From contig NW_024881573.1 in assembly GCF_019059575.1 (NCBI RefSeq), positions 406,501 through 470,500 on the forward strand: a stretch of 64,000 nt of DNA, read 5' to 3'. The DNA is from Amphibalanus amphitrite (Eukaryota; Arthropoda; Thecostraca; Balanomorpha; Balanidae). This document shows positions 1 through 64,000 of the stretch, in pieces; position 1 is the stretch's first letter; every line of letters starts with the position of its first letter. Both the position numbers and the translations under genes were made by a program. The notes beneath the pieces are model-generated. The model was not told the DNA's origin, ran no database searches, and was given only the letters and a program-made list of their open reading frames with translations.

Positions 1-96
1 ACTCGTGACAGATGCACAGACTGCACCCAGAATCAACCAGTGCAAGAACTCGAGTACCATCAACCGACACTTCTGTGCAAGGCAGCGCCTCTATTT
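1..96 (-). CDS. pol: Gypsy-type pol, N-terminal protease start (partial, runs off the left edge)
   Basis: The frame -1 to the upstream gag is open across the gag stop and continues to the window edge. It encodes a hydrophobic strand followed by LVDSG, the catalytic signature of a retroviral-type aspartic protease, which would cleave the Gag-Pol polyprotein. Only about 30 codons are inside the window, so reverse transcriptase and integrase, if present, lie to the left. The order gag then protease on the minus strand, with pol in the -1 frame, is the usual Gypsy/Metaviridae layout. The match is short, so the protease call rests on the DSG motif plus its position behind a zinc-knuckle Gag. Confidence 0.6.
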
Positions 97-786
97 GTGG
101 ACAGTCGGAGAGAAGGCTGGCGCTGACTGCTCTCCCACGGCGTTTTCCGGACACTCGCGGCGGAAGTGCGGACCACCACACCTGAAGCACTTGACATCGG
201 TGCGCTTCTCTGTGCCCGTCCTCTTGAGGAGACAGTCTCTGGCGAGATGGTTTGCTCCATTGCAGTTGAAGCAGCGTCTCTCATATCGCGCTCCAACTCC
301 ACCGCAGCATTCGTCGGCTACGACTGGTGGCGGTGATGTGATTGCTGCATAGGACTGCGCCTTGACAGCGAACGCATTCGTGTCCGCCAAGACAGCACGA
401 GCACGCACCAGCAGATCATCAATTCGCATAGACTCTATGCGACAGCCGGTACGTAGAACCTGTCGCACCGATGCCGGGAGACCAGAGATGAACGCACATA
501 CTAACCCGCGCTCAATGATTCCGCCAAACAATGCGGACAGACGTTTCAGCTCAGCAAGAAAGACATCCGGTGTCTCCGATGGTAAAAGCTTCCGCGAGAC
601 AAACTTCTCGTAGGCCACGAACGAATCGTGCGCAAATGCTGCTGTGAGTGCCTCCTTTACTTTAACGACATCTTCTTTATCTCCTTCAGGGATCTGCTGA
701 TACACCGCAAATGCTTCCCCGGTCAGTCGAAGAGGTATAAATTCCTCAAGCTCGTGAATCCCTCTCAGCCTGCATACTAGCTCCAC
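91..786 (-). pseudogene. gag: Gypsy-type Gag with two zinc knuckles (5' end broken)
   Basis: About 231 codons are open on the minus strand. The first 130 residues resemble the retrotransposon Gag capsid domain (VYQQIPEGDK, then AFAHDSFVAYEKF and LSALFGGIIERGL). Two CCHC-like knuckles follow near the C terminus: CFNCNGANHLARDC (CX2CX4HX4C) and CFRCGGPHFRREC (CX2CX3HX4C, one residue short of standard). Gag would package the element RNA in cytoplasmic particles. The frame is broken upstream: capsid-like coding (EWIEKVELVC) continues past 786 and meets a stop near 815, while a neighbouring frame carries further Gag-like residues, so a 1-nt indel seems to have occurred. The element is therefore likely inactive unless the break is a sequencing error. 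It is a different family from the Gypsy element at 4173-9504. Confidence 0.75.
142..148 (-). other. Possible -1 frameshift site GGAAAAC between gag and pol
   Basis: On the minus strand the gag codons read CCG GAA AAC, so G GAA AAC sits in the phase needed for tandem slippage. The -1 frame is open from here into the protease signature. The first triplet (GGA) is not a homopolymer, so the site is non-canonical and may be weak or coincidental. Confidence 0.35.
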
Positions 787-1434
787 TTTTTCTATCCACT
801 CAGTACAGATGTTTTAGAATCACCACTAAACTCTGGTATTAAACGCAAATCAAGATCCGACATAATTATACTGAAAATAGGGCCGAAATAGCTTGTGAAA
901 TAAAAGGTGTGGAAGTATATAAAAAGTGCTATATTGCTCACCAATAAAAATGACAACCAGTTCAGCTACCAATCCACTCAAACCTCCCACTCGCTGCTCC
1001 CATTCTCCCAAACCCTTGATTTTATTCACTGCTCTCGTGCAGTGATAACTTTACTCGTGCGCGTTAAATCGACTGATCCCCACATAAGCGTAAGAAGTGT
1101 AAGTCTGAATGGGGGGGCGGGGCATACTTGTACTGCATGCCCCCCAGGCTCCTATCCGAAGGGGGCATATGCCCCTAATACCCCCCCCCCCCTTGGATCC
1201 GCCAGTGAGATACCTGTATGGCCGCAGCCAGCGCAGCGTAACCGGGGGGGGGGGGGACAAGGGGCGCGTGCCACCTCATTAGATTCATGGTGCCCTATGG
1301 GCCCGAGAGGCCCTGCAGTGCCAATTGGCCGCTCAGGGTCCAAGCGTGCCTTATTTCGACTGAGATAAGACCCGCAGGACTCGTGAGAGCGCCTCACGGA
1401 GTCACGGGCTCCTGAGTCGCCACACATCACACAT
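787..1434. other. No gene recognised; G-run and C-run rich stretch
   Basis: Past the broken gag start there is AT-rich DNA to about 1100, perhaps the 5' untranslated region of the left Gypsy element, though I could not find its LTR. From 1110 to 1260 there are homopolymeric G and C runs separated by short inverted pieces (GGGGGGCGGGGCAT and ATGCCCCCC), which look like the end of a MITE. No coding signal is seen. Confidence 0.4.
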
Positions 1435-2660
1435 CTCCATAAGGGCCCCACTCCGGCTTCTGAGGGCCCTGTGCTGGTCTCTGAGTGCCCTTGCTGACCT
1501 ATTAAGCGTCAGCTCTAATTAGGGTCCTGAGTCTGACCCATACCCGAATGGAACGGCTTCACACCAGTGTTTCTGAGGGCCATAATGGCGCCTGTGAGGG
1601 CCCACACCGGCGCCTCTGAGAGCCCAACACCACGAATCTGAGGGACTAACACCAATGTTTCTTAAGGCCCTACATCGGCGGCGGCTCTGAGGGCCCCACA
1701 CTGGCGCCTCCGAAGGTCTTACACAAGCGCATCTGACGGCTAACTACCTGCAACTCTGTGGGCCCCACACTGGTGATTCTGAGGGCTCCCAGCGACGCCT
1801 GAGAGTACCACGCCGGTCTCCAGGATCCCACAGGGCTCCTGAAGGCCTCCACGGACCCCTTGCTGGCCTCTTGAAGACCCCTTGCCCCCATGCCTGTGTC
1901 TCTGAGGAGTGACGACCCCCCACAACGGTGCCTTTGAAAAATGAAAGTCCACCGGCGACTGTGAGGGCTCCACACAGACACCTCTGAGGGCCCTACACCG
2001 CGCCGCCACCTCTGAGACACCGGTGTCTATTTAGGCCCCACATCGACGACTCTTAGGGTCCCACACCGGCGCTTCTGGGGGTCCCATACTGGTGCCTCTG
2101 GCAGACAGCCACCGGTAACTGTAGGTCCTACACCGGTGACTCTCGAAGTCTCGAGGGCCAACGCGGCGTCTGCGAGTCTCATGCCGATCTCTAAGGACTC
2201 CACAGGGTTCCTGAAGAAAGTGCCGGCCTGTGAAGACTCGTTGGCACCATATGGCCCGTTACCGGCCTCTGAGGGCCCTTTGCCGGTCTCTGAGAGGCCC
2301 TACTGGGTTATTAAGCATTCGCACCAACAACTCCAAAGGCCCCACACACAGTCATCTGTGATGGTAGTGGGCTCAGCGCCACACCAGTGTCTGAAAGATC
2401 ACCACAACGGCGTCCATGTGAGGGCCTCACACCAGCACCTCTGAGGGTCCACACCGGCTCCTTTGTGGTTCCTGCACCAGTGCCTCTGATGGCCACACAC
2501 CGATACCTTTGAGGGTCCCACGCCAGTACCTCTTAAGGTCCCATACCGGCGGCACTGGGTCGGCTCTACATATACACCAGTGATTCTGAGGGCCCACCGG
2601 CGTCTGAGGACCATACACACCAGTAGAAGGCCACCCATCGGCAACCCCGATTAGGTCCCA
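1435..2660. repeat. Degenerate minisatellite, about 23-bp unit
   Basis: Roughly fifty diverged copies of a unit close to CTCTGAGGGCCCCACACCGGC follow each other. The phase of CTCTGAGGG and CACACCGG recurs every 22-25 bases with many substitutions and small indels. The open frames seen here on both strands are by-products of the stop-poor repeat. The unit length varies and is not a multiple of three, so a repeat protein is unlikely. Divergence shows an old array that is no longer homogenised. Confidence 0.8.
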
Positions 2661-2733
2661 CACCGCACAGTGATGCAAATGGGGTTCACGAGTGGCCATA
2701 AATACCGAAAAGTCAAGTCTACCAAACCGAGTA

Positions 2734-3574
2734 CAGGGTGTCTCATAAGTTCGTTCTCACATTATATTTCCATGTGAAACAGAGTACATTGCGTCTTGAT
2801 ATATTTGTGACCCCTCAATGTGCTCCCCATTTAATAGGCAAACACATGAACACATGCTGCAGCATGCCAACCGGCATGTTTGGCTGCATAGCAGGCTTAA
2901 AGTTAATCCAGACTGACTTGACATGCGTCGTGAGCTCCTCGAGGCTGGAACAGCGCTACGCTTCGACGAGCCTAATTTTCAGCATAACCAACAAATTTTT
3001 ATGAAATTTTGATACGATGAGGTGCCTGGCATGTGGTCTTGCCACAAACGCCTGTCACAGTCTTCTTGCACCGCTTTTAAGCTTTGCTTGACCTGTGCAC
3101 TGATGCACTGTCTTGCCTGAAGATGGGCCTACGACCTCTCGGATGCCATTTTCTCCTCTATAAATGTGTTCATACTCGCGGTTCGAGTTCAGCTTGAGGG
3201 TTGAAACTCCTCCCAGATGTTCTTAGAAAAGCATTATGCTTCCCAAAGCTGTTTCTGGGACACCAATCGCAACCTGGTCAGCGTCTGGACGCCTATAACC
3301 CCACAATACCGTGACCTTGGCCTTTCGCATAGGAACATAACGGGACGAAACGGAGGCCTCCTCCTTCGCCCTTATGGGGTTGTTTTCGGGTTTGGACAGG
3401 TGTTTCATCTCGAACGTGGACTAGTTAGTCCAGATGACCTGGTTGATGTCCTCAGCCCTTTAGTTTTTTTAGCCTCAGGCATAACGAAACTCATGTTTGG
3501 CCATTTTAAGACGTTTTTGACTGTTTTGAGCCCTCTGGTAAGCAAAGCTTAAGTCACCTTGAGTTATGTACCCC
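2734..3574 (-). pseudogene. Mariner-like transposase remnant (3' part of the gene), interrupted
   Basis: On the minus strand this stretch corresponds to the second half of the copy-2 transposase region and is full of stops and frameshifts. A stretch matching KHLSKPENNPIRAKEEAS and the next 60 codons is still open at 3223-3408. The remainder lies beyond the BEL insertion at 15310-15827. The transposase would have been a DDE/D enzyme cutting at the TIRs. This copy cannot encode it. The family call rests mainly on TIRs and TA duplication. Confidence 0.55.
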
Positions 3575-3922
3575 TGTCCTAATTAGTAGCCTGTTACCTT
3601 TTTTGCCTTCATCTAGTTCCATGTTTGTTATACCCCGCCTTCCTTTCCGGTAAAACTTTCCTTTGTATTTGGTAACTTCCTGAATCCTTCGCATATTTTC
3701 TGTGACGTCGTACTGCCATGTGTAACCGCGCTGATTTCGTTTTGTTTGCATTATTTTCCGCCTGTTGCTGACCTGCCGCCGAGCTGTGTAGACCTGCCAG
3801 TTGTCGTGTGCTACCGCCTTGCCTCATCACCGAGTTCGTCAGAGTGATTCAAATATAAATGTGTAAAGTTTGCTTTCTTTTCAAGTTTTCTGAACCGGCC
3901 TTTTAGTTCAACTTTTATAACA
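3575..3922 (+). repeat. BEL/Pao 5' LTR (348 bp)
   Basis: Starts TGTCC and ends AACA. It differs from the 3' LTR by a few substitutions and by lacking a 28-bp internal duplication of the GTTCGTCAGAGTG segment. The LTR should contain the promoter and polyadenylation signals of the element. Confidence 0.9.
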
Positions 3923-3942
3923 TGGTCCTCCGGGCCGGATGA
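3923..3942 (+). other. BEL/Pao primer-binding site
   Basis: TGGTCCTCCGGGCCGGATG follows the LTR end directly, beginning with the TGG that pairs with a tRNA CCA end. I could not assign the tRNA. Confidence 0.55.
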
Positions 3943-4008
3943 AGATTTAATTTTGCTGTAACTTTGCTTGTTTGCTGATTTGTGATCTTTGAGTGTGCAA
4001 GATTGAAG

Positions 4009-4172
4009 ATGGGAGCAGATAGTGAGTCTGACCTGAAGCAGAAGAGGACCCAGGCCAGAGGTAAAGCCACCAGACTGCTCAAGGAGCTGGAAGACTGCGA
4101 TAAGACACAGGAAGATGACCTGGCACTCGCCATTCACCACCTGGAGGAGCACATCAAGGTGATGTCTGAAAT
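4009..4172 (+). pseudogene. gag: BEL/Pao gag, N-terminal fragment
   Basis: ATG at 4009 opens a charged, helix-rich N terminus (ATRLLKELEDCDKTQEDD) typical of the start of BEL Gag, which forms coiled-coil contacts. The frame is cut after about 54 codons by the Gypsy insertion. It resumes in phase at 9505 on the far side because the 5-bp GAAAT duplication is all that separates the halves, so gag was still open here when Gypsy inserted. Confidence 0.8.
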
Positions 4173-4362
4173 TGTCACGTGGCCACGCACGCAGCAGCAA
4201 ACACCCGGTCGCTGGCGCGTCTGTATTGTCACTGACCCCCGGCCCCGCCGCACGGCCCGACCGGCCGGTCGCCACGTCACGTGACCCGGGCGGCGGGGAC
4301 AGCCAACCACAGCGCAGCACGACAACACGGGGCGACAACACGCGCTCCACACAGCCCTGACA
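4173..4362 (-). repeat. Gypsy 3' LTR (190 bp)
   Basis: Short LTR ending at the GAAAT target duplication. It is GC-rich with several CG-containing blocks. By eye every base agrees with the 5' LTR. Confidence 0.93.
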
Positions 4363-4380
4363 TTACCCCCCTTCCACGAA
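4363..4380 (-). other. Gypsy polypurine tract
   Basis: On the minus strand the sequence GTGGAAGGGGGGTAA abuts the 3' LTR start TGTCAG. This is the expected primer site for plus-strand DNA synthesis. Confidence 0.8.
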
Positions 4381-4466
4381 AATGTGCAACGGATACACAC
4401 AATAAACAAGGCAGCGAACAAGTGAACATAAACCTTAACATACGGCAGCGCGGCAACGAACATGAA

Positions 4467-7400
4467 CTACGGGCGGCGCACCTCATACGGCTTTGTATTC
4501 TGGACATGGGTTCGACGGACGCCCCTGTCGGTGATATATTCAACATGTCTGCGCCCGACCATCGATGACACTATGAACGGTCCGACCCACGGGTCCTCCA
4601 TCTTGGAGGCCCTTGTAACATTTCTCACCCAAAGTCGGTCTCCTTCCCGGTAACAAACATCGCGTACATGATACCGCTTGTCAAATTGGCGCTGGTAACG
4701 ACCAGACATCTCATCACGACGGTCCTGAGCCTGCCGAAGGGTCGCTGATAACAGACGCAGTTTTTCGTGCACAAAATCTGGCGAATACTTGTTTTTGGGC
4801 GCGCTAGCTAGCTGTGACAGCGGACTATTCGGATGGCGCAGGAAATACAGAAAAAACGGGCTGTATCCAGTAGTGTCACAAATCTCATTGTTCAAGGAAT
4901 AGACCACTCCAGACAAGCGTGTCTCCCAGTCAGCGCCGCCCGACTCAGAGACAGCACGCAAGCGGCGTTTAATGTCCAGATGACGCCGCTCCACTGCACC
5001 CACCGCCTCGTGATGATACCCTACACTCACACGAATATTCACACCGAAATGTTGACACAAGACCTTGACATGACCGTGTTTCAGCAAGTTCGAACCCGCG
5101 TCACTCTCAATGCGCTCAGGGGGACCGAAGGTCAAAAAATGCTGTGTCAACGCCTCCACAACGTAATCTGCGGCGCCGGAGCGCAGTGGATAATAGGTCA
5201 AATATCCGGTAAATTTATCAACGCACGTTAAAATCATTGAGCATCCGTGAACATTCCCTCTCGGCATGGAAAGTATATCGATCACGAGTACTTCATTGGG
5301 GTATGAAGCTCGCTGGGGCAGCAGAGGCGAGCGATGGGCTCTCGTGTCCTTCCGTTGGCAACACCTCGTGCAGCTCTTTACGTAGTCGGTACAGTCGGAC
5401 CGCAGGCCCGGATACCAGAGGTGCCGGCTAAGTAGCTCGTACAGCTTCCCGGCGCCTCCATGGGCGTGCTGCGATACGTCGTGATGATTGTAGAGCATCT
5501 CGAATCGTTTAGACAGAGGCCAGACAATCTGATCACCGCGGAATAACATCCCGTTACGAAAAGTGAACTGGTCTGCTGATAACCGCCGCAGAACGGGCGG
5601 CGCGTACCTGGGCCACTTGTTGTGCTTCAGTCGGTGCGCAATAGCTCGACAATTGCGGTCGTGTTTCTGGTACCAGATTACTGATTCCGGCTTGAGAGCC
5701 TGCTGGACTAAAAAGTCAGCAGTAGTCATTAAGACCTCCCGAGCCGCTTCCGGTTCCACCGGCTGCTCCTTGAGCACACCATCCAACGCACAAGGCGATC
5801 CTTCGAGTTCAGCACTCGTCGCATTTGTTTGCCTCCGCGCCTCGCTGGGCACAATCGGGGGCTCAGCATCGAGGTTATTGTCACCCAGCGCCCGGCGCGC
5901 CCGGCCCCCCGCCGCACCACGGGCGGCGCCACGGCCGCCTCGCGAGACACGCACCGGCTCCGGCCCCGACACCGGCTCCGGCCGCAGCGCCCGAGCCGCC
6001 GGCGCCACGCCATCGGACTCGGCGTCATCCTCAGAGGCCGGAGCGTCCTCATGAAGGCGAGAGAGTGCATCAACATGACGCATCTGCGAGGCACCTCTGT
6101 GTTCCGTTGTAAAACGAAACTGGCTGACGAACGCTCGCCAGCGGACCAAGCGGGGATTGATCCACTCCTTATTTTTCAGAATTTGCAAAGCACTCTTACA
6201 ATCGCAAATCCATCGGAACTCATTATCAGCCAAATACTTGAACCATTTCTTGAGACCTTGGATAAAACTGAAAAGCTCTAATTCGAAAATAGTCCATTTG
6301 CGCTGGGCGCGACTGTATCGGTTGCCACTGAAAGCAACGATCCGCTCCTGGCCATCGGGCCAGATCTGGGAGAGAACCTGTCCCGATCCCGACGATGAAC
6401 TATCCGTATATAGAATAAACGGACAATCCTTCCGCGGGTAACTGAGAACCACGTGAGCAGTGAGCTCAGATTTCAGCTGCAGGAAACACTGCTCCAGCTC
6501 ACTATTCCAATAGAACTTATCGGCATTACTCAACACAACTAAAGGCTCTGCCACAGTCGAGAAAGACTTGAAAAACTTCCGAAACCAACCAAAGAAACCG
6601 AGGACACGCTTGGCCTGCTTAATAGAAGACGGACGGGGCATCTCGTCAATCACCTTGAGACGGCTGGGATCAATGGATATGCCGTCCGGCGTGATGAGGT
6701 GTCCCAAATATGTCAGGGACGTTTGGAAAAGCTTGCACTTCTCCGGAGCGATTTTGAGACCGGCTGATCTAAGCCTCTCGAAGACGCTATGCAGTAAACG
6801 GAAATGATCTTCTATCGAGGAACTAGTACACAAAATATCATCACAATAAATGTGAACGCCAGGCAAGTCTCCCAGTACTCGGCGCATAACTAGGTGCAAA
6901 AAATACGAACTCTGCATGCACCCCATTGGCATGCGACGGGGATAATATGTCTTGCCTAAAGCATAGAATGCGCATATTTTACTGGACTCTTCCGTCAAAC
7001 ACAAATTCCAAAACGCAGACTTAATATCTAACGAGGACGCGATTTTCCAGTCGCCTAATGAAAAAATAAAATCATCTATATTCGGGAACACAAACGTTTT
7101 GGGCATCAAACATTTATTCAAGGACCGCATATCCTGCACTATTCTAAATTCACGCTTGTCCTTTCCCTTGGGCACCAGAATAATGGGACTGTTCCAGTCG
7201 GACGGCTCTCCCTCCTCAATAACACCACAAGACTGCAGCTCGTCCAGCTGGGCCTTGAGCTGGTCCTCTCGGGCCCACGGGACAGGGTATGGCCTAACGA
7301 ACTGAGGGCGGACTCCTGGCAACAGCTCTAAATCAACGTCTCCGCCGTTATATGTCCCGATATCCGCGTAGCTTCGCGAAAATATCTCGGGATACGACCT

Positions 7401-8303
7401 GAGGAGATCGGCCAGCCGATCACGCTGAGTAGCCGAGAGCGGTTCTCCGACAACAAACTCTGAGAGAATGTCGGCCGTGGACTTCCCGACAAAGCGACTG
7501 TCGTCCGCCGACACAGCATTCACCTGAGCCTCCCCGACGCGCTCGGCAGGCTCGGCCTCCACGGGCTCGACGCTCTCCAAATAACCAATGACGCTGCGGC
7601 GGTGAATCGTGATAACGCGGTCGGAACGATTGCGAACATAAAGTGGTATCTCCGTCTCGGAAAATGGCGTAAGTAACGAGTCACATATTTCGACATCATT
7701 CGAACTTTGCCCGACAAACAAATATTCCCCCGCAACACACACGGGCCGATCAACTTTCACATTTAGACAAACTGCCGATCGCGCGGGAACTGAAATGGGC
7801 TTCTTTGTCCTGACTTTAATCTGGCTCGCATCTGGCGAACAATTCAAAACAACTCCATTCTCCGACATAAAGTCCCACCCCAGCACAATGTCGTGAGACA
7901 AATTATGTACCACTGTGAACTCCGTGTCCTTAGTTCGACCATCTGCGATTAGCACTGGCAAAACACATTTCCCTACCGCGTTCAAGTGATGACCGGTAGC
8001 CGATAACAGCCGGGCAGGTGCCGTCAGTTCAGCGTTCGGGGCGATGACACTAAAGACACGACTATCGAGTAAGGACAACTGGCTCCCACTGTCCAAAAGT
8101 GCGTCACTTACCAGGAAGCCGTTCACATTTACCCGAGTAGTCGGAAGAGTCATCACCCGACGTCCACGCTGCCCTAGTAGCCGTTTGGGCACTGCCGCTT
8201 CAGATGCCCATAGCCACGGCACGACCAGCAGCGCACCTCCCTCCGCGTGCGGTCCGGCGGCGCCGGCGAGCCGCGTCTCCCGCCGGGGCGCCCCGGCCGC
8301 CAC
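4467..8303 (-). CDS. pol: Gypsy pol: protease, reverse transcriptase, RNase H, integrase
   Basis: A single open frame of 1278 codons. True translation should enter by -1 frameshift near codon 39 rather than from its own start. In frame order: aspartic protease with LLDSGS (DSG at about 71-73); reverse transcriptase with SLDIKSAF (Asp about 426) and the active-site box YCDD (about 486-489), where YVDD or YLDD is more common; RNase H with YTDSS (Asp 634), Glu 674, Asp 701 and Asp 745; an unusual Arg/Pro/Ala-rich linker (about 770-805). Then integrase with an HHCC finger (His 941, His 948, Cys 978, Cys 981) and DDE residues near Asp 1009, Asp 1068 and Glu 1105. A basic C-terminal region with a WVGPFIV patch follows. 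All catalytic residues are present and there is no internal stop, so the protein could be functional. It copies the element RNA to DNA and integrates it. Confidence 0.95.
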   Translation of the reverse strand: MAAGAPRRETRLAGAAGPHAEGGALLVVPWLWASEAAVPKRLLGQRGRRVMTLPTTRVNVNGFLVSDALLDSGSQLSLLDSRVFSVIAPNAELTAPARLLSATGHHLNAVGKCVLPVLIADGRTKDTEFTVVHNLSHDIVLGWDFMSENGVVLNCSPDASQIKVRTKKPISVPARSAVCLNVKVDRPVCVAGEYLFVGQSSNDVEICDSLLTPFSETEIPLYVRNRSDRVITIHRRSVIGYLESVEPVEAEPAERVGEAQVNAVSADDSRFVGKSTADILSEFVVGEPLSATQRDRLADLLRSYPEIFSRSYADIGTYNGGDVDLELLPGVRPQFVRPYPVPWAREDQLKAQLDELQSCGVIEEGEPSDWNSPIILVPKGKDKREFRIVQDMRSLNKCLMPKTFVFPNIDDFIFSLGDWKIASSLDIKSAFWNLCLTEESSKICAFYALGKTYYPRRMPMGCMQSSYFLHLVMRRVLGDLPGVHIYCDDILCTSSSIEDHFRLLHSVFERLRSAGLKIAPEKCKLFQTSLTYLGHLITPDGISIDPSRLKVIDEMPRPSSIKQAKRVLGFFGWFRKFFKSFSTVAEPLVVLSNADKFYWNSELEQCFLQLKSELTAHVVLSYPRKDCPFILYTDSSSSGSGQVLSQIWPDGQERIVAFSGNRYSRAQRKWTIFELELFSFIQGLKKWFKYLADNEFRWICDCKSALQILKNKEWINPRLVRWRAFVSQFRFTTEHRGASQMRHVDALSRLHEDAPASEDDAESDGVAPAARALRPEPVSGPEPVRVSRGGRGAARGAAGGRARRALGDNNLDAEPPIVPSEARRQTNATSAELEGSPCALDGVLKEQPVEPEAAREVLMTTADFLVQQALKPESVIWYQKHDRNCRAIAHRLKHNKWPRYAPPVLRRLSADQFTFRNGMLFRGDQIVWPLSKRFEMLYNHHDVSQHAHGGAGKLYELLSRHLWYPGLRSDCTDYVKSCTRCCQRKDTRAHRSPLLPQRASYPNEVLVIDILSMPRGNVHGCSMILTCVDKFTGYLTYYPLRSGAADYVVEALTQHFLTFGPPERIESDAGSNLLKHGHVKVLCQHFGVNIRVSVGYHHEAVGAVERRHLDIKRRLRAVSESGGADWETRLSGVVYSLNNEICDTTGYSPFFLYFLRHPNSPLSQLASAPKNKYSPDFVHEKLRLLSATLRQAQDRRDEMSGRYQRQFDKRYHVRDVCYREGDRLWVRNVTRASKMEDPWVGPFIVSSMVGRRHVEYITDRGVRRTHVQNTKPYEVRRP

Positions 8304-9289
8304 TCCTCTTCACTGTCAGGCGACGCGTCATCCCGGCGAGGCGCCGGTCGCGAGTCGCCACGGCGAGCAGCCCACGGTGAGTCGCCACGGCGAGGCGCGC
8401 GCCGCGGGTCACCACGACGAGTCGGCCACGGCGAGTCATCACGGCGAGGCGAGCCCCGAGGGCCGCCACGAGAGGGCGCATACGGCGAGCCGCCCGAGCG
8501 CCCGCCAGCGGCGACGGCGCGGGACCGCCCCCAGGAGCCGCGAGCCGGACTCGGGCTCCGGCGCGCCCGCTCCACGGACGGACGGTCACGTTCACGGCGC
8601 GAGGAATCCTCCTGATTCCGATCACCGCTCGGAGTCGGAGACATCATGTCTCCGCGCCCGACCCCCATCACTTCGCGATCCGCCCACTGAACCCAAGCGC
8701 TCGCGCGGCGCTCCTCCTCGCCGAAAGCCTCCGCCAGCGTCTCCTCACGACGCAGCACGTCCACGGCGGCGTCGAACGTGGACACGTTCTGACGGGACAG
8801 CAAAAGTTTCTCCTGCGGCGAAAGCCCGATCAGAAGATGCCGGTAGAGAGCGGCCTTGTGGGCCGGTACACAGATGGTCTTGACCTTGCCCGAGGCGTCA
8901 TAAAACTCGGGGCACGCATCACGCACCAGCTCCTTGATACGCGTGGCGTACTCCAGGACCGGTGCGTCGCCCTTGACCGCTGAGCCAAGACGCGACACAG
9001 CCAACTCGGATGTCCCGGCGCCAAAGGCGGCACGCAGTCGGCCTGTGACGTCCACCACTTCGCCGTCAGCTTCGACGATCTCCAGGGCCAGACCGCGACA
9101 TCGCGCCGCGATGACGGTCTGAAGCTGCCCATCAGCGATGCCCCCGAGGGCCGCCAGCCGCTCGCACTGCTGGATGAAACGGTCGGGTGCCGAGCTACCG
9201 TCGTAGACCGGAAAATCCGACAATGACACTCTGATCACTGGAACAGTGGCAGTGCCACTAAGCGTCGCACTCTTCGCGTCCTCAGGCAT
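8174..9289 (-). CDS. gag: Gypsy Gag with one CCHC zinc knuckle
   Basis: I place the start at the ATG at 9289, 25 bases after the primer-binding site; the frame is open slightly further upstream but only with GTG. The N-terminal 210 residues have the capsid-like pattern of retrotransposon Gag (FPVYDGSSAPDRFIQQ, then LLIGLSPQEKLLLSRQN). A long Arg/Ser/Pro/Gly-rich stretch with repeated RRGDSPW/RRDDSPW-like units follows, likely RNA-binding. The protein ends with CWSCRGYGHLKRQC, a perfect CX2CX4HX4C knuckle, and stops five residues later. Length (371 aa) is normal for the group. The frame overlaps pol by 130 bases. Gag assembles the virus-like particle and binds the genomic RNA. Confidence 0.92.
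   Translation of the reverse strand: MPEDAKSATLSGTATVPVIRVSLSDFPVYDGSSAPDRFIQQCERLAALGGIADGQLQTVIAARCRGLALEIVEADGEVVDVTGRLRAAFGAGTSELAVSRLGSAVKGDAPVLEYATRIKELVRDACPEFYDASGKVKTICVPAHKAALYRHLLIGLSPQEKLLLSRQNVSTFDAAVDVLRREETLAEAFGEEERRASAWVQWADREVMGVGRGDMMSPTPSGDRNQEDSSRRERDRPSVERARRSPSPARGSWGRSRAVAAGGRSGGSPYAPSRGGPRGSPRRDDSPWPTRRGDPRRAPRRGDSPWAARRGDSRPAPRRDDASPDSEEEWRPGRPGGRRGSPAPPDRTRREVRCWSCRGYGHLKRQCPNGY
8183..8189 (-). other. -1 ribosomal frameshift site CCCAAAC at the gag-pol junction
   Basis: On the minus strand gag codons TGC CCA AAC contain C CCA AAC, a canonical X XXY YYZ heptamer in the correct phase, two codons before the gag stop's Gly-Tyr. After slipping one base back the ribosome continues in pol as RLLGQRGRR. 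The site lies just behind the zinc knuckle. I did not establish a downstream pseudoknot, although the region is very GC-rich. Confidence 0.85.
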
Positions 9290-9297
9290 GGCGATCA

Positions 9298-9314
9298 CTG
9301 AACCGCTGCCACCA
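9298..9314 (-). other. Gypsy primer-binding site
   Basis: TGGTGGCAGCGGTTCAG follows the 5' LTR end ...GTGACA with no spacer on the minus strand. The initial TGG fits a tRNA CCA end. I cannot name the tRNA with confidence. Confidence 0.75.
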
Positions 9315-9504
9315 TGTCACGTGGCCACGCACGCAGCAGCAAACACCCGGTCGCTGGCGCGTCTGTATTGTCACTGACCCCCGGCCCCGCCGCACGGCCC
9401 GACCGGCCGGTCGCCACGTCACGTGACCCGGGCGGCGGGGACAGCCAACCACAGCGCAGCACGACAACACGGGGCGACAACACGCGCTCCACACAGCCCT
9501 GACA
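9315..9504 (-). repeat. Gypsy 5' LTR (190 bp)
   Basis: Identical by eye to 4173-4362 and flanked by GAAAT at 9505-9509. As 5' LTR it should contain the promoter for gag-pol transcription toward lower coordinates. Confidence 0.93.
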
Positions 9505-10350
9505 GAAATTCAGGTTAGTTTGCATAAACTGTCTGTGCCTGATGAGTCATCCCACATGCAGGACATGTTAGACCAGGTCTTCAAGGCCAAACGTGTGCTC
9601 GTCAGGCTTGAACGGAGCTCAGAGACCAGTGTGCCTGCACCTAATGTCTGCACAGGGAGGAAATTCCAGCTGGATCTCAAGCTGCCAAAGTTTAATGGAG
9701 ATGTGGAGAGCTGGCCAGAGTTTTGGAATCTGTTTTGTGTGTCTGTGAATGACAATGCTGCATATTCGCCTGTAGAGAGGCTCGTGCACCTGAAGGCTCA
9801 CCTGACAGGGCAGGCGGAAGTTGCTCTCCAGGGCTTCCCAGTGACCGACCAGGGCTACTACAGGGCGGTGGAGACACTCAAGGAGAGGTTCGACCGACCA
9901 GACCTACGCAGGCAGGTGCTAATGCAAAGGCTGATGAGCACCTCCCCTGTGCACAATGATGCTGACCTGGTCCGTCTACGGTGTATGGTTGACAGGCTGG
10001 TCTCGGAGGTCAGAGCTCTGGAGACGATGGGTGTACTGCCTGATAGCTATTCAGTGTTGTTGATGCCTGTGCTTCTGTCATGCCTCCCAGAGTCCTGGAA
10101 GATAGAGTGGTTGAGGTGCAAGGTGGACTCCCAAGAGGAGCTGACTGTGTTTCTCAAGTTCCTGCAGCGGGAGATGACCATCAGGGAGGAGGCATCGACC
10201 CGGAAGAGAGGAGGCACCAGCGACTCGACCGACCCTGTACCTGGGAGTGGGAAGCCAACCGTCAGCGTCCTGAGCCTGCGTCGGAAGAGGGATCCAGACT
10301 GGGTATGCTTGGCATGTGGATCTGGTAAGCATGGACTCGCTGCTTGTTCT
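9505..10350 (+). pseudogene. gag: BEL/Pao gag, main part (DUF1759-like), separated from its start
   Basis: The frame continues the fragment at 4009-4172. It holds the BEL Gag hallmark around LPKFNGDVESWPEFWNLF, then VERLVHLKAHLTGQAE and YYRAVETLKERFDRP, all characteristic of DUF1759, the Gag core of BEL/Pao elements. The frame ends in a first zinc-binding pair (CLACGSGKHGLAAC) and then drifts out of phase near 10340-10370, after which the next frame carries the rest. A 1-nt insertion or 2-nt deletion is the likely cause. Confidence 0.88.
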
Positions 10351-11313
10351 GCCTGTGCCTTTTGTGTACCGTTGCATGCCTGTGCCCGCTCGGTGGGATG
10401 TGGTGAGGCGAGCACGTCTGTGCTTCCAGTGTCTGGGACCCCACTTGCTCCGTGTCTGCACCAGCACCCACTGCCCGTGGTGTGGAGGCCCGCACCATTC
10501 GTCCCTTCACTTGCCACCAGATGATGCCACCGCTGCTGCCGTCCCGCGTGGGAGACCACCCTGCACTGACCGCCGATCTCTGCCACCGCCAGCGGCCGCT
10601 GCTTGCTCCGCCCCGCCCGCTTGCTACCCTGCGCCTGAGGCCCGCTTCAGCTCCATGTCGGCGCCTGCTTCGGCTCCGCCTGCTCCGCCCCAGTGGAGTA
10701 CAGCCAACAGCCCATCTCAGAGCCATGTCCCGCTACAGCCTACTGCTCGCTCTGGTCAGGGTCGGATGTGCTTGAGTGTGCATGCCAGAAACCACTGTTA
10801 TGTCCAGACCGCACTTGTCACTGCAGCAGGTCCCCGTGGTGTGCGCCTTGTGCGCGCCCTGATCGATGGAGGCTCGGACGCGTCCTTCATTCGGTCGTCA
10901 CTGGCAGACGAGCTCGGGCTGGAGACTGTCGGCCAGGGGACGTTCGCCTGCGTCGGCTTCAAGGAGGAGCTGGAAGAAGCACGACAGTACGACCTGGTGA
11001 GCGCGCAGCTGAGGGGACACCAGAGAGGTGAGGCCATATTGTCGTTCTGGAACACGGAGAAGCTGTGTGCTCCTGTGGGAGCCAAACCGCCTGTGCTATC
11101 GCTGCCGCCCAGTGTCGATTTGGCTGATGATTTCCGTGATGTACCAGTTGACATGTTGATTGGATGTGACCAGTTGTACCGAGTGGTAATGTGGGGTCAG
11201 ATGGAGGTGAGCCCGGGGCTGCGTTTGGTAGAAACGGTCTTTGGATATGTACTCCATGGACGGGCCCAGGGTCAGGAACCGCCTGTGTTTCGTCACGCCT
11301 ACTGCTGCCAGCT
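10345..11313 (+). pseudogene. pol: BEL/Pao zinc knuckles and DUF1758-type protease, truncated
   Basis: In the next frame the order is: RWDVVRRARLCFQCLGPH and CPWCGGPHHSSLH, the BEL-type Cys/His clusters; a long Pro/Ala-rich spacer; and a protease of the DUF1758 kind with LIDGGSDASFIRSSLADEL. The catalytic triad here reads DGG instead of the usual D(S/T)G, so the enzyme is probably impaired. The strand IGCDQLYRVV and the flap-like region to VFGYVLHG follow. The frame is cut by the foldback element at 11314. Confidence 0.85.
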
Positions 11314-13212
11314 GGGGCATTCCACGATAGATCGTACCAGGCCCGTCACCCTCATCTCTCAGATTTTAATGAAAATCGGTCCTAGGGGTAATCATAGGCC
11401 CCAAAGACGCCTGGCAAAATATCAGACTTCTCAGATCAAAACTTTTTGAGTTATATTGCATTACACTTTTTTAACTTCGGTATGTAACGGTGAGTTTGAT
11501 GACCTATAACTCAAGAACGGGTTGAGCAACCAACAAAAAGTAAACAACACTAAGCTTGCGATGAATCAAAAATTAATATTACTATTTAAAAATTCCAAAG
11601 AAAAAATTTCATTGTTGAGCAAAAACCTTAATCTTTTTTCATTTGCCTCTAATGACTTTTGGGACCAAAATTTTTCACATTTTTATTTTTTCAAAATAAA
11701 CTTCATGTCATTGCAAATCGACATGCAAAAAATTAGAAAGGTGTTCTTTCTATAAGTTCCTCGTTTTCCCGCAAACAAAATGGGTTTCGGAGGGGTTGAA
11801 ACAACCCCAGCACGCCGTTTCGCTTCTAATAGAGCTAGAGCCTCGCGGAAAAAACGAGCGTGTGTGCCGTTACAAGTCGCAGCGATTGGTACCCGATTTT
11901 AAGGTTTCAGGTTAACCGGTAGCATCTGAGGTCAGGTCACGTGACTGAAGTTACGGGTTCGGTTTTTAGTAAATAACTTCGCAAAAAATGGCCGCAGAGC
12001 CGCGATTTTGGCATCATTGTGTTCGCCTAGCTCAGGTGCATCGAATGGTATACTTTTTGTTAGGGTGAGGTCAACTTAAGTAGTTGACCTCGGGTCAAGG
12101 TCAGGTCAGAGCCCTCAGGTCACGAAGCTGGGCAAAGGGTATCATATGACATATCATTCGATTCGGAAGGTCTTCCCGAGTCCATTGGTGGCTTTCCCGA
12201 CTCTCTAGCTCCATTTGATCGGGAGTTATTGACGAAAAACTCGTACGACCCTAGTGACGTCATAAATGACGTCACGCAAGGTTAACAATGCAAAAGTAAA
12301 GCATTGGACTTTGCAAGGAGTGCATGAAATCACGATACCATGTACGTGAGATAGTTTTAGATCATTCTCGGCGCCAAAATAACAGTTTTTATATTTCCCC
12401 ATTGATTTATAACAGTGATGTCACGTGACCGACCTGACCTCATGTAACCTTGAAAGATTCCCAGACATACAAGTTGTGAGACCTCTGGAGGACACCATGT
12501 ATGCGTCCTGTAACTTTCATCTCGGACAGCTATGGTCATTGGCGTCCAAAACAATGTCAGAACCAAACAGCCTTTTTCACCCTCGGGCGTATAGGAAAGA
12601 GGGTTGGATGAACCCTCTTTTCACTTTTTTTCAGATGACTCAGACTTAAATTGAAATTTCAGTAACCCGTGATGTCACTAGGCAGCTTTACCACGCCATT
12701 TGTAAGCTCCCCTCCCGAAATCACTATTCGAAACCGTTATCGTGACGTAAAATAAACACATTTATAGAAAGAACACCTTCCTAATTTTTTGCATACTTCT
12801 TAACAATGAGCCAAATATTTTTTTAAAGAAATAAAAATTCAAAAAAATTTGGTCCCAAAGCCCAAAATATACAAATGAAAGAAAAATCGATATGTCATAT
12901 ATCAAAAATAGCGTATTTTTCGAAATTTCAAAAATACATATTAATCTCTGTTTCATTGCAAGTTCAATGTTATATAACATTTGGCATTTGAATAATCCGT
13001 CTTAGAGTTACAGCCCGCCAAACTTAGCGCTGCAAAGCAAGATCCAAAAAATGTTATACACCATAACTCAAAAAATACTTATCTGATAAGCCTGAAATTG
13101 TTACAGGTGGATTCAGAGCCCCTGATTACCCCTGCGACCGATTCTCGTCAAATTCCGAGAGATGAGGGTGTCAAATTGGAAAAAAGTGGTACGATCTATC
13201 GTGGAATGCCCC
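11314..13212. mobile_element. Foldback-type DNA element inserted in BEL pol
   Basis: Starts GGGGCATTCCACGATAGATC and ends with its exact inverse. The left arm runs to about 11757 and the right arm from about 12768, both ending at a near-identical GGTGTTCTTTCTATAA motif. The outer 26 bp are perfect; the rest of the 440-bp arms is diverged but alignable. Flanks are AGCT at 11310-11313 and 13213-13216, possibly a 4-bp duplication, but AGCT is itself palindromic so it cannot be told from the TIR. The centre (11758-12767) has no coding frame of interest and holds GGTCAGGTC-type direct repeats. It is non-autonomous. Confidence 0.85.
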
Positions 13213-13216
13213 AGCT

Positions 13217-14802
13217 GTCTGAAGTCGAGCGCACGTGGACACTGGATGCTGTCGGAGTGTCCGCAGAAGACGCAGCAGAGAAGACGATGCCCGGTCCGAC
13301 CTGGAGTGAGGAAGAGAAGCCGGGACCAGTCTCTGAGGTCTGTCCTGCCGCAGAGGCCGAGGAGAAGCTGCAGTCGTCTGTGGCCTGCAGTCATCCTGTG
13401 ACGAGGTCAGTGTCTCCCGCCGAGACCGCTGCGCTCATAACCTCGTGCTCTGACCTGAAGACCGCTGTGAATCGTTTGGCTTGGGTGCGACGTTTCCTGT
13501 CCAACAGCCGTCTGCCCAGAGCGGAGCGCCAGGTGGGCCGTTGACGCCGGAGGAGAGGAGCCAAAGTCTGCGGTTCTACATCAGGGAGGCACAGGCCAGT
13601 GCCTACCGGGACGAGATCGGCGCCCTGCGAACTGGTAAGCTGCTTCCGGCTGGCTCGCCGCTGGAGAAGCTGCACCCGCAGCTGAGCGACGATGGTGTGC
13701 TGAAGGCGACGTTGCGAAGTGGGGAGCGGACCGTTTCAGTGCTGCCAGACCTATCTCACATCACCACCCTGATTGTTGACGATGCGCACCGCCTCTGTTT
13801 CCACCAGGGCACCCGGGTGACGTTGGCGCTGCTGTCAGCAGGATATATGGTGAGGCGGCGAACTGTCCGTCGTGTGGTGGACTCCTGCACGCGGTGTCGC
13901 AGGTACCGCGGCCTGCCGTACCGGTCGCCGGAGGGAGCCCTGCCTACATTCCGGATACAGCCGGCAAGGCCATTCTCCAAAGTAGGCTTGGACTTCATGG
14001 GGCCACTGTATGTGGACGGACACCAGAAGGTATGGATTTTACTCATCACGTGTGCCACGTCGCGGGCTGTCCACTTAGAGTTGGTGCGCTCCCAGGCCAC
14101 CTCTGATCTGATCATCGCGCTCAGACGATTCTTCGCGATTCGCGGCACACCGATGCTAGTCTACAGTGACAACGCTCGTACGTTTCATGCCTTAACGGGT
14201 CACCTCCCTCGCTCTGTGACATGGAAGTACATCCCCGAGTCTGCCCCATGGTGGGGAGGTTTCTGGGAGCGGCTCGTGGGAGTCACCAAGAAAGCCCTGA
14301 GGATCACGCTGCATCTGTGCCATCTCAGTTTCGAGGAATTGTCTGTTACTTTGTACGAGCTGGCCTTCGCCATCAATCTGCGCCCACTCACCCAGGGGGA
14401 TGGGGAGAACGTCCTCACGCCCGCCCACTTCCTGTTCGGGGTGACTGCGATCGACGGGGTGATCTGTCCTACTCTGACTGAGTCTCCCATCACCAGGACC
14501 TGGAGGCATCGGAGGCGCGTCTGCGATCACCTCAACCGTCGATGGACCTCAGAGTACCTGAGCGCCCTGCGGTGCTGGAGCACCTCTCCGCGTGGCCGGC
14601 CCAGTCGCCTCCCCGGCATCGGTGACGTCGTGCTGGTGCGCCAGGACGGGCCGCGCGGCCGGCGCGGTGGCCGCTGGCGCGTATCACCGCGCTACTGCGT
14701 GGGCCTGACGGACAGGCTCGCGCCGCGGTCATCTCGCTGCGCGAAAGGACGACTCGGCGTCCTGTGAACAAACTTTACGCGCTGGAGGCCGCCGGCGAGT
14801 AA
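13217..14802 (+). pseudogene. pol: BEL/Pao pol 3' part: RT/RNase H deleted, integrase and DUF5641 region
   Basis: The first 25 codons (VERTWTLDAVGVSAEDAA) are the linker that normally precedes BEL reverse transcriptase. They are followed almost at once by GPTWS, which normally lies after RNase H. The whole RT-RNase H region, more than 500 codons, is therefore missing through an internal deletion near 13285. The integrase follows: zinc-binding segment (DDAHRLCFHQGT, then CTRCRRYR), and catalytic core with Asp in GLDFMGPLYV, Asp in VYSDNARTF and Glu in WWGGFWERLVG. After the NLRPLT motif comes the DUF5641 C-terminal part. Frameshifts near 13535 and 14660 break the frame; the genuine end, reading RRPVNKLYALE, is at 14802. 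Confidence 0.9.
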
Positions 14803-14928
14803 ACTCAGCGCGTGGGTGACTGCCGCGTGACGCGCGAAGTGAGCCAGTGAAGTGTTTGTGACTGTGTTTGTCGAGCGCCGTGTTTTATCTGTTTCTGTTT
14901 CGAAGTGAGTCATTTCGAGTGGGGAGTG

Positions 14929-15304
14929 TGTCCTAATTAGTAGCCTGTTACCTTTTTTGCCTTCATCTAGTTCCATGTTTGTTATACCCCACCTTCCTTT
15001 CCGGTAAAACTTTCCTTTGTATTTGGTAACTTCCTGAATCCTTCGCATATTTTCTGTGACGTCGTACTGCCATGTGTAACCGCGCTGATTCCGTTTTGTT
15101 TGCATTATTTTCCGCCTGTTGCTGACCTGCCGCCGAGCTGTGTAGACCTGCCAGTTGTCGTGTGCTACCGCCTTGCCTCATCACCGAGTTCGTCAGAGTG
15201 TTCGTCTTTCGTCAAGTTCGTCAGAGTGATTCAAATATAAATGTGTAAGGTTTGCTTTCTTTTCAAGTTTTCTGAACCGGCCTTTTAGTTCAACTTTTAT
15301 AACA
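14929..15304 (+). repeat. BEL/Pao 3' LTR (376 bp)
   Basis: Preceded by a purine tract (GAGTGGGGAGTG), the plus-strand primer. It is 28 bp longer than the 5' LTR because GTTCGTCAGAGTG and its surroundings are duplicated near 15187-15228. The ACCCC duplication follows. Confidence 0.9.
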
Positions 15305-15309
15305 ACCCC

Positions 15310-15827
15310 GAAAGAACACTCTTAGACAGCTGGTAATCCATCCTGAAAAGTCTGCTTACCAACTTTCTAACCCTTTGACCTTTTTGATGGCCACTTTGGC
15401 GCCACACAGTTTTGGCCACATGGCTCACTCCTGAGAGCTGACAAAAAAGAGGATAAACTTGCAATGATTGACTCCCGACAAATCATCGTGTCACTTGCTG
15501 ACTGTGCGTCCAGTTAGCGATGGACATTGTCTACAGACTGGTAGGCCTCAATCACCCTCAATCGTCGCGAATGACCGGTCACGTGCTGACTAAATACCGA
15601 GACGTACTCGTATTGGAGACCTCTATGTTGCGGCGTTAGCCGTCTGTGTAGGAAACGGGCTCTCTAGCAAAAACTATTTTGTCTACAGAAATTAGTTACT
15701 GTGGAGCATATTTCTACCAGCCATGGCAACCACGTAAGCCCAGTAACGAACCAATTTCAGCGTGCCTTTAAGCAAGAGAGCCATAAAAGGTAAAATTTAG
15801 GTGAGAACGAACTTATGGGACACCCTG
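15310..15827 (-). pseudogene. Mariner-like element, second half of copy 1
   Basis: Colinear (inverted) with 54192-54709 of copy 2. It holds the TIR end GTGAGAACGAACTTATGGG...CACCCTG and the 5' part of the dead transposase region. Stops in all frames. Confidence 0.8.
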
Positions 15828-15829
15828 TA

Positions 15830-15948
15830 GATCGCGATATGGCTAATCAAAGAAATGTTTGGTGCATCTGAAATTGCATAGCTTTCATGTTTTTGTCCAA
15901 ACCAGCCTCGTGTATGATTGTCAGAAGTCGTGACATTTTCTATGTCGT
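15830..15948. other. Unassigned spacer
   Basis: AT-rich DNA between the mariner-like element and the inverted-repeat nest. Nothing recognised. Confidence 0.5.
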
Positions 15949-16210
15949 AAAATGACTGTCAGATACTTGCAAGTTCAAACACCGCTAGCGTGCGTTCATT
16001 TAATACAAACTACAAAAATTATACATGGCAATGATCCCTAAAGCCTGCTGCTTCTCATGCTGGGTCACAAAAAGCTGTATCTCTTTTGGTTTGGCGATGA
16101 TCTAATCATCTGTCATCATGTTGCAATAACAATTTTTAGTGAAACATATTTGCTTTCGTTTCACCTACAGCAGCTAACACAGTGTGTGCCCACTGCCCGT
16201 TAGTGCATAC

Positions 16211-16665
16211 CATAGCATTCCCTAATCATTTCTGAGCCACACCGTGAAAGAATTAAGGCGTTAGCACAGGGCAGACCGGCGCTATTGAAGTTTTTGTCCA
16301 GCGCGGTCGGGTGCCGCGGTCGAACCGGATCGCTTTCACCGCGGATCGCAATTTCGACAGACGTTCTACTTTGACCTGCTATACACGTAAGTAGGTCAAA
16401 TATTGACCTTAAGTCAAAAGTAATAGGTATGGTATGCTCACTCGCGAGATCTTGTCAAGGGCAATCCGTTGGTGTTTGTTGCGAGGCGCTAGGACACTTC
16501 GTTTAGGAACAGGAGAGGGAAGCACCGGCGAACCCCCGCTGTGGCCGCCCGCCCACCGCGGCACCCGACCGCAACGGGCGAAAACTTTAGTAGCGCCGGT
16601 CAGCCCTGTGCTAGCGCCTTAATTCTTTCACAGTGCGGCGCAGAAATGATTAGGGGATGCTATCA
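16211..16665. mobile_element. Hairpin MITE inside the foldback element
   Basis: The arms 16211-16322 and 16556-16665 are inverted copies sharing CCTAATCATTTCTG, GAAAGAATTAAGGCG, TAGCACAGGGC and CCGCGG blocks. The 230-bp loop contains GACCT-type repeats. No transposase. Confidence 0.75.
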
Positions 16666-17042
16666 TAGGCGGCGGAACGGGGAGGGCACCGGGGCACCGT
16701 GCCCCCCTTTGATTTTGGCATTTTAACATTAGCCCTATGGGCGTTGCATGGAAAGAATGAGACCTTGGCCTCGTTTCATAAAGCGAGTCCGTAACTTACG
16801 GCGGTTTTTGGTCTTGTATTACAAGTGCATGTGAAGTGATGACGTTAGTTTGAATCGTTGAATTTATTCCTCTTGCAATAAAGAACAGAAGGGGATGGAG
16901 AAATAAATTTATCGCTTCACATGCACTTGCAATACAAGACCAAAAACCGGCGTAATTTACGGACTCGCTTTATGAAACGAGGCCCAAAAGTCGGCAGCGC
17001 CCCCCCCCGCCCCCATTTAATTGAAGGTGTTCCGCCGCTACT
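16666..17042. mobile_element. Short MITE family 'C', copy 1, disrupted
   Basis: Ends AGGCGGCGGAAC and GTTCCGCCGCTACT form short TIRs. The body contains GCATTTTAACATTAGCCCTA and TTGCATGGAAAGAATG. Two more copies are at 56059-56184 and 57756-57902. This copy is enlarged by a MITE at 16767-16984; without it the length is about 160 bp. Confidence 0.75.
16767..16984. mobile_element. MITE with 70-bp arms, TIR GGCCTCGTTTCATAAAGC
   Basis: The arms 16767-16838 and 16912-16984 are near-perfect inverted copies. It sits inside MITE C copy 1, splitting the GGGACCAAAAG block that is continuous in the other C copies. This is the deepest layer of the second nest. Confidence 0.82.
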
Positions 17043-17312
17043 GAATGCTATGGTATGGTGCACTAACGGGCACACACTGTGTAAACTGCTATAGGTGAAA
17101 CGAAAGCAAATATTTTTCAGTAAAAAACTGTGATTGCAACATGATGACAAATAGTTAGATTAACGCCAAACCAAAAAAGATACGGCTTTTTGTGACCCTG
17201 CATTAGAAGCATCAGACTTTGGGGATCATTGCCATGTATACTTTTTGCCATGTGTACGAAATGAACGCACGCTAGCGGCGTTTGAACTTGCGAGTATCTG
17301 ACAGTCATTTTC

Positions 17313-17867
17313 TCAATCCTCTCTCTCACTTTATTCAACCGTTGAAACGTTAAAGGCATTTGTTCAGTCCGAGTCGCTATGTCGACCGTTTAACGCTCTT
17401 TCGCCAACATGTCCTCAAATTTGACCTCAGATCAACGGTTTAGCCCCCTGAGGGCACCGCTCTGATTGATCTCAAATTTGACCTCACGGTAGCTTAGGTT
17501 AAATTTAATTTCGCGAGCTGTCCATAATCATTCAAGAGGGAAAATTCAGCTGCTCATCGTTCGGGTCAAAGTACTACCAAACATTCTCAAACTTCGTTTT
17601 GCAGGGAAAATTCGAGCAATTATTTAGAAAATATTATCGGTTGCCTTATTTTCCATCATAGGTCATCTAAATTGAAATTTAGATGACCTTATTTAATTAT
17701 TATTGCCAGGAAAGATCATGAGCGATTGTTTATACTACAATTATTTTAAATACATATGCTAGCTTCGTGTTCAAAGCATATTCTAAGCTCTAGATCTAAT
17801 GTATGTAAATATAAAAGGCAGACATGTGCTTGGATCGGGGAAAACGGATCTGAGATCCGATCCCATG
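17313..17867. other. Unassigned AT-rich spacer with a perfect palindrome
   Basis: Contains scattered TTGACCTCA motifs and, at 17661-17688, a 13-bp perfect inverted repeat with a 2-base loop (GGTCATCTAAATT and its complement). No gene signal. From about 17835 the DNA is GATC-rich, like the minisatellite on the other side of the giant element. Confidence 0.6.
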
Positions 17868-18798
17868 GATCTGTAGCGGGGTTTCGCGGCGTTGCGGGGC
17901 TAACCGGGCATTCGCTTCTCAGCAGGTGGGCTGGCTCGAGTGGGGGTGTTAAAATCGGCCTAGTCGGTGCGCTTCTACTCGTAAAAGCCCTTCTCGGTTC
18001 AGCCCCTCGCGAACTCGTCCCGACTCTGTCTTTACATTCTCCGGGGCGATCAATCATCGGAAACACATAGGCCAGGGTTAGGGAATGGGAGATAATGATA
18101 AATGATAATCAATTACCCTCGATCATATTGGTATAGAAAATCAACTCTATTTAACAAAAAGTCCCACTCTCAAACAACAGCGCCCTTCCTAGCTGAGGGC
18201 TATCTCCCACCGGATATACACAACAATCATACTTCCACTCGTGCATCCCTTCTCACTTCTGTCATACGTCCAGTTATACCTCATAATTATCAGAGTTAGC
18301 CGTCTCTGATCCCTCCCTCTTTGCCTAACTTCCCCCGGTGGTGCTAAGGCGTGCGCAAGTCGTTATTGAGTCATTGGCCTTAAATTTCATTAACCGTTAT
18401 CCCTTCATAACCACAATGCTCCGTACATCAGACAAACGCTTCATAATGCTCACGCTACACGAATAGAATATACGAACCACCACAGATTTCGGCACTCCGC
18501 CCTTTGAATTACGCGACTTATAGCGGGTCCAAGACCATGCCGAACTACCTACACACAAATAATAAACACACACGCACGCAGGTTATTGAGCGAACAATGG
18601 ACTTACAGCATGGGCCGGTAAACCTTTGAAACAACGTACGCAGCCCTTGTCTTACTGCCACTCACGTGTGGACCTACCTTCTACTGCCAGTGGTCAGTCA
18701 GCATCTCTAACACACTCCAGCCCACGGTTCCGGAGCTAGAGCTCGCAGGGCACTCAGTAGCCCGGGCTTTCCGCGGCGGACGTATCTAAAATTTGAAA

Positions 18799-18885
18799 GC
18801 CGGGTTGGGTAACTAAAGTCCGTCCGTGATACTAATGACCGCATCTCGCACCAGCCATAGTTCAGGGTTTCCGGGCCAACCCGGC
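18799..18885. repeat. 87-nt stem-bounded element, copy A
   Basis: GCCGGGTTGG and CCAACCCGGC, at the two ends, can form a perfect 10-bp stem enclosing 67 nt. The same element occurs at 26198, 34278, 41680 and 49080 in the other LTRs. Aligned without gaps to copy B it differs at several sites, including a paired change in the stem. It has tRNA-like length, but I find no convincing A and B boxes or anticodon arm. Function unknown. Confidence 0.7.
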
Positions 18886-19335
18886 GACCTAAAAAGGGTT
18901 AGCTCTCGTCGGCTAACTACAAAGACGACACGCGTCTTCCACGCACGCAGGTCCACTCGGGGACATCCTGCACTCAACACACATCGTCGACTACCAGCGC
19001 ATAGGCGTCCAAAGCCCTATCTATCCGTGGCTGGTAGTTAAGCTGTCGTCACAGACCTATTCGAAAGGACCAGAGCATGGCCGGAGCTACTCGACTGACT
19101 GCGGGTGGCCAGCACCGTCTGACTGCGATCACCCGACTCGAATGCTCGGTATCTAATGTTCACCCCCGTCTTGCGGCATTATACGTTCCTTCGCGGGGCA
19201 TTACTCTTCCGGCGGCATACGATTCCCTCGCTAAGACGCCCGGGGTCCTAACCACCTCCGAAACTATCGCTCTTCAAATGACGTCCCGCGCCGACCACTT
19301 GAGGGACCGATAGCGGGCCTACCTATCTTTTTGAA

Positions 19336-19422
19336 ACCGGGCTGGGTAACTAAGGTCCATCCGTGATACTGATGACCGCATCTCGCTCCAGTCATAGTTC
19401 AGGGCTTCCGGGCCAGCCCGGC
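19336..19422. repeat. 87-nt stem-bounded element, copy B
   Basis: CCGGGCTGG and CCAGCCCGG give a 9-bp stem. Relative to copy A the stem T-A pair is replaced by C-G on both sides at once, preserving pairing. Inner ATGAC and GTCAT can also pair in this copy. Other copies start at 26735, 34815, 42217 and 49617. Confidence 0.7.
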
Positions 19423-20165
19423 AGCCTAAAATCTGCCCAGCCTCCGAGGCTGTTAATCCGAGACGGAACACCGTCATCTCGCGGCGGCCCACCCACCGAT
19501 ACACATCCCAGGCGACGGCCCACGTGACCTTAATTATCACCCAGGCCTACCCTGGGCCGGAACAATCGGGCCACTGGTCCCGTGTCCCGCTAGCCAGAGG
19601 TTAGACAGACTACAGCCCGTCGTCCCCTCCGAGCCAGGACACGAGGCTGACCGGGTAACATTTCTTGAAACCCTCCTCGGCGGTCTGTGCCCGACTCGCC
19701 TTCATCCTCACGTTTAATTTCGCGACTTATTGCACGCATCCAGGGCTTACTCAATCGAGGCCTAATATCTAGTGGGGTCTGTCCGAGTTTAGCGTCATTC
19801 GGGAAACCCGATTTATCTATTTGTACAGTCCTCCTCCCTTTCACTCGCTTCTCATCTCCCTCCTAACCCGTAGCCGCGTCGGTGGACTTTCCACGCACAG
19901 GGGCGTGACGTGCATCATCTATCCCCCCCTGAGTTCCTTATTCATCTTAGGTGTGGGCTGACTTTAGTGGGAATGATTTACTGAGACTCTAGCTGGAACT
20001 AACAACTCATCTTTTCTCGTTCTCGTCCTCCACCGTCACCCCTTTTTTCAAAGTTGAGCCACCGACAGTGCGGACCAGGCTGAGCGGAAATCCCTTAGTT
20101 GAGGCCGTGCTGGGTTGGAAAATGGGAACGTATGACCCGGCCAGTGCTGACCAGACGAGAATAAG

Positions 20166-20974
20166 CAGCTCCTGTGCGGGCGCTGTTAGGCAGGAGGATG
20201 AACAGCTCCTGTGCGGGCGCTGTTAGGCAGGAGGATGAACAGCTCCTGTGCGGGCGCTGTTAGGCAGGAGAATGAACAGCTCCTGTGCGGGCGCTGTTAG
20301 GCAGGAGAATGAGCAGCTCCTGTGCGGGCGCTGTTAGGCAGGAGAATAAACAGCTCCTGTGCGGGCGCTGTTAGGCAGGAGAATGAACAGCTCCTGTGCG
20401 GGCGCTGTTAGGCAGGAGAATGAACAGCTCCTGTGCGGGCGCTGTTAGGCAGGAGAATGAACAGCTCCTGTGCGGGCGCTGTTAGGCAGGAGAATGAACA
20501 GCTCCTGTGCGGGCGCTGTTAGGCAGGAGAATGAACAGCTCCTGTGCGGGCGCTGCGTTGGTCTTAGGACAGTAGGATAGCAGCGCCTGTGCGGGCGCCA
20601 CATTTGTTAGGCAGGAGGATAAACAGCTCCTGTGCGGGCGCTGCGTTGGTCTTAGGACAGGAGGATAAGCAGCGCCTGTGCGGGCGCCACGTTTGTTAGG
20701 CAGGAGGATAAACAGCTCCTGTGCGGGCGCTGCGTTGGTCTTAGGACAGAAGGATAAGCAGCTCCTGTGCGGGCGCCACGTTTGTTAGGCAGGAGGATAA
20801 ACAGCTCCTGTGCGGGCGCTGCGTTGGTCTTAGGACAGGAGGATAAGCAGCGCCTGTGCGGGCGCCACGTTTGTTAGGCAGGAGGATAAACAGCTCCTGT
20901 GCGGGCGCTGCGTTGGTCTTAGGACAGGAGGATAAGCAGCGCCTGTGCGGGCGCCACGTTTGTTAGGCAGGAGG
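20166..20974. repeat. LTR-internal minisatellite of hairpin-forming units
   Basis: About eleven 37-bp units (CAGCTCCTGTGCGGGCGCTG then TTAGGCAGGAGAATGAA) are followed by about five 89-bp composite units in which a second version, CAGCGCCTGTGCGGGCGCC, alternates with the first. In the short unit CTCCTG pairs with CAGGAG. In the second version GCGCC pairs perfectly with GGCGC. The block is framed by a 20-bp direct repeat CCAGYRCTGACCAGACGA (20145-20160 and 20983-21000). Matching blocks are at 27566-28374, 35645-36453, 43047-43856 and 50447-51256 and have the same unit order, so they spread with the LTR and did not expand independently. Confidence 0.9.
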
Positions 20975-23219
20975 GTAACCGGCCAGCACTGACCAGACGA
21001 CAAAAAGGGGTGGAATCGGTTCAGATGTTTGAGGCCAGCCTGGCCACTCCCGTGGTCTCCGAAACGTGTATAGTTCTGGTCGTCCCGTACGCTGTACTAC
21101 CAAACCACTGAGCCAATCACTGACGGCCGCGCCGGCCGGCTCCACCCACCTTGAGCGGGATCGGGCCCCACGGGCTCGATAAACTACCTGGGCCCTATCG
21201 GATTTGGATGTCCCTTGAGAACCAGGCAGACGAGAAGAAGAACTGTTCTGTTACCAAATACTATGGCGAATTGGATACCTCGAAACCACTTCCTCTCCCG
21301 CAACGACTTCCTCTCCGGCTGTGTAGATGGCATATGGTCTGTGACATTTTACTCTCCAGTACTTTCCTTTCACCACTCCTTACACTCGTATTACAATATG
21401 TACAAGTCCCATTTATTGACATTTTCTGACACAATGCTTTAAAATCCTGTACATGTCAAACTTAAAAGAAACGTTCTGGGACCCGGCCGTCCAGCAACTG
21501 AGTCTCACACGCCGCACGGTGCGGTGCACAGCCGCCCGTCCCTTTCCCGACTCCCCACGGAGCATAATCCCCTCCATCCGCCTTAATCACCACGGGGCGC
21601 CGGACGAGGGTCCATTCCACGTCGGCACGCGTCTCGCACCACGCCCATAGTTAAATAATTGACCGAAAGCGGATTGTTAAATTAAGCTACCTAGACTGAA
21701 GGTTCTCAAAATAAATTGAACTACCTTAACTGAATGGCCTAATAATTTATTGCGCAATGACACCAAAAAAAAGGAAACATAATGTGGCTCACATAGCAGT
21801 AACGAAGGGGGGGGGGGGTGATTATTTGAAGGATTTTGGGACTAGGTGCGTGCCCGTGATCACCGTGACCTTACTTGAGATGGAGTCGCTGACATGATGG
21901 CCGTGTCCGTCCAGCGCCCGGCCAGGCGGCTGGAGCCGCCGCCGGCGCCGTGATGCCAGCCGCTGGTGTCTCGTGGGCTGTCCACGATGTCAGCTGTGAG
22001 CCGAGAGCGAAGAGCGGCGTCGAATGCGTCGTCCGAGGGAGTGCCAGAGAGAGCGTTCCAGTTCCGTTTCATCAACTTATACTTCTGATGACGTCATACT
22101 TCGGAGGGCCGGGCAGCATCTCCTTGTCCAATCTTCGTCCTCCATTCTCAGAAGCTGCACTCGGCTCCGCCCTCGAAAGTTCGTGATTTGCTGACAAAGT
22201 TCGGTTCCCCTCCGGCCATGGCAGTCGCACCCTTTCACGCAGCGATCGGGTGGAATTCGCCGCCGGCGCTCTGCGCCGCCTGAGGCGCCAGGTGGCGGCC
22301 GGCTCTGCGCCCTCCTTTCTTGTTTTTAGTCCTGCGCTCCCCCCTGTTTTGAATGTCTCCGGCCAGGTGTCCTTCTTCCATGGCGGTGACCGAGTTCCAT
22401 TTCATCCTGTTTTCGTACAAACCGGGTCGGTTCCCGCTCCCCTTTCTTGTTTTGGTTCAAATCAGGGCCGGTCTGCACTCCCCTCTCCTTGTTCTTCTCT
22501 TCTGGCGGGGTGCCGAGCGTGGGACAGAGTCTTGTTTTCCAACGGCTAAACTGATTAATGGCTCGACCCCGGCAGGATAGTGCGTTTCGGTATGCTATTT
22601 GTTGGCTTCAGATCCGGGTTCTCATGAAGTGGGGTGGTCATCTATAGAGGACCCCTGTTTGTCAGAGCCGACTGCGCCGTCTGTGTGGACGCCAGCTGGG
22701 ACGGAGAGAGGGTATCACAGCCGATGTAGCCGGCTGACCGTGTCTGTGCGGCGCTTGCAGATGGCTATGTTTCAGCTTGTGACACAGCTTGCAATTCCGC
22801 ATGAAAGATGAAAAAATGTAGCGCATCTGCGTTACATTTTCAGACCTCTTTTTATAGTCGCGCCCCGCGACTAAACGTTTGAGAGCTCGCTTCTGCCGTG
22901 AATTTGGCGCCGTTTCCTTGTGTTTCTTGGTGACTTCAGAGCAGGTGGCCGTCTTCTAAAGGATTGGTAGTTATTGAGGACGAGCTTGGATGATTAGGAC
23001 ATAAGGATTGCGGGTTTTTGCGTCATTGCACAGTATTTCAGGCCATTCTTACATTTCCAGAACTAAAACATTCACGTACTATCCCGTAAAACACCACCAA
23101 CTACACATCAAATAATTAGCGCGCAAAACTATGGAAATTGAATTAAACCATTGAAATAATCGACACATGACAATACAAAAATTGCATTGCTACATTTGGT
23201 TACTATAATTCAGATCAAA

Positions 23220-23591
23220 TTAGCGATAACATACCGGTGCAGATTGTGGTATGCCAAAGAAGTGAGCCCGGCACCTGATGGTGGCTCCATGAGCCACGGC
23301 AGATCCGGTCCGGGATGGCCGTGATGACGGACTGGAGGTCGTCCGCGACTTGGTCTCGAATCGGCCGGCTGCTACTGTAGTCTGGTCCCAGTTCCGGATT
23401 TCCCCAGTCTCGTGGTTGTAGACGTAGTCCTCGCCGACCATCGATGTCGAATGCAGCTGTCCTGGCGAGCTGTCAGGGCTGGCAATGATCGGCCCAGAAC
23501 TCGTCTGTGGCTGAGCCTCCGAGCTGTTTCTGCTGGTCTGGTGGCCGCAGAGGCTGCGCTCTGGTGTAGACTGCCGATGATGGAACGGCTG
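23220..23591 (-). pseudogene. Possible decayed coding segment of the internal region, Ser/Thr-rich
   Basis: A 123-codon stop-free stretch, rich in Ser, Thr, Gln and Pro, with an ordered-looking centre GEDYVYNHETGEIRNWDQTT. It is not recognised as any Gag, protease or cellular family. It lies in a different frame from the next stretch at 23629-23811. Repeated at +8080, +15482 and +22879 in the other internal regions. Coding is uncertain. Confidence 0.35.
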
Positions 23592-23628
23592 TCACATCCA
23601 GTGGCAGACTCGGATACTGGCTACATTG

Positions 23629-23811
23629 TTATAGCATTTCCGACGATTTTGCGGCCGTTGTAGGTGGGTCACAGCTCTGGCCTTCGCCGGCCTCCCAGTT
23701 GGTCTGGTTGTCACGAAAGTAGTAGCCCAGCTTGACTGTCGACGCTGGAGCGGATGCAGTCGATGAAGCAGCTGTTGTCCCTGCAGTCTGCTCATGGTTG
23801 TTTGGCCGTGA
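23629..23811 (-). pseudogene. Possible decayed coding segment, Ala/Ser-rich then aromatic
   Basis: About 60 codons containing KLGYYFRDNQTNWEAGEGQS after an Ala/Ser/Thr run. In the same frame, coding-like text (GGPHFPHFKTDPRDLH) continues upstream past one stop at 23812. This suggests a former longer frame, possibly gag. No known motif. Confidence 0.3.
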
Positions 23812-23954
23812 CTATGTACTGGCCCGGTGCAGGTCTCGTGGGTCGGTCTTGAAGTGTGGGAAGTGGGGACCGCCTGCATTTGATGTAATGCCAGGTAACC
23901 ACCTCCCAGTGCAGCGGGCGGCCCCGAAATGGGCTCGCACGCTGATCCGGTCCA

Positions 23955-24096
23955 TTACGGTTGTCTATTTCGCTCGAAACAGGCAGCATTCAGATCTGTC
24001 CGAATTGTCTTATCTAATGACGCTCTATAGTTGTAGTAGTCGTCACCATCACCCCAGTTGCTGCCTAATTTTGTTGACATAAATTGGTTATCAGTT
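23955..24096 (-). pseudogene. Possible decayed coding segment, Asp/Tyr-rich
   Basis: Stop-free stretch in the -1 frame relative to the Glu/Lys-rich segment just upstream, containing SNWGDGDDYYNYRASLDKTI. It overlaps the end of that segment, so the two could once have been joined by a shift or an indel. Not recognised. Confidence 0.3.
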
Positions 24097-24295
24097 TCTC
24101 CTCCTCCTGCTTCCGGTCTCTGTTGTTATTTGTTTCAGGCTTTGTTTTCATTTTGAGTTCCCTTGGGCACTGGCTATCAGCATCAGCCAGTCGCTGTTGA
24201 TGACTAGCTTTTTTCTGTTCTTCTGTCGGCATCTCTTCTTCTCTCCGCTGCACGTTTGCTCTTCCAACTGGCTTCGTGATGTTATAGTTCTTCAA
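24065..24295 (-). pseudogene. Possible Gag-like Glu/Lys/Gln-rich segment
   Basis: A 76-codon stretch with RREEEMPTEEQKKASHQQRL and later KQEEEKLITN, of coiled-coil composition. Further upstream in another frame there is RKRQLRRAKYK. As the only charged helical segment behind the primer-binding site it might be a Gag remnant. This is inference from position only. Confidence 0.3.
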
Positions 24296-25194
24296 TCATT
24301 TGTATTTTGCTCTTCTCAGCTGTCGTTTCCTTTCTGTGATTGCATGTTTCCATTGCCATGTAGTATCAACGTCGTTTCCATCGGTCTCCTCCTTCAATAT
24401 CTTCTCTTCCCGCCGTCAATCTCCGCTGTGTGCCCTCCTTCTTTCACCTTACTGTTCACATTGCTTCAATAACAATCTCGATCATCTTCAGTCTGTGCCG
24501 TCACCTTTATTTCAATATCATACGTTCTATTTGTCATTCTTGCCTTCTTCAGCCCTGATTTCATTCCACAACATTCGATACCTTCATAGCGTCGCGCTCA
24601 GTCGTATCTTCAGTATGTACATCGGGTTCGGTAACACGTGACAGCCTGTTCTGTAACGGGGTTTCCCGTCGGGGAAAACGGCTCGTGGACGGTTGCCGGT
24701 CTCCTGTCAGTTCTCTCCAGAGGCGGGTCAGTCCACGGGTCACACATAGGTCACTGCACCTTTTTGGTATAGGATGGGTACAATCTCTTAAAAATTGGGT
24801 TAAAATGGCATCCTCGGTGTGATTACTCTAACTTTGGATCACGGGATTTCACTCAAGGTTAGGGTTCGCTAGATGTGAGCCACATAAATTTAGTTAGCGA
24901 TACCTGTAGCCGAAAAAAAAACTATACTAAGCCCGCTCGCCCATCACTTAAAATTGATTCTCGAGTTACCCTTATCACTTCATGATATATACTCCCTCCA
25001 GCAATCCACGCTTTCTGATTTCAATCAAATCAATTTAACCCGAGTAACGCTGCACTGGGTGACCAGCTCCCACTGCATCTAGCTCAGACATAATAAGTTT
25101 TCTCACTCACGCTCGCATTTCCTCTGAAATTTTAGCATTGGGTTCGGCAATGCACGTCCGTCCACCGACTTCATGTTTCCTTTGATTGATCCTA

Positions 25195-25213
25195 CCCCAC
25201 GTTGGGTGCGCCA
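25195..25213 (-). other. tRNA-Lys-like primer-binding site of the giant-LTR element
   Basis: On the minus strand, 4 nt after the LTR end CGCTACA, stands TGGCGCACCCAACGTGGGG. It matches the tRNA-Lys type site TGGCGCCCAACGTGGGG except for a 2-nt insertion after TGGCGC. The same sequence is at 33275-33293, 40677-40695 and 48077-48095. Confidence 0.7.
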
Positions 25214-25217
25214 AATC

Positions 25218-28200
25218 TGTAGCGGGGTTTCGCGGCGTTGCGGGGCTAACCGGGCATTCTCTTCTGGTAGAGATAAGCGGGGTTTCGCCGTTGCGGGGCT
25301 AACCGGGCATTCGTTTCTCAGCAGGTGGGCTGGCTCGAGTGGGGGTTTTAAAATCGGCCTAGTCGGTGCGCTTCTACTCGTAAAAGCCCTTCTCGGTTCA
25401 GCCCCTCGCGAACTCGTCCCGACTCTGTCTTTACATTCTCCGGGGCGATCAATCATCGGAAACACATAGGCCAGGGTTAGGGAATGGGAGATAATGATAA
25501 ATGATAATCAATTACCCTCGATCATATTGGTATAGAAAATCAACTCTATTTAACAAAAAGTCCCACTCTCAAACAACAGCGCCCTTCCTAGCTGAGGGCT
25601 ATCTCCCACCGGATATACACAACAATCATACTTCCACTCGTGCATCCCTTCTCACTTCTGTCATACGTCCAGTTATACCTCATAATTATCAGAGTTAGCC
25701 GTCTCTGATCCCTCCCTCTTTGCCTAACTTCCCCCGGTGGTGCTAAGGCGTGCGCAAGTCGTTATTGAGTCATTGGCCTTAAATTTCATTAACCGTTATC
25801 CTTTCATAACCACAATGCTCCGTACATCAGACAAACGCTTCATAATGCTCACGCTACACGAATAGAATATACGAACCACCACAGATTTCGGCACTCCGCC
25901 CTTTGAATTACGCGACTTATAGCGGGTCCAAGACCATGCCGAACTACCTACACACAAATAATAAACACACACGCACGCAGGTTATTGAGCGAACAATGGA
26001 CTTACAGCATGGGCCGGTAAACCTTTGAAACAACGTACGCAGCCCTTGTCTTACTGCCACTCACGTGTGGACCTACCTTCTACTGCCAGTGGTCAGTCAG
26101 CATCTCTAACACACTCCAGCCCACGGTTCCGGAGCTAGAGCTCGCAGGGCACTCAGTAGCCCGGGCTTTCCGCGGCGGACGTATCTAAAATTTGAAAGCC
26201 GGGTTGGGTAACTAAAGTCCGTCCGTGATACTAATGACCGCATCTCGCACCAGCCATAGTTCAGGGTTTCCGGGCCAACCCGGCGACCTAAAAAGGGTTA
26301 GCTCTCGTCGGCTAACTACAAAGACGACACGCGTCTTCCACGCACGCAGGTCCACTCGGGGACATCCTGCACTCAACACACATCGTCGACTACCAGCGCA
26401 TAGGCGTCCAAAGCCCTATCTATCCGTGGCTGGTAGTTAAGCTGTCGTCACAGACCTATTCGAAAGGACCAGAGCATGGCCGGAGCTACTCGACTGACTG
26501 CGGGTGGCCAGCACCGTCTGACTGCGATCACCCGACTCGAATGCTCGGTATCTAATGTTCACCCCCGTCTTGCGGCATTATACGTTCCTTCGCGGGGCAT
26601 TACTCTTCCGGCGGCATACGATTCCCTCGCTAAGACGCCCGGGGTCCTAACCACCTCCGAAACTATCGCTCTTCAAATGACGTCCCGCGCCGACCACTTG
26701 AGGGACCGATAGCGGGCCTACCTATCTTTTTGAAACCGGGCTGGGTAACTAAGGTCCATCCGTGATACTGATGACCGCATCTCGCTCCAGTCATAGTTCA
26801 GGGCTTCCGGGCCAGCCCGGCAGCCTAAAATCTGCCCAGCCTCCGAGGCTGTTAATCCGAGACGGAACACCGTCATCTCGCGGCGGCCCACCCGCCGATA
26901 CACATCCCAGGCGACGGCCCACGTGACCTTAATTATCACCCAGGCCTACCCTGGGCCGGAACAATCGGGCCACTGGTCCCGTGTCCCGCTAGCCAGAGGT
27001 TAGACAGACTACAGCCCGTCGTCCCCTCCGAGCCAGGACACGAGGCTGACCGGGTAACATTTCTTGAAACCCTCCTCGGCGGTCTGTGCCCGACTCGCCT
27101 TCATCCTCACGTTTAATTTCGCGACTTATTGCACGCATCCAGGGCTTACTCAATCGAGGCCTAATATCTAGTGGGGTCTGTCCGAGTTTAGCGTCATTCG
27201 GGAAACCCGATTTATCTATTTGTACAGTCCTCCTCCCTTTCACTCGCTTCTCATCTCCCTCCTAACCCGTAGCCGCGTCGGTGGACTTTCCACGCACAGG
27301 GGCGTGACGTGCATCATCTACCCCCCCCCTGAGTTCCTTATTCATCTTAGGTGTGGGCTGACTTTAGTGGGAATGATTTACTGAGACTCTAGCTGGAACT
27401 AACAACTCATCTTTTCTCGTTCTCGTCCCCCACCGTCACCCCTTTTTTCAAAGTTGAGCCACCGACAGTGCGGACCAGGCTGAGCGGAAATCCCTTAGTT
27501 GAGGCCGTGCTGGGTTGGAAAATGGGAACGTATGACCCGGCCAGTGCTGACCAGACGAGAATAAGCAGCTCCTGTGCGGGCGCTGTTAGGCAGGAGGATG
27601 AACAGCTCCTGTGCGGGCGCTGTTAGGCAGGAGGATGAACAGCTCCTGTGCGGGCGCTGTTAGGCAGGAGAATGAACAGCTCCTGTGCGGGCGCTGTTAG
27701 GCAGGAGAATGAGCAGCTCCTGTGCGGGCGCTGTTAGGCAGGAGAATAAACAGCTCCTGTGCGGGCGCTGTTAGGCAGGAGAATGAACAGCTCCTGTGCG
27801 GGCGCTGTTAGGCAGGAGAATGAACAGCTCCTGTGCGGGCGCTGTTAGGCAGGAGAATGAACAGCTCCTGTGCGGGCGCTGTTAGGCAGGAGAATGAACA
27901 GCTCCTGTGCGGGCGCTGTTAGGCAGGAGAATGAACAGCTCCTGTGCGGGCGCTGCGTTGGTCTTAGGACAGTAGGATAGCAGCGCCTGTGCGGGCGCCA
28001 CATTTGTTAGGCAGGAGGATAAACAGCTCCTGTGCGGGCGCTGCGTTGGTCTTAGGACAGGAGGATAAGCAGCGCCTGTGCGGGCGCCACGTTTGTTAGG
28101 CAGGAGGATAAACAGCTCCTGTGCGGGCGCTGCGTTGGTCTTAGGACAGAAGGATAAGCAGCTCCTGTGCGGGCGCCACGTTTGTTAGGCAGGAGGATAA

Positions 28201-30916
28201 ACAGCTCCTGTGCGGGCGCTGCGTTGGTCTTAGGACAGGAGGATAAGCAGCGCCTGTGCGGGCGCCACGTTTGTTAGGCAGGAGGATAAACAGCTCCTGT
28301 GCGGGCGCTGCGTTGGTCTTAGGACAGGAGGATAAGCAGCGCCTGTGCGGGCGCCACGTTTGTTAGGCAGGAGGGTAACCGGCCAGCACTGACCAGACGA
28401 CAAAAAGGGGTGGAATCGGTTCAGATGTTTGAGGCCAGCCTGGCCACTCCCGTGGTCTCCGAAACGTGTATAGTTCTGGTCGTCCCGTACGCTGTACTAC
28501 CAAACCACTGAGCCAATCACTGACGGCCGCGCCGGCCGGCTCCACCCACCTTGAGCGGGATCGGGCCCCACGGGCTCGATAAACTACCTGGGCCCTATCG
28601 GATTTGGATGTCCCTTGAGAACCAGGCAGACGAGAAGAAGAACTGTTCTGTTACCAAATACTATGGCGAATTGGATACCTCGAAACCACTTCCTCTCCCG
28701 CAACGACTTCCTCTCCGGCTGTGTAGATGGCATATGGTCTGTGACATTTTACTCTCCAGTACTTTCCTTTCACCACTCCTTACACTCGTATTACCAGTAT
28801 AGCGCCTTTTGGGGCGACTAACGGAGCGAGCGAGGGGTTGAGTCTTGCACGTGCGAAATTTCGAGGGGGCACCTCCAACTGACTCGTGCACGGCACCCTA
28901 ATGACCGGTTTCTAGCGATGTGCCAAATTTGAGCACAATCGGCCCAGCCGTTCTCGAGATCTGGGAGCGGCACCCTGCACGTGCGCACGTGCAAAATGGG
29001 TCCCAACTGACTTGTGCACGGCACCCTACTAACTGGTCCCTAACCGTGTACCAAATTTGAGCGCCATCGGTCCAGCCGTTCTCGAGATCTGGAAACGACC
29101 CCTGCACGTGCGCACGTGCAGCAGCACCCCAACTCTGGCACATGGATATGCAGTGCCTAGTGGGTGCCTACCTACATACCAACTTTCAGCGCAATCGGCC
29201 AAGTAGTTACCGAGATATTGCAACAATTACAAAACTGACACCTCTTCGTTTTGCACGTGGCACGTGCATAAGGGGTCACCTATATGCATCGGGAATGGTC
29301 CAATACTTGGTAGAAGGAATGAAGCTACCCTACAAAAATTACCGCGTGTAAATCGGTCAAGTGGTTGCTGAGATATAAGCCTCGCAAAAGCGTCCGCACG
29401 GCCGGCCGGCCGCTCATATTCAGAAATTTCCGTTAATCTAAGGAAAGACTTCGCTCGCTTCGCTCGCTCCGTAACAATATGTACAAGTCCCATTTATTGA
29501 CATTTTCTGACACAATGCTTTAAAATCCTGTACATGTCAAACTTAAAAGAAACGTTCTGGGACCCGGCCGTCCAGCAACTGAGTCTCACACGCCGCACGG
29601 TGCGGTGCACAGCCGCCCGTCCCTTTCCCGACTCCCCACGGAGCATAATCCCCTCCATCCGCCTTAATCACCACGGGGCGCCGGACGAGGGTCCATTCCA
29701 CGTCGGCACGCGTCTCGCACCACGCCCATAGTTAAATAATTGACCGAAAGCGGATTGTTAAATTAAGCTACCTAGACTGAAGGTTCTCAAAATAAATTGA
29801 ACTACCTTAACTGAATGGCCTAATAATTTATTGCGCAATGACACCAAAAAAAGGAAACATAATGTGGCTCACATAGCAGTAACGAAGGGGGGGGGGGGTG
29901 ATTATTTGAAGGATTTTGGGACTAGGTGCGTGCCCGTGATCACCGTGACCTTACTTGAGATGGAGTCGCTGACATGATGGCCGTGTCCGTCCAGCGCCCG
30001 GCCAGGCGGCTGGAGCCGCCGCCGGCGCCGTGATGCCAGCCGCTGGTGTCTCGTGGGCTGTCCACGATGTCAGCTGTGAGCCGAGAGCGAAGAGCGGCGT
30101 CGAATGCGTCGTCCGAGGGAGTGCCAGAGAGAGCGTTCCAGTTCCGTTTCATCAACTTATACTTCTGATGACGTCATACTTCGGAGGGCCGGGCAGCATC
30201 TCCTTGTCCAATCTTCGTCCTCCATTCTCAGAAGCTGCACTCGGCTCCGCCCTCGAAAGTTCGTGATTTGCTGACAAAGTTCGGTTCCCCTCCGGCCATG
30301 GCAGTCGCACCCTTTCACGCAGCGATCGGGTGGAATTCGCCGCCGGCGCTCTGCGCCGCCTGAGGCGCCAGGTGGCGGCCGGCTCTGCGCCCTCCTTTCT
30401 TGTTTTTAGTCCTGCGCTCCCCCCTGTTTTGAATGTCTCCGGCCAGGTGTCCTTCTTCCATGGCGGTGACCGAGTTCCATTTCATCCTGTTTTCGTACAA
30501 ACCGGGTCGGTTCCCGCTCCCCTTTCTTGTTTTGGTTCAAATCAGGGCCGGTCTGCACTCCCCTCTCCTTGTTCTTCTCTTCTGGCGGGGTGCCGAGCGT
30601 GGGACAGAGTCTTGTTTTCCAACGGCTAAACTGATTAATGGCTCGACCCCGGCAGGATAGTGCGTTTCGGTATGCTATTTGTTGGCTTCAGATCCGGGTT
30701 CTCATGAAGTGGGGTGGTCATCTATAGAGGACCCCTGTTTGTCAGAGCCGACTGCGCCGTCTGTGTGGACGCCAGCTGGGACGGAGAGAGGGTATCACAG
30801 CCGATGTAGCCGGCTGACCGTGTCTGTGCGGCGCTTGCAGATGGCTATGTTTCAGCTTGTGACACAGCTTGCAATTCCGCATGAAAGATGAAAAAATGTA
30901 GCGCATCTGCGTTACA
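25218..30916 (-). repeat. Giant LTR 2 (inner, 5699 bp)
   Basis: Carries the inner-LTR alleles T at 25802 and C at 27429. It is longer than the others because of a 680-bp insertion at 28794-29473 that is absent from LTRs 1 and 3-5. Minisatellite at 27566-28374. Confidence 0.85.
28794..29473. mobile_element. MITE-like insertion private to LTR 2
   Basis: Interrupts GTATTA/CAATATG, which is continuous in the other LTRs. Near its ends ACGGAGCGAGCGAG and CGCTCGCTTCGCTCGCTCCGT are inverted copies. The interior has repeated motifs CCAAATTTGAGC, ATCGG, CCAGCCGTTCTCGAGATCTG and palindromic GCACGTGCGCACGTGC. No coding frame; target duplication is at most 1-3 bases of TTA/TAA. It must have inserted after the array units separated. 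Confidence 0.75.
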
Positions 30917-33297
30917 TTTTCAGACCTCTTTTTATAGTCGCGCCCCGCGACTAAACGTTTGAGAGCTCGCTTCTGCCGTGAATTTGGCGCCGTTTCCTTG
31001 TGTTTCTTGGTGACTTCAGAGCAGGTGGCCGTCTTCTAAAGGATTGGTAGTTATTGAGGACGAGCTTGGATGATTAGGACATAAGGATTGCGGGTTTTTG
31101 CGTCATTGCACAGTATTTCAGGCCATTCTTACATTTCCAGAACTAAAACATTCACGTACTATCCCGTAAAACACCACCAACTACACATCAAATAATTAGC
31201 GCGCAAAACTATGGAAATTGAATTAAACCATTGAAATAATCGACACATGACAATACAAAAATTGCATTGCTACATTTGGTTACTATAATTCAGATCAAAT
31301 TAGCGATAACATACCGGTGCAGATTGTGGTATGCCAAAGAAGTGAGCCCGGCACCTGATGGTGGCTCCATGAGCCACGGCAGATCCGGTCCGGGATGGCC
31401 GTGATGACGGACTGGAGGTCGTCCGCGACTTGGTCTCGAATCGGCCGGCTGCTACTGTAGTCTGGTCCCAGTTCCGGATTTCCCCAGTCTCGTGGTTGTA
31501 GACGTAGTCCTCGCCGACCATCGATGTCGAATGCAGCTGTCCTGGCGAGCTGTCAGGGCTGGCAATGATCGGCCCAGAACTCGTCTGTGGCTGAGCCTCC
31601 GAGCTGTTTCTGCTGGTCTGGTGGCCGCAGAGGCTGCGCTCTGGTGTAGACTGCCGATGATGGAACGGCTGTCACATCCAGTGGCAGACTCGGATACTGG
31701 CTACATTGTTATAGCATTTCCGACGATTTTGCGGCCGTTGTAGGTGGGTCACAGCTCTGGCCTTCGCCGGCCTCCCAGTTGGTCTGGTTGTCACGAAAGT
31801 AGTAGCCCAGCTTGACTGTCGACGCTGGAGCGGATGCAGTCGATGAAGCAGCTGTTGTCCCTGCAGTCTGCTCATGGTTGTTTGGCCGTGACTATGTACT
31901 GGCCCGGTGCAGGTCTCGTGGGTCGGTCTTGAAGTGTGGGAAGTGGGGACCGCCTGCATTTGATGTAATGCCAGGTAACCACCTCCCAGTGCAGCGGGCG
32001 GCCCCGAAATGGGCTCGCACGCTGATCCGGTCCATTACGGTTGTCTATTTCGCTCGAAACAGGCAGCATTCAGATCTGTCCGAATTGTCTTATCTAATGA
32101 CGCTCTATAGTTGTAGTAGTCGTCACCATCACCCCAGTTGCTGCCTAATTTTGTTGACATAAATTGGTTATCAGTTTCTCCTCCTCCTGCTTCCGGTCTC
32201 TGTTGTTATTTGTTTCAGGCTTTGTTTTCATTTTGAGTTCCCTTGGGCACTGGCTATCAGCATCAGCCAGTCGCTGTTGATGACTAGCTTTTTTCTGTTC
32301 TTCTGTCGGCATCTCTTCTTCTCTCCGCTGCACGTTTGCTCTTCCAACTGGCTTCGTGATGTTATAGTTCTTCAATCATTTGTATTTTGCTCTTCTCAGC
32401 TGTCGTTTCCTTTCTGTGATTGCATGTTTCCATTGCCATGTAGTATCAACGTCGTTTCCATCGGTCTCCTCCTTCAATATCTTCTCTTCCCGCCGTCAAT
32501 CTCCGCTGTGTGCCCTCCTTCTTTCACCTTACTGTTCACATTGCTTCAATAACAATCTCGATCATCTTCAGTCTGTGCCGTCACCTTTATTTCAATATCA
32601 TACGTTCTATTTGTCATTCTTGCCTTCTTCAGCCCTGATTTCATTCCACAACATTCGATACCTTCATAGCGTCGCGCTCAGTCGTATCTTCAGTATGTAC
32701 ATCGGGTTCGGTAACACGTGACAGCCTGTTCTGTAACGGGGTTTCCCGTCGGGGAAAACGGCTCGTGGACGGTTGCCGGTCTCCTGTCAGTTCTCTCCAG
32801 AGGCGGGTCAGTCCACGGGTCACACATAGGTCACTGCACCTTTTTGGTATAGGATGGGTACAATCTCTTAAAAATTGGGTTAAAATGGCATCCTCGGTGT
32901 GATTACTCTAACTTTGGATCACGGGATTTCACTCAAGGTTAGGGTTCGCTAGATGTGAGCCACATAAATTTAGTTAGCGATACCTGTAGCCGAAAAAAAA
33001 ACTATACTAAGCCCGCTCGCCCATCACTTAAAATTGATTCTCGAGTTACCCTTATCACTTCATGATATATACTCCCTCCAGCAATCCACGCTTTCTGATT
33101 TCAATCAAATCAATTTAACCCGAGTAACGCTGCACTGGGTGACCAGCTCCCACTGCATCTAGCTCAGACATAATAAGTTTTCTCACTCACGCTCGCATTT
33201 CCTCTGAAATTTTAGCATTGGGTTCGGCAATGCACGTCCGTCCACCGACTTCATGTTTCCTTTGATTGATCCTACCCCACGTTGGGTGCGCCAAATC
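30917..33297 (-). repeat. Internal region 2 (2381 bp)
   Basis: Same length as internal region 1. It has the same short minus-strand open stretches (for example 31300-31671) and the same A9 run near 32993. Confidence 0.85.
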
Positions 33298-36200
33298 TGT
33301 AGCGGGGTTTCGCGGCGTTGCGGGGCTAACCGGGCATTCTCTTCTGGTAGAGATAAGCGGGGTTTCGCCGTTGCGGGGCTAACCGGGCATTCGTTTCTCA
33401 GCAGGTGGGCTGGCTCGAGTGGGGGTTTTAAAATCGGCCTAGTCGGTGCGCTTCTACTCGTAAAAGCCCTTCTCGGTTCAGCCCCTCGCGAACTCGTCCC
33501 GACTCTGTCTTTACATTCTCCGGGGCGATCAATCATCGGAAACACATAGGCCAGGGTTAGGGAATGGGAGATAATGATAAATGATAATCAATTACCCTCG
33601 ATCATATTGGTATAGAAAATCAACTCTATTTAACAAAAAGTCCCACTCTCAAACAACAGCGCCCTTCCTAGCTGAGGGCTATCTCCCACCGGATATACAC
33701 AACAATCATACTTCCACTCGTGCATCCCTTCTCACTTCTGTCATACGTCCAGTTATACCTCATAATTATCAGAGTTAGCCGTCTCTGATCCCTCCCTCTT
33801 TGCCTAACTTCCCCCGGTGGTGCTAAGGCGTGCGCAAGTCGTTATTGAGTCATTGGCCTTAAATTTCATTAACCGTTATCCTTTCATAACCACAATGCTC
33901 CGTACATCAGACAAACGCTTCATAATGCTCACGCTACACGAATAGAATATACGAACCACCACAGATTTCGGCACTCCGCCCTTTGAATTACGCGACTTAT
34001 AGCGGGTCCAAGACCATGCCGAACTACCTACACACAAATAATAAACACACACGCACGCAGGTTATTGAGCGAACAATGGACTTACAGCATGGGCCGGTAA
34101 ACCTTTGAAACAACGTACGCAGCCCTTGTCTTACTGCCACTCACGTGTGGACCTACCTTCTACTGCCAGTGGTCAGTCAGCATCTCTAACACACTCCAGC
34201 CCACGGTTCCGGAGCTAGAGCTCGCAGGGCACTCAGTAGCCCGGGCTTTCCGCGGCGGACGTATCTAAAATTTGAAAGCCGGGTTGGGTAACTAAAGTCC
34301 GTCCGTGATACTAATGACCGCATCTCGCACCAGCCATAGTTCAGGGTTTCCGGGCCAACCCGGCGACCTAAAAAGGGTTAGCTCTCGTCGGCTAACTACA
34401 AAGACGACACGCGTCTTCCACGCACGCAGGTCCACTCGGGGACATCCTGCACTCAACACACATCGTCGACTACCAGCGCATAGGCGTCCAAAGCCCTATC
34501 TATCCGTGGCTGGTAGTTAAGCTGTCGTCACAGACCTATTCGAAAGGACCAGAGCATGGCCGGAGCTACTCGACTGACTGCGGGTGGCCAGCACCGTCTG
34601 ACTGCGATCACCCGACTCGAATGCTCGGTATCTAATGTTCACCCCCGTCTTGCGGCATTATACGTTCCTTCGCGGGGCATTACTCTTCCGGCGGCATACG
34701 ATTCCCTCGCTAAGACGCCCGGGGTCCTAACCACCTCCGAAACTATCGCTCTTCAAATGACGTCCCGCGCCGACCACTTGAGGGACCGATAGCGGGCCTA
34801 CCTATCTTTTTGAAACCGGGCTGGGTAACTAAGGTCCATCCGTGATACTGATGACCGCATCTCGCTCCAGTCATAGTTCAGGGCTTCCGGGCCAGCCCGG
34901 CAGCCTAAAATCTGCCCAGCCTCCGAGGCTGTTAATCCGAGACGGAACACCGTCATCTCGCGGCGGCCCACCCGCCGATACACATCCCAGGCGACGGCCC
35001 ACGTGACCTTAATTATCACCCAGGCCTACCCTGGGCCGGAACAATCGGGCCACTGGTCCCGTGTCCCGCTAGCCAGAGGTTAGACAGACTACAGCCCGTC
35101 GTCCCCTCCGAGCCAGGACACGAGGCTGACCGGGTAACATTTCTTGAAACCCTCCTCGGCGGTCTGTGCCCGACTCGCCTTCATCCTCACGTTTAATTTC
35201 GCGACTTATTGCACGCATCCAGGGCTTACTCAATCGAGGCCTAATATCTAGTGGGGTCTGTCCGAGTTTAGCGTCATTCGGGAAACCCGATTTATCTATT
35301 TGTACAGTCCTCCTCCCTTTCACTCGCTTCTCATCTCCCTCCTAACCCGTAGCCGCGTCGGTGGACTTTCCACGCACAGGGGCGTGACGTGCATCATCTA
35401 TCCCCCCCTGAGTTCCTTATTCATCTTAGGTGTGGGCTGACTTTAGTGGGAATGATTTACTGAGACTCTAGCTGGAACTAACAACTCATCTTTTCTCGTT
35501 CTCGTCCCCCACCGTCACCCCTTTTTTCAAAGTTGAGCCACCGACAGTGCGGACCAGGCTGAGCGGAAATCCCTTAGTTGAGGCCGTGCTGGGTTGGAAA
35601 ATGGGAACGTATGACCCGGCCAGTGCTGACCAGACGAGAATAAGCAGCTCCTGTGCGGGCGCTGTTAGGCAGGAGGATGAACAGCTCCTGTGCGGGCGCT
35701 GTTAGGCAGGAGGATGAACAGCTCCTGTGCGGGCGCTGTTAGGCAGGAGAATGAACAGCTCCTGTGCGGGCGCTGTTAGGCAGGAGAATGAGCAGCTCCT
35801 GTGCGGGCGCTGTTAGGCAGGAGAATAAACAGCTCCTGTGCGGGCGCTGTTAGGCAGGAGAATGAACAGCTCCTGTGCGGGCGCTGTTAGGCAGGAGAAT
35901 GAACAGCTCCTGTGCGGGCGCTGTTAGGCAGGAGAATGAACAGCTCCTGTGCGGGCGCTGTTAGGCAGGAGAATGAACAGCTCCTGTGCGGGCGCTGTTA
36001 GGCAGGAGAATGAACAGCTCCTGTGCGGGCGCTGCGTTGGTCTTAGGACAGTAGGATAGCAGCGCCTGTGCGGGCGCCACATTTGTTAGGCAGGAGGATA
36101 AACAGCTCCTGTGCGGGCGCTGCGTTGGTCTTAGGACAGGAGGATAAGCAGCGCCTGTGCGGGCGCCACGTTTGTTAGGCAGGAGGATAAACAGCTCCTG

Positions 36201-38318
36201 TGCGGGCGCTGCGTTGGTCTTAGGACAGAAGGATAAGCAGCTCCTGTGCGGGCGCCACGTTTGTTAGGCAGGAGGATAAACAGCTCCTGTGCGGGCGCTG
36301 CGTTGGTCTTAGGACAGGAGGATAAGCAGCGCCTGTGCGGGCGCCACGTTTGTTAGGCAGGAGGATAAACAGCTCCTGTGCGGGCGCTGCGTTGGTCTTA
36401 GGACAGGAGGATAAGCAGCGCCTGTGCGGGCGCCACGTTTGTTAGGCAGGAGGGTAACCGGCCAGCACTGACCAGACGACAAAAAGGGGTGGAATCGGTT
36501 CAGATGTTTGAGGCCAGCCTGGCCACTCCCGTGGTCTCCGAAACGTGTATAGTTCTGGTCGTCCCGTACGCTGTACTACCAAACCACTGAGCCAATCACT
36601 GACGGCCGCGCCGGCCGGCTCCACCCACCTTGAGCGGGATCGGGCCCCACGGGCTCGATAAACTACCTGGGCCCTATCGGATTTGGATGTCCCTTGAGAA
36701 CCAGGCAGACGAGAAGAAGAACTGTTCTGTTACCAAATACTATGGCGAATTGGATACCTCGAAACCACTTCCTCTCCCGCAACGACTTCCTCTCCGGCTG
36801 TGTAGATGGCATATGGTCTGTGACATTTTACTCTCCAGTACTTTCCTTTCACCACTCCTTACACTCGTATTACAATATGTATGTACAAGTCCCATTTATT
36901 GACATTTTCTGACACAATGCTTTAAAATCCTGTACATGTCAAACTTAAAAGAAACGTTCTGGGACCCGGCCGTCCAGCAACTGAGTCTCACACGCCGCAC
37001 GGTGCGGTGCACAGCCGCCCGTCCCTTTCCCGACTCCCCACGGAGCATAATCCCCTCCATCCGCCTTAATCACCACGGGGCGCCGGACGAGGGTCCATTC
37101 CACGTCGGCACGCGTCTCGCACCACGCCCATAGTTAAATAATTGACCGAAAGCGGATTGTTAAATTAAGCTACCTAGACTGAAGGTTCTCAAAATAAATT
37201 GAACTACCTTAACTGAATGGCCTAATAATTTATTGCGCAATGACACCAAAAAAAGGAAACATAATGTGGCTCACATAGCAGTAACGAAGGGGGGGGGGGG
37301 TGATTATTTGAAGGATTTTGGGACTAGGTGCGTGCCCGTGATCACCGTGACCTTACTTGAGATGGAGTCGCTGACATGATGGCCGTGTCCGTCCAGCGCC
37401 CGGCCAGGCGGCTGGAGCCGCCGCCGGCGCCGTGATGCCAGCCGCTGGTGTCTCGTGGGCTGTCCACGATGTCAGCTGTGAGCCGAGAGCGAAGAGCGGC
37501 GTCGAATGCGTCGTCCGAGGGAGTGCCAGAGAGAGCGTTCCAGTTCCGTTTCATCAACTTATACTTCTGATGACGTCATACTTCGGAGGGCCGGGCAGCA
37601 TCTCCTTGTCCAATCTTCGTCCTCCATTCTCAGAAGCTGCACTCGGCTCCGCCCTCGAAAGTTCGTGATTTGCTGACAAAGTTCGGTTCCCCTCCGGCCA
37701 TGGCAGTCGCACCCTTTCACGCAGCGATCGGGTGGAATTCGCCGCCGGCGCTCTGCGCCGCCTGAGGCGCCAGGTGGCGGCCGGCTCTGCGCCCTCCTTT
37801 CTTGTTTTTAGTCCTGCGCTCCCCCCTGTTTTGAATGTCTCCGGCCAGGTGTCCTTCTTCCATGGCGGTGACCGAGTTCCATTTCATCCTGTTTTCGTAC
37901 AAACCGGGTCGGTTCCCGCTCCCCTTTCTTGTTTTGGTTCAAATCAGGGCCGGTCTGCACTCCCCTCTCCTTGTTCTTCTCTTCTGGCGGGGTGCCGAGC
38001 GTGGGACAGAGTCTTGTTTTCCAACGGCTAAACTGATTAATGGCTCGACCCCGGCAGGATAGTGCGTTTCGGTATGCTATTTGTTGGCTTCAGATCCGGG
38101 TTCTCATGAAGTGGGGTGGTCATCTATAGAGGACCCCTGTTTGTCAGAGCCGACTGCGCCGTCTGTGTGGACGCCAGCTGGGACGGAGAGAGGGTATCAC
38201 AGCCGATGTAGCCGGCTGACCGTGTCTGTGCGGCGCTTGCAGATGGCTATGTTTCAGCTTGTGACACAGCTTGCAATTCCGCATGAAAGATGAAAAAATG
38301 TAGCGCATCTGCGTTACA
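33298..38318 (-). repeat. Giant LTR 3 (inner, 5021 bp)
   Basis: Inner alleles T at 33882 and C at 35508. A private 4-bp duplication (GTAT) is seen near 36880 at the very spot where LTR 2 carries its insertion. Minisatellite at 35645-36453; G12 run near 37289. Confidence 0.85.
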
Positions 38319-40699
38319 TTTTCAGACCTCTTTTTATAGTCGCGCCCCGCGACTAAACGTTTGAGAGCTCGCTTCTGCCGTGAATTTGGCGCCGTTTCCT
38401 TGTGTTTCTTGGTGACTTCAGAGCAGGTGGCCGTCTTCTAAAGGATTGGTAGTTATTGAGGACGAGCTTGGATGATTAGGACATAAGGATTGCGGGTTTT
38501 TGCGTCATTGCACAGTATTTCAGGCCATTCTTACATTTCCAGAACTAAAACATTCACGTACTATCCCGTAAAACACCACCAACTACACATCAAATAATTA
38601 GCGCGCAAAACTATGGAAATTGAATTAAACCATTGAAATAATCGACACATGACAATACAAAAATTGCATTGCTACATTTGGTTACTATAATTCAGATCAA
38701 ATTAGCGATAACATACCGGTGCAGATTGTGGTATGCCAAAGAAGTGAGCCCGGCACCTGATGGTGGCTCCATGAGCCACGGCAGATCCGGTCCGGGATGG
38801 CCGTGATGACGGACTGGAGGTCGTCCGCGACTTGGTCTCGAATCGGCCGGCTGCTACTGTAGTCTGGTCCCAGTTCCGGATTTCCCCAGTCTCGTGGTTG
38901 TAGACGTAGTCCTCGCCGACCATCGATGTCGAATGCAGCTGTCCTGGCGAGCTGTCAGGGCTGGCAATGATCGGCCCAGAACTCGTCTGTGGCTGAGCCT
39001 CCGAGCTGTTTCTGCTGGTCTGGTGGCCGCAGAGGCTGCGCTCTGGTGTAGACTGCCGATGATGGAACGGCTGTCACATCCAGTGGCAGACTCGGATACT
39101 GGCTACATTGTTATAGCATTTCCGACGATTTTGCGGCCGTTGTAGGTGGGTCACAGCTCTGGCCTTCGCCGGCCTCCCAGTTGGTCTGGTTGTCACGAAA
39201 GTAGTAGCCCAGCTTGACTGTCGACGCTGGAGCGGATGCAGTCGATGAAGCAGCTGTTGTCCCTGCAGTCTGCTCATGGTTGTTTGGCCGTGACTATGTA
39301 CTGGCCCGGTGCAGGTCTCGTGGGTCGGTCTTGAAGTGTGGGAAGTGGGGACCGCCTGCATTTGATGTAATGCCAGGTAACCACCTCCCAGTGCAGCGGG
39401 CGGCCCCGAAATGGGCTCGCACGCTGATCCGGTCCATTACGGTTGTCTATTTCGCTCGAAACAGGCAGCATTCAGATCTGTCCGAATTGTCTTATCTAAT
39501 GACGCTCTATAGTTGTAGTAGTCGTCACCATCACCCCAGTTGCTGCCTAATTTTGTTGACATAAATTGGTTATCAGTTTCTCCTCCTCCTGCTTCCGGTC
39601 TCTGTTGTTATTTGTTTCAGGCTTTGTTTTCATTTTGAGTTCCCTTGGGCACTGGCTATCAGCATCAGCCAGTCGCTGTTGATGACTAGCTTTTTTCTGT
39701 TCTTCTGTCGGCATCTCTTCTTCTCTCCGCTGCACGTTTGCTCTTCCAACTGGCTTCGTGATGTTATAGTTCTTCAATCATTTGTATTTTGCTCTTCTCA
39801 GCTGTCGTTTCCTTTCTGTGATTGCATGTTTCCATTGCCATGTAGTATCAACGTCGTTTCCATCGGTCTCCTCCTTCAATATCTTCTCTTCCCGCCGTCA
39901 ATCTCCGCTGTGTGCCCTCCTTCTTTCACCTTACTGTTCACATTGCTTCAATAACAATCTCGATCATCTTCAGTCTGTGCCGTCACCTTTATTTCAATAT
40001 CATACGTTCTATTTGTCATTCTTGCCTTCTTCAGCCCTGATTTCATTCCACAACATTCGATACCTTCATAGCGTCGCGCTCAGTCGTATCTTCAGTATGT
40101 ACATCGGGTTCGGTAACACGTGACAGCCTGTTCTGTAACGGGGTTTCCCGTCGGGGAAAACGGCTCGTGGACGGTTGCCGGTCTCCTGTCAGTTCTCTCC
40201 AGAGGCGGGTCAGTCCACGGGTCACACATAGGTCACTGCACCTTTTTGGTATAGGATGGGTACAATCTCTTAAAAATTGGGTTAAAATGGCATCCTCGGT
40301 GTGATTACTCTAACTTTGGATCACGGGATTTCACTCAAGGTTAGGGTTCGCTAGATGTGAGCCACATAAATTTAGTTAGCGATACCTGTAGCCGAAAAAA
40401 AAACTATACTAAGCCCGCTCGCCCATCACTTAAAATTGATTCTCGAGTTACCCTTATCACTTCATGATATATACTCCCTCCAGCAATCCACGCTTTCTGA
40501 TTTCAATCAAATCAATTTAACCCGAGTAACGCTGCACTGGGTGACCAGCTCCCACTGCATCTAGCTCAGACATAATAAGTTTTCTCACTCACGCTCGCAT
40601 TTCCTCTGAAATTTTAGCATTGGGTTCGGCAATGCACGTCCGTCCACCGACTTCATGTTTCCTTTGATTGATCCTACCCCACGTTGGGTGCGCCAAATC
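38319..40699 (-). repeat. Internal region 3 (2381 bp)
   Basis: Indistinguishable by eye from internal regions 1 and 2. Confidence 0.85.
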
Positions 40700-43600
40700 T
40701 GTAGCGGGGTTTCGCGGCGTTGCGGGGCTAACCGGGCATTCTCTTCTGGTAGAGATAAGCGGGGTTTCGCCGTTGCGGGGCTAACCGGGCATTCGTTTCT
40801 CAGCAGGTGGGCTGGCTCGAGTGGGGGTTTTAAAATCGGCCTAGTCGGTGCGCTTCTACTCGTAAAAGCCCTTCTCGGTTCAGCCCCTCGCGAACTCGTC
40901 CCGACTCTGTCTTTACATTCTCCGGGGCGATCAATCATCGGAAACACATAGGCCAGGGTTAGGGAATGGGAGATAATGATAAATGATAATCAATTACCCT
41001 CGATCATATTGGTATAGAAAATCAACTCTATTTAACAAAAAGTCCCACTCTCAAACAACAGCGCCCTTCCTAGCTGAGGGCTATCTCCCACCGGATATAC
41101 ACAACAATCATACTTCCACTCGTGCATCCCTTCTCACTTCTGTCATACGTCCAGTTATACCTCATAATTATCAGAGTTAGCCGTCTCTGATCCCTCCCTC
41201 TTTGCCTAACTTCCCCCGGTGGTGCTAAGGCGTGCGCAAGTCGTTATTGAGTCATTGGCCTTAAATTTCATTAACCGTTATCCTTTCATAACCACAATGC
41301 TCCGTACATCAGACAAACGCTTCATAATGCTCACGCTACACGAATAGAATATACGAACCACCACAGATTTCGGCACTCCGCCCTTTGAATTACGCGACTT
41401 ATAGCGGGTCCAAGACCATGCCGAACTACCTACACACAAATAATAAACACACACGCACGCAGGTTATTGAGCGAACAATGGACTTACAGCATGGGCCGGT
41501 AAACCTTTGAAACAACGTACGCAGCCCTTGTCTTACTGCCACTCACGTGTGGACCTACCTTCTACTGCCAGTGGTCAGTCAGCATCTCTAACACACTCCA
41601 GCCCACGGTTCCGGAGCTAGAGCTCGCAGGGCACTCAGTAGCCCGGGCTTTCCGCGGCGGACGTATCTAAAATTTGAAAGCCGGGTTGGGTAACTAAAGT
41701 CCGTCCGTGATACTAATGACCGCATCTCGCACCAGCCATAGTTCAGGGTTTCCGGGCCAACCCGGCGACCTAAAAAGGGTTAGCTCTCGTCGGCTAACTA
41801 CAAAGACGACACGCGTCTTCCACGCACGCAGGTCCACTCGGGGACATCCTGCACTCAACACACATCGTCGACTACCAGCGCATAGGCGTCCAAAGCCCTA
41901 TCTATCCGTGGCTGGTAGTTAAGCTGTCGTCACAGACCTATTCGAAAGGACCAGAGCATGGCCGGAGCTACTCGACTGACTGCGGGTGGCCAGCACCGTC
42001 TGACTGCGATCACCCGACTCGAATGCTCGGTATCTAATGTTCACCCCCGTCTTGCGGCATTATACGTTCCTTCGCGGGGCATTACTCTTCCGGCGGCATA
42101 CGATTCCCTCGCTAAGACGCCCGGGGTCCTAACCACCTCCGAAACTATCGCTCTTCAAATGACGTCCCGCGCCGACCACTTGAGGGACCGATAGCGGGCC
42201 TACCTATCTTTTTGAAACCGGGCTGGGTAACTAAGGTCCATCCGTGATACTGATGACCGCATCTCGCTCCAGTCATAGTTCAGGGCTTCCGGGCCAGCCC
42301 GGCAGCCTAAAATCTGCCCAGCCTCCGAGGCTGTTAATCCGAGACGGAACACCGTCATCTCGCGGCGGCCCACCCGCCGATACACATCCCAGGCGACGGC
42401 CCACGTGACCTTAATTATCACCCAGGCCTACCCTGGGCCGGAACAATCGGGCCACTGGTCCCGTGTCCCGCTAGCCAGAGGTTAGACAGACTACAGCCCG
42501 TCGTCCCCTCCGAGCCAGGACACGAGGCTGACCGGGTAACATTTCTTGAAACCCTCCTCGGCGGTCTGTGCCCGACTCGCCTTCATCCTCACGTTTAATT
42601 TCGCGACTTATTGCACGCATCCAGGGCTTACTCAATCGAGGCCTAATATCTAGTGGGGTCTGTCCGAGTTTAGCGTCATTCGGGAAACCCGATTTATCTA
42701 TTTGTACAGTCCTCCTCCCTTTCACTCGCTTCTCATCTCCCTCCTAACCCGTAGCCGCGTCGGTGGACTTTCCACGCACAGGGGCGTGACGTGCATCATC
42801 TATCCCCCCCTGAGTTCCTTATTCATCTTAGGTGTGGGCTGACTTTAGTGGGAATGATTTACTGAGACTCTAGCTGGAACTAACAACTCATCTTTTCTCG
42901 TTCTCGTCCCCCACCGTCACCCCTTTTTTCAAAGTTGAGCCACCGACAGTGCGGACCAGGCTGAGCGGAAATCCCTTAGTTGAGGCCGTGCTGGGTTGGA
43001 AAATGGGAACGTATGACCCGGCCAGTGCTGACCAGACGAGAATAAGCAGCTCCTGTGCGGGCGCTGTTAGGCAGGAGGATGAACAGCTCCTGTGCGGGCG
43101 CTGTTAGGCAGGAGGATGAACAGCTCCTGTGCGGGCGCTGTTAGGCAGGAGAATGAACAGCTCCTGTGCGGGCGCTGTTAGGCAGGAGAATGAGCAGCTC
43201 CTGTGCGGGCGCTGTTAGGCAGGAGAATAAACAGCTCCTGTGCGGGCGCTGTTAGGCAGGAGAATGAACAGCTCCTGTGCGGGCGCTGTTAGGCAGGAGA
43301 ATGAACAGCTCCTGTGCGGGCGCTGTTAGGCAGGAGAATGAACAGCTCCTGTGCGGGCGCTGTTAGGCAGGAGAATGAACAGCTCCTGTGCGGGCGCTGT
43401 TAGGCAGGAGAATGAACAGCTCCTGTGCGGGCGCTGCGTTGGTCTTAGGACAGTAGGATAGCAGCGCCTGTGCGGGCGCCACATTTGTTAGGCAGGAGGA
43501 TAAACAGCTCCTGTGCGGGCGCTGCGTTGGTCTTAGGACAGGAGGATAAGCAGCGCCTGTGCGGGCGCCACGTTTGTTAGGCAGGAGGATAAACAGCTCC

Positions 43601-45715
43601 TGTGCGGGCGCTGCGTTGGTCTTAGGACAGAAGGATAAGCAGCTCCTGTGCGGGCGCCACGTTTGTTAGGCAGGAGGATAAACAGCTCCTGTGCGGGCGC
43701 TGCGTTGGTCTTAGGACAGGAGGATAAGCAGCGCCTGTGCGGGCGCCACGTTTGTTAGGCAGGAGGATAAACAGCTCCTGTGCGGGCGCTGCGTTGGTCT
43801 TAGGACAGGAGGATAAGCAGCGCCTGTGCGGGCGCCACGTTTGTTAGGCAGGAGGGTAACCGGCCAGCACTGACCAGACGACAAAAAGGGGTGGAATCGG
43901 TTCAGATGTTTGAGGCCAGCCTGGCCACTCCCGTGGTCTCCGAAACGTGTATAGTTCTGGTCGTCCCGTACGCTGTACTACCAAACCACTGAGCCAATCA
44001 CTGACGGCCGCGCCGGCCGGCTCCACCCACCTTGAGCGGGATCGGGCCCCACGGGCTCGATAAACTACCTGGGCCCTATCGGATTTGGATGTCCCTTGAG
44101 AACCAGGCAGACGAGAAGAAGAACTGTTCTGTTACCAAATACTATGGCGAATTGGATACCTCGAAACCACTTCCTCTCCCGCAACGACTTCCTCTCCGGC
44201 TGTGTAGATGGCATATGGTCTGTGACATTTTACTCTCCAGTACTTTCCTTTCACCACTCCTTACACTCGTATTACAATATGTACAAGTCCCATTTATTGA
44301 CATTTTCTGACACAATGCTTTAAAATCCTGTACATGTCAAACTTAAAAGAAACGTTCTGGGACCCGGCCGTCCAGCAACTGAGTCTCACACGCCGCACGG
44401 TGCGGTGCACAGCCGCCCGTCCCTTTCCCGACTCCCCACGGAGCATAATCCCCTCCATCCGCCTTAATCACCACGGGGCGCCGGACGAGGGTCCATTCCA
44501 CGTCGGCACGCGTCTCGCACCACGCCCATAGTTAAATAATTGACCGAAAGCGGATTGTTAAATTAAGCTACCTAGACTGAAGGTTCTCAAAATAAATTGA
44601 ACTACCTTAACTGAATGGCCTAATAATTTATTGCGCAATGACACCAAAAAAAGGAAACATAATGTGGCTCACATAGCAGTAACGAAGGGGGGGGGGGTGA
44701 TTATTTGAAGGATTTTGGGACTAGGTGCGTGCCCGTGATCACCGTGACCTTAATTGAGATGGAGTCGCTGACATGATGGCCGTGTCCGTCCAGCGCCCGG
44801 CCAGGCGGCTGGAGCCGCCGCCGGCGCCGTGATGCCAGCCGCTGGTGTCTCGTGGGCTGTCCACGATGTCAGCTGTGAGCCGAGAGCGAAGAGCGGCGTC
44901 GAATGCGTCGTCCGAGGGAGTGCCAGAGAGAGCGTTCCAGTTCCGTTTCATCAACTTATACTTCTGATGACGTCATACTTCGGAGGGCCGGGCAGCATCT
45001 CCTTGTCCAATCTTCGTCCTCCATTCTCAGAAGCTGCACTCGGCTCCGCCCTCGAAAGTTCGTGATTTGCTGACAAAGTTCGGTTCCCCTCCGGCCATGG
45101 CAGTCGCACCCTTTCACGCAGCGATCGGGTGGAATTCGCCGCCGGCGCTCTGCGCCGCCTGAGGCGCCAGGTGGCGGCCGGCTCTGCGCCCTCCTTTCTT
45201 GTTTTTAGTCCTGCGCTCCCCCCTGTTTTGAATGTCTCCGGCCAGGTGTCCTTCTTCCATGGCGGTGACCGAGTTCCATTTCATCCTGTTTTCGTACAAA
45301 CCGGGTCGGTTCCCGCTCCCCTTTCTTGTTTTGGTTCAAATCAGGGCCGGTCTGCACTCCCCTCTCCTTGTTCTTCTCTTCTGGCGGGGTGCCGAGCGTG
45401 GGACAGAGTCTTGTTTTCCAACGGCTAAACTGATTAATGGCTCGACCCCGGCAGGATAGTGCGTTTCGGTATGCTATTTGTTGGCTTCAGATCCGGGTTC
45501 TCATGAAGTGGGGTGGTCATCTATAGAGGACCCCTGTTTGTCAGAGCCGACTGCGCCGTCTGTGTGGACGCCAGCTGGGACGGAGAGAGGGTATCACAGC
45601 CGATGTAGCCGGCTGACCGTGTCTGTGCGGCGCTTGCAGATGGCTATGTTTCAGCTTGTGACACAGCTTGCAATTCCGCATGAAAGATGAAAAAATGTAG
45701 CGCATCTGCGTTACA
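40700..45715 (-). repeat. Giant LTR 4 (inner, 5016 bp)
   Basis: Inner alleles T at 41284 and C at 42910. Private change A for C near 44753 (TTAATTGAG instead of TTACTTGAG). G11 run near 44688. Minisatellite at 43047-43856. Confidence 0.85.
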
Positions 45716-48099
45716 TTTTCAGACCTCTTTTTATAGTCGCGCCCCGCGACTAAACGTTTGAGAGCTCGCTTCTGCCGTGAATTTGGCGCCGTTTCCTTGT
45801 GTTTCTTGGTGACTTCAGAGCAGGTGGCCGTCTTCTAAAGGATTGGTAGTTATTGAGGACGAGCTTGGATGATTAGGACATAAGGATTGCGGGTTTTTGC
45901 GTCATTGCACAGTATTTCAGGCCATTCTTACATTTCCAGAACTAAAACATTCACGTACTATCCCGTAAAACACCACCAACTACACATCAAATAATTAGCG
46001 CGCAAAACTATGGAAATTGAATTAAACCATTGAAATAATCGACACATGACAATACAAAAATTGCATTGCTACATTTGGTTACTATAATTCAGATCAAATT
46101 AGCGATAACATACCGGTGCAGATTGTGGTATGCCAAAGAAGTGAGCCCGGCACCTGATGGTGGCTCCATGAGCCACGGCAGATCCGGTCCGGGATGGCCG
46201 TGATGACGGACTGGAGGTCGTCCGCGACTTGGTCTCGAATCGGCCGGCTGCTACTGTAGTCTGGTCCCAGTTCCGGATTTCCCCAGTCTCGTGGTTGTAG
46301 ACGTAGTCCTCGCCGACCATCGATGTCGAATGCAGCTGTCCTGGCGAGCTGTCAGGGCTGGCAATGATCGGCCCAGAACTCGTCTGTGGCTGAGCCTCCG
46401 AGCTGTTTCTGCTGGTCTGGTGGCCGCAGAGGCTGCGCTCTGGTGTAGACTGCCGATGATGGAACGGCTGTCACATCCAGTGGCAGACTCGGATACTGGC
46501 TACATTGTTATAGCATTTCCGACGATTTTGCGGCCGTTGTAGGTGGGTCACAGCTCTGGCCTTCGCCGGCCTCCCAGTTGGTCTGGTTGTCACGAAAGTA
46601 GTAGCCCAGCTTGACTGTCGACGCTGGAGCGGATGCAGTCGATGAAGCAGCTGTTGTCCCTGCAGTCTGCTCATGGTTGTTTGGCCGTGACTATGTACTG
46701 GCCCGGTGCAGGTCTCGTGGGTCGGTCTTGAAGTGTGGGAAGTGGGGACCGCCTGCATTTGATGTAATGCCAGGTAACCACCTCCCAGTGCAGCGGGCGG
46801 CCCCGAAATGGGCTCGCACGCTGATCCGGTCCATTACGGTTGTCTATTTCGCTCGAAACAGGCAGCATTCAGATCTGTCCGAATTGTCTTATCTAATGAC
46901 GCTCTATAGTTGTAGTAGTCGTCACCATCACCCCAGTTGCTGCCTAATTTTGTTGACATAAATTGGTTATCAGTTTCTCCTCCTCCTGCTTCCGGTCTCT
47001 GTTGTTATTTGTTTCAGGCTTTGTTTTCATTTTGAGTTCCCTTGGGCACTGGCTATCAGCATCAGCCAGTCGCTGTTGATGACTAGCTTTTTTCTGTTCT
47101 TCTGTCGGCATCTCTTCTTCTCTCCGCTGCACGTTTGCTCTTCCAACTGGCTTCGTGATGTTATAGTTCTTCAATCATTTGTATTTTGCTCTTCTCAGCT
47201 GTCGTTTCCTTTCTGTGATTGCATGTTTCCATTGCCATGTAGTATCAACGTCGTTTCCATCGGTCTCCTCCTTCAATATCTTCTCTTCCCGCCGTCAATC
47301 TCCGCTGTGTGCCCTCCTTCTTTCACCTTACTGTTCACATTGCTTCAATAACAATCTCGATCATCTTCAGTCTGTGCCGTCACCTTTATTTCAATATCAT
47401 ACGTTCTATTTGTCATTCTTGCCTTCTTCAGCCCTGATTTCATTCCACAACATTCGATACCTTCATAGCGTCGCGCTCAGTCGTATCTTCAGTATGTACA
47501 TCGGGTTCGGTAACACGTGACAGCCTGTTCTGTAACGGGGTTTCCCGTCGGGGAAAACGGCTCGTGGACGGTTGCCGGTCTCCTGTCAGTTCTCTCCAGA
47601 GGCGGGTCAGTCCACGGGTCACACATAGGTCACTGCACCTTTTTGGTATAGGATGGGTACAATCTCTTAAAAATTGGGTTAAAATGGCATCCTCGGTGTG
47701 ATTACTCTAACTTTGGATCACGGGATTTCACTCAAGGTTAGGGTTCGCTAGATGTGAGCCACATAAATTTAGTTAGCGATACCTGTAGCCGAAAAAAAAA
47801 AAACTATACTAAGCCCGCTCGCCCATCACTTAAAATTGATTCTCGAGTTACCCTTATCACTTCATGATATATACTCCCTCCAGCAATCCACGCTTTCTGA
47901 TTTCAATCAAATCAATTTAACCCGAGTAACGCTGCACTGGGTGACCAGCTCCCACTGCATCTAGCTCAGACATAATAAGTTTTCTCACTCACGCTCGCAT
48001 TTCCTCTGAAATTTTAGCATTGGGTTCGGCAATGCACGTCCGTCCACCGACTTCATGTTTCCTTTGATTGATCCTACCCCACGTTGGGTGCGCCAAATC
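45716..48099 (-). repeat. Internal region 4 (2384 bp)
   Basis: Three bases longer than the others because an A9 run is A12 near 47793. Confidence 0.85.
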
Positions 48100-51000
48100 T
48101 GTAGCGGGGTTTCGCGGCGTTGCGGGGCTAACCGGGCATTCTCTTCTGGTAGAGATAAGCGGGGTTTCGCCGTTGCGGGGCTAACCGGGCATTCGTTTCT
48201 CAGCAGGTGGGCTGGCTCGAGTGGGGGTTTTAAAATCGGCCTAGTCGGTGCGCTTCTACTCGTAAAAGCCCTTCTCGGTTCAGCCCCTCGCGAACTCGTC
48301 CCGACTCTGTCTTTACATTCTCCGGGGCGATCAATCATCGGAAACACATAGGCCAGGGTTAGGGAATGGGAGATAATGATAAATGATAATCAATTACCCT
48401 CGATCATATTGGTATAGAAAATCAACTCTATTTAACAAAAAGTCCCACTCTCAAACAACAGCGCCCTTCCTAGCTGAGGGCTATCTCCCACCGGATATAC
48501 ACAACAATCATACTTCCACTCGTGCATCCCTTCTCACTTCTGTCATACGTCCAGTTATACCTCATAATTATCAGAGTTAGCCGTCTCTGATCCCTCCCTC
48601 TTTGCCTAACTTCCCCCGGTGGTGCTAAGGCGTGCGCAAGTCGTTATTGAGTCATTGGCCTTAAATTTCATTAACCGTTATCCCTTCATAACCACAATGC
48701 TCCGTACATCAGACAAACGCTTCATAATGCTCACGCTACACGAATAGAATATACGAACCACCACAGATTTCGGCACTCCGCCCTTTGAATTACGCGACTT
48801 ATAGCGGGTCCAAGACCATGCCGAACTACCTACACACAAATAATAAACACACACGCACGCAGGTTATTGAGCGAACAATGGACTTACAGCATGGGCCGGT
48901 AAACCTTTGAAACAACGTACGCAGCCCTTGTCTTACTGCCACTCACGTGTGGACCTACCTTCTACTGCCAGTGGTCAGTCAGCATCTCTAACACACTCCA
49001 GCCCACGGTTCCGGAGCTAGAGCTCGCAGGGCACTCAGTAGCCCGGGCTTTCCGCGGCGGACGTATCTAAAATTTGAAAGCCGGGTTGGGTAACTAAAGT
49101 CCGTCCGTGATACTAATGACCGCATCTCGCACCAGCCATAGTTCAGGGTTTCCGGGCCAACCCGGCGACCTAAAAAGGGTTAGCTCTCGTCGGCTAACTA
49201 CAAAGACGACACGCGTCTTCCACGCACGCAGGTCCACTCGGGGACATCCTGCACTCAACACACATCGTCGACTACCAGCGCATAGGCGTCCAAAGCCCTA
49301 TCTATCCGTGGCTGGTAGTTAAGCTGTCGTCACAGACCTATTCGAAAGGACCAGAGCATGGCCGGAGCTACTCGACTGACTGCGGGTGGCCAGCACCGTC
49401 TGACTGCGATCACCCGACTCGAATGCTCGGTATCTAATGTTCACCCCCGTCTTGCGGCATTATACGTTCCTTCGCGGGGCATTACTCTTCCGGCGGCATA
49501 CGATTCCCTCGCTAAGACGCCCGGGGTCCTAACCACCTCCGAAACTATCGCTCTTCAAATGACGTCCCGCGCCGACCACTTGAGGGACCGATAGCGGGCC
49601 TACCTATCTTTTTGAAACCGGGCTGGGTAACTAAGGTCCATCCGTGATACTGATGACCGCATCTCGCTCCAGTCATAGTTCAGGGCTTCCGGGCCAGCCC
49701 GGCAGCCTAAAATCTGCCCAGCCTCCGAGGCTGTTAATCCGAGACGGAACACCGTCATCTCGCGGCGGCCCACCCGCCGATACACATCCCAGGCGACGGC
49801 CCACGTGACCTTAATTATCACCCAGGCCTACCCTGGGCCGGAACAATCGGGCCACTGGTCCCGTGTCCCGCTAGCCAGAGGTTAGACAGACTACAGCCCG
49901 TCGTCCCCTCCGAGCCAGGACACGAGGCTGACCGGGTAACATTTCTTGAAACCCTCCTCGGCGGTCTGTGCCCGACTCGCCTTCATCCTCACGTTTAATT
50001 TCGCGACTTATTGCACGCATCCAGGGCTTACTCAATCGAGGCCTAATATCTAGTGGGGTCTGTCCGAGTTTAGCGTCATTCGGGAAACCCGATTTATCTA
50101 TTTGTACAGTCCTCCTCCCTTTCACTCGCTTCTCATCTCCCTCCTAACCCGTAGCCGCGTCGGTGGACTTTCCACGCACAGGGGCGTGACGTGCATCATC
50201 TATCCCCCCCTGAGTTCCTTATTCATCTTAGGTGTGGGCTGACTTTAGTGGGAATGATTTACTGAGACTCTAGCTGGAACTAACAACTCATCTTTTCTCG
50301 TTCTCGTCCTCCACCGTCACCCCTTTTTTCAAAGTTGAGCCACCGACAGTGCGGACCAGGCTGAGCGGAAATCCCTTAGTTGAGGCCGTGCTGGGTTGGA
50401 AAATGGGAACGTATGACCCGGCCAGTGCTGACCAGACGAGAATAAGCAGCTCCTGTGCGGGCGCTGTTAGGCAGGAGGATGAACAGCTCCTGTGCGGGCG
50501 CTGTTAGGCAGGAGGATGAACAGCTCCTGTGCGGGCGCTGTTAGGCAGGAGAATGAACAGCTCCTGTGCGGGCGCTGTTAGGCAGGAGAATGAGCAGCTC
50601 CTGTGCGGGCGCTGTTAGGCAGGAGAATAAACAGCTCCTGTGCGGGCGCTGTTAGGCAGGAGAATGAACAGCTCCTGTGCGGGCGCTGTTAGGCAGGAGA
50701 ATGAACAGCTCCTGTGCGGGCGCTGTTAGGCAGGAGAATGAACAGCTCCTGTGCGGGCGCTGTTAGGCAGGAGAATGAACAGCTCCTGTGCGGGCGCTGT
50801 TAGGCAGGAGAATGAACAGCTCCTGTGCGGGCGCTGCGTTGGTCTTAGGACAGTAGGATAGCAGCGCCTGTGCGGGCGCCACATTTGTTAGGCAGGAGGA
50901 TAAACAGCTCCTGTGCGGGCGCTGCGTTGGTCTTAGGACAGGAGGATAAGCAGCGCCTGTGCGGGCGCCACGTTTGTTAGGCAGGAGGATAAACAGCTCA

Positions 51001-53114
51001 TGTGCGGGCGCTGCGTTGGTCTTAGGACAGAAGGATAAGCAGCTCCTGTGCGGGCGCCACGTTTGTTAGGCAGGAGGATAAACAGCTCCTGTGCGGGCGC
51101 TGCGTTGGTCTTAGGACAGGAGGATAAGCAGCGCCTGTGCGGGCGCCACGTTTGTTAGGCAGGAGGATAAACAGCTCCTGTGCGGGCGCTGCGTTGGTCT
51201 TAGGACAGGAGGATAAGCAGCGCCTGTGCGGGCGCCACGTTTGTTAGGCAGGAGGGTAACCGGCCAGCACTGACCAGACGACAAAAAGGGGTGGAATCGG
51301 TTCAGATGTTTGAGGCCAGCCTGGCCACTCCCGTGGTCTCCGAAACGTGTATAGTTCTGGTCGTCCCGTACGCTGTACTACCAAACCACTGAGCCAATCA
51401 CTGACGGCCGCGCCGGCCGGCTCCACCCACCTTGAGCGGGATCGGGCCCCACGGGCTCGATAAACTACCTGGGCCCTATCGGATTTGGATGTCCCTTGAG
51501 AACCAGGCAGACGAGAAGAAGAACTGTTCTGTTACCAAATACTATGGCGAATTGGATACCTCGAAACCACTTCCTCTCCCGCAACGACTTCCTCTCCGGC
51601 TGTGTAGATGGCATATGGTCTGTGACATTTTACTCTCCAGTACTTTCCTTTCACCACTCCTTACACTCGTATTACAATATGTACAAGTCCCATTTATTGA
51701 CATTTTCTGACACAATGCTTTAAAATCCTGTACATGTCAAACTTAAAAGAAACGTTCTGGGACCCGGCCGTCCAGCAACTGAGTCTCACACGCCGCACGG
51801 TGCGGTGCACAGCCGCCCGTCCCTTTCCCGACTCCCCACGGAGCATAATCCCCTCCATCCGCCTTAATCACCACGGGGCGCCGGACGAGGGTCCATTCCA
51901 CGTCGGCACGCGTCTCGCACCACGCCCATAGTTAAATAATTGACCGAAAGCGGATTGTTAAATTAAGCTACCTAGACTGAAGGTTCTCAAAATAAATTGA
52001 ACTACCTTAACTGAATGGCCTAATAATTTATTGCGCAATGACACCAAAAAAAGGAAACATAATGTGGCTCACATAGCAGTAACGAAGGGGGGGGGGTGAT
52101 TATTTGAAGGATTTTGGGACTAGGTGCGTGCCCGTGATCACCGTGACCTTACTTGAGATGGAGTCGCTGACATGATGGCCGTGTCCGTCCAGCGCCCGGC
52201 CAGGCGGCTGGAGCCGCCGCCGGCGCCGTGATGCCAGCCGCTGGTGTCTCGTGGGCTGTCCACGATGTCAGCTGTGAGCCGAGAGCGAAGAGCGGCGTCG
52301 AATGCGTCGTCCGAGGGAGTGCCAGAGAGAGCGTTCCAGTTCCGTTTCATCAACTTATACTTCTGATGACGTCATACTTCGGAGGGCCGGGCAGCATCTC
52401 CTTGTCCAATCTTCGTCCTCCATTCTCAGAAGCTGCACTCGGCTCCGCCCTCGAAAGTTCGTGATTTGCTGACAAAGTTCGGTTCCCCTCCGGCCATGGC
52501 AGTCGCACCCTTTCACGCAGCGATCGGGTGGAATTCGCCGCCGGCGCTCTGCGCCGCCTGAGGCGCCAGGTGGCGGCCGGCTCTGCGCCCTCCTTTCTTG
52601 TTTTTAGTCCTGCGCTCCCCCCTGTTTTGAATGTCTCCGGCCAGGTGTCCTTCTTCCATGGCGGTGACCGAGTTCCATTTCATCCTGTTTTCGTACAAAC
52701 CGGGTCGGTTCCCGCTCCCCTTTCTTGTTTTGGTTCAAATCAGGGCCGGTCTGCACTCCCCTCTCCTTGTTCTTCTCTTCTGGCGGGGTGCCGAGCGTGG
52801 GACAGAGTCTTGTTTTCCAACGGCTAAACTGATTAATGGCTCGACCCCGGCAGGATAGTGCGTTTCGGTATGCTATTTGTTGGCTTCAGATCCGGGTTCT
52901 CATGAAGTGGGGTGGTCATCTATAGAGGACCCCTGTTTGTCAGAGCCGACTGCGCCGTCTGTGTGGACGCCAGCTGGGACGGAGAGAGGGTATCACAGCC
53001 GATGTAGCCGGCTGACCGTGTCTGTGCGGCGCTTGCAGATGGCTATGTTTCAGCTTGTGACACAGCTTGCAATTCCGCATGAAAGATGAAAAAATGTAGC
53101 GCATCTGCGTTACA
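48100..53114 (-). repeat. Giant LTR 5 (outer, 5015 bp)
   Basis: Outer right LTR, and in the minus orientation the 5' LTR of the whole array. It shares C at 48684 and T at 50310 with LTR 1. One minisatellite unit has a private change (CAGCTCATG near 50999). G10 run near 52088. It ends at 53114 and is followed by GATC, where internal regions 1-4 instead have TTTTCAGACC. Confidence 0.87.
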
Positions 53115-53275
53115 GATCCCGATCCCAGATTCATTCAGATCATAGATCCAACCCCTCAATTTTGTCGAGAGATCTACTGGGATCATAGATCTGACCCTTC
53201 AATTTTGTTGATAGATCCACTCGGATCATAGATCTGGCTCCCCAATTTTGTCGTGAGATCCATTGGGATCATAGC
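53115..53275. repeat. GATC-rich minisatellite, block 1 (about 43-bp unit)
   Basis: Three to four units of the form GATCATAGATCCAACCCCTC, AATTTTGTCGAGAGATCCAC, differing at about one base in ten. The giant element inserted at its edge; the left flank (17835-17871) has GATC/GATCC motifs of the same kind. Confidence 0.8.
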
Positions 53276-54191
53276 TCATAGGTGCTTAAAATGTTAACAA
53301 CTTTCTTGCATAAGAAGTTATGAATACTTAAGTATGGTTAGAAACAAACAATCTTATAAAAAGGCCATATTAGTAAAGGCATCCAGTTACATTATACAGA
53401 ATACAAAATAAAGGAGGCTCATGACGGTCATAACTTGAGAGAATTGAGTGACATGAAGATTGTTCACTTACCAACAGAAAAGTTTGCATTAACAATTAAC
53501 ATAGAGGTAAGTCAAAGTAATGACTAATAAACAATACATTACCAGGTACCTACCACATCACAATTCCTGTTAGAATCTACATAATGATAAGACAATCTTG
53601 CATTAGATAACCATGAGGCTTTCCAGTTTCCAGCTAACACAATTGATTGATAAACAATAAAAGATGATACTGACACATGTGACTTGGCTAGGTAAAGGTA
53701 TTTCAATCTATTGAAAGAAATATTTGATAAAATAAACTGAGATATAAACAAAAGTATAAAAGTATTCCACAGCCTGCGGAAGCGATGGGAAGCGAACACT
53801 GAACTCGAAGCGAAATATCAATTGTAATGGCCTTGGGTATATACCGTAAAATGATTATTCAGTATCTAAATAGAACTCGTGACGTCATTGCAAATAACAA
53901 ATGAGCTAAGCGTTCTACCTTCGAGTATAATGAAAATATATAAAAAATCAATCTGGAAATTTAAAAGTCTGGAGTCTTTTTCAAAAGCATGCTCATTTTT
54001 TTCTGCTTCACATAATTTTACGATACGGTTGTTGTGAATATCATCTTTGTAGCGCTGAATTTAATGACGTAAAGGTAAGCTGAAACGGTATTGCATGGCC
54101 CGAGCCGGGTGTATAACAAATGTGCGACAATCCATTAGTGCTAATGTTACGCGAGTGCTACAAGTGCGCCTTGCATAGATATACAGATATA
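53276..54191. other. Unassigned AT-rich DNA
   Basis: No gene, repeat or element recognised. Short open frames are scattered and lack any familiar motif. Confidence 0.5.
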
Positions 54192-55546
54192 CAGGGTGTC
54201 CCATAAGTTCGTTCTCACCTAAATTTTACGTTTATAGGCTCTCTTGCTTAAAGGCACGCTGAAATTGGTTCGTAACTGAGCTTACGTGGTTGCCATGGCT
54301 GGTAGCAATATGCTCCACAGTAACTAATTTCTGTAGACAAAATAGTTTTTGCTAGAGAGCCCGCTTCCTACAGAGACGGGTAACGCCGCAACATTAAGGT
54401 CTCCGATACGGGTACATCTCGGTATTTAGTCAGCACGTGACCATTCTCGACGATTGAGGGTGATTGAGGCCTACCAGTCTGTAGCCAATGTCCATCGCTA
54501 ACTGGACGCACAGTTAGCAAGTGACGCCGATGATTTGTCGGGAGTCAATCACTGCAAGTTTATTCTCTTTCCAGTCAGCCCTCAGGAGTGAGCCATGTGG
54601 CCAAAACTGTGTGGCGCCAAAGTGGCCATCAAAAAGGTCAAAGGGCTAGAAAGTTGGTAAGCAGACTTTTCAGGATGGATTACCAGCTGTCTAAGAGTAT
54701 TCTTTCGGGGTACATAACTCAACGGTACTTAAGCTTTGCTTACCGGAGGGCTCAAAACAGTCAAAAACGTCTTAAAATGGCCAAACATGAGTTTCGTTAT
54801 GCCTGAGGCTAAAAAACTAGAGGGCTGAGGACGTCAATCAGGTCATCTGGACTAACTAGTCCACGTTCGAGATGAAACACCCGTCCAAACCCGAAAACAA
54901 CCCCATAAGGGCGAAGGAGGAGGCCTCCGTTCCGTCCCGTTATGTTCATATGCAAAAGGCCGGGGTCACGGTATTGTGAGGTTATAGGCGTCCAGACGCT
55001 GACCAGGTTCCGATTGGTACTCCAGAAACAGTTTTGGGAAGCAGAATGCTTTCCCAAGAACATCTAGGAGGAGTTTCAGCCTTCAAGCTGAGCTCGAACC
55101 GCGAGTATGAACACATTTATAGAGAAGAAAATGGCATCCGGAAGGTCGTAGGCCCAGCTTCAGGCAAGACAGTGCATCAGTGCACAGGTCAAGCAAAGCT
55201 TAAAAGCAGTGCAAGGTGACTGTGACAGGCGTTTGTGGCAAGATCACATGCCAGGCAACTCATCGGATCAAAATTTCATAAAAATTCGTTGGTTATACTG
55301 AACTTGAGGCTCGTCGAAGCGAAGTGCTGTTCCAGCCTCGAGGAGCTCACGGCGCACGTCAATTCAGTCTGGGCTAACTTCAAGCCTGCTAAGCAGCCAA
55401 ACCTGCCAGTTGGCATGCCGCAGCATGTATTCATGTGTTTGCCTATTAACTGGGGAGCACAATGAGGGGTCATAAATATATCAAAACGCGATGTACTCTG
55501 TTTCACATGCAAATATAATGTGAGAACGAACTTATGGGACACCCTG
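54192..55546 (+). mobile_element. Tc1/mariner-like transposon, copy 2, uninterrupted (1355 bp)
   Basis: TIRs CAGGGTGTCCCATAAGTTCG and inverse at both ends; TA at 54190-54191 and 55547-55548. Total length is typical of a mariner element. It is the inverse of copy 1 at 2734-15827 once BEL is removed. The flanks of the target site are themselves inverted repeats (ATAGATATACAGA and TCTGTATATCTAT). Confidence 0.9.
54588..55465 (+). pseudogene. Mariner-like transposase, many frame breaks
   Basis: Residual open stretches in changing frames. The most informative is near the 3' end: EELTAHVNSVWANF followed by MPQHVFMCLPINWG resembles the C-terminal tail of Tc1/mariner-family transposases (an ALK..I...W patch and a MP.R...CI...GG patch). 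A weak PGNSSDQN precedes it, where the family normally has PGNSPDLNP. No complete catalytic domain remains. The call is inference from position and residual pattern. Confidence 0.5.
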
Positions 55547-55548
55547 TA

Positions 55549-56058
55549 CAGTCTGTATATCTATGGCGCCTGGCATCTTTATTTTATTCACTTTTCAAAA
55601 GAATCACAATATCTAACGTCATTAGTCTGAAGTGCTATAACGGGGAACCTTTTGGAATCATTACGGTATTTAGTCAAATTAAGATTTTTCATTGGTCAAA
55701 CGATAAGGACGTAATGAAACAATATTACCAAAACGTGAGCAGTGAATTTCGTTTGTCTTTTTTTTAGAGGCTCTCTCATAACGACAGCACAGCATGGTAC
55801 CGGCACCACACGTGGCACGATGCCAAAAGTAGGTAATCTGAAGAAGTTGGTGCCATTTCTGAACTTGGAATTTTATTAGCAAAGCATTAGAGGTTGGTTG
55901 CTATTCTTACTAAATCGAAATTGTGTTGCACATACCAATAGCTCATACGAACATTCTGGATTGGGTTTTCATACCTGGTAGAAGTGGATTGCTGGATTAT
56001 TTTGAGCAAAACTGACCTATTTATTTGGCTTCCAGGTTTGATTTCCTAACATCTGTCC
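55549..56058. other. Unassigned DNA
   Basis: No feature recognised in this half-kilobase besides ordinary AT-rich sequence. Confidence 0.5.
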
Positions 56059-56184
56059 ATAGGCAGCGGAACGGGGGGATGGCACCAGGGCACCATGCCC
56101 CCCATAGATTTTGGCATTTTAACATTAGCCCTACTGGCGTTGCATGGAAAGAATGGGACCAAAAGTCTGCAGTGCCCCGCTGCC
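56059..56184. mobile_element. MITE C, copy 2 (right end missing or diverged)
   Basis: Starts AGGCAGCGGAACGGGG and keeps GCATTTTAACATTAGCCCTA and GGACCAAAAGTCTGCAGTGC, but the AATTGAAGGTGTTCCGCC end is replaced by unrelated sequence. Confidence 0.7.
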
Positions 56185-56469
56185 ATTGCATCTGTCTGTA
56201 CTGTTTGTTCATTGAATTAAAGTGGCTGTGGCTTGTCGATAAGATTGTCATCAGCGCTGTCATGAAAAAGTTACAAATGGTCACAAAAAGTAGCAATGTG
56301 CATGTTCTTGATTTATTTTAAATGTAGTACAAATGTTGTTGATTTAAATTCAAATTTAATGATGATACCTAATGATTACAACTGGTCTTAACCATGTCCA
56401 CAAGTGACAATTCTCAATTGTATTGCCCTGTAAGGTGTACAATTATGTAGGATAAGGGTTTCATTGGCT
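56185..56469. other. Unassigned DNA
   Basis: Nothing recognised. Confidence 0.5.
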
Positions 56470-56700
56470 ACATGTTGTCGTGAGATCCATACAGATCATA
56501 GGTCATCCACAAATTTTTGCCCGCTGGATCCACAGAGATCATAGATCCGACCCCTAAATTTTGTCAAGAGATCCATTCGGATCATAGATCCAACCCCTGA
56601 ATTTTGTCGAGAGATCCACTTGGATCATAGATCCAACCCCTCTATTTTGTCGAGAGATCCACTGAGATCATAAATCCAGCTCTCGGATCCATGCACATGT
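56470..56700. repeat. GATC-rich minisatellite, block 2
   Basis: About five units of the same 43-bp repeat as at 53115-53275, including GATCATAGATCCAACCCC and TTTTGTCGAGAGATCCACT. It lies 3.2 kb from block 1, with the mariner copy between them. Confidence 0.85.
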
Positions 56701-56856
56701 CTGATAAAAGGCATATAAAAACACATCTGATGTGCTCATATCATCATTACAGATCAGCTGATGAGCAGCATGACTTTCCCGGAAAAGTGCGCATCGGATG
56801 TGAAAAATAAGACGTGAAATCGTAATAACACATTTTACCAAATCACGCGCCCTGGG

Positions 56857-56890
56857 CCCGATTTCACCAAGTGAATATATTCCATTACGG
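56857..56890. repeat. TIR-like motif GGGCCCGATTTCACCAAGTG (left member)
   Basis: Inverse of 63834-63863. This is the style of MITE terminus seen at 16767. The pair may be ends of one 7-kb composite or of two decayed MITEs. Confidence 0.5.
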
Positions 56891-56943
56891 CGGCGTACAT
56901 ATTCACTTTTGGCATATTATTGTTACAGGCAAAGTGGAAACAC

Positions 56944-57108
56944 GGGCATTTTGCAAAATGCCTAGGCTATTTGCAAAATGCCTGACCCGCCAGGCATTTT
57001 GCAAATTGCCTAGGCAGTTTGCAAACTGCCTGACACACCAGGCATTTTGCAAACTGCCCAGGCATTTTACAAAATGCCTGACCCGCCAGGCATTTTGCAA
57101 AATGCCTG
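56944..57108. repeat. Left array of perfect palindromes
   Basis: About eight consecutive units, alternating GCATTTTGCAAAATGC with variants in which both halves changed together (GCAGTTTGCAAACTGC). They are joined by CTAGG or TGACCCGCCA spacers. Every unit is its own reverse complement or nearly so. Confidence 0.88.
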
Positions 57109-57755
57109 AGTAAAAATTCACCGTTTTTGTTGACTACAGGCGTTGACCATAAACGTTCCACTGTGCCAGAGCACAAACACATTCCACGGTCACGAATACA
57201 GGGTGTTACGAAATTGTTGCGGGATGTTGCACTAGTTAGTGTCACGAAATTGATTGCATCGTAGTTGTGTCAGTGTTCTCCAGCACCTCCTCGCTGACAA
57301 GTTATCAGCAGTCACGTGGTCTGTCCGTGCGGCACCTGGTGAAGCTCAAATAGGCCTCTGTAGCCCATCATGTCCCAATCGAGAATCCCCAGTGGATGCT
57401 CCACCGTCTCGACGATGCAGCGCCTCTGAGCTGCTGTTGGCCCAGAACTGGTTGTCGAGACAGTGACTTATAAGAGCTCTAATATCGCCTCATCACTGAA
57501 AAAGTCTGAATCTCTGGTCCTGAATGGTCCAGATTTGGTGGGCCCTGGTGAAATCCAGCTGCATCACTTCTGGATGACGGTAAGTCAGCGTTGCAGCCTG
57601 AGGTTGAGCGGCTTCAGCCTCAGGGTAAAGTCTTCAGATACCGGGTGATGGCCGATTTAGATACCGAGTGCCCTGGTCCAGATGTCCTGGTGCCGGACCC
57701 GTTAAAATTAAATCCATTCAGCACTCAGGAGGGACATGGGAGGGACAACATAACC

Positions 57756-57902
57756 AGTAGCGGCGGAACACCTTCAATTAAGGGGGAACGCTGCCGACTT
57801 TTGGTCCCATTCTTTCCATGCAACGCCCATAGGGCTCGTGTTAAAATGCCCAAATCAAGGGGGACAAGGCCCCCCCCCCCCCGTTTCGGTTCCGCCGCCT
57901 AT
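57756..57902. mobile_element. MITE C, copy 3 (complete, inverted)
   Basis: 147 bp between AGTAGCGGCGGAACACC and GGTTCCGCCGCCTAT. The complete copy defines the family; it is inverted relative to copies 1 and 2. It includes a C-run near 57870. Confidence 0.8.
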
Positions 57903-58440
57903 GAACATAATAGACCGTGCCAACCGCGCATCAATTTCGTGACACTCTGTATACATACGTCTTGCGTCAAGTCCGTCGAGATGGAGCCCACTGAATGGAC
58001 TTGAGCCACCGTCTCCGTACCTTTCGTATATATGGAGTTGTAGCCGTGTGTGTATAAAAGCTGCGATGTCTACATAGTATTCTGCCCTGGTCCCGGCAGA
58101 GACGATTGATAATGTAAACTTGCAACAATCAAATTTTCGCAAATTATAAGAGTATTCTTTTCTGATCAATATCCAGTATCCACCCATAGTATTTTCAAAA
58201 ACCCACCAAGGGCTTTTAGAAACAGTGCAAATCATTGTACCGAGCGCAAGTTTACCAACGAAACCACGCCCGGTGCTCGGCACCCGACGGCCGCTGAGGC
58301 TCCAGTGACCTGAACTCGGCGGCGCTACCCAGAGAACGCAGTGTCCTCTCACTTGGTGCGCATTGACAGCGATTAACTTTTGTAAGCGGCAGTTACTAAT
58401 GATGCTTACCTATACATCGTCGCTGGTGTTAGGTTGATGT

Positions 58441-58590
58441 CAGGCATTTTGCAAAATGCCTGGAAAAATAATTTCAGGCAGTTTGCAAAATGCCTGGTGG
58501 GTCAGGCAGTTCAAACTGCCTAGGCATTTTGCAAAATGCCTGGCCGGTCAGGCATTTTGCAAATTGCCTAGGCATTTTGCAAAATGCCCG
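58441..58590. repeat. Right array of perfect palindromes
   Basis: Same palindrome family as at 56944-57108, four to five units. The last carries the TGCCCGAG variant that joins the terminal TIR. Confidence 0.85.
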
Positions 58591-58667
58591 AGTTTTCACT
58601 TTGCCTGTAACATATGACATATTCAGTTTCACCAAACTCCGTACTGGGATACTTATTCAAGACAAAG

Positions 58668-59449
58668 TATGACTGCATAAGTCCGTCGTTTTTTGGCATA
58701 CGCGGCGGGCGGCCGTTTTTTGCGGCGTTTTGCGGTTGGCGGCGGGCGGGCGTGAGATGCGGGCGTTTTTGCGGCGGTATTTGCGTTTTTTCTTTGCGGT
58801 GTTTGTGTTTGGCGGCGGGCGGGCGGGCGATGCGGGTGTTTTTGCGGTGTTTGCGTTTGGCGGCGGGCGAACGTTTTTTTGCGGCGGTTTGCGGCGGGCG
58901 GCCGTTTATTGCGGCGTTTTGCGGTTGCCGGCCGTTATTTGCGGTGTTGCGGTGTTGCGGCGGGCGGCCGTTTTATGCGGCGGTTTGCGGTGGGCGGCCG
59001 TTTTTTGCGGCGGTTTGCGGTTTGCGGCGGGCGGCCGTTTATTGCGGCGTTTTGCGGTTGCCGGCGGCTGGCCGTTATTTGCGGTGTTGTGGTTTGCGGC
59101 GGGCGTCCGTTTTTTTGCGGCGTTTCGCGGTTGGCGGCGGGCGATGCGGGCGTTTTTTGCGGCGACGGTGTTTGTGTTTTTTTTTGCGGTGTTTGCGTTT
59201 TGCGTCGGACGCGCGTTTTTTGCGGCGTTTTTGCGTTTTTTTCTGCGGTTTTCGTCGGGCGGGCGATTGTTTTTTTGCGAAGTATGCGTTGGCGTTTTGG
59301 GCGTGCGTTTTGCGCGTTTTGCGGTTTTTGCGTTTGGCGGCGGGCGGGCGGTTTTTCACAATTAAAGTCCCAACCTTCGGATCCGCAGTGCTGTTCGACA
59401 AGCGCTGCCCGGGCCTATGACTGCATAAGTCCGTCGTTTTTTGGCATAC
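58668..59449 (+). repeat. G/T-skewed low-complexity block between 34-bp direct repeats
   Basis: A 34-bp sequence starting TATGACTGCATAAGTCCGTC occurs at 58668-58701 and 59416-59449. Between them, 58702-59356 consists almost wholly of G and T with some C on the plus strand, built from loose GCGGCGGGCGG and TTTTTTGCGG words. The long stop-free frames across it (up to 268 codons, Cys/Gly/Phe/Arg-rich) follow from having almost no A and are not taken as genes. Confidence 0.85.
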
Positions 59450-60542
59450 TATTGCATTACATTTGAGGTACCTCTGGGTACGCCGATCTGCTTTTTCAAC
59501 AGCTGTTTGCCGAGTTTGCTTGCATTGAAAGTATGCAGCTTTTTGTGGCATACTTTGAGAAGCAGCTTGGCATACATCAATTTTTTGCATGAAAATAATG
59601 GTTATTTTTTGCTGGATATATAGGGTATCGTGTGTCAGGGCTTATATTGAAATTAAACCCCAGAACAGCTATTTTTATAAGGCTTATCATCGTCGCGGCG
59701 ATTTAAATTCACCTACCATGCAGAAACACAACAGGGAATTCCTTTTTTCATTCGCATTCCCGATTACATCGAGTTCTCCACTTAAAAAAAAAACGACAGT
59801 TCACATTGTATTTTGATAACACAAAAGACCAATAGCGTTTCAAATCTTTTTCACCGTGATTATTAGTTATTACACCGTGCTCTTTATGTGTTTTACAGCG
59901 TTTTACCGAATAGGAAGTAAATAGCTGGCGAGGGCGAGAGGAAGAACTGAAGTCCAGTCCAGCAACGCCTTGATTGACATGCCCAGCATGTTGCATCACA
60001 AATCACAACGCTTCATTACATTCGTTTTAATCGCCCACTTTTACTATTTCTTTGCAGTACCCATATGCTGTCCAATGTCCATATTTCTCTTATGTTGTGG
60101 CCAAATGATTCAACTTATCACCGGCTTCCCGCTTCCGTTCAGGTACAGAGAATGATTCCGAAATATTCTCCAGATTTGAAGTCGTCGGAAGACCCTTCGA
60201 TTTTTCAAAAACTTGATTCAAGTAATATTTCAGATAACTTGTCGGCTAGCCGGCCGTGCTCCTCGCGATCATCTGTGATCGGTAGGTAGATAGGTGCCTC
60301 AAGTCCTAATGCAATTTCTTGTTCGGCTTTATTTATATTTGCTCTGAACTGCTTCAGAATTGCGTAGAAGATGTGAACAAATATTGGAGCAATATGTAAT
60401 GAGAAGTAACTTGGAAGGAAAAATTATTATCAATTAAAAATCCAATAAAACTCGCACACGCGAGTAACTTCAACTGTGCTGCGCGGCTACCTGCCGATTG
60501 TTTACATTTTTGGCTTTGGAATGTCCAGATTCTTACAGATTC
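59450..60542. other. Unassigned DNA
   Basis: No gene or element recognised. The GGCATAC word of the preceding direct repeat recurs at about 59550 and 59570. Confidence 0.5.
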
Positions 60543-60546
60543 TTAA

Positions 60547-61724
60547 CCCGCGCGGGGCTGGGGGGGGGGGTAAATTTTACCCCCCCTCGCGAATTTTTGC
60601 GATATCTCAAAAACGGCGGCGCGCAGCGCCGCCAAACTTTCAGTACCTTTTCTTACATCAATTTGACACGTTCCCTGAAAATTTGAGCGAAATCCGTCGG
60701 AAATTTTTTGAGAAATTGACGTTTTAGTGACGTCATGTTCGCCATTTTCGCCTCAAAAACGGCAAAAGTTCAAACGCCGCTAACATCTTCATTTTTAAAG
60801 GAATCAAGACGTAACAAAAAAGGTTATACGTAATTTTACTTTGTCTATCAAATGGCTATCTCGGTTTTTTGAAAATTTTGGATTTTGGCCTAAATTTTTT
60901 TCAAAAAACTGACTTTTTTGGGAAAATCATTATAAAATCCAAAATTTTGAGTCTATCGAAAAAAACAGAATATATGTCAGAGAAGTGGTCTATGTGCACC
61001 TACATACCAAATTTTAGAAGAATCGGTTCAAAAATGTGGGAGTTATTCAAAATTTTATGACGTCACGACACACAATTTTTTTGACAAATGACTTTTTTGG
61101 ACGTTCTAGACCTCGTACGGAAACAAAAATAGCACCATTCGATTCGCCGTGAAAAACTGCATCAGATAGACACCTTTTTAGGCCTTAACAACCAACTTCA
61201 AAATTTGACCTCACTTGACCTGACCTTGACCTGACCTCGACCTGAAATTCATCCAGAGGTGGTCCATATCACTTATTGAGTGTGCCTATTGAATTCTATG
61301 AGTAAAATGACCCATAAAACATGTGTCGCACATGCCCTTTTCTATATTTTGTTTTTTGGTGACCTGACCTGACCTGACCTGACCTTGACCTTGACCTCTA
61401 AATGATATTGTATGCAACGAATATTGTCTTGGTAGCCTAAGAACACGTTTTGGGCGATCAGTCTCAGTCCATGACTCCATTCTTCGGCAACTACGGTGCA
61501 AGGCCGATACTGTAGAAACTTGCAATTTGTACCCTTGACCTGACCTTGACCTTGACCTCAAACTTTAAAATAAGTACATGTTTTTAGTAGTTCGTGATGA
61601 GAGCTTTCGATTGGCGTTTGAATTTTCCAAATCGGACCATTAGTTCGGGAGATAACAGGGGGGGTAAAATTTACCCCCCCCCCCAGCCCCGCGCGTTCGG
61701 CTGGAGACCCCAGCCCCGCGCGGG
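60547..61724. mobile_element. TTAA-flanked element with G-run/C-run termini (1178 bp)
   Basis: The ends are CCCGCGCGGGGCTGGGG and its inverse, each flanked by TTAA (60543-60546 and 61725-61728), the target preference of piggyBac and Kolobok transposons; a CCC start fits piggyBac better. Inside each terminus is a run of G, then TAAATTTTA, then a run of C, which can fold on itself. At the right end the CAGCCCCGCGCG terminus is duplicated. There is no transposase, so it is non-autonomous. Confidence 0.8.
61199..61561. repeat. GACCTGACCTTGACC microsatellite clusters
   Basis: Three clusters of GACCT/TGACC words (61208-61245, 61360-61398, 61534-61560) inside the TTAA element. Confidence 0.8.
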
Positions 61725-61728
61725 TTAA

Positions 61729-61797
61729 GATTCAAGATTGAGTTCTTAAGATTCAAGATTGAGACTATCTGTAAGATTCAAGATTCTTACAGATAAG
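61729..61797. repeat. TTCAAGATT/TTCTTACAGAT short repeats
   Basis: Short direct repeats (AAGATTCAAGATTGAG, twice) and the TTACAGATTC word also present left of the TTAA element at 60530-60542. The element therefore inserted into this small repeat. Confidence 0.7.
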
Positions 61798-62638
61798 GTT
61801 GGGACGCGAGTCACGTGAGCCTTTTTCTGCTTTTCCCAACCTTACTCACGATTTTCATAAGCCTTGATTTATTCCTTGCACAGAGGCGTTTGTAGTTGTT
61901 TTATATACCAAAACTAATTCAATGATATTTGAAATTAACAAACATATTTTACTCGCAATCTAAAAAAAAATGAATTTATTCGCGTTTCATTAATTTAATC
62001 AGTTGGCAACCATCACCCATCGTCCTCGATGTAGTCGAACTTGGCGCACTCAGATAGTGTTCGAAATTTGTGACGCTTACTTGTTGCTATGGCGACCGAG
62101 CAGTACCTACGATTTTCATTTGTCAACAAGTGCTTGCGGAGCTGTCGCTCACACTTTTGAACACAGTCTTTATGCGTCAGTTTGTTTTACGCGTCATATC
62201 TGAAACATGTTTCGTGACTCGTGAGGCTCCAAAACCATTCAATTCATCTCCTTCAAAAGAAGTGTTTTGTAACATTTTCGATATGTTTTTTGGGCTTAAT
62301 TGCTAGCTCCATTCATCCTATCTTGCGTGAGGATAGTCATCACTCGGGGACCAGTCGTTGAAAGCAAGGAACAACGACGAGAAGAAGGTCCTGTAAAAAA
62401 TCGCAGCGATTGCATTGAGCATTAAATGACGAAAATATTTTTACCCCCACCGCCTCAGGCGATCACGTGCCGTCACCCACCTGGGAATGTCATGCTCCAA
62501 GCAAAAATCAAGAGCATTATTAGTAATATTTGTGTTAGGTACAGTCCACAGCACAAGTAATGTGGGGTTTCAATCATGGGTATGTTCTGCTTCTGAAGCT
62601 TAGGAAAGATTAGCCAGACTACAATGAAACTTTGAATG
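61798..62638. other. Unassigned DNA
   Basis: Ordinary AT-rich sequence with short open frames at 62003-62306 lacking motifs. Nothing recognised. Confidence 0.5.
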
Positions 62639-62640
62639 TA

Positions 62641-63432
62641 CAGGGTGTCCCAGAAGTCTTGAAGCTTTTTTATTTTTGTCGTGTGACCTTGCTATGCCAC
62701 TGATTAAGGCAAATGACGCCTCAAACGAAAGAGAATGAACTGAAGTTTTGTATTTTCATGCGTAGAGCACCACTTCAGTCAGGTGGCCCCCGTTGTGAGT
62801 CGCACAAGATTGAGCACGAGAGATCACGCGTTCTTCGCTGCCGCCAAGATCTCCCGGTTTGCGAAACACCGGTGTCGCCATGCCCGTTTCTGGTCAGCTT
62901 CAGAGCCCTATTTCATGAAGTGAGCCAGGAAACAGAGTATTGGATCTCGGAGAAAACATAAGCAACATAATGATTTACTGATCAGAAAGTCTCCTGACAT
63001 GTTTGCACGCATCCATTACAAAAATAAGGCTCAGCTGCTTGAGCGCGCTAAGCAACAGCCCGTTGTAATCCTTTGATTCGTCGAATTATTATGGGGCTAA
63101 AACAAATATCAACCCGTCGCAAATATAACTATGTCGCTAATATTATGTCGCTCGCTTCAGGGAATAAGACTCTGAAGCTGACAAGAAACGGGCATGGCGA
63201 CACCGGTGTTTCGCAAACCGGGGGATCTTGGCGGCAGCGAAGAACGTGATCTCTCGTGCTCAATCTTGTGCGACCCACAACGGGGGCCACCTGACCAAAG
63301 TGGTGCTCTACACATGAAAATACAAAATTTCAGTTCATTCTCTTTCGTTTGAGGCATGATTCACCTTAATCGGTGGCATAGCAAGGTCACACGACAAAAA
63401 TAAAAAAGCTTCAAGACTTCTGGGACACCCTG
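62641..63432. mobile_element. Mariner-type MITE/foldback with 272-bp arms
   Basis: Begins CAGGGTGTCCCAGAAGTCTT and ends with its inverse, flanked by TA at 62639-62640 and 63433-63434. The arms 62641-62912 and 63161-63432 are inverted copies with about one difference in ten bases. The 250-bp centre is not coding. The first 12 bases (CAGGGTGTCCCA) are shared with the mariner-like copies, so the same kind of transposase may have moved it. Confidence 0.9.
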
Positions 63433-63434
63433 TA

Positions 63435-63833
63435 GCTTATATGTATCGTCACCCTTGCAGCTGCAACTTTAGCTATTGACATCTTCTTTTCGATCACTCC
63501 GCGTTAAACAATCGCTAGTCAAAGCCAACCGTTGAGATTGGTAAAACCCTACATTACTTAAGCGGTGGGCTGTACCTCCTCTTGTATGATCAGCAAATTT
63601 AGTTCTTATCAGCGTAGCTAGAAATTTCCTTAAAATATTTTATATCGGAGCGTTTAAACTCGTTGACTTTAAATACGGAAAAATATAGTGACTGCATGTC
63701 CCTGATAAGATGTATGCATGCGCACCAGTGGCTCTCAAACTACGTAAAGTGGGCGTAGTGAATATATGCCTGTGATGAAACCGATAAGTATTATTATCGT
63801 ACTTTGTCGGAGTACTTTTCCAAAGTACGCCAG
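63435..63833. other. Unassigned DNA
   Basis: Nothing recognised. Confidence 0.5.
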
Positions 63834-63863
63834 GAATATATTCACCTGGTGAAATCGGGCCCT
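63834..63863. repeat. TIR-like motif (right member), inverse of 56857-56890
   Basis: AATATATTCACCTGGTGAAATCGGGCCC contains the same terminus in inverse orientation. The unit CACCTGGTG is also a small palindrome. Confidence 0.55.
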
Positions 63864-64000
63864 GGTGTGGTCTGTTTATAACGCAACCTGGTGGGGGGGG
63901 GGGCTATTCCCCCCATATCTCTGAAACTTCTGGACGGATCCGCAAAATTCAAACGGCGTTCGAAAGGCCTGTCAAATTTGTCAACGGAAACCAAATTTCA
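63864..64000. other. Possible start of another G-run/C-run terminated element (cut by window end)
   Basis: CCTGGT then a G12 run, CTATT, a C6 run and ATATCTCTGAAACTTC resembles the terminus style of the TTAA element at 60547, but the sequence differs and the other end is outside. Confidence 0.35.

Follow-up and report, generated by a model that had tools for sequence, protein, structure and literature searches.

A tandem array of about 35 kb (positions 17872-53114 of the window, the 64,000-nucleotide stretch of Amphibalanus amphitrite DNA that was analysed) is best explained by a LARD-type retrotransposon that inserted once, was moved in trans, and then grew by unequal exchange, a joint explanation to which we assign a probability of roughly 0.8. 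The anatomy of the array, its primer site, its purine-rich tract, its single pair of edges and the split between its outer and inner long terminal repeats (LTRs) can be read in the sequence itself, and the steps that would have produced them are considered below along with the alternatives.

Organization of the array

Window self-comparison and edge searches resolve the array into the order LTR-I-LTR-I-LTR-I-LTR-I-LTR, in which five LTRs of about 5.0 kb alternate with four internal regions (I) of about 2.38 kb and the outermost segment on each side is an LTR. The retroelement is oriented on the minus strand, one LTR-internal-LTR unit measures about 12.3 kb, and the period is 7.4 kb apart from a 681-bp insert in LTR2.

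17872..22836, minus strand: LTR1, outermost 3' LTR on the minus strand, without a 53-bp duplication near the left edge
20157..20978, no strand assigned: minisatellite of 37/46/89 bp, inside LTR1
22837..25217, minus strand: internal region 1, 2381 bp
25218..30916, minus strand: LTR2, carrying the 681-bp insert at about 28794-29474
30917..33297, minus strand: internal region 2
33298..38318, minus strand: LTR3, with a private 4-bp TATG
38319..40699, minus strand: internal region 3
40700..45715, minus strand: LTR4, with one private substitution
45716..48099, minus strand: internal region 4, its A run longer by three A
48100..53114, minus strand: LTR5, outermost 5' LTR on the minus strand, with one private substitution

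The coordinates and the alignments of all units agree with the alternating five-LTR array, closed by an LTR at each end, that the original prediction described, and sizes and signals together uphold its reading of LTR-retrotransposon anatomy with giant LTRs (about 5 kb, against an internal region of about 2.4 kb). The 'perfect register' that it attributed to the five LTRs is not found, given the insert in LTR2 and the missing 53 bp in LTR1. The 861-bp block around the minisatellite is identical in LTR1 to LTR4 and shows one difference in LTR5. The insert itself (28794-29474), present in LTR2 only, contains two 119-bp direct repeats (86% alike); visual inspection also shows an inverted motif of the ACGGAGCGAGCGAGG type toward its ends, and no clear target duplication beyond AC.

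Across aligned blocks of the window self-comparison the array units are 99.7-99.96% alike, and this likeness is what would be expected if the element were real and the number of units an artefact of assembly, with units duplicated or collapsed. The unit number does depend on the assembly, and further units of identical sequence may still be hidden in it by collapse, but every LTR bears a private mark (the absent 53 bp and private bases of LTR1, the insert of LTR2, the TATG of LTR3, and the substitutions of LTR4 and LTR5), and the nearest marks of neighbouring LTRs are by arithmetic some 6-8 kb apart, within the reach of long reads. An artefactual unit number is accordingly rather unlikely.

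Array boundaries, primer site and purine tract

The array has a single pair of edges, with TGTAGCG starting at 17872 and CGTTACA ending at 53114. Read on the minus strand, the LTR opens with TGTAACG and closes with CGCTACA, tips that by eye are near-inverted. Two further signals lie at the junctions with the internal regions.

25195..25213, minus strand: tRNA-Lys-type primer binding site TGGCGCACCCAACGTGGGG bearing a 2-nt insertion, with further copies beside LTR3, LTR4 and LTR5
22837..22853, minus strand: purine-rich tract, AAAAAGAGGTCTGAAAA in minus-strand reading, directly before LTR1

The sequence TGGCGCACCCAACGTGGGG corresponds to the opening 17 nt of the tRNA-Lys1,2 primer site plus two extra nucleotides; in minus-strand reading it follows the LTR end at a distance of 4 nt in all four internal regions. 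When a tRNA-Lys1,2-type site was aligned locally with 6399 overlapping 40-nt windows on both strands, a score of 15 was reached by four of them, all at LTR/internal junctions; the only others scoring at least 12, also four, overlap the same junctions, and the maximum among 50,000 random 40-mers was 13.5. The tRNA-Lys-like site proposed for the start of each internal region is present in every one, but it is not exact, being broken by the 2-nt insertion. The purine tract proposed to close the internal regions on the minus strand is likewise in place, the tract before LTR1 being identical in the other internal regions, where it adjoins the next TGTAACG on that strand.

The left end of the array sets the LTR edge 4 nt from the primer site and the right end sets it beside the purine-rich tract. 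Neither signal depends on the point at which the array ends, and yet they coincide with both of its edges, a coincidence not expected of an ordinary satellite with arbitrary edges; the claim that the limits of the array are not arbitrary is sustained. An ordinary 7.4-kb satellite with edges that merely resemble LTR ends would suit the high likeness of the units, the minisatellite inside them and the lack of any protein domain at cut-off. The edges of such a satellite would not be tied to a particular phase of the repeat, however, whereas here both are LTR boundaries marked by the primer site and the purine tract, and there is one extra LTR, hence no whole number of units; a satellite of this kind is very improbable. 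As to other LTR signals, a simple pattern found no TATA box, and AATAAA occurs at 1086 and 1420 on the minus strand of LTR1, too weak a signal to place R and U5.

Insertion site and flanking DNA

The tetranucleotide GATC abuts the array on both sides.

17868..17871, no strand assigned: left GATC, putative target-site duplication
53115..53118, no strand assigned: right GATC, putative target-site duplication

The GATC repeat that had been noted on both sides is present, but it is weak evidence of a 4-bp target duplication because the flanks are rich in GATC, with 7 copies in the left and 12 in the right 200-bp flank against a window mean of 0.57 per 200 bp; two flank 4-mers would agree by chance with P of about 0.007, compared with 1 in 256 at even bases. 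A better hint is an inverted match of 17 of 19 positions that joins the left flank (17820-17838) to the right (56684-56702); among at most 300 pairs of random regions none did as well, a generous control because the regions were chosen after the match had been seen by eye. The flanks may be the parts of a single GATC-rich element into which the array and a second insertion were placed. To the right of the array a 43-bp GATC-rich tandem repeat is also seen, in two blocks at 53138-53274 and 56527-56678 with other DNA between them.

Coding content

No stop-to-stop ORF of at least 150 aa overlaps the array. Of 42 listed ORFs with a length of 80 aa or more, ten were scanned against Pfam and none reached the cut-off; the best match, to ArgoL2, had an E value of 0.007 and 17 bits where 33.3 were required. 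A tblastn search with six protein pieces, from the Gypsy, BEL and third gag frames of the window, gave nothing better than E 0.34 against LTR1, internal region 1 and the LTR2 insert. Within this coverage (10/42 ORFs in Pfam, and tblastn with the window's retroelement proteins) no pol was recognised in the array unit, neither the reverse transcriptase nor the integrase that would mark the Gypsy clade, in line with the expectation that pol would be missing. The possibility that the internal region had captured a gene was considered and rejected, as none of the 10/42 ORFs reached a Pfam cut-off and a PDB search of one ORF returned only E values of 0.098 and 0.71. Rfam and tRNA scans of the window, aimed at RNA genes like those of Cassandra or Helenus, reported no 5S, tRNA or other RNA gene at threshold.

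A 123-aa ORF of the internal region is 89% identical over 102 aa to a 198-aa predicted protein, P0031, which is encoded on an 858-bp public contig. The similarity extends to residues 31-198 of that protein.

23223..23685, minus strand: ORF remnant in internal region 1, matching P0031 residues 31-198 in two pieces and two different frames

The remnant is alike in the other three internal regions. Since the two pieces match two different frames, the internal region holds, judged from these alignments, the remains of an ORF, and the sequence has a relative elsewhere; and since it matches part of P0031, the members of the family may not all be non-coding. P0031 itself has no Pfam match and showed no further relative in searches. 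Viral contigs held no relative detectable by one exact pattern or by P0031, and no other DNA copy of the unit was found elsewhere in the window.

LTR variants and the history of the array

Eight gap-free substitution sites distinguish the five LTRs. At two of them (alignment columns 585 and 2212) LTR2-4 share a state that LTR1 and LTR5 lack, three set LTR1 apart from all other LTRs, and the remaining three are private, one each in LTR2, LTR4 and LTR5; all eight are compatible with the outer/inner split. LTR1 and LTR5, the outer pair, differ by 4 substitutions in 4962 bp, inner pairs by 1-2 in 4942-5016 bp, and inner from outer LTRs by 3-6. Between the four internal regions there is a single AAA indel, and not one substitution. 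The 53-bp duplication near the left edge that LTR1 does not have is compatible, within this array, with either a loss or an older state.

Because LTR2-4 share two substitutions and both outer LTRs are without them, growth in place is favoured, and the array most likely arose from one insertion by unequal exchange and not as a ready-made five-LTR concatemer. The pattern is suggestive, though not proof, of a history in which the outer LTRs would be the original pair and an inner LTR, created by unequal exchange, would have gained two changes and then been duplicated. The split consists of two sites only, and gene conversion could yield the same one; if one conversion event made both sites, the outer/inner split would be 1 of ten possible 2:3 splits.

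The alternative in which the array was inserted in one event, from a tandem RNA or cDNA produced by read-through, template switching or a one-LTR circle, accords with the single pair of edges and the GATC on both sides, and insertion of this kind has already been proposed for plant tandem elements (PMC11899658) and for Cassandra (PMC7215508). It would nevertheless need inherited heterogeneity or later conversion to account for the two inner-only substitutions, and by arithmetic an RNA with five LTRs would reach about 35 kb. Insertion as a finished concatemer is thus quite improbable, and on this point we depart from the original prediction: the two substitutions that separate LTR2-4 from LTR1 and LTR5 fit stepwise expansion in place.

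Classification and proposed mechanism

The LTR of Sukkula, a LARD of barley, is about 5 kb long. As defined in PMC4558846 and PMC7215508, LARDs have LTRs, a primer site and a purine tract, lack recognised gag and pol, and exceed 4 kb. In the array the primer site and purine tract lie at the internal edges, no gag or pol was recognised (10/42 ORFs scanned, and tblastn), and the unit is longer than 4 kb, outside the range of the short (<4 kb) TRIMs.

Under the explanation that we prefer, single insertion followed by growth in place, a non-autonomous LARD-type element on the minus strand, with 5.0-kb LTRs and a 2.4-kb internal region, would have integrated once into a GATC-rich repeat, mobilised in trans by a putative partner that was probably of Ty3/Gypsy type. 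The Gypsy link draws on just three features, namely the tRNA-Lys-type primer site, the TG...CA ends and the possible 4-bp duplication. Misaligned LTRs or internal regions would then have undergone unequal homologous exchange, with sister chromatids or homologues as the partners, or alternatively a one-LTR circle may have re-entered, and units would have been added until five LTRs and four internal regions were present.

Other elements in the window

A BEL/Pao-like element occupies 3575-15203, with 276-bp LTRs that are 98.9% alike. It contains an integrase core below cut-off and DUF1759 (E 1e-23), which marks BEL/Pao, a group not known outside animals; the host is accordingly taken to be an animal. 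Apparently nested in it on the minus strand is a Gypsy-like element (4173-9504) with identical 190-bp LTRs and open gag and pol frames, the latter in the order reverse transcriptase, RNase H, integrase. This Gypsy neighbour was rejected as the partner of the array element on account of its 190-bp LTRs, the lack, by eye, of a tRNA-Lys-type site after its LTR, and proteins that do not match the unit. By coordinates, the BEL/Pao-like element splits a DNA-transposon-like copy: an element of about 1.36 kb at 54186-55549, with inverted CAGGGTGTCCCATAAGTTCGTTCTCAC-like termini, has inverted matches to 2731-3574 and 15305-15833, which together form a left copy interrupted by the BEL element. At 56945-57107 and 58476-58588 there are palindromic AGGCATTTTGCAAAATGCCT repeats whose periods measure 46-48 bp, and a GC-rich imperfect tandem repeat, GCGGCGGGCGGCCGTTTTTTGCGG, at 58702-59252 has apparently spurious long open frames on both strands.

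Comparison with published systems

Tandem LTR elements that share LTRs are common in plants, and whether they are inserted as tandems or arise by later recombination is left open in a 2025 study (PMC11899658). The rice and other plant examples likewise alternate, have an LTR at both ends and one insertion site, and often have units that are very alike; they are bounded by a 4-5-bp target duplication (PMC11899658), to which the GATC repeat here is a weak counterpart. All 28 clear Nipponbare rice cases encode retrotransposon domains and the two loci detailed there have three LTRs (PMC11899658), whereas no such domain was recognised in the 10 of 42 ORFs scanned here and the present array has five.

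Non-autonomous elements form similar arrays. The plant TRIMs Cassandra (about 12 repeats per array; PMC7215508) and Wukong (up to seven LTRs; PMC4528315) are likewise tandem and share LTRs, although the Cassandra LTR carries 5S RNA and no Rfam family reached gathering score here. In bivalves, biv-TRIM is likewise a non-autonomous animal LTR element that forms LTR(x)-internal(x-1) arrays, of up to 58 LTRs by its authors' inference from the longest locus (PMC6934838); biv-TRIM elements are shorter than 1 kb, whereas the LTR alone is 5 kb here. A few tapeworm TRIM tandems have been ascribed to unequal crossing-over (PMC4558846). The kangaroo endogenous retrovirus megasatellite (cited in PMC11899658) is another animal tandem with shared LTRs and the provirus order retained, and differs in being reported from centromeres and in being a retrovirus. 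With such arrays published in plants, in cestodes and in bivalves, and a kangaroo case cited, the rarity first claimed for this one was overstated.

Among animals, LARDs have been annotated computationally in the honey bee, where they make up 3.1% of the genome (PMC4028053). Helenus and Ajax are non-autonomous LTR elements of small size, and some of those found in animals have tRNA-Lys primer sites (PMC10886601). LARDs are known as dispersed families, in contrast to the DNA copies here, which were seen only in one tandem array. Among the literature matches listed, whose coverage mostly leaves out subscription journals, none was recognised as describing LARD-type elements arranged in tandem in an animal, and absence from print is not claimed.

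It is conceivable, at somewhat less than even odds, that animal LARD-type elements with giant LTRs seed kilobase-unit satellites in place after a single insertion, the outer LTRs being original and the inner ones clonal copies. If so, the array would represent a stage, still readable, on the way from transposon to megasatellite, and LARD-sized non-autonomous animal LTR elements would be possible seeds of large satellites. Comparison of outer with inner LTRs would offer a simple test for other tandem arrays, and bears on the question that PMC11899658 leaves open. Arrays of this form are already known, and it is the long LTRs and the readable record of growth that make the present one a useful example.
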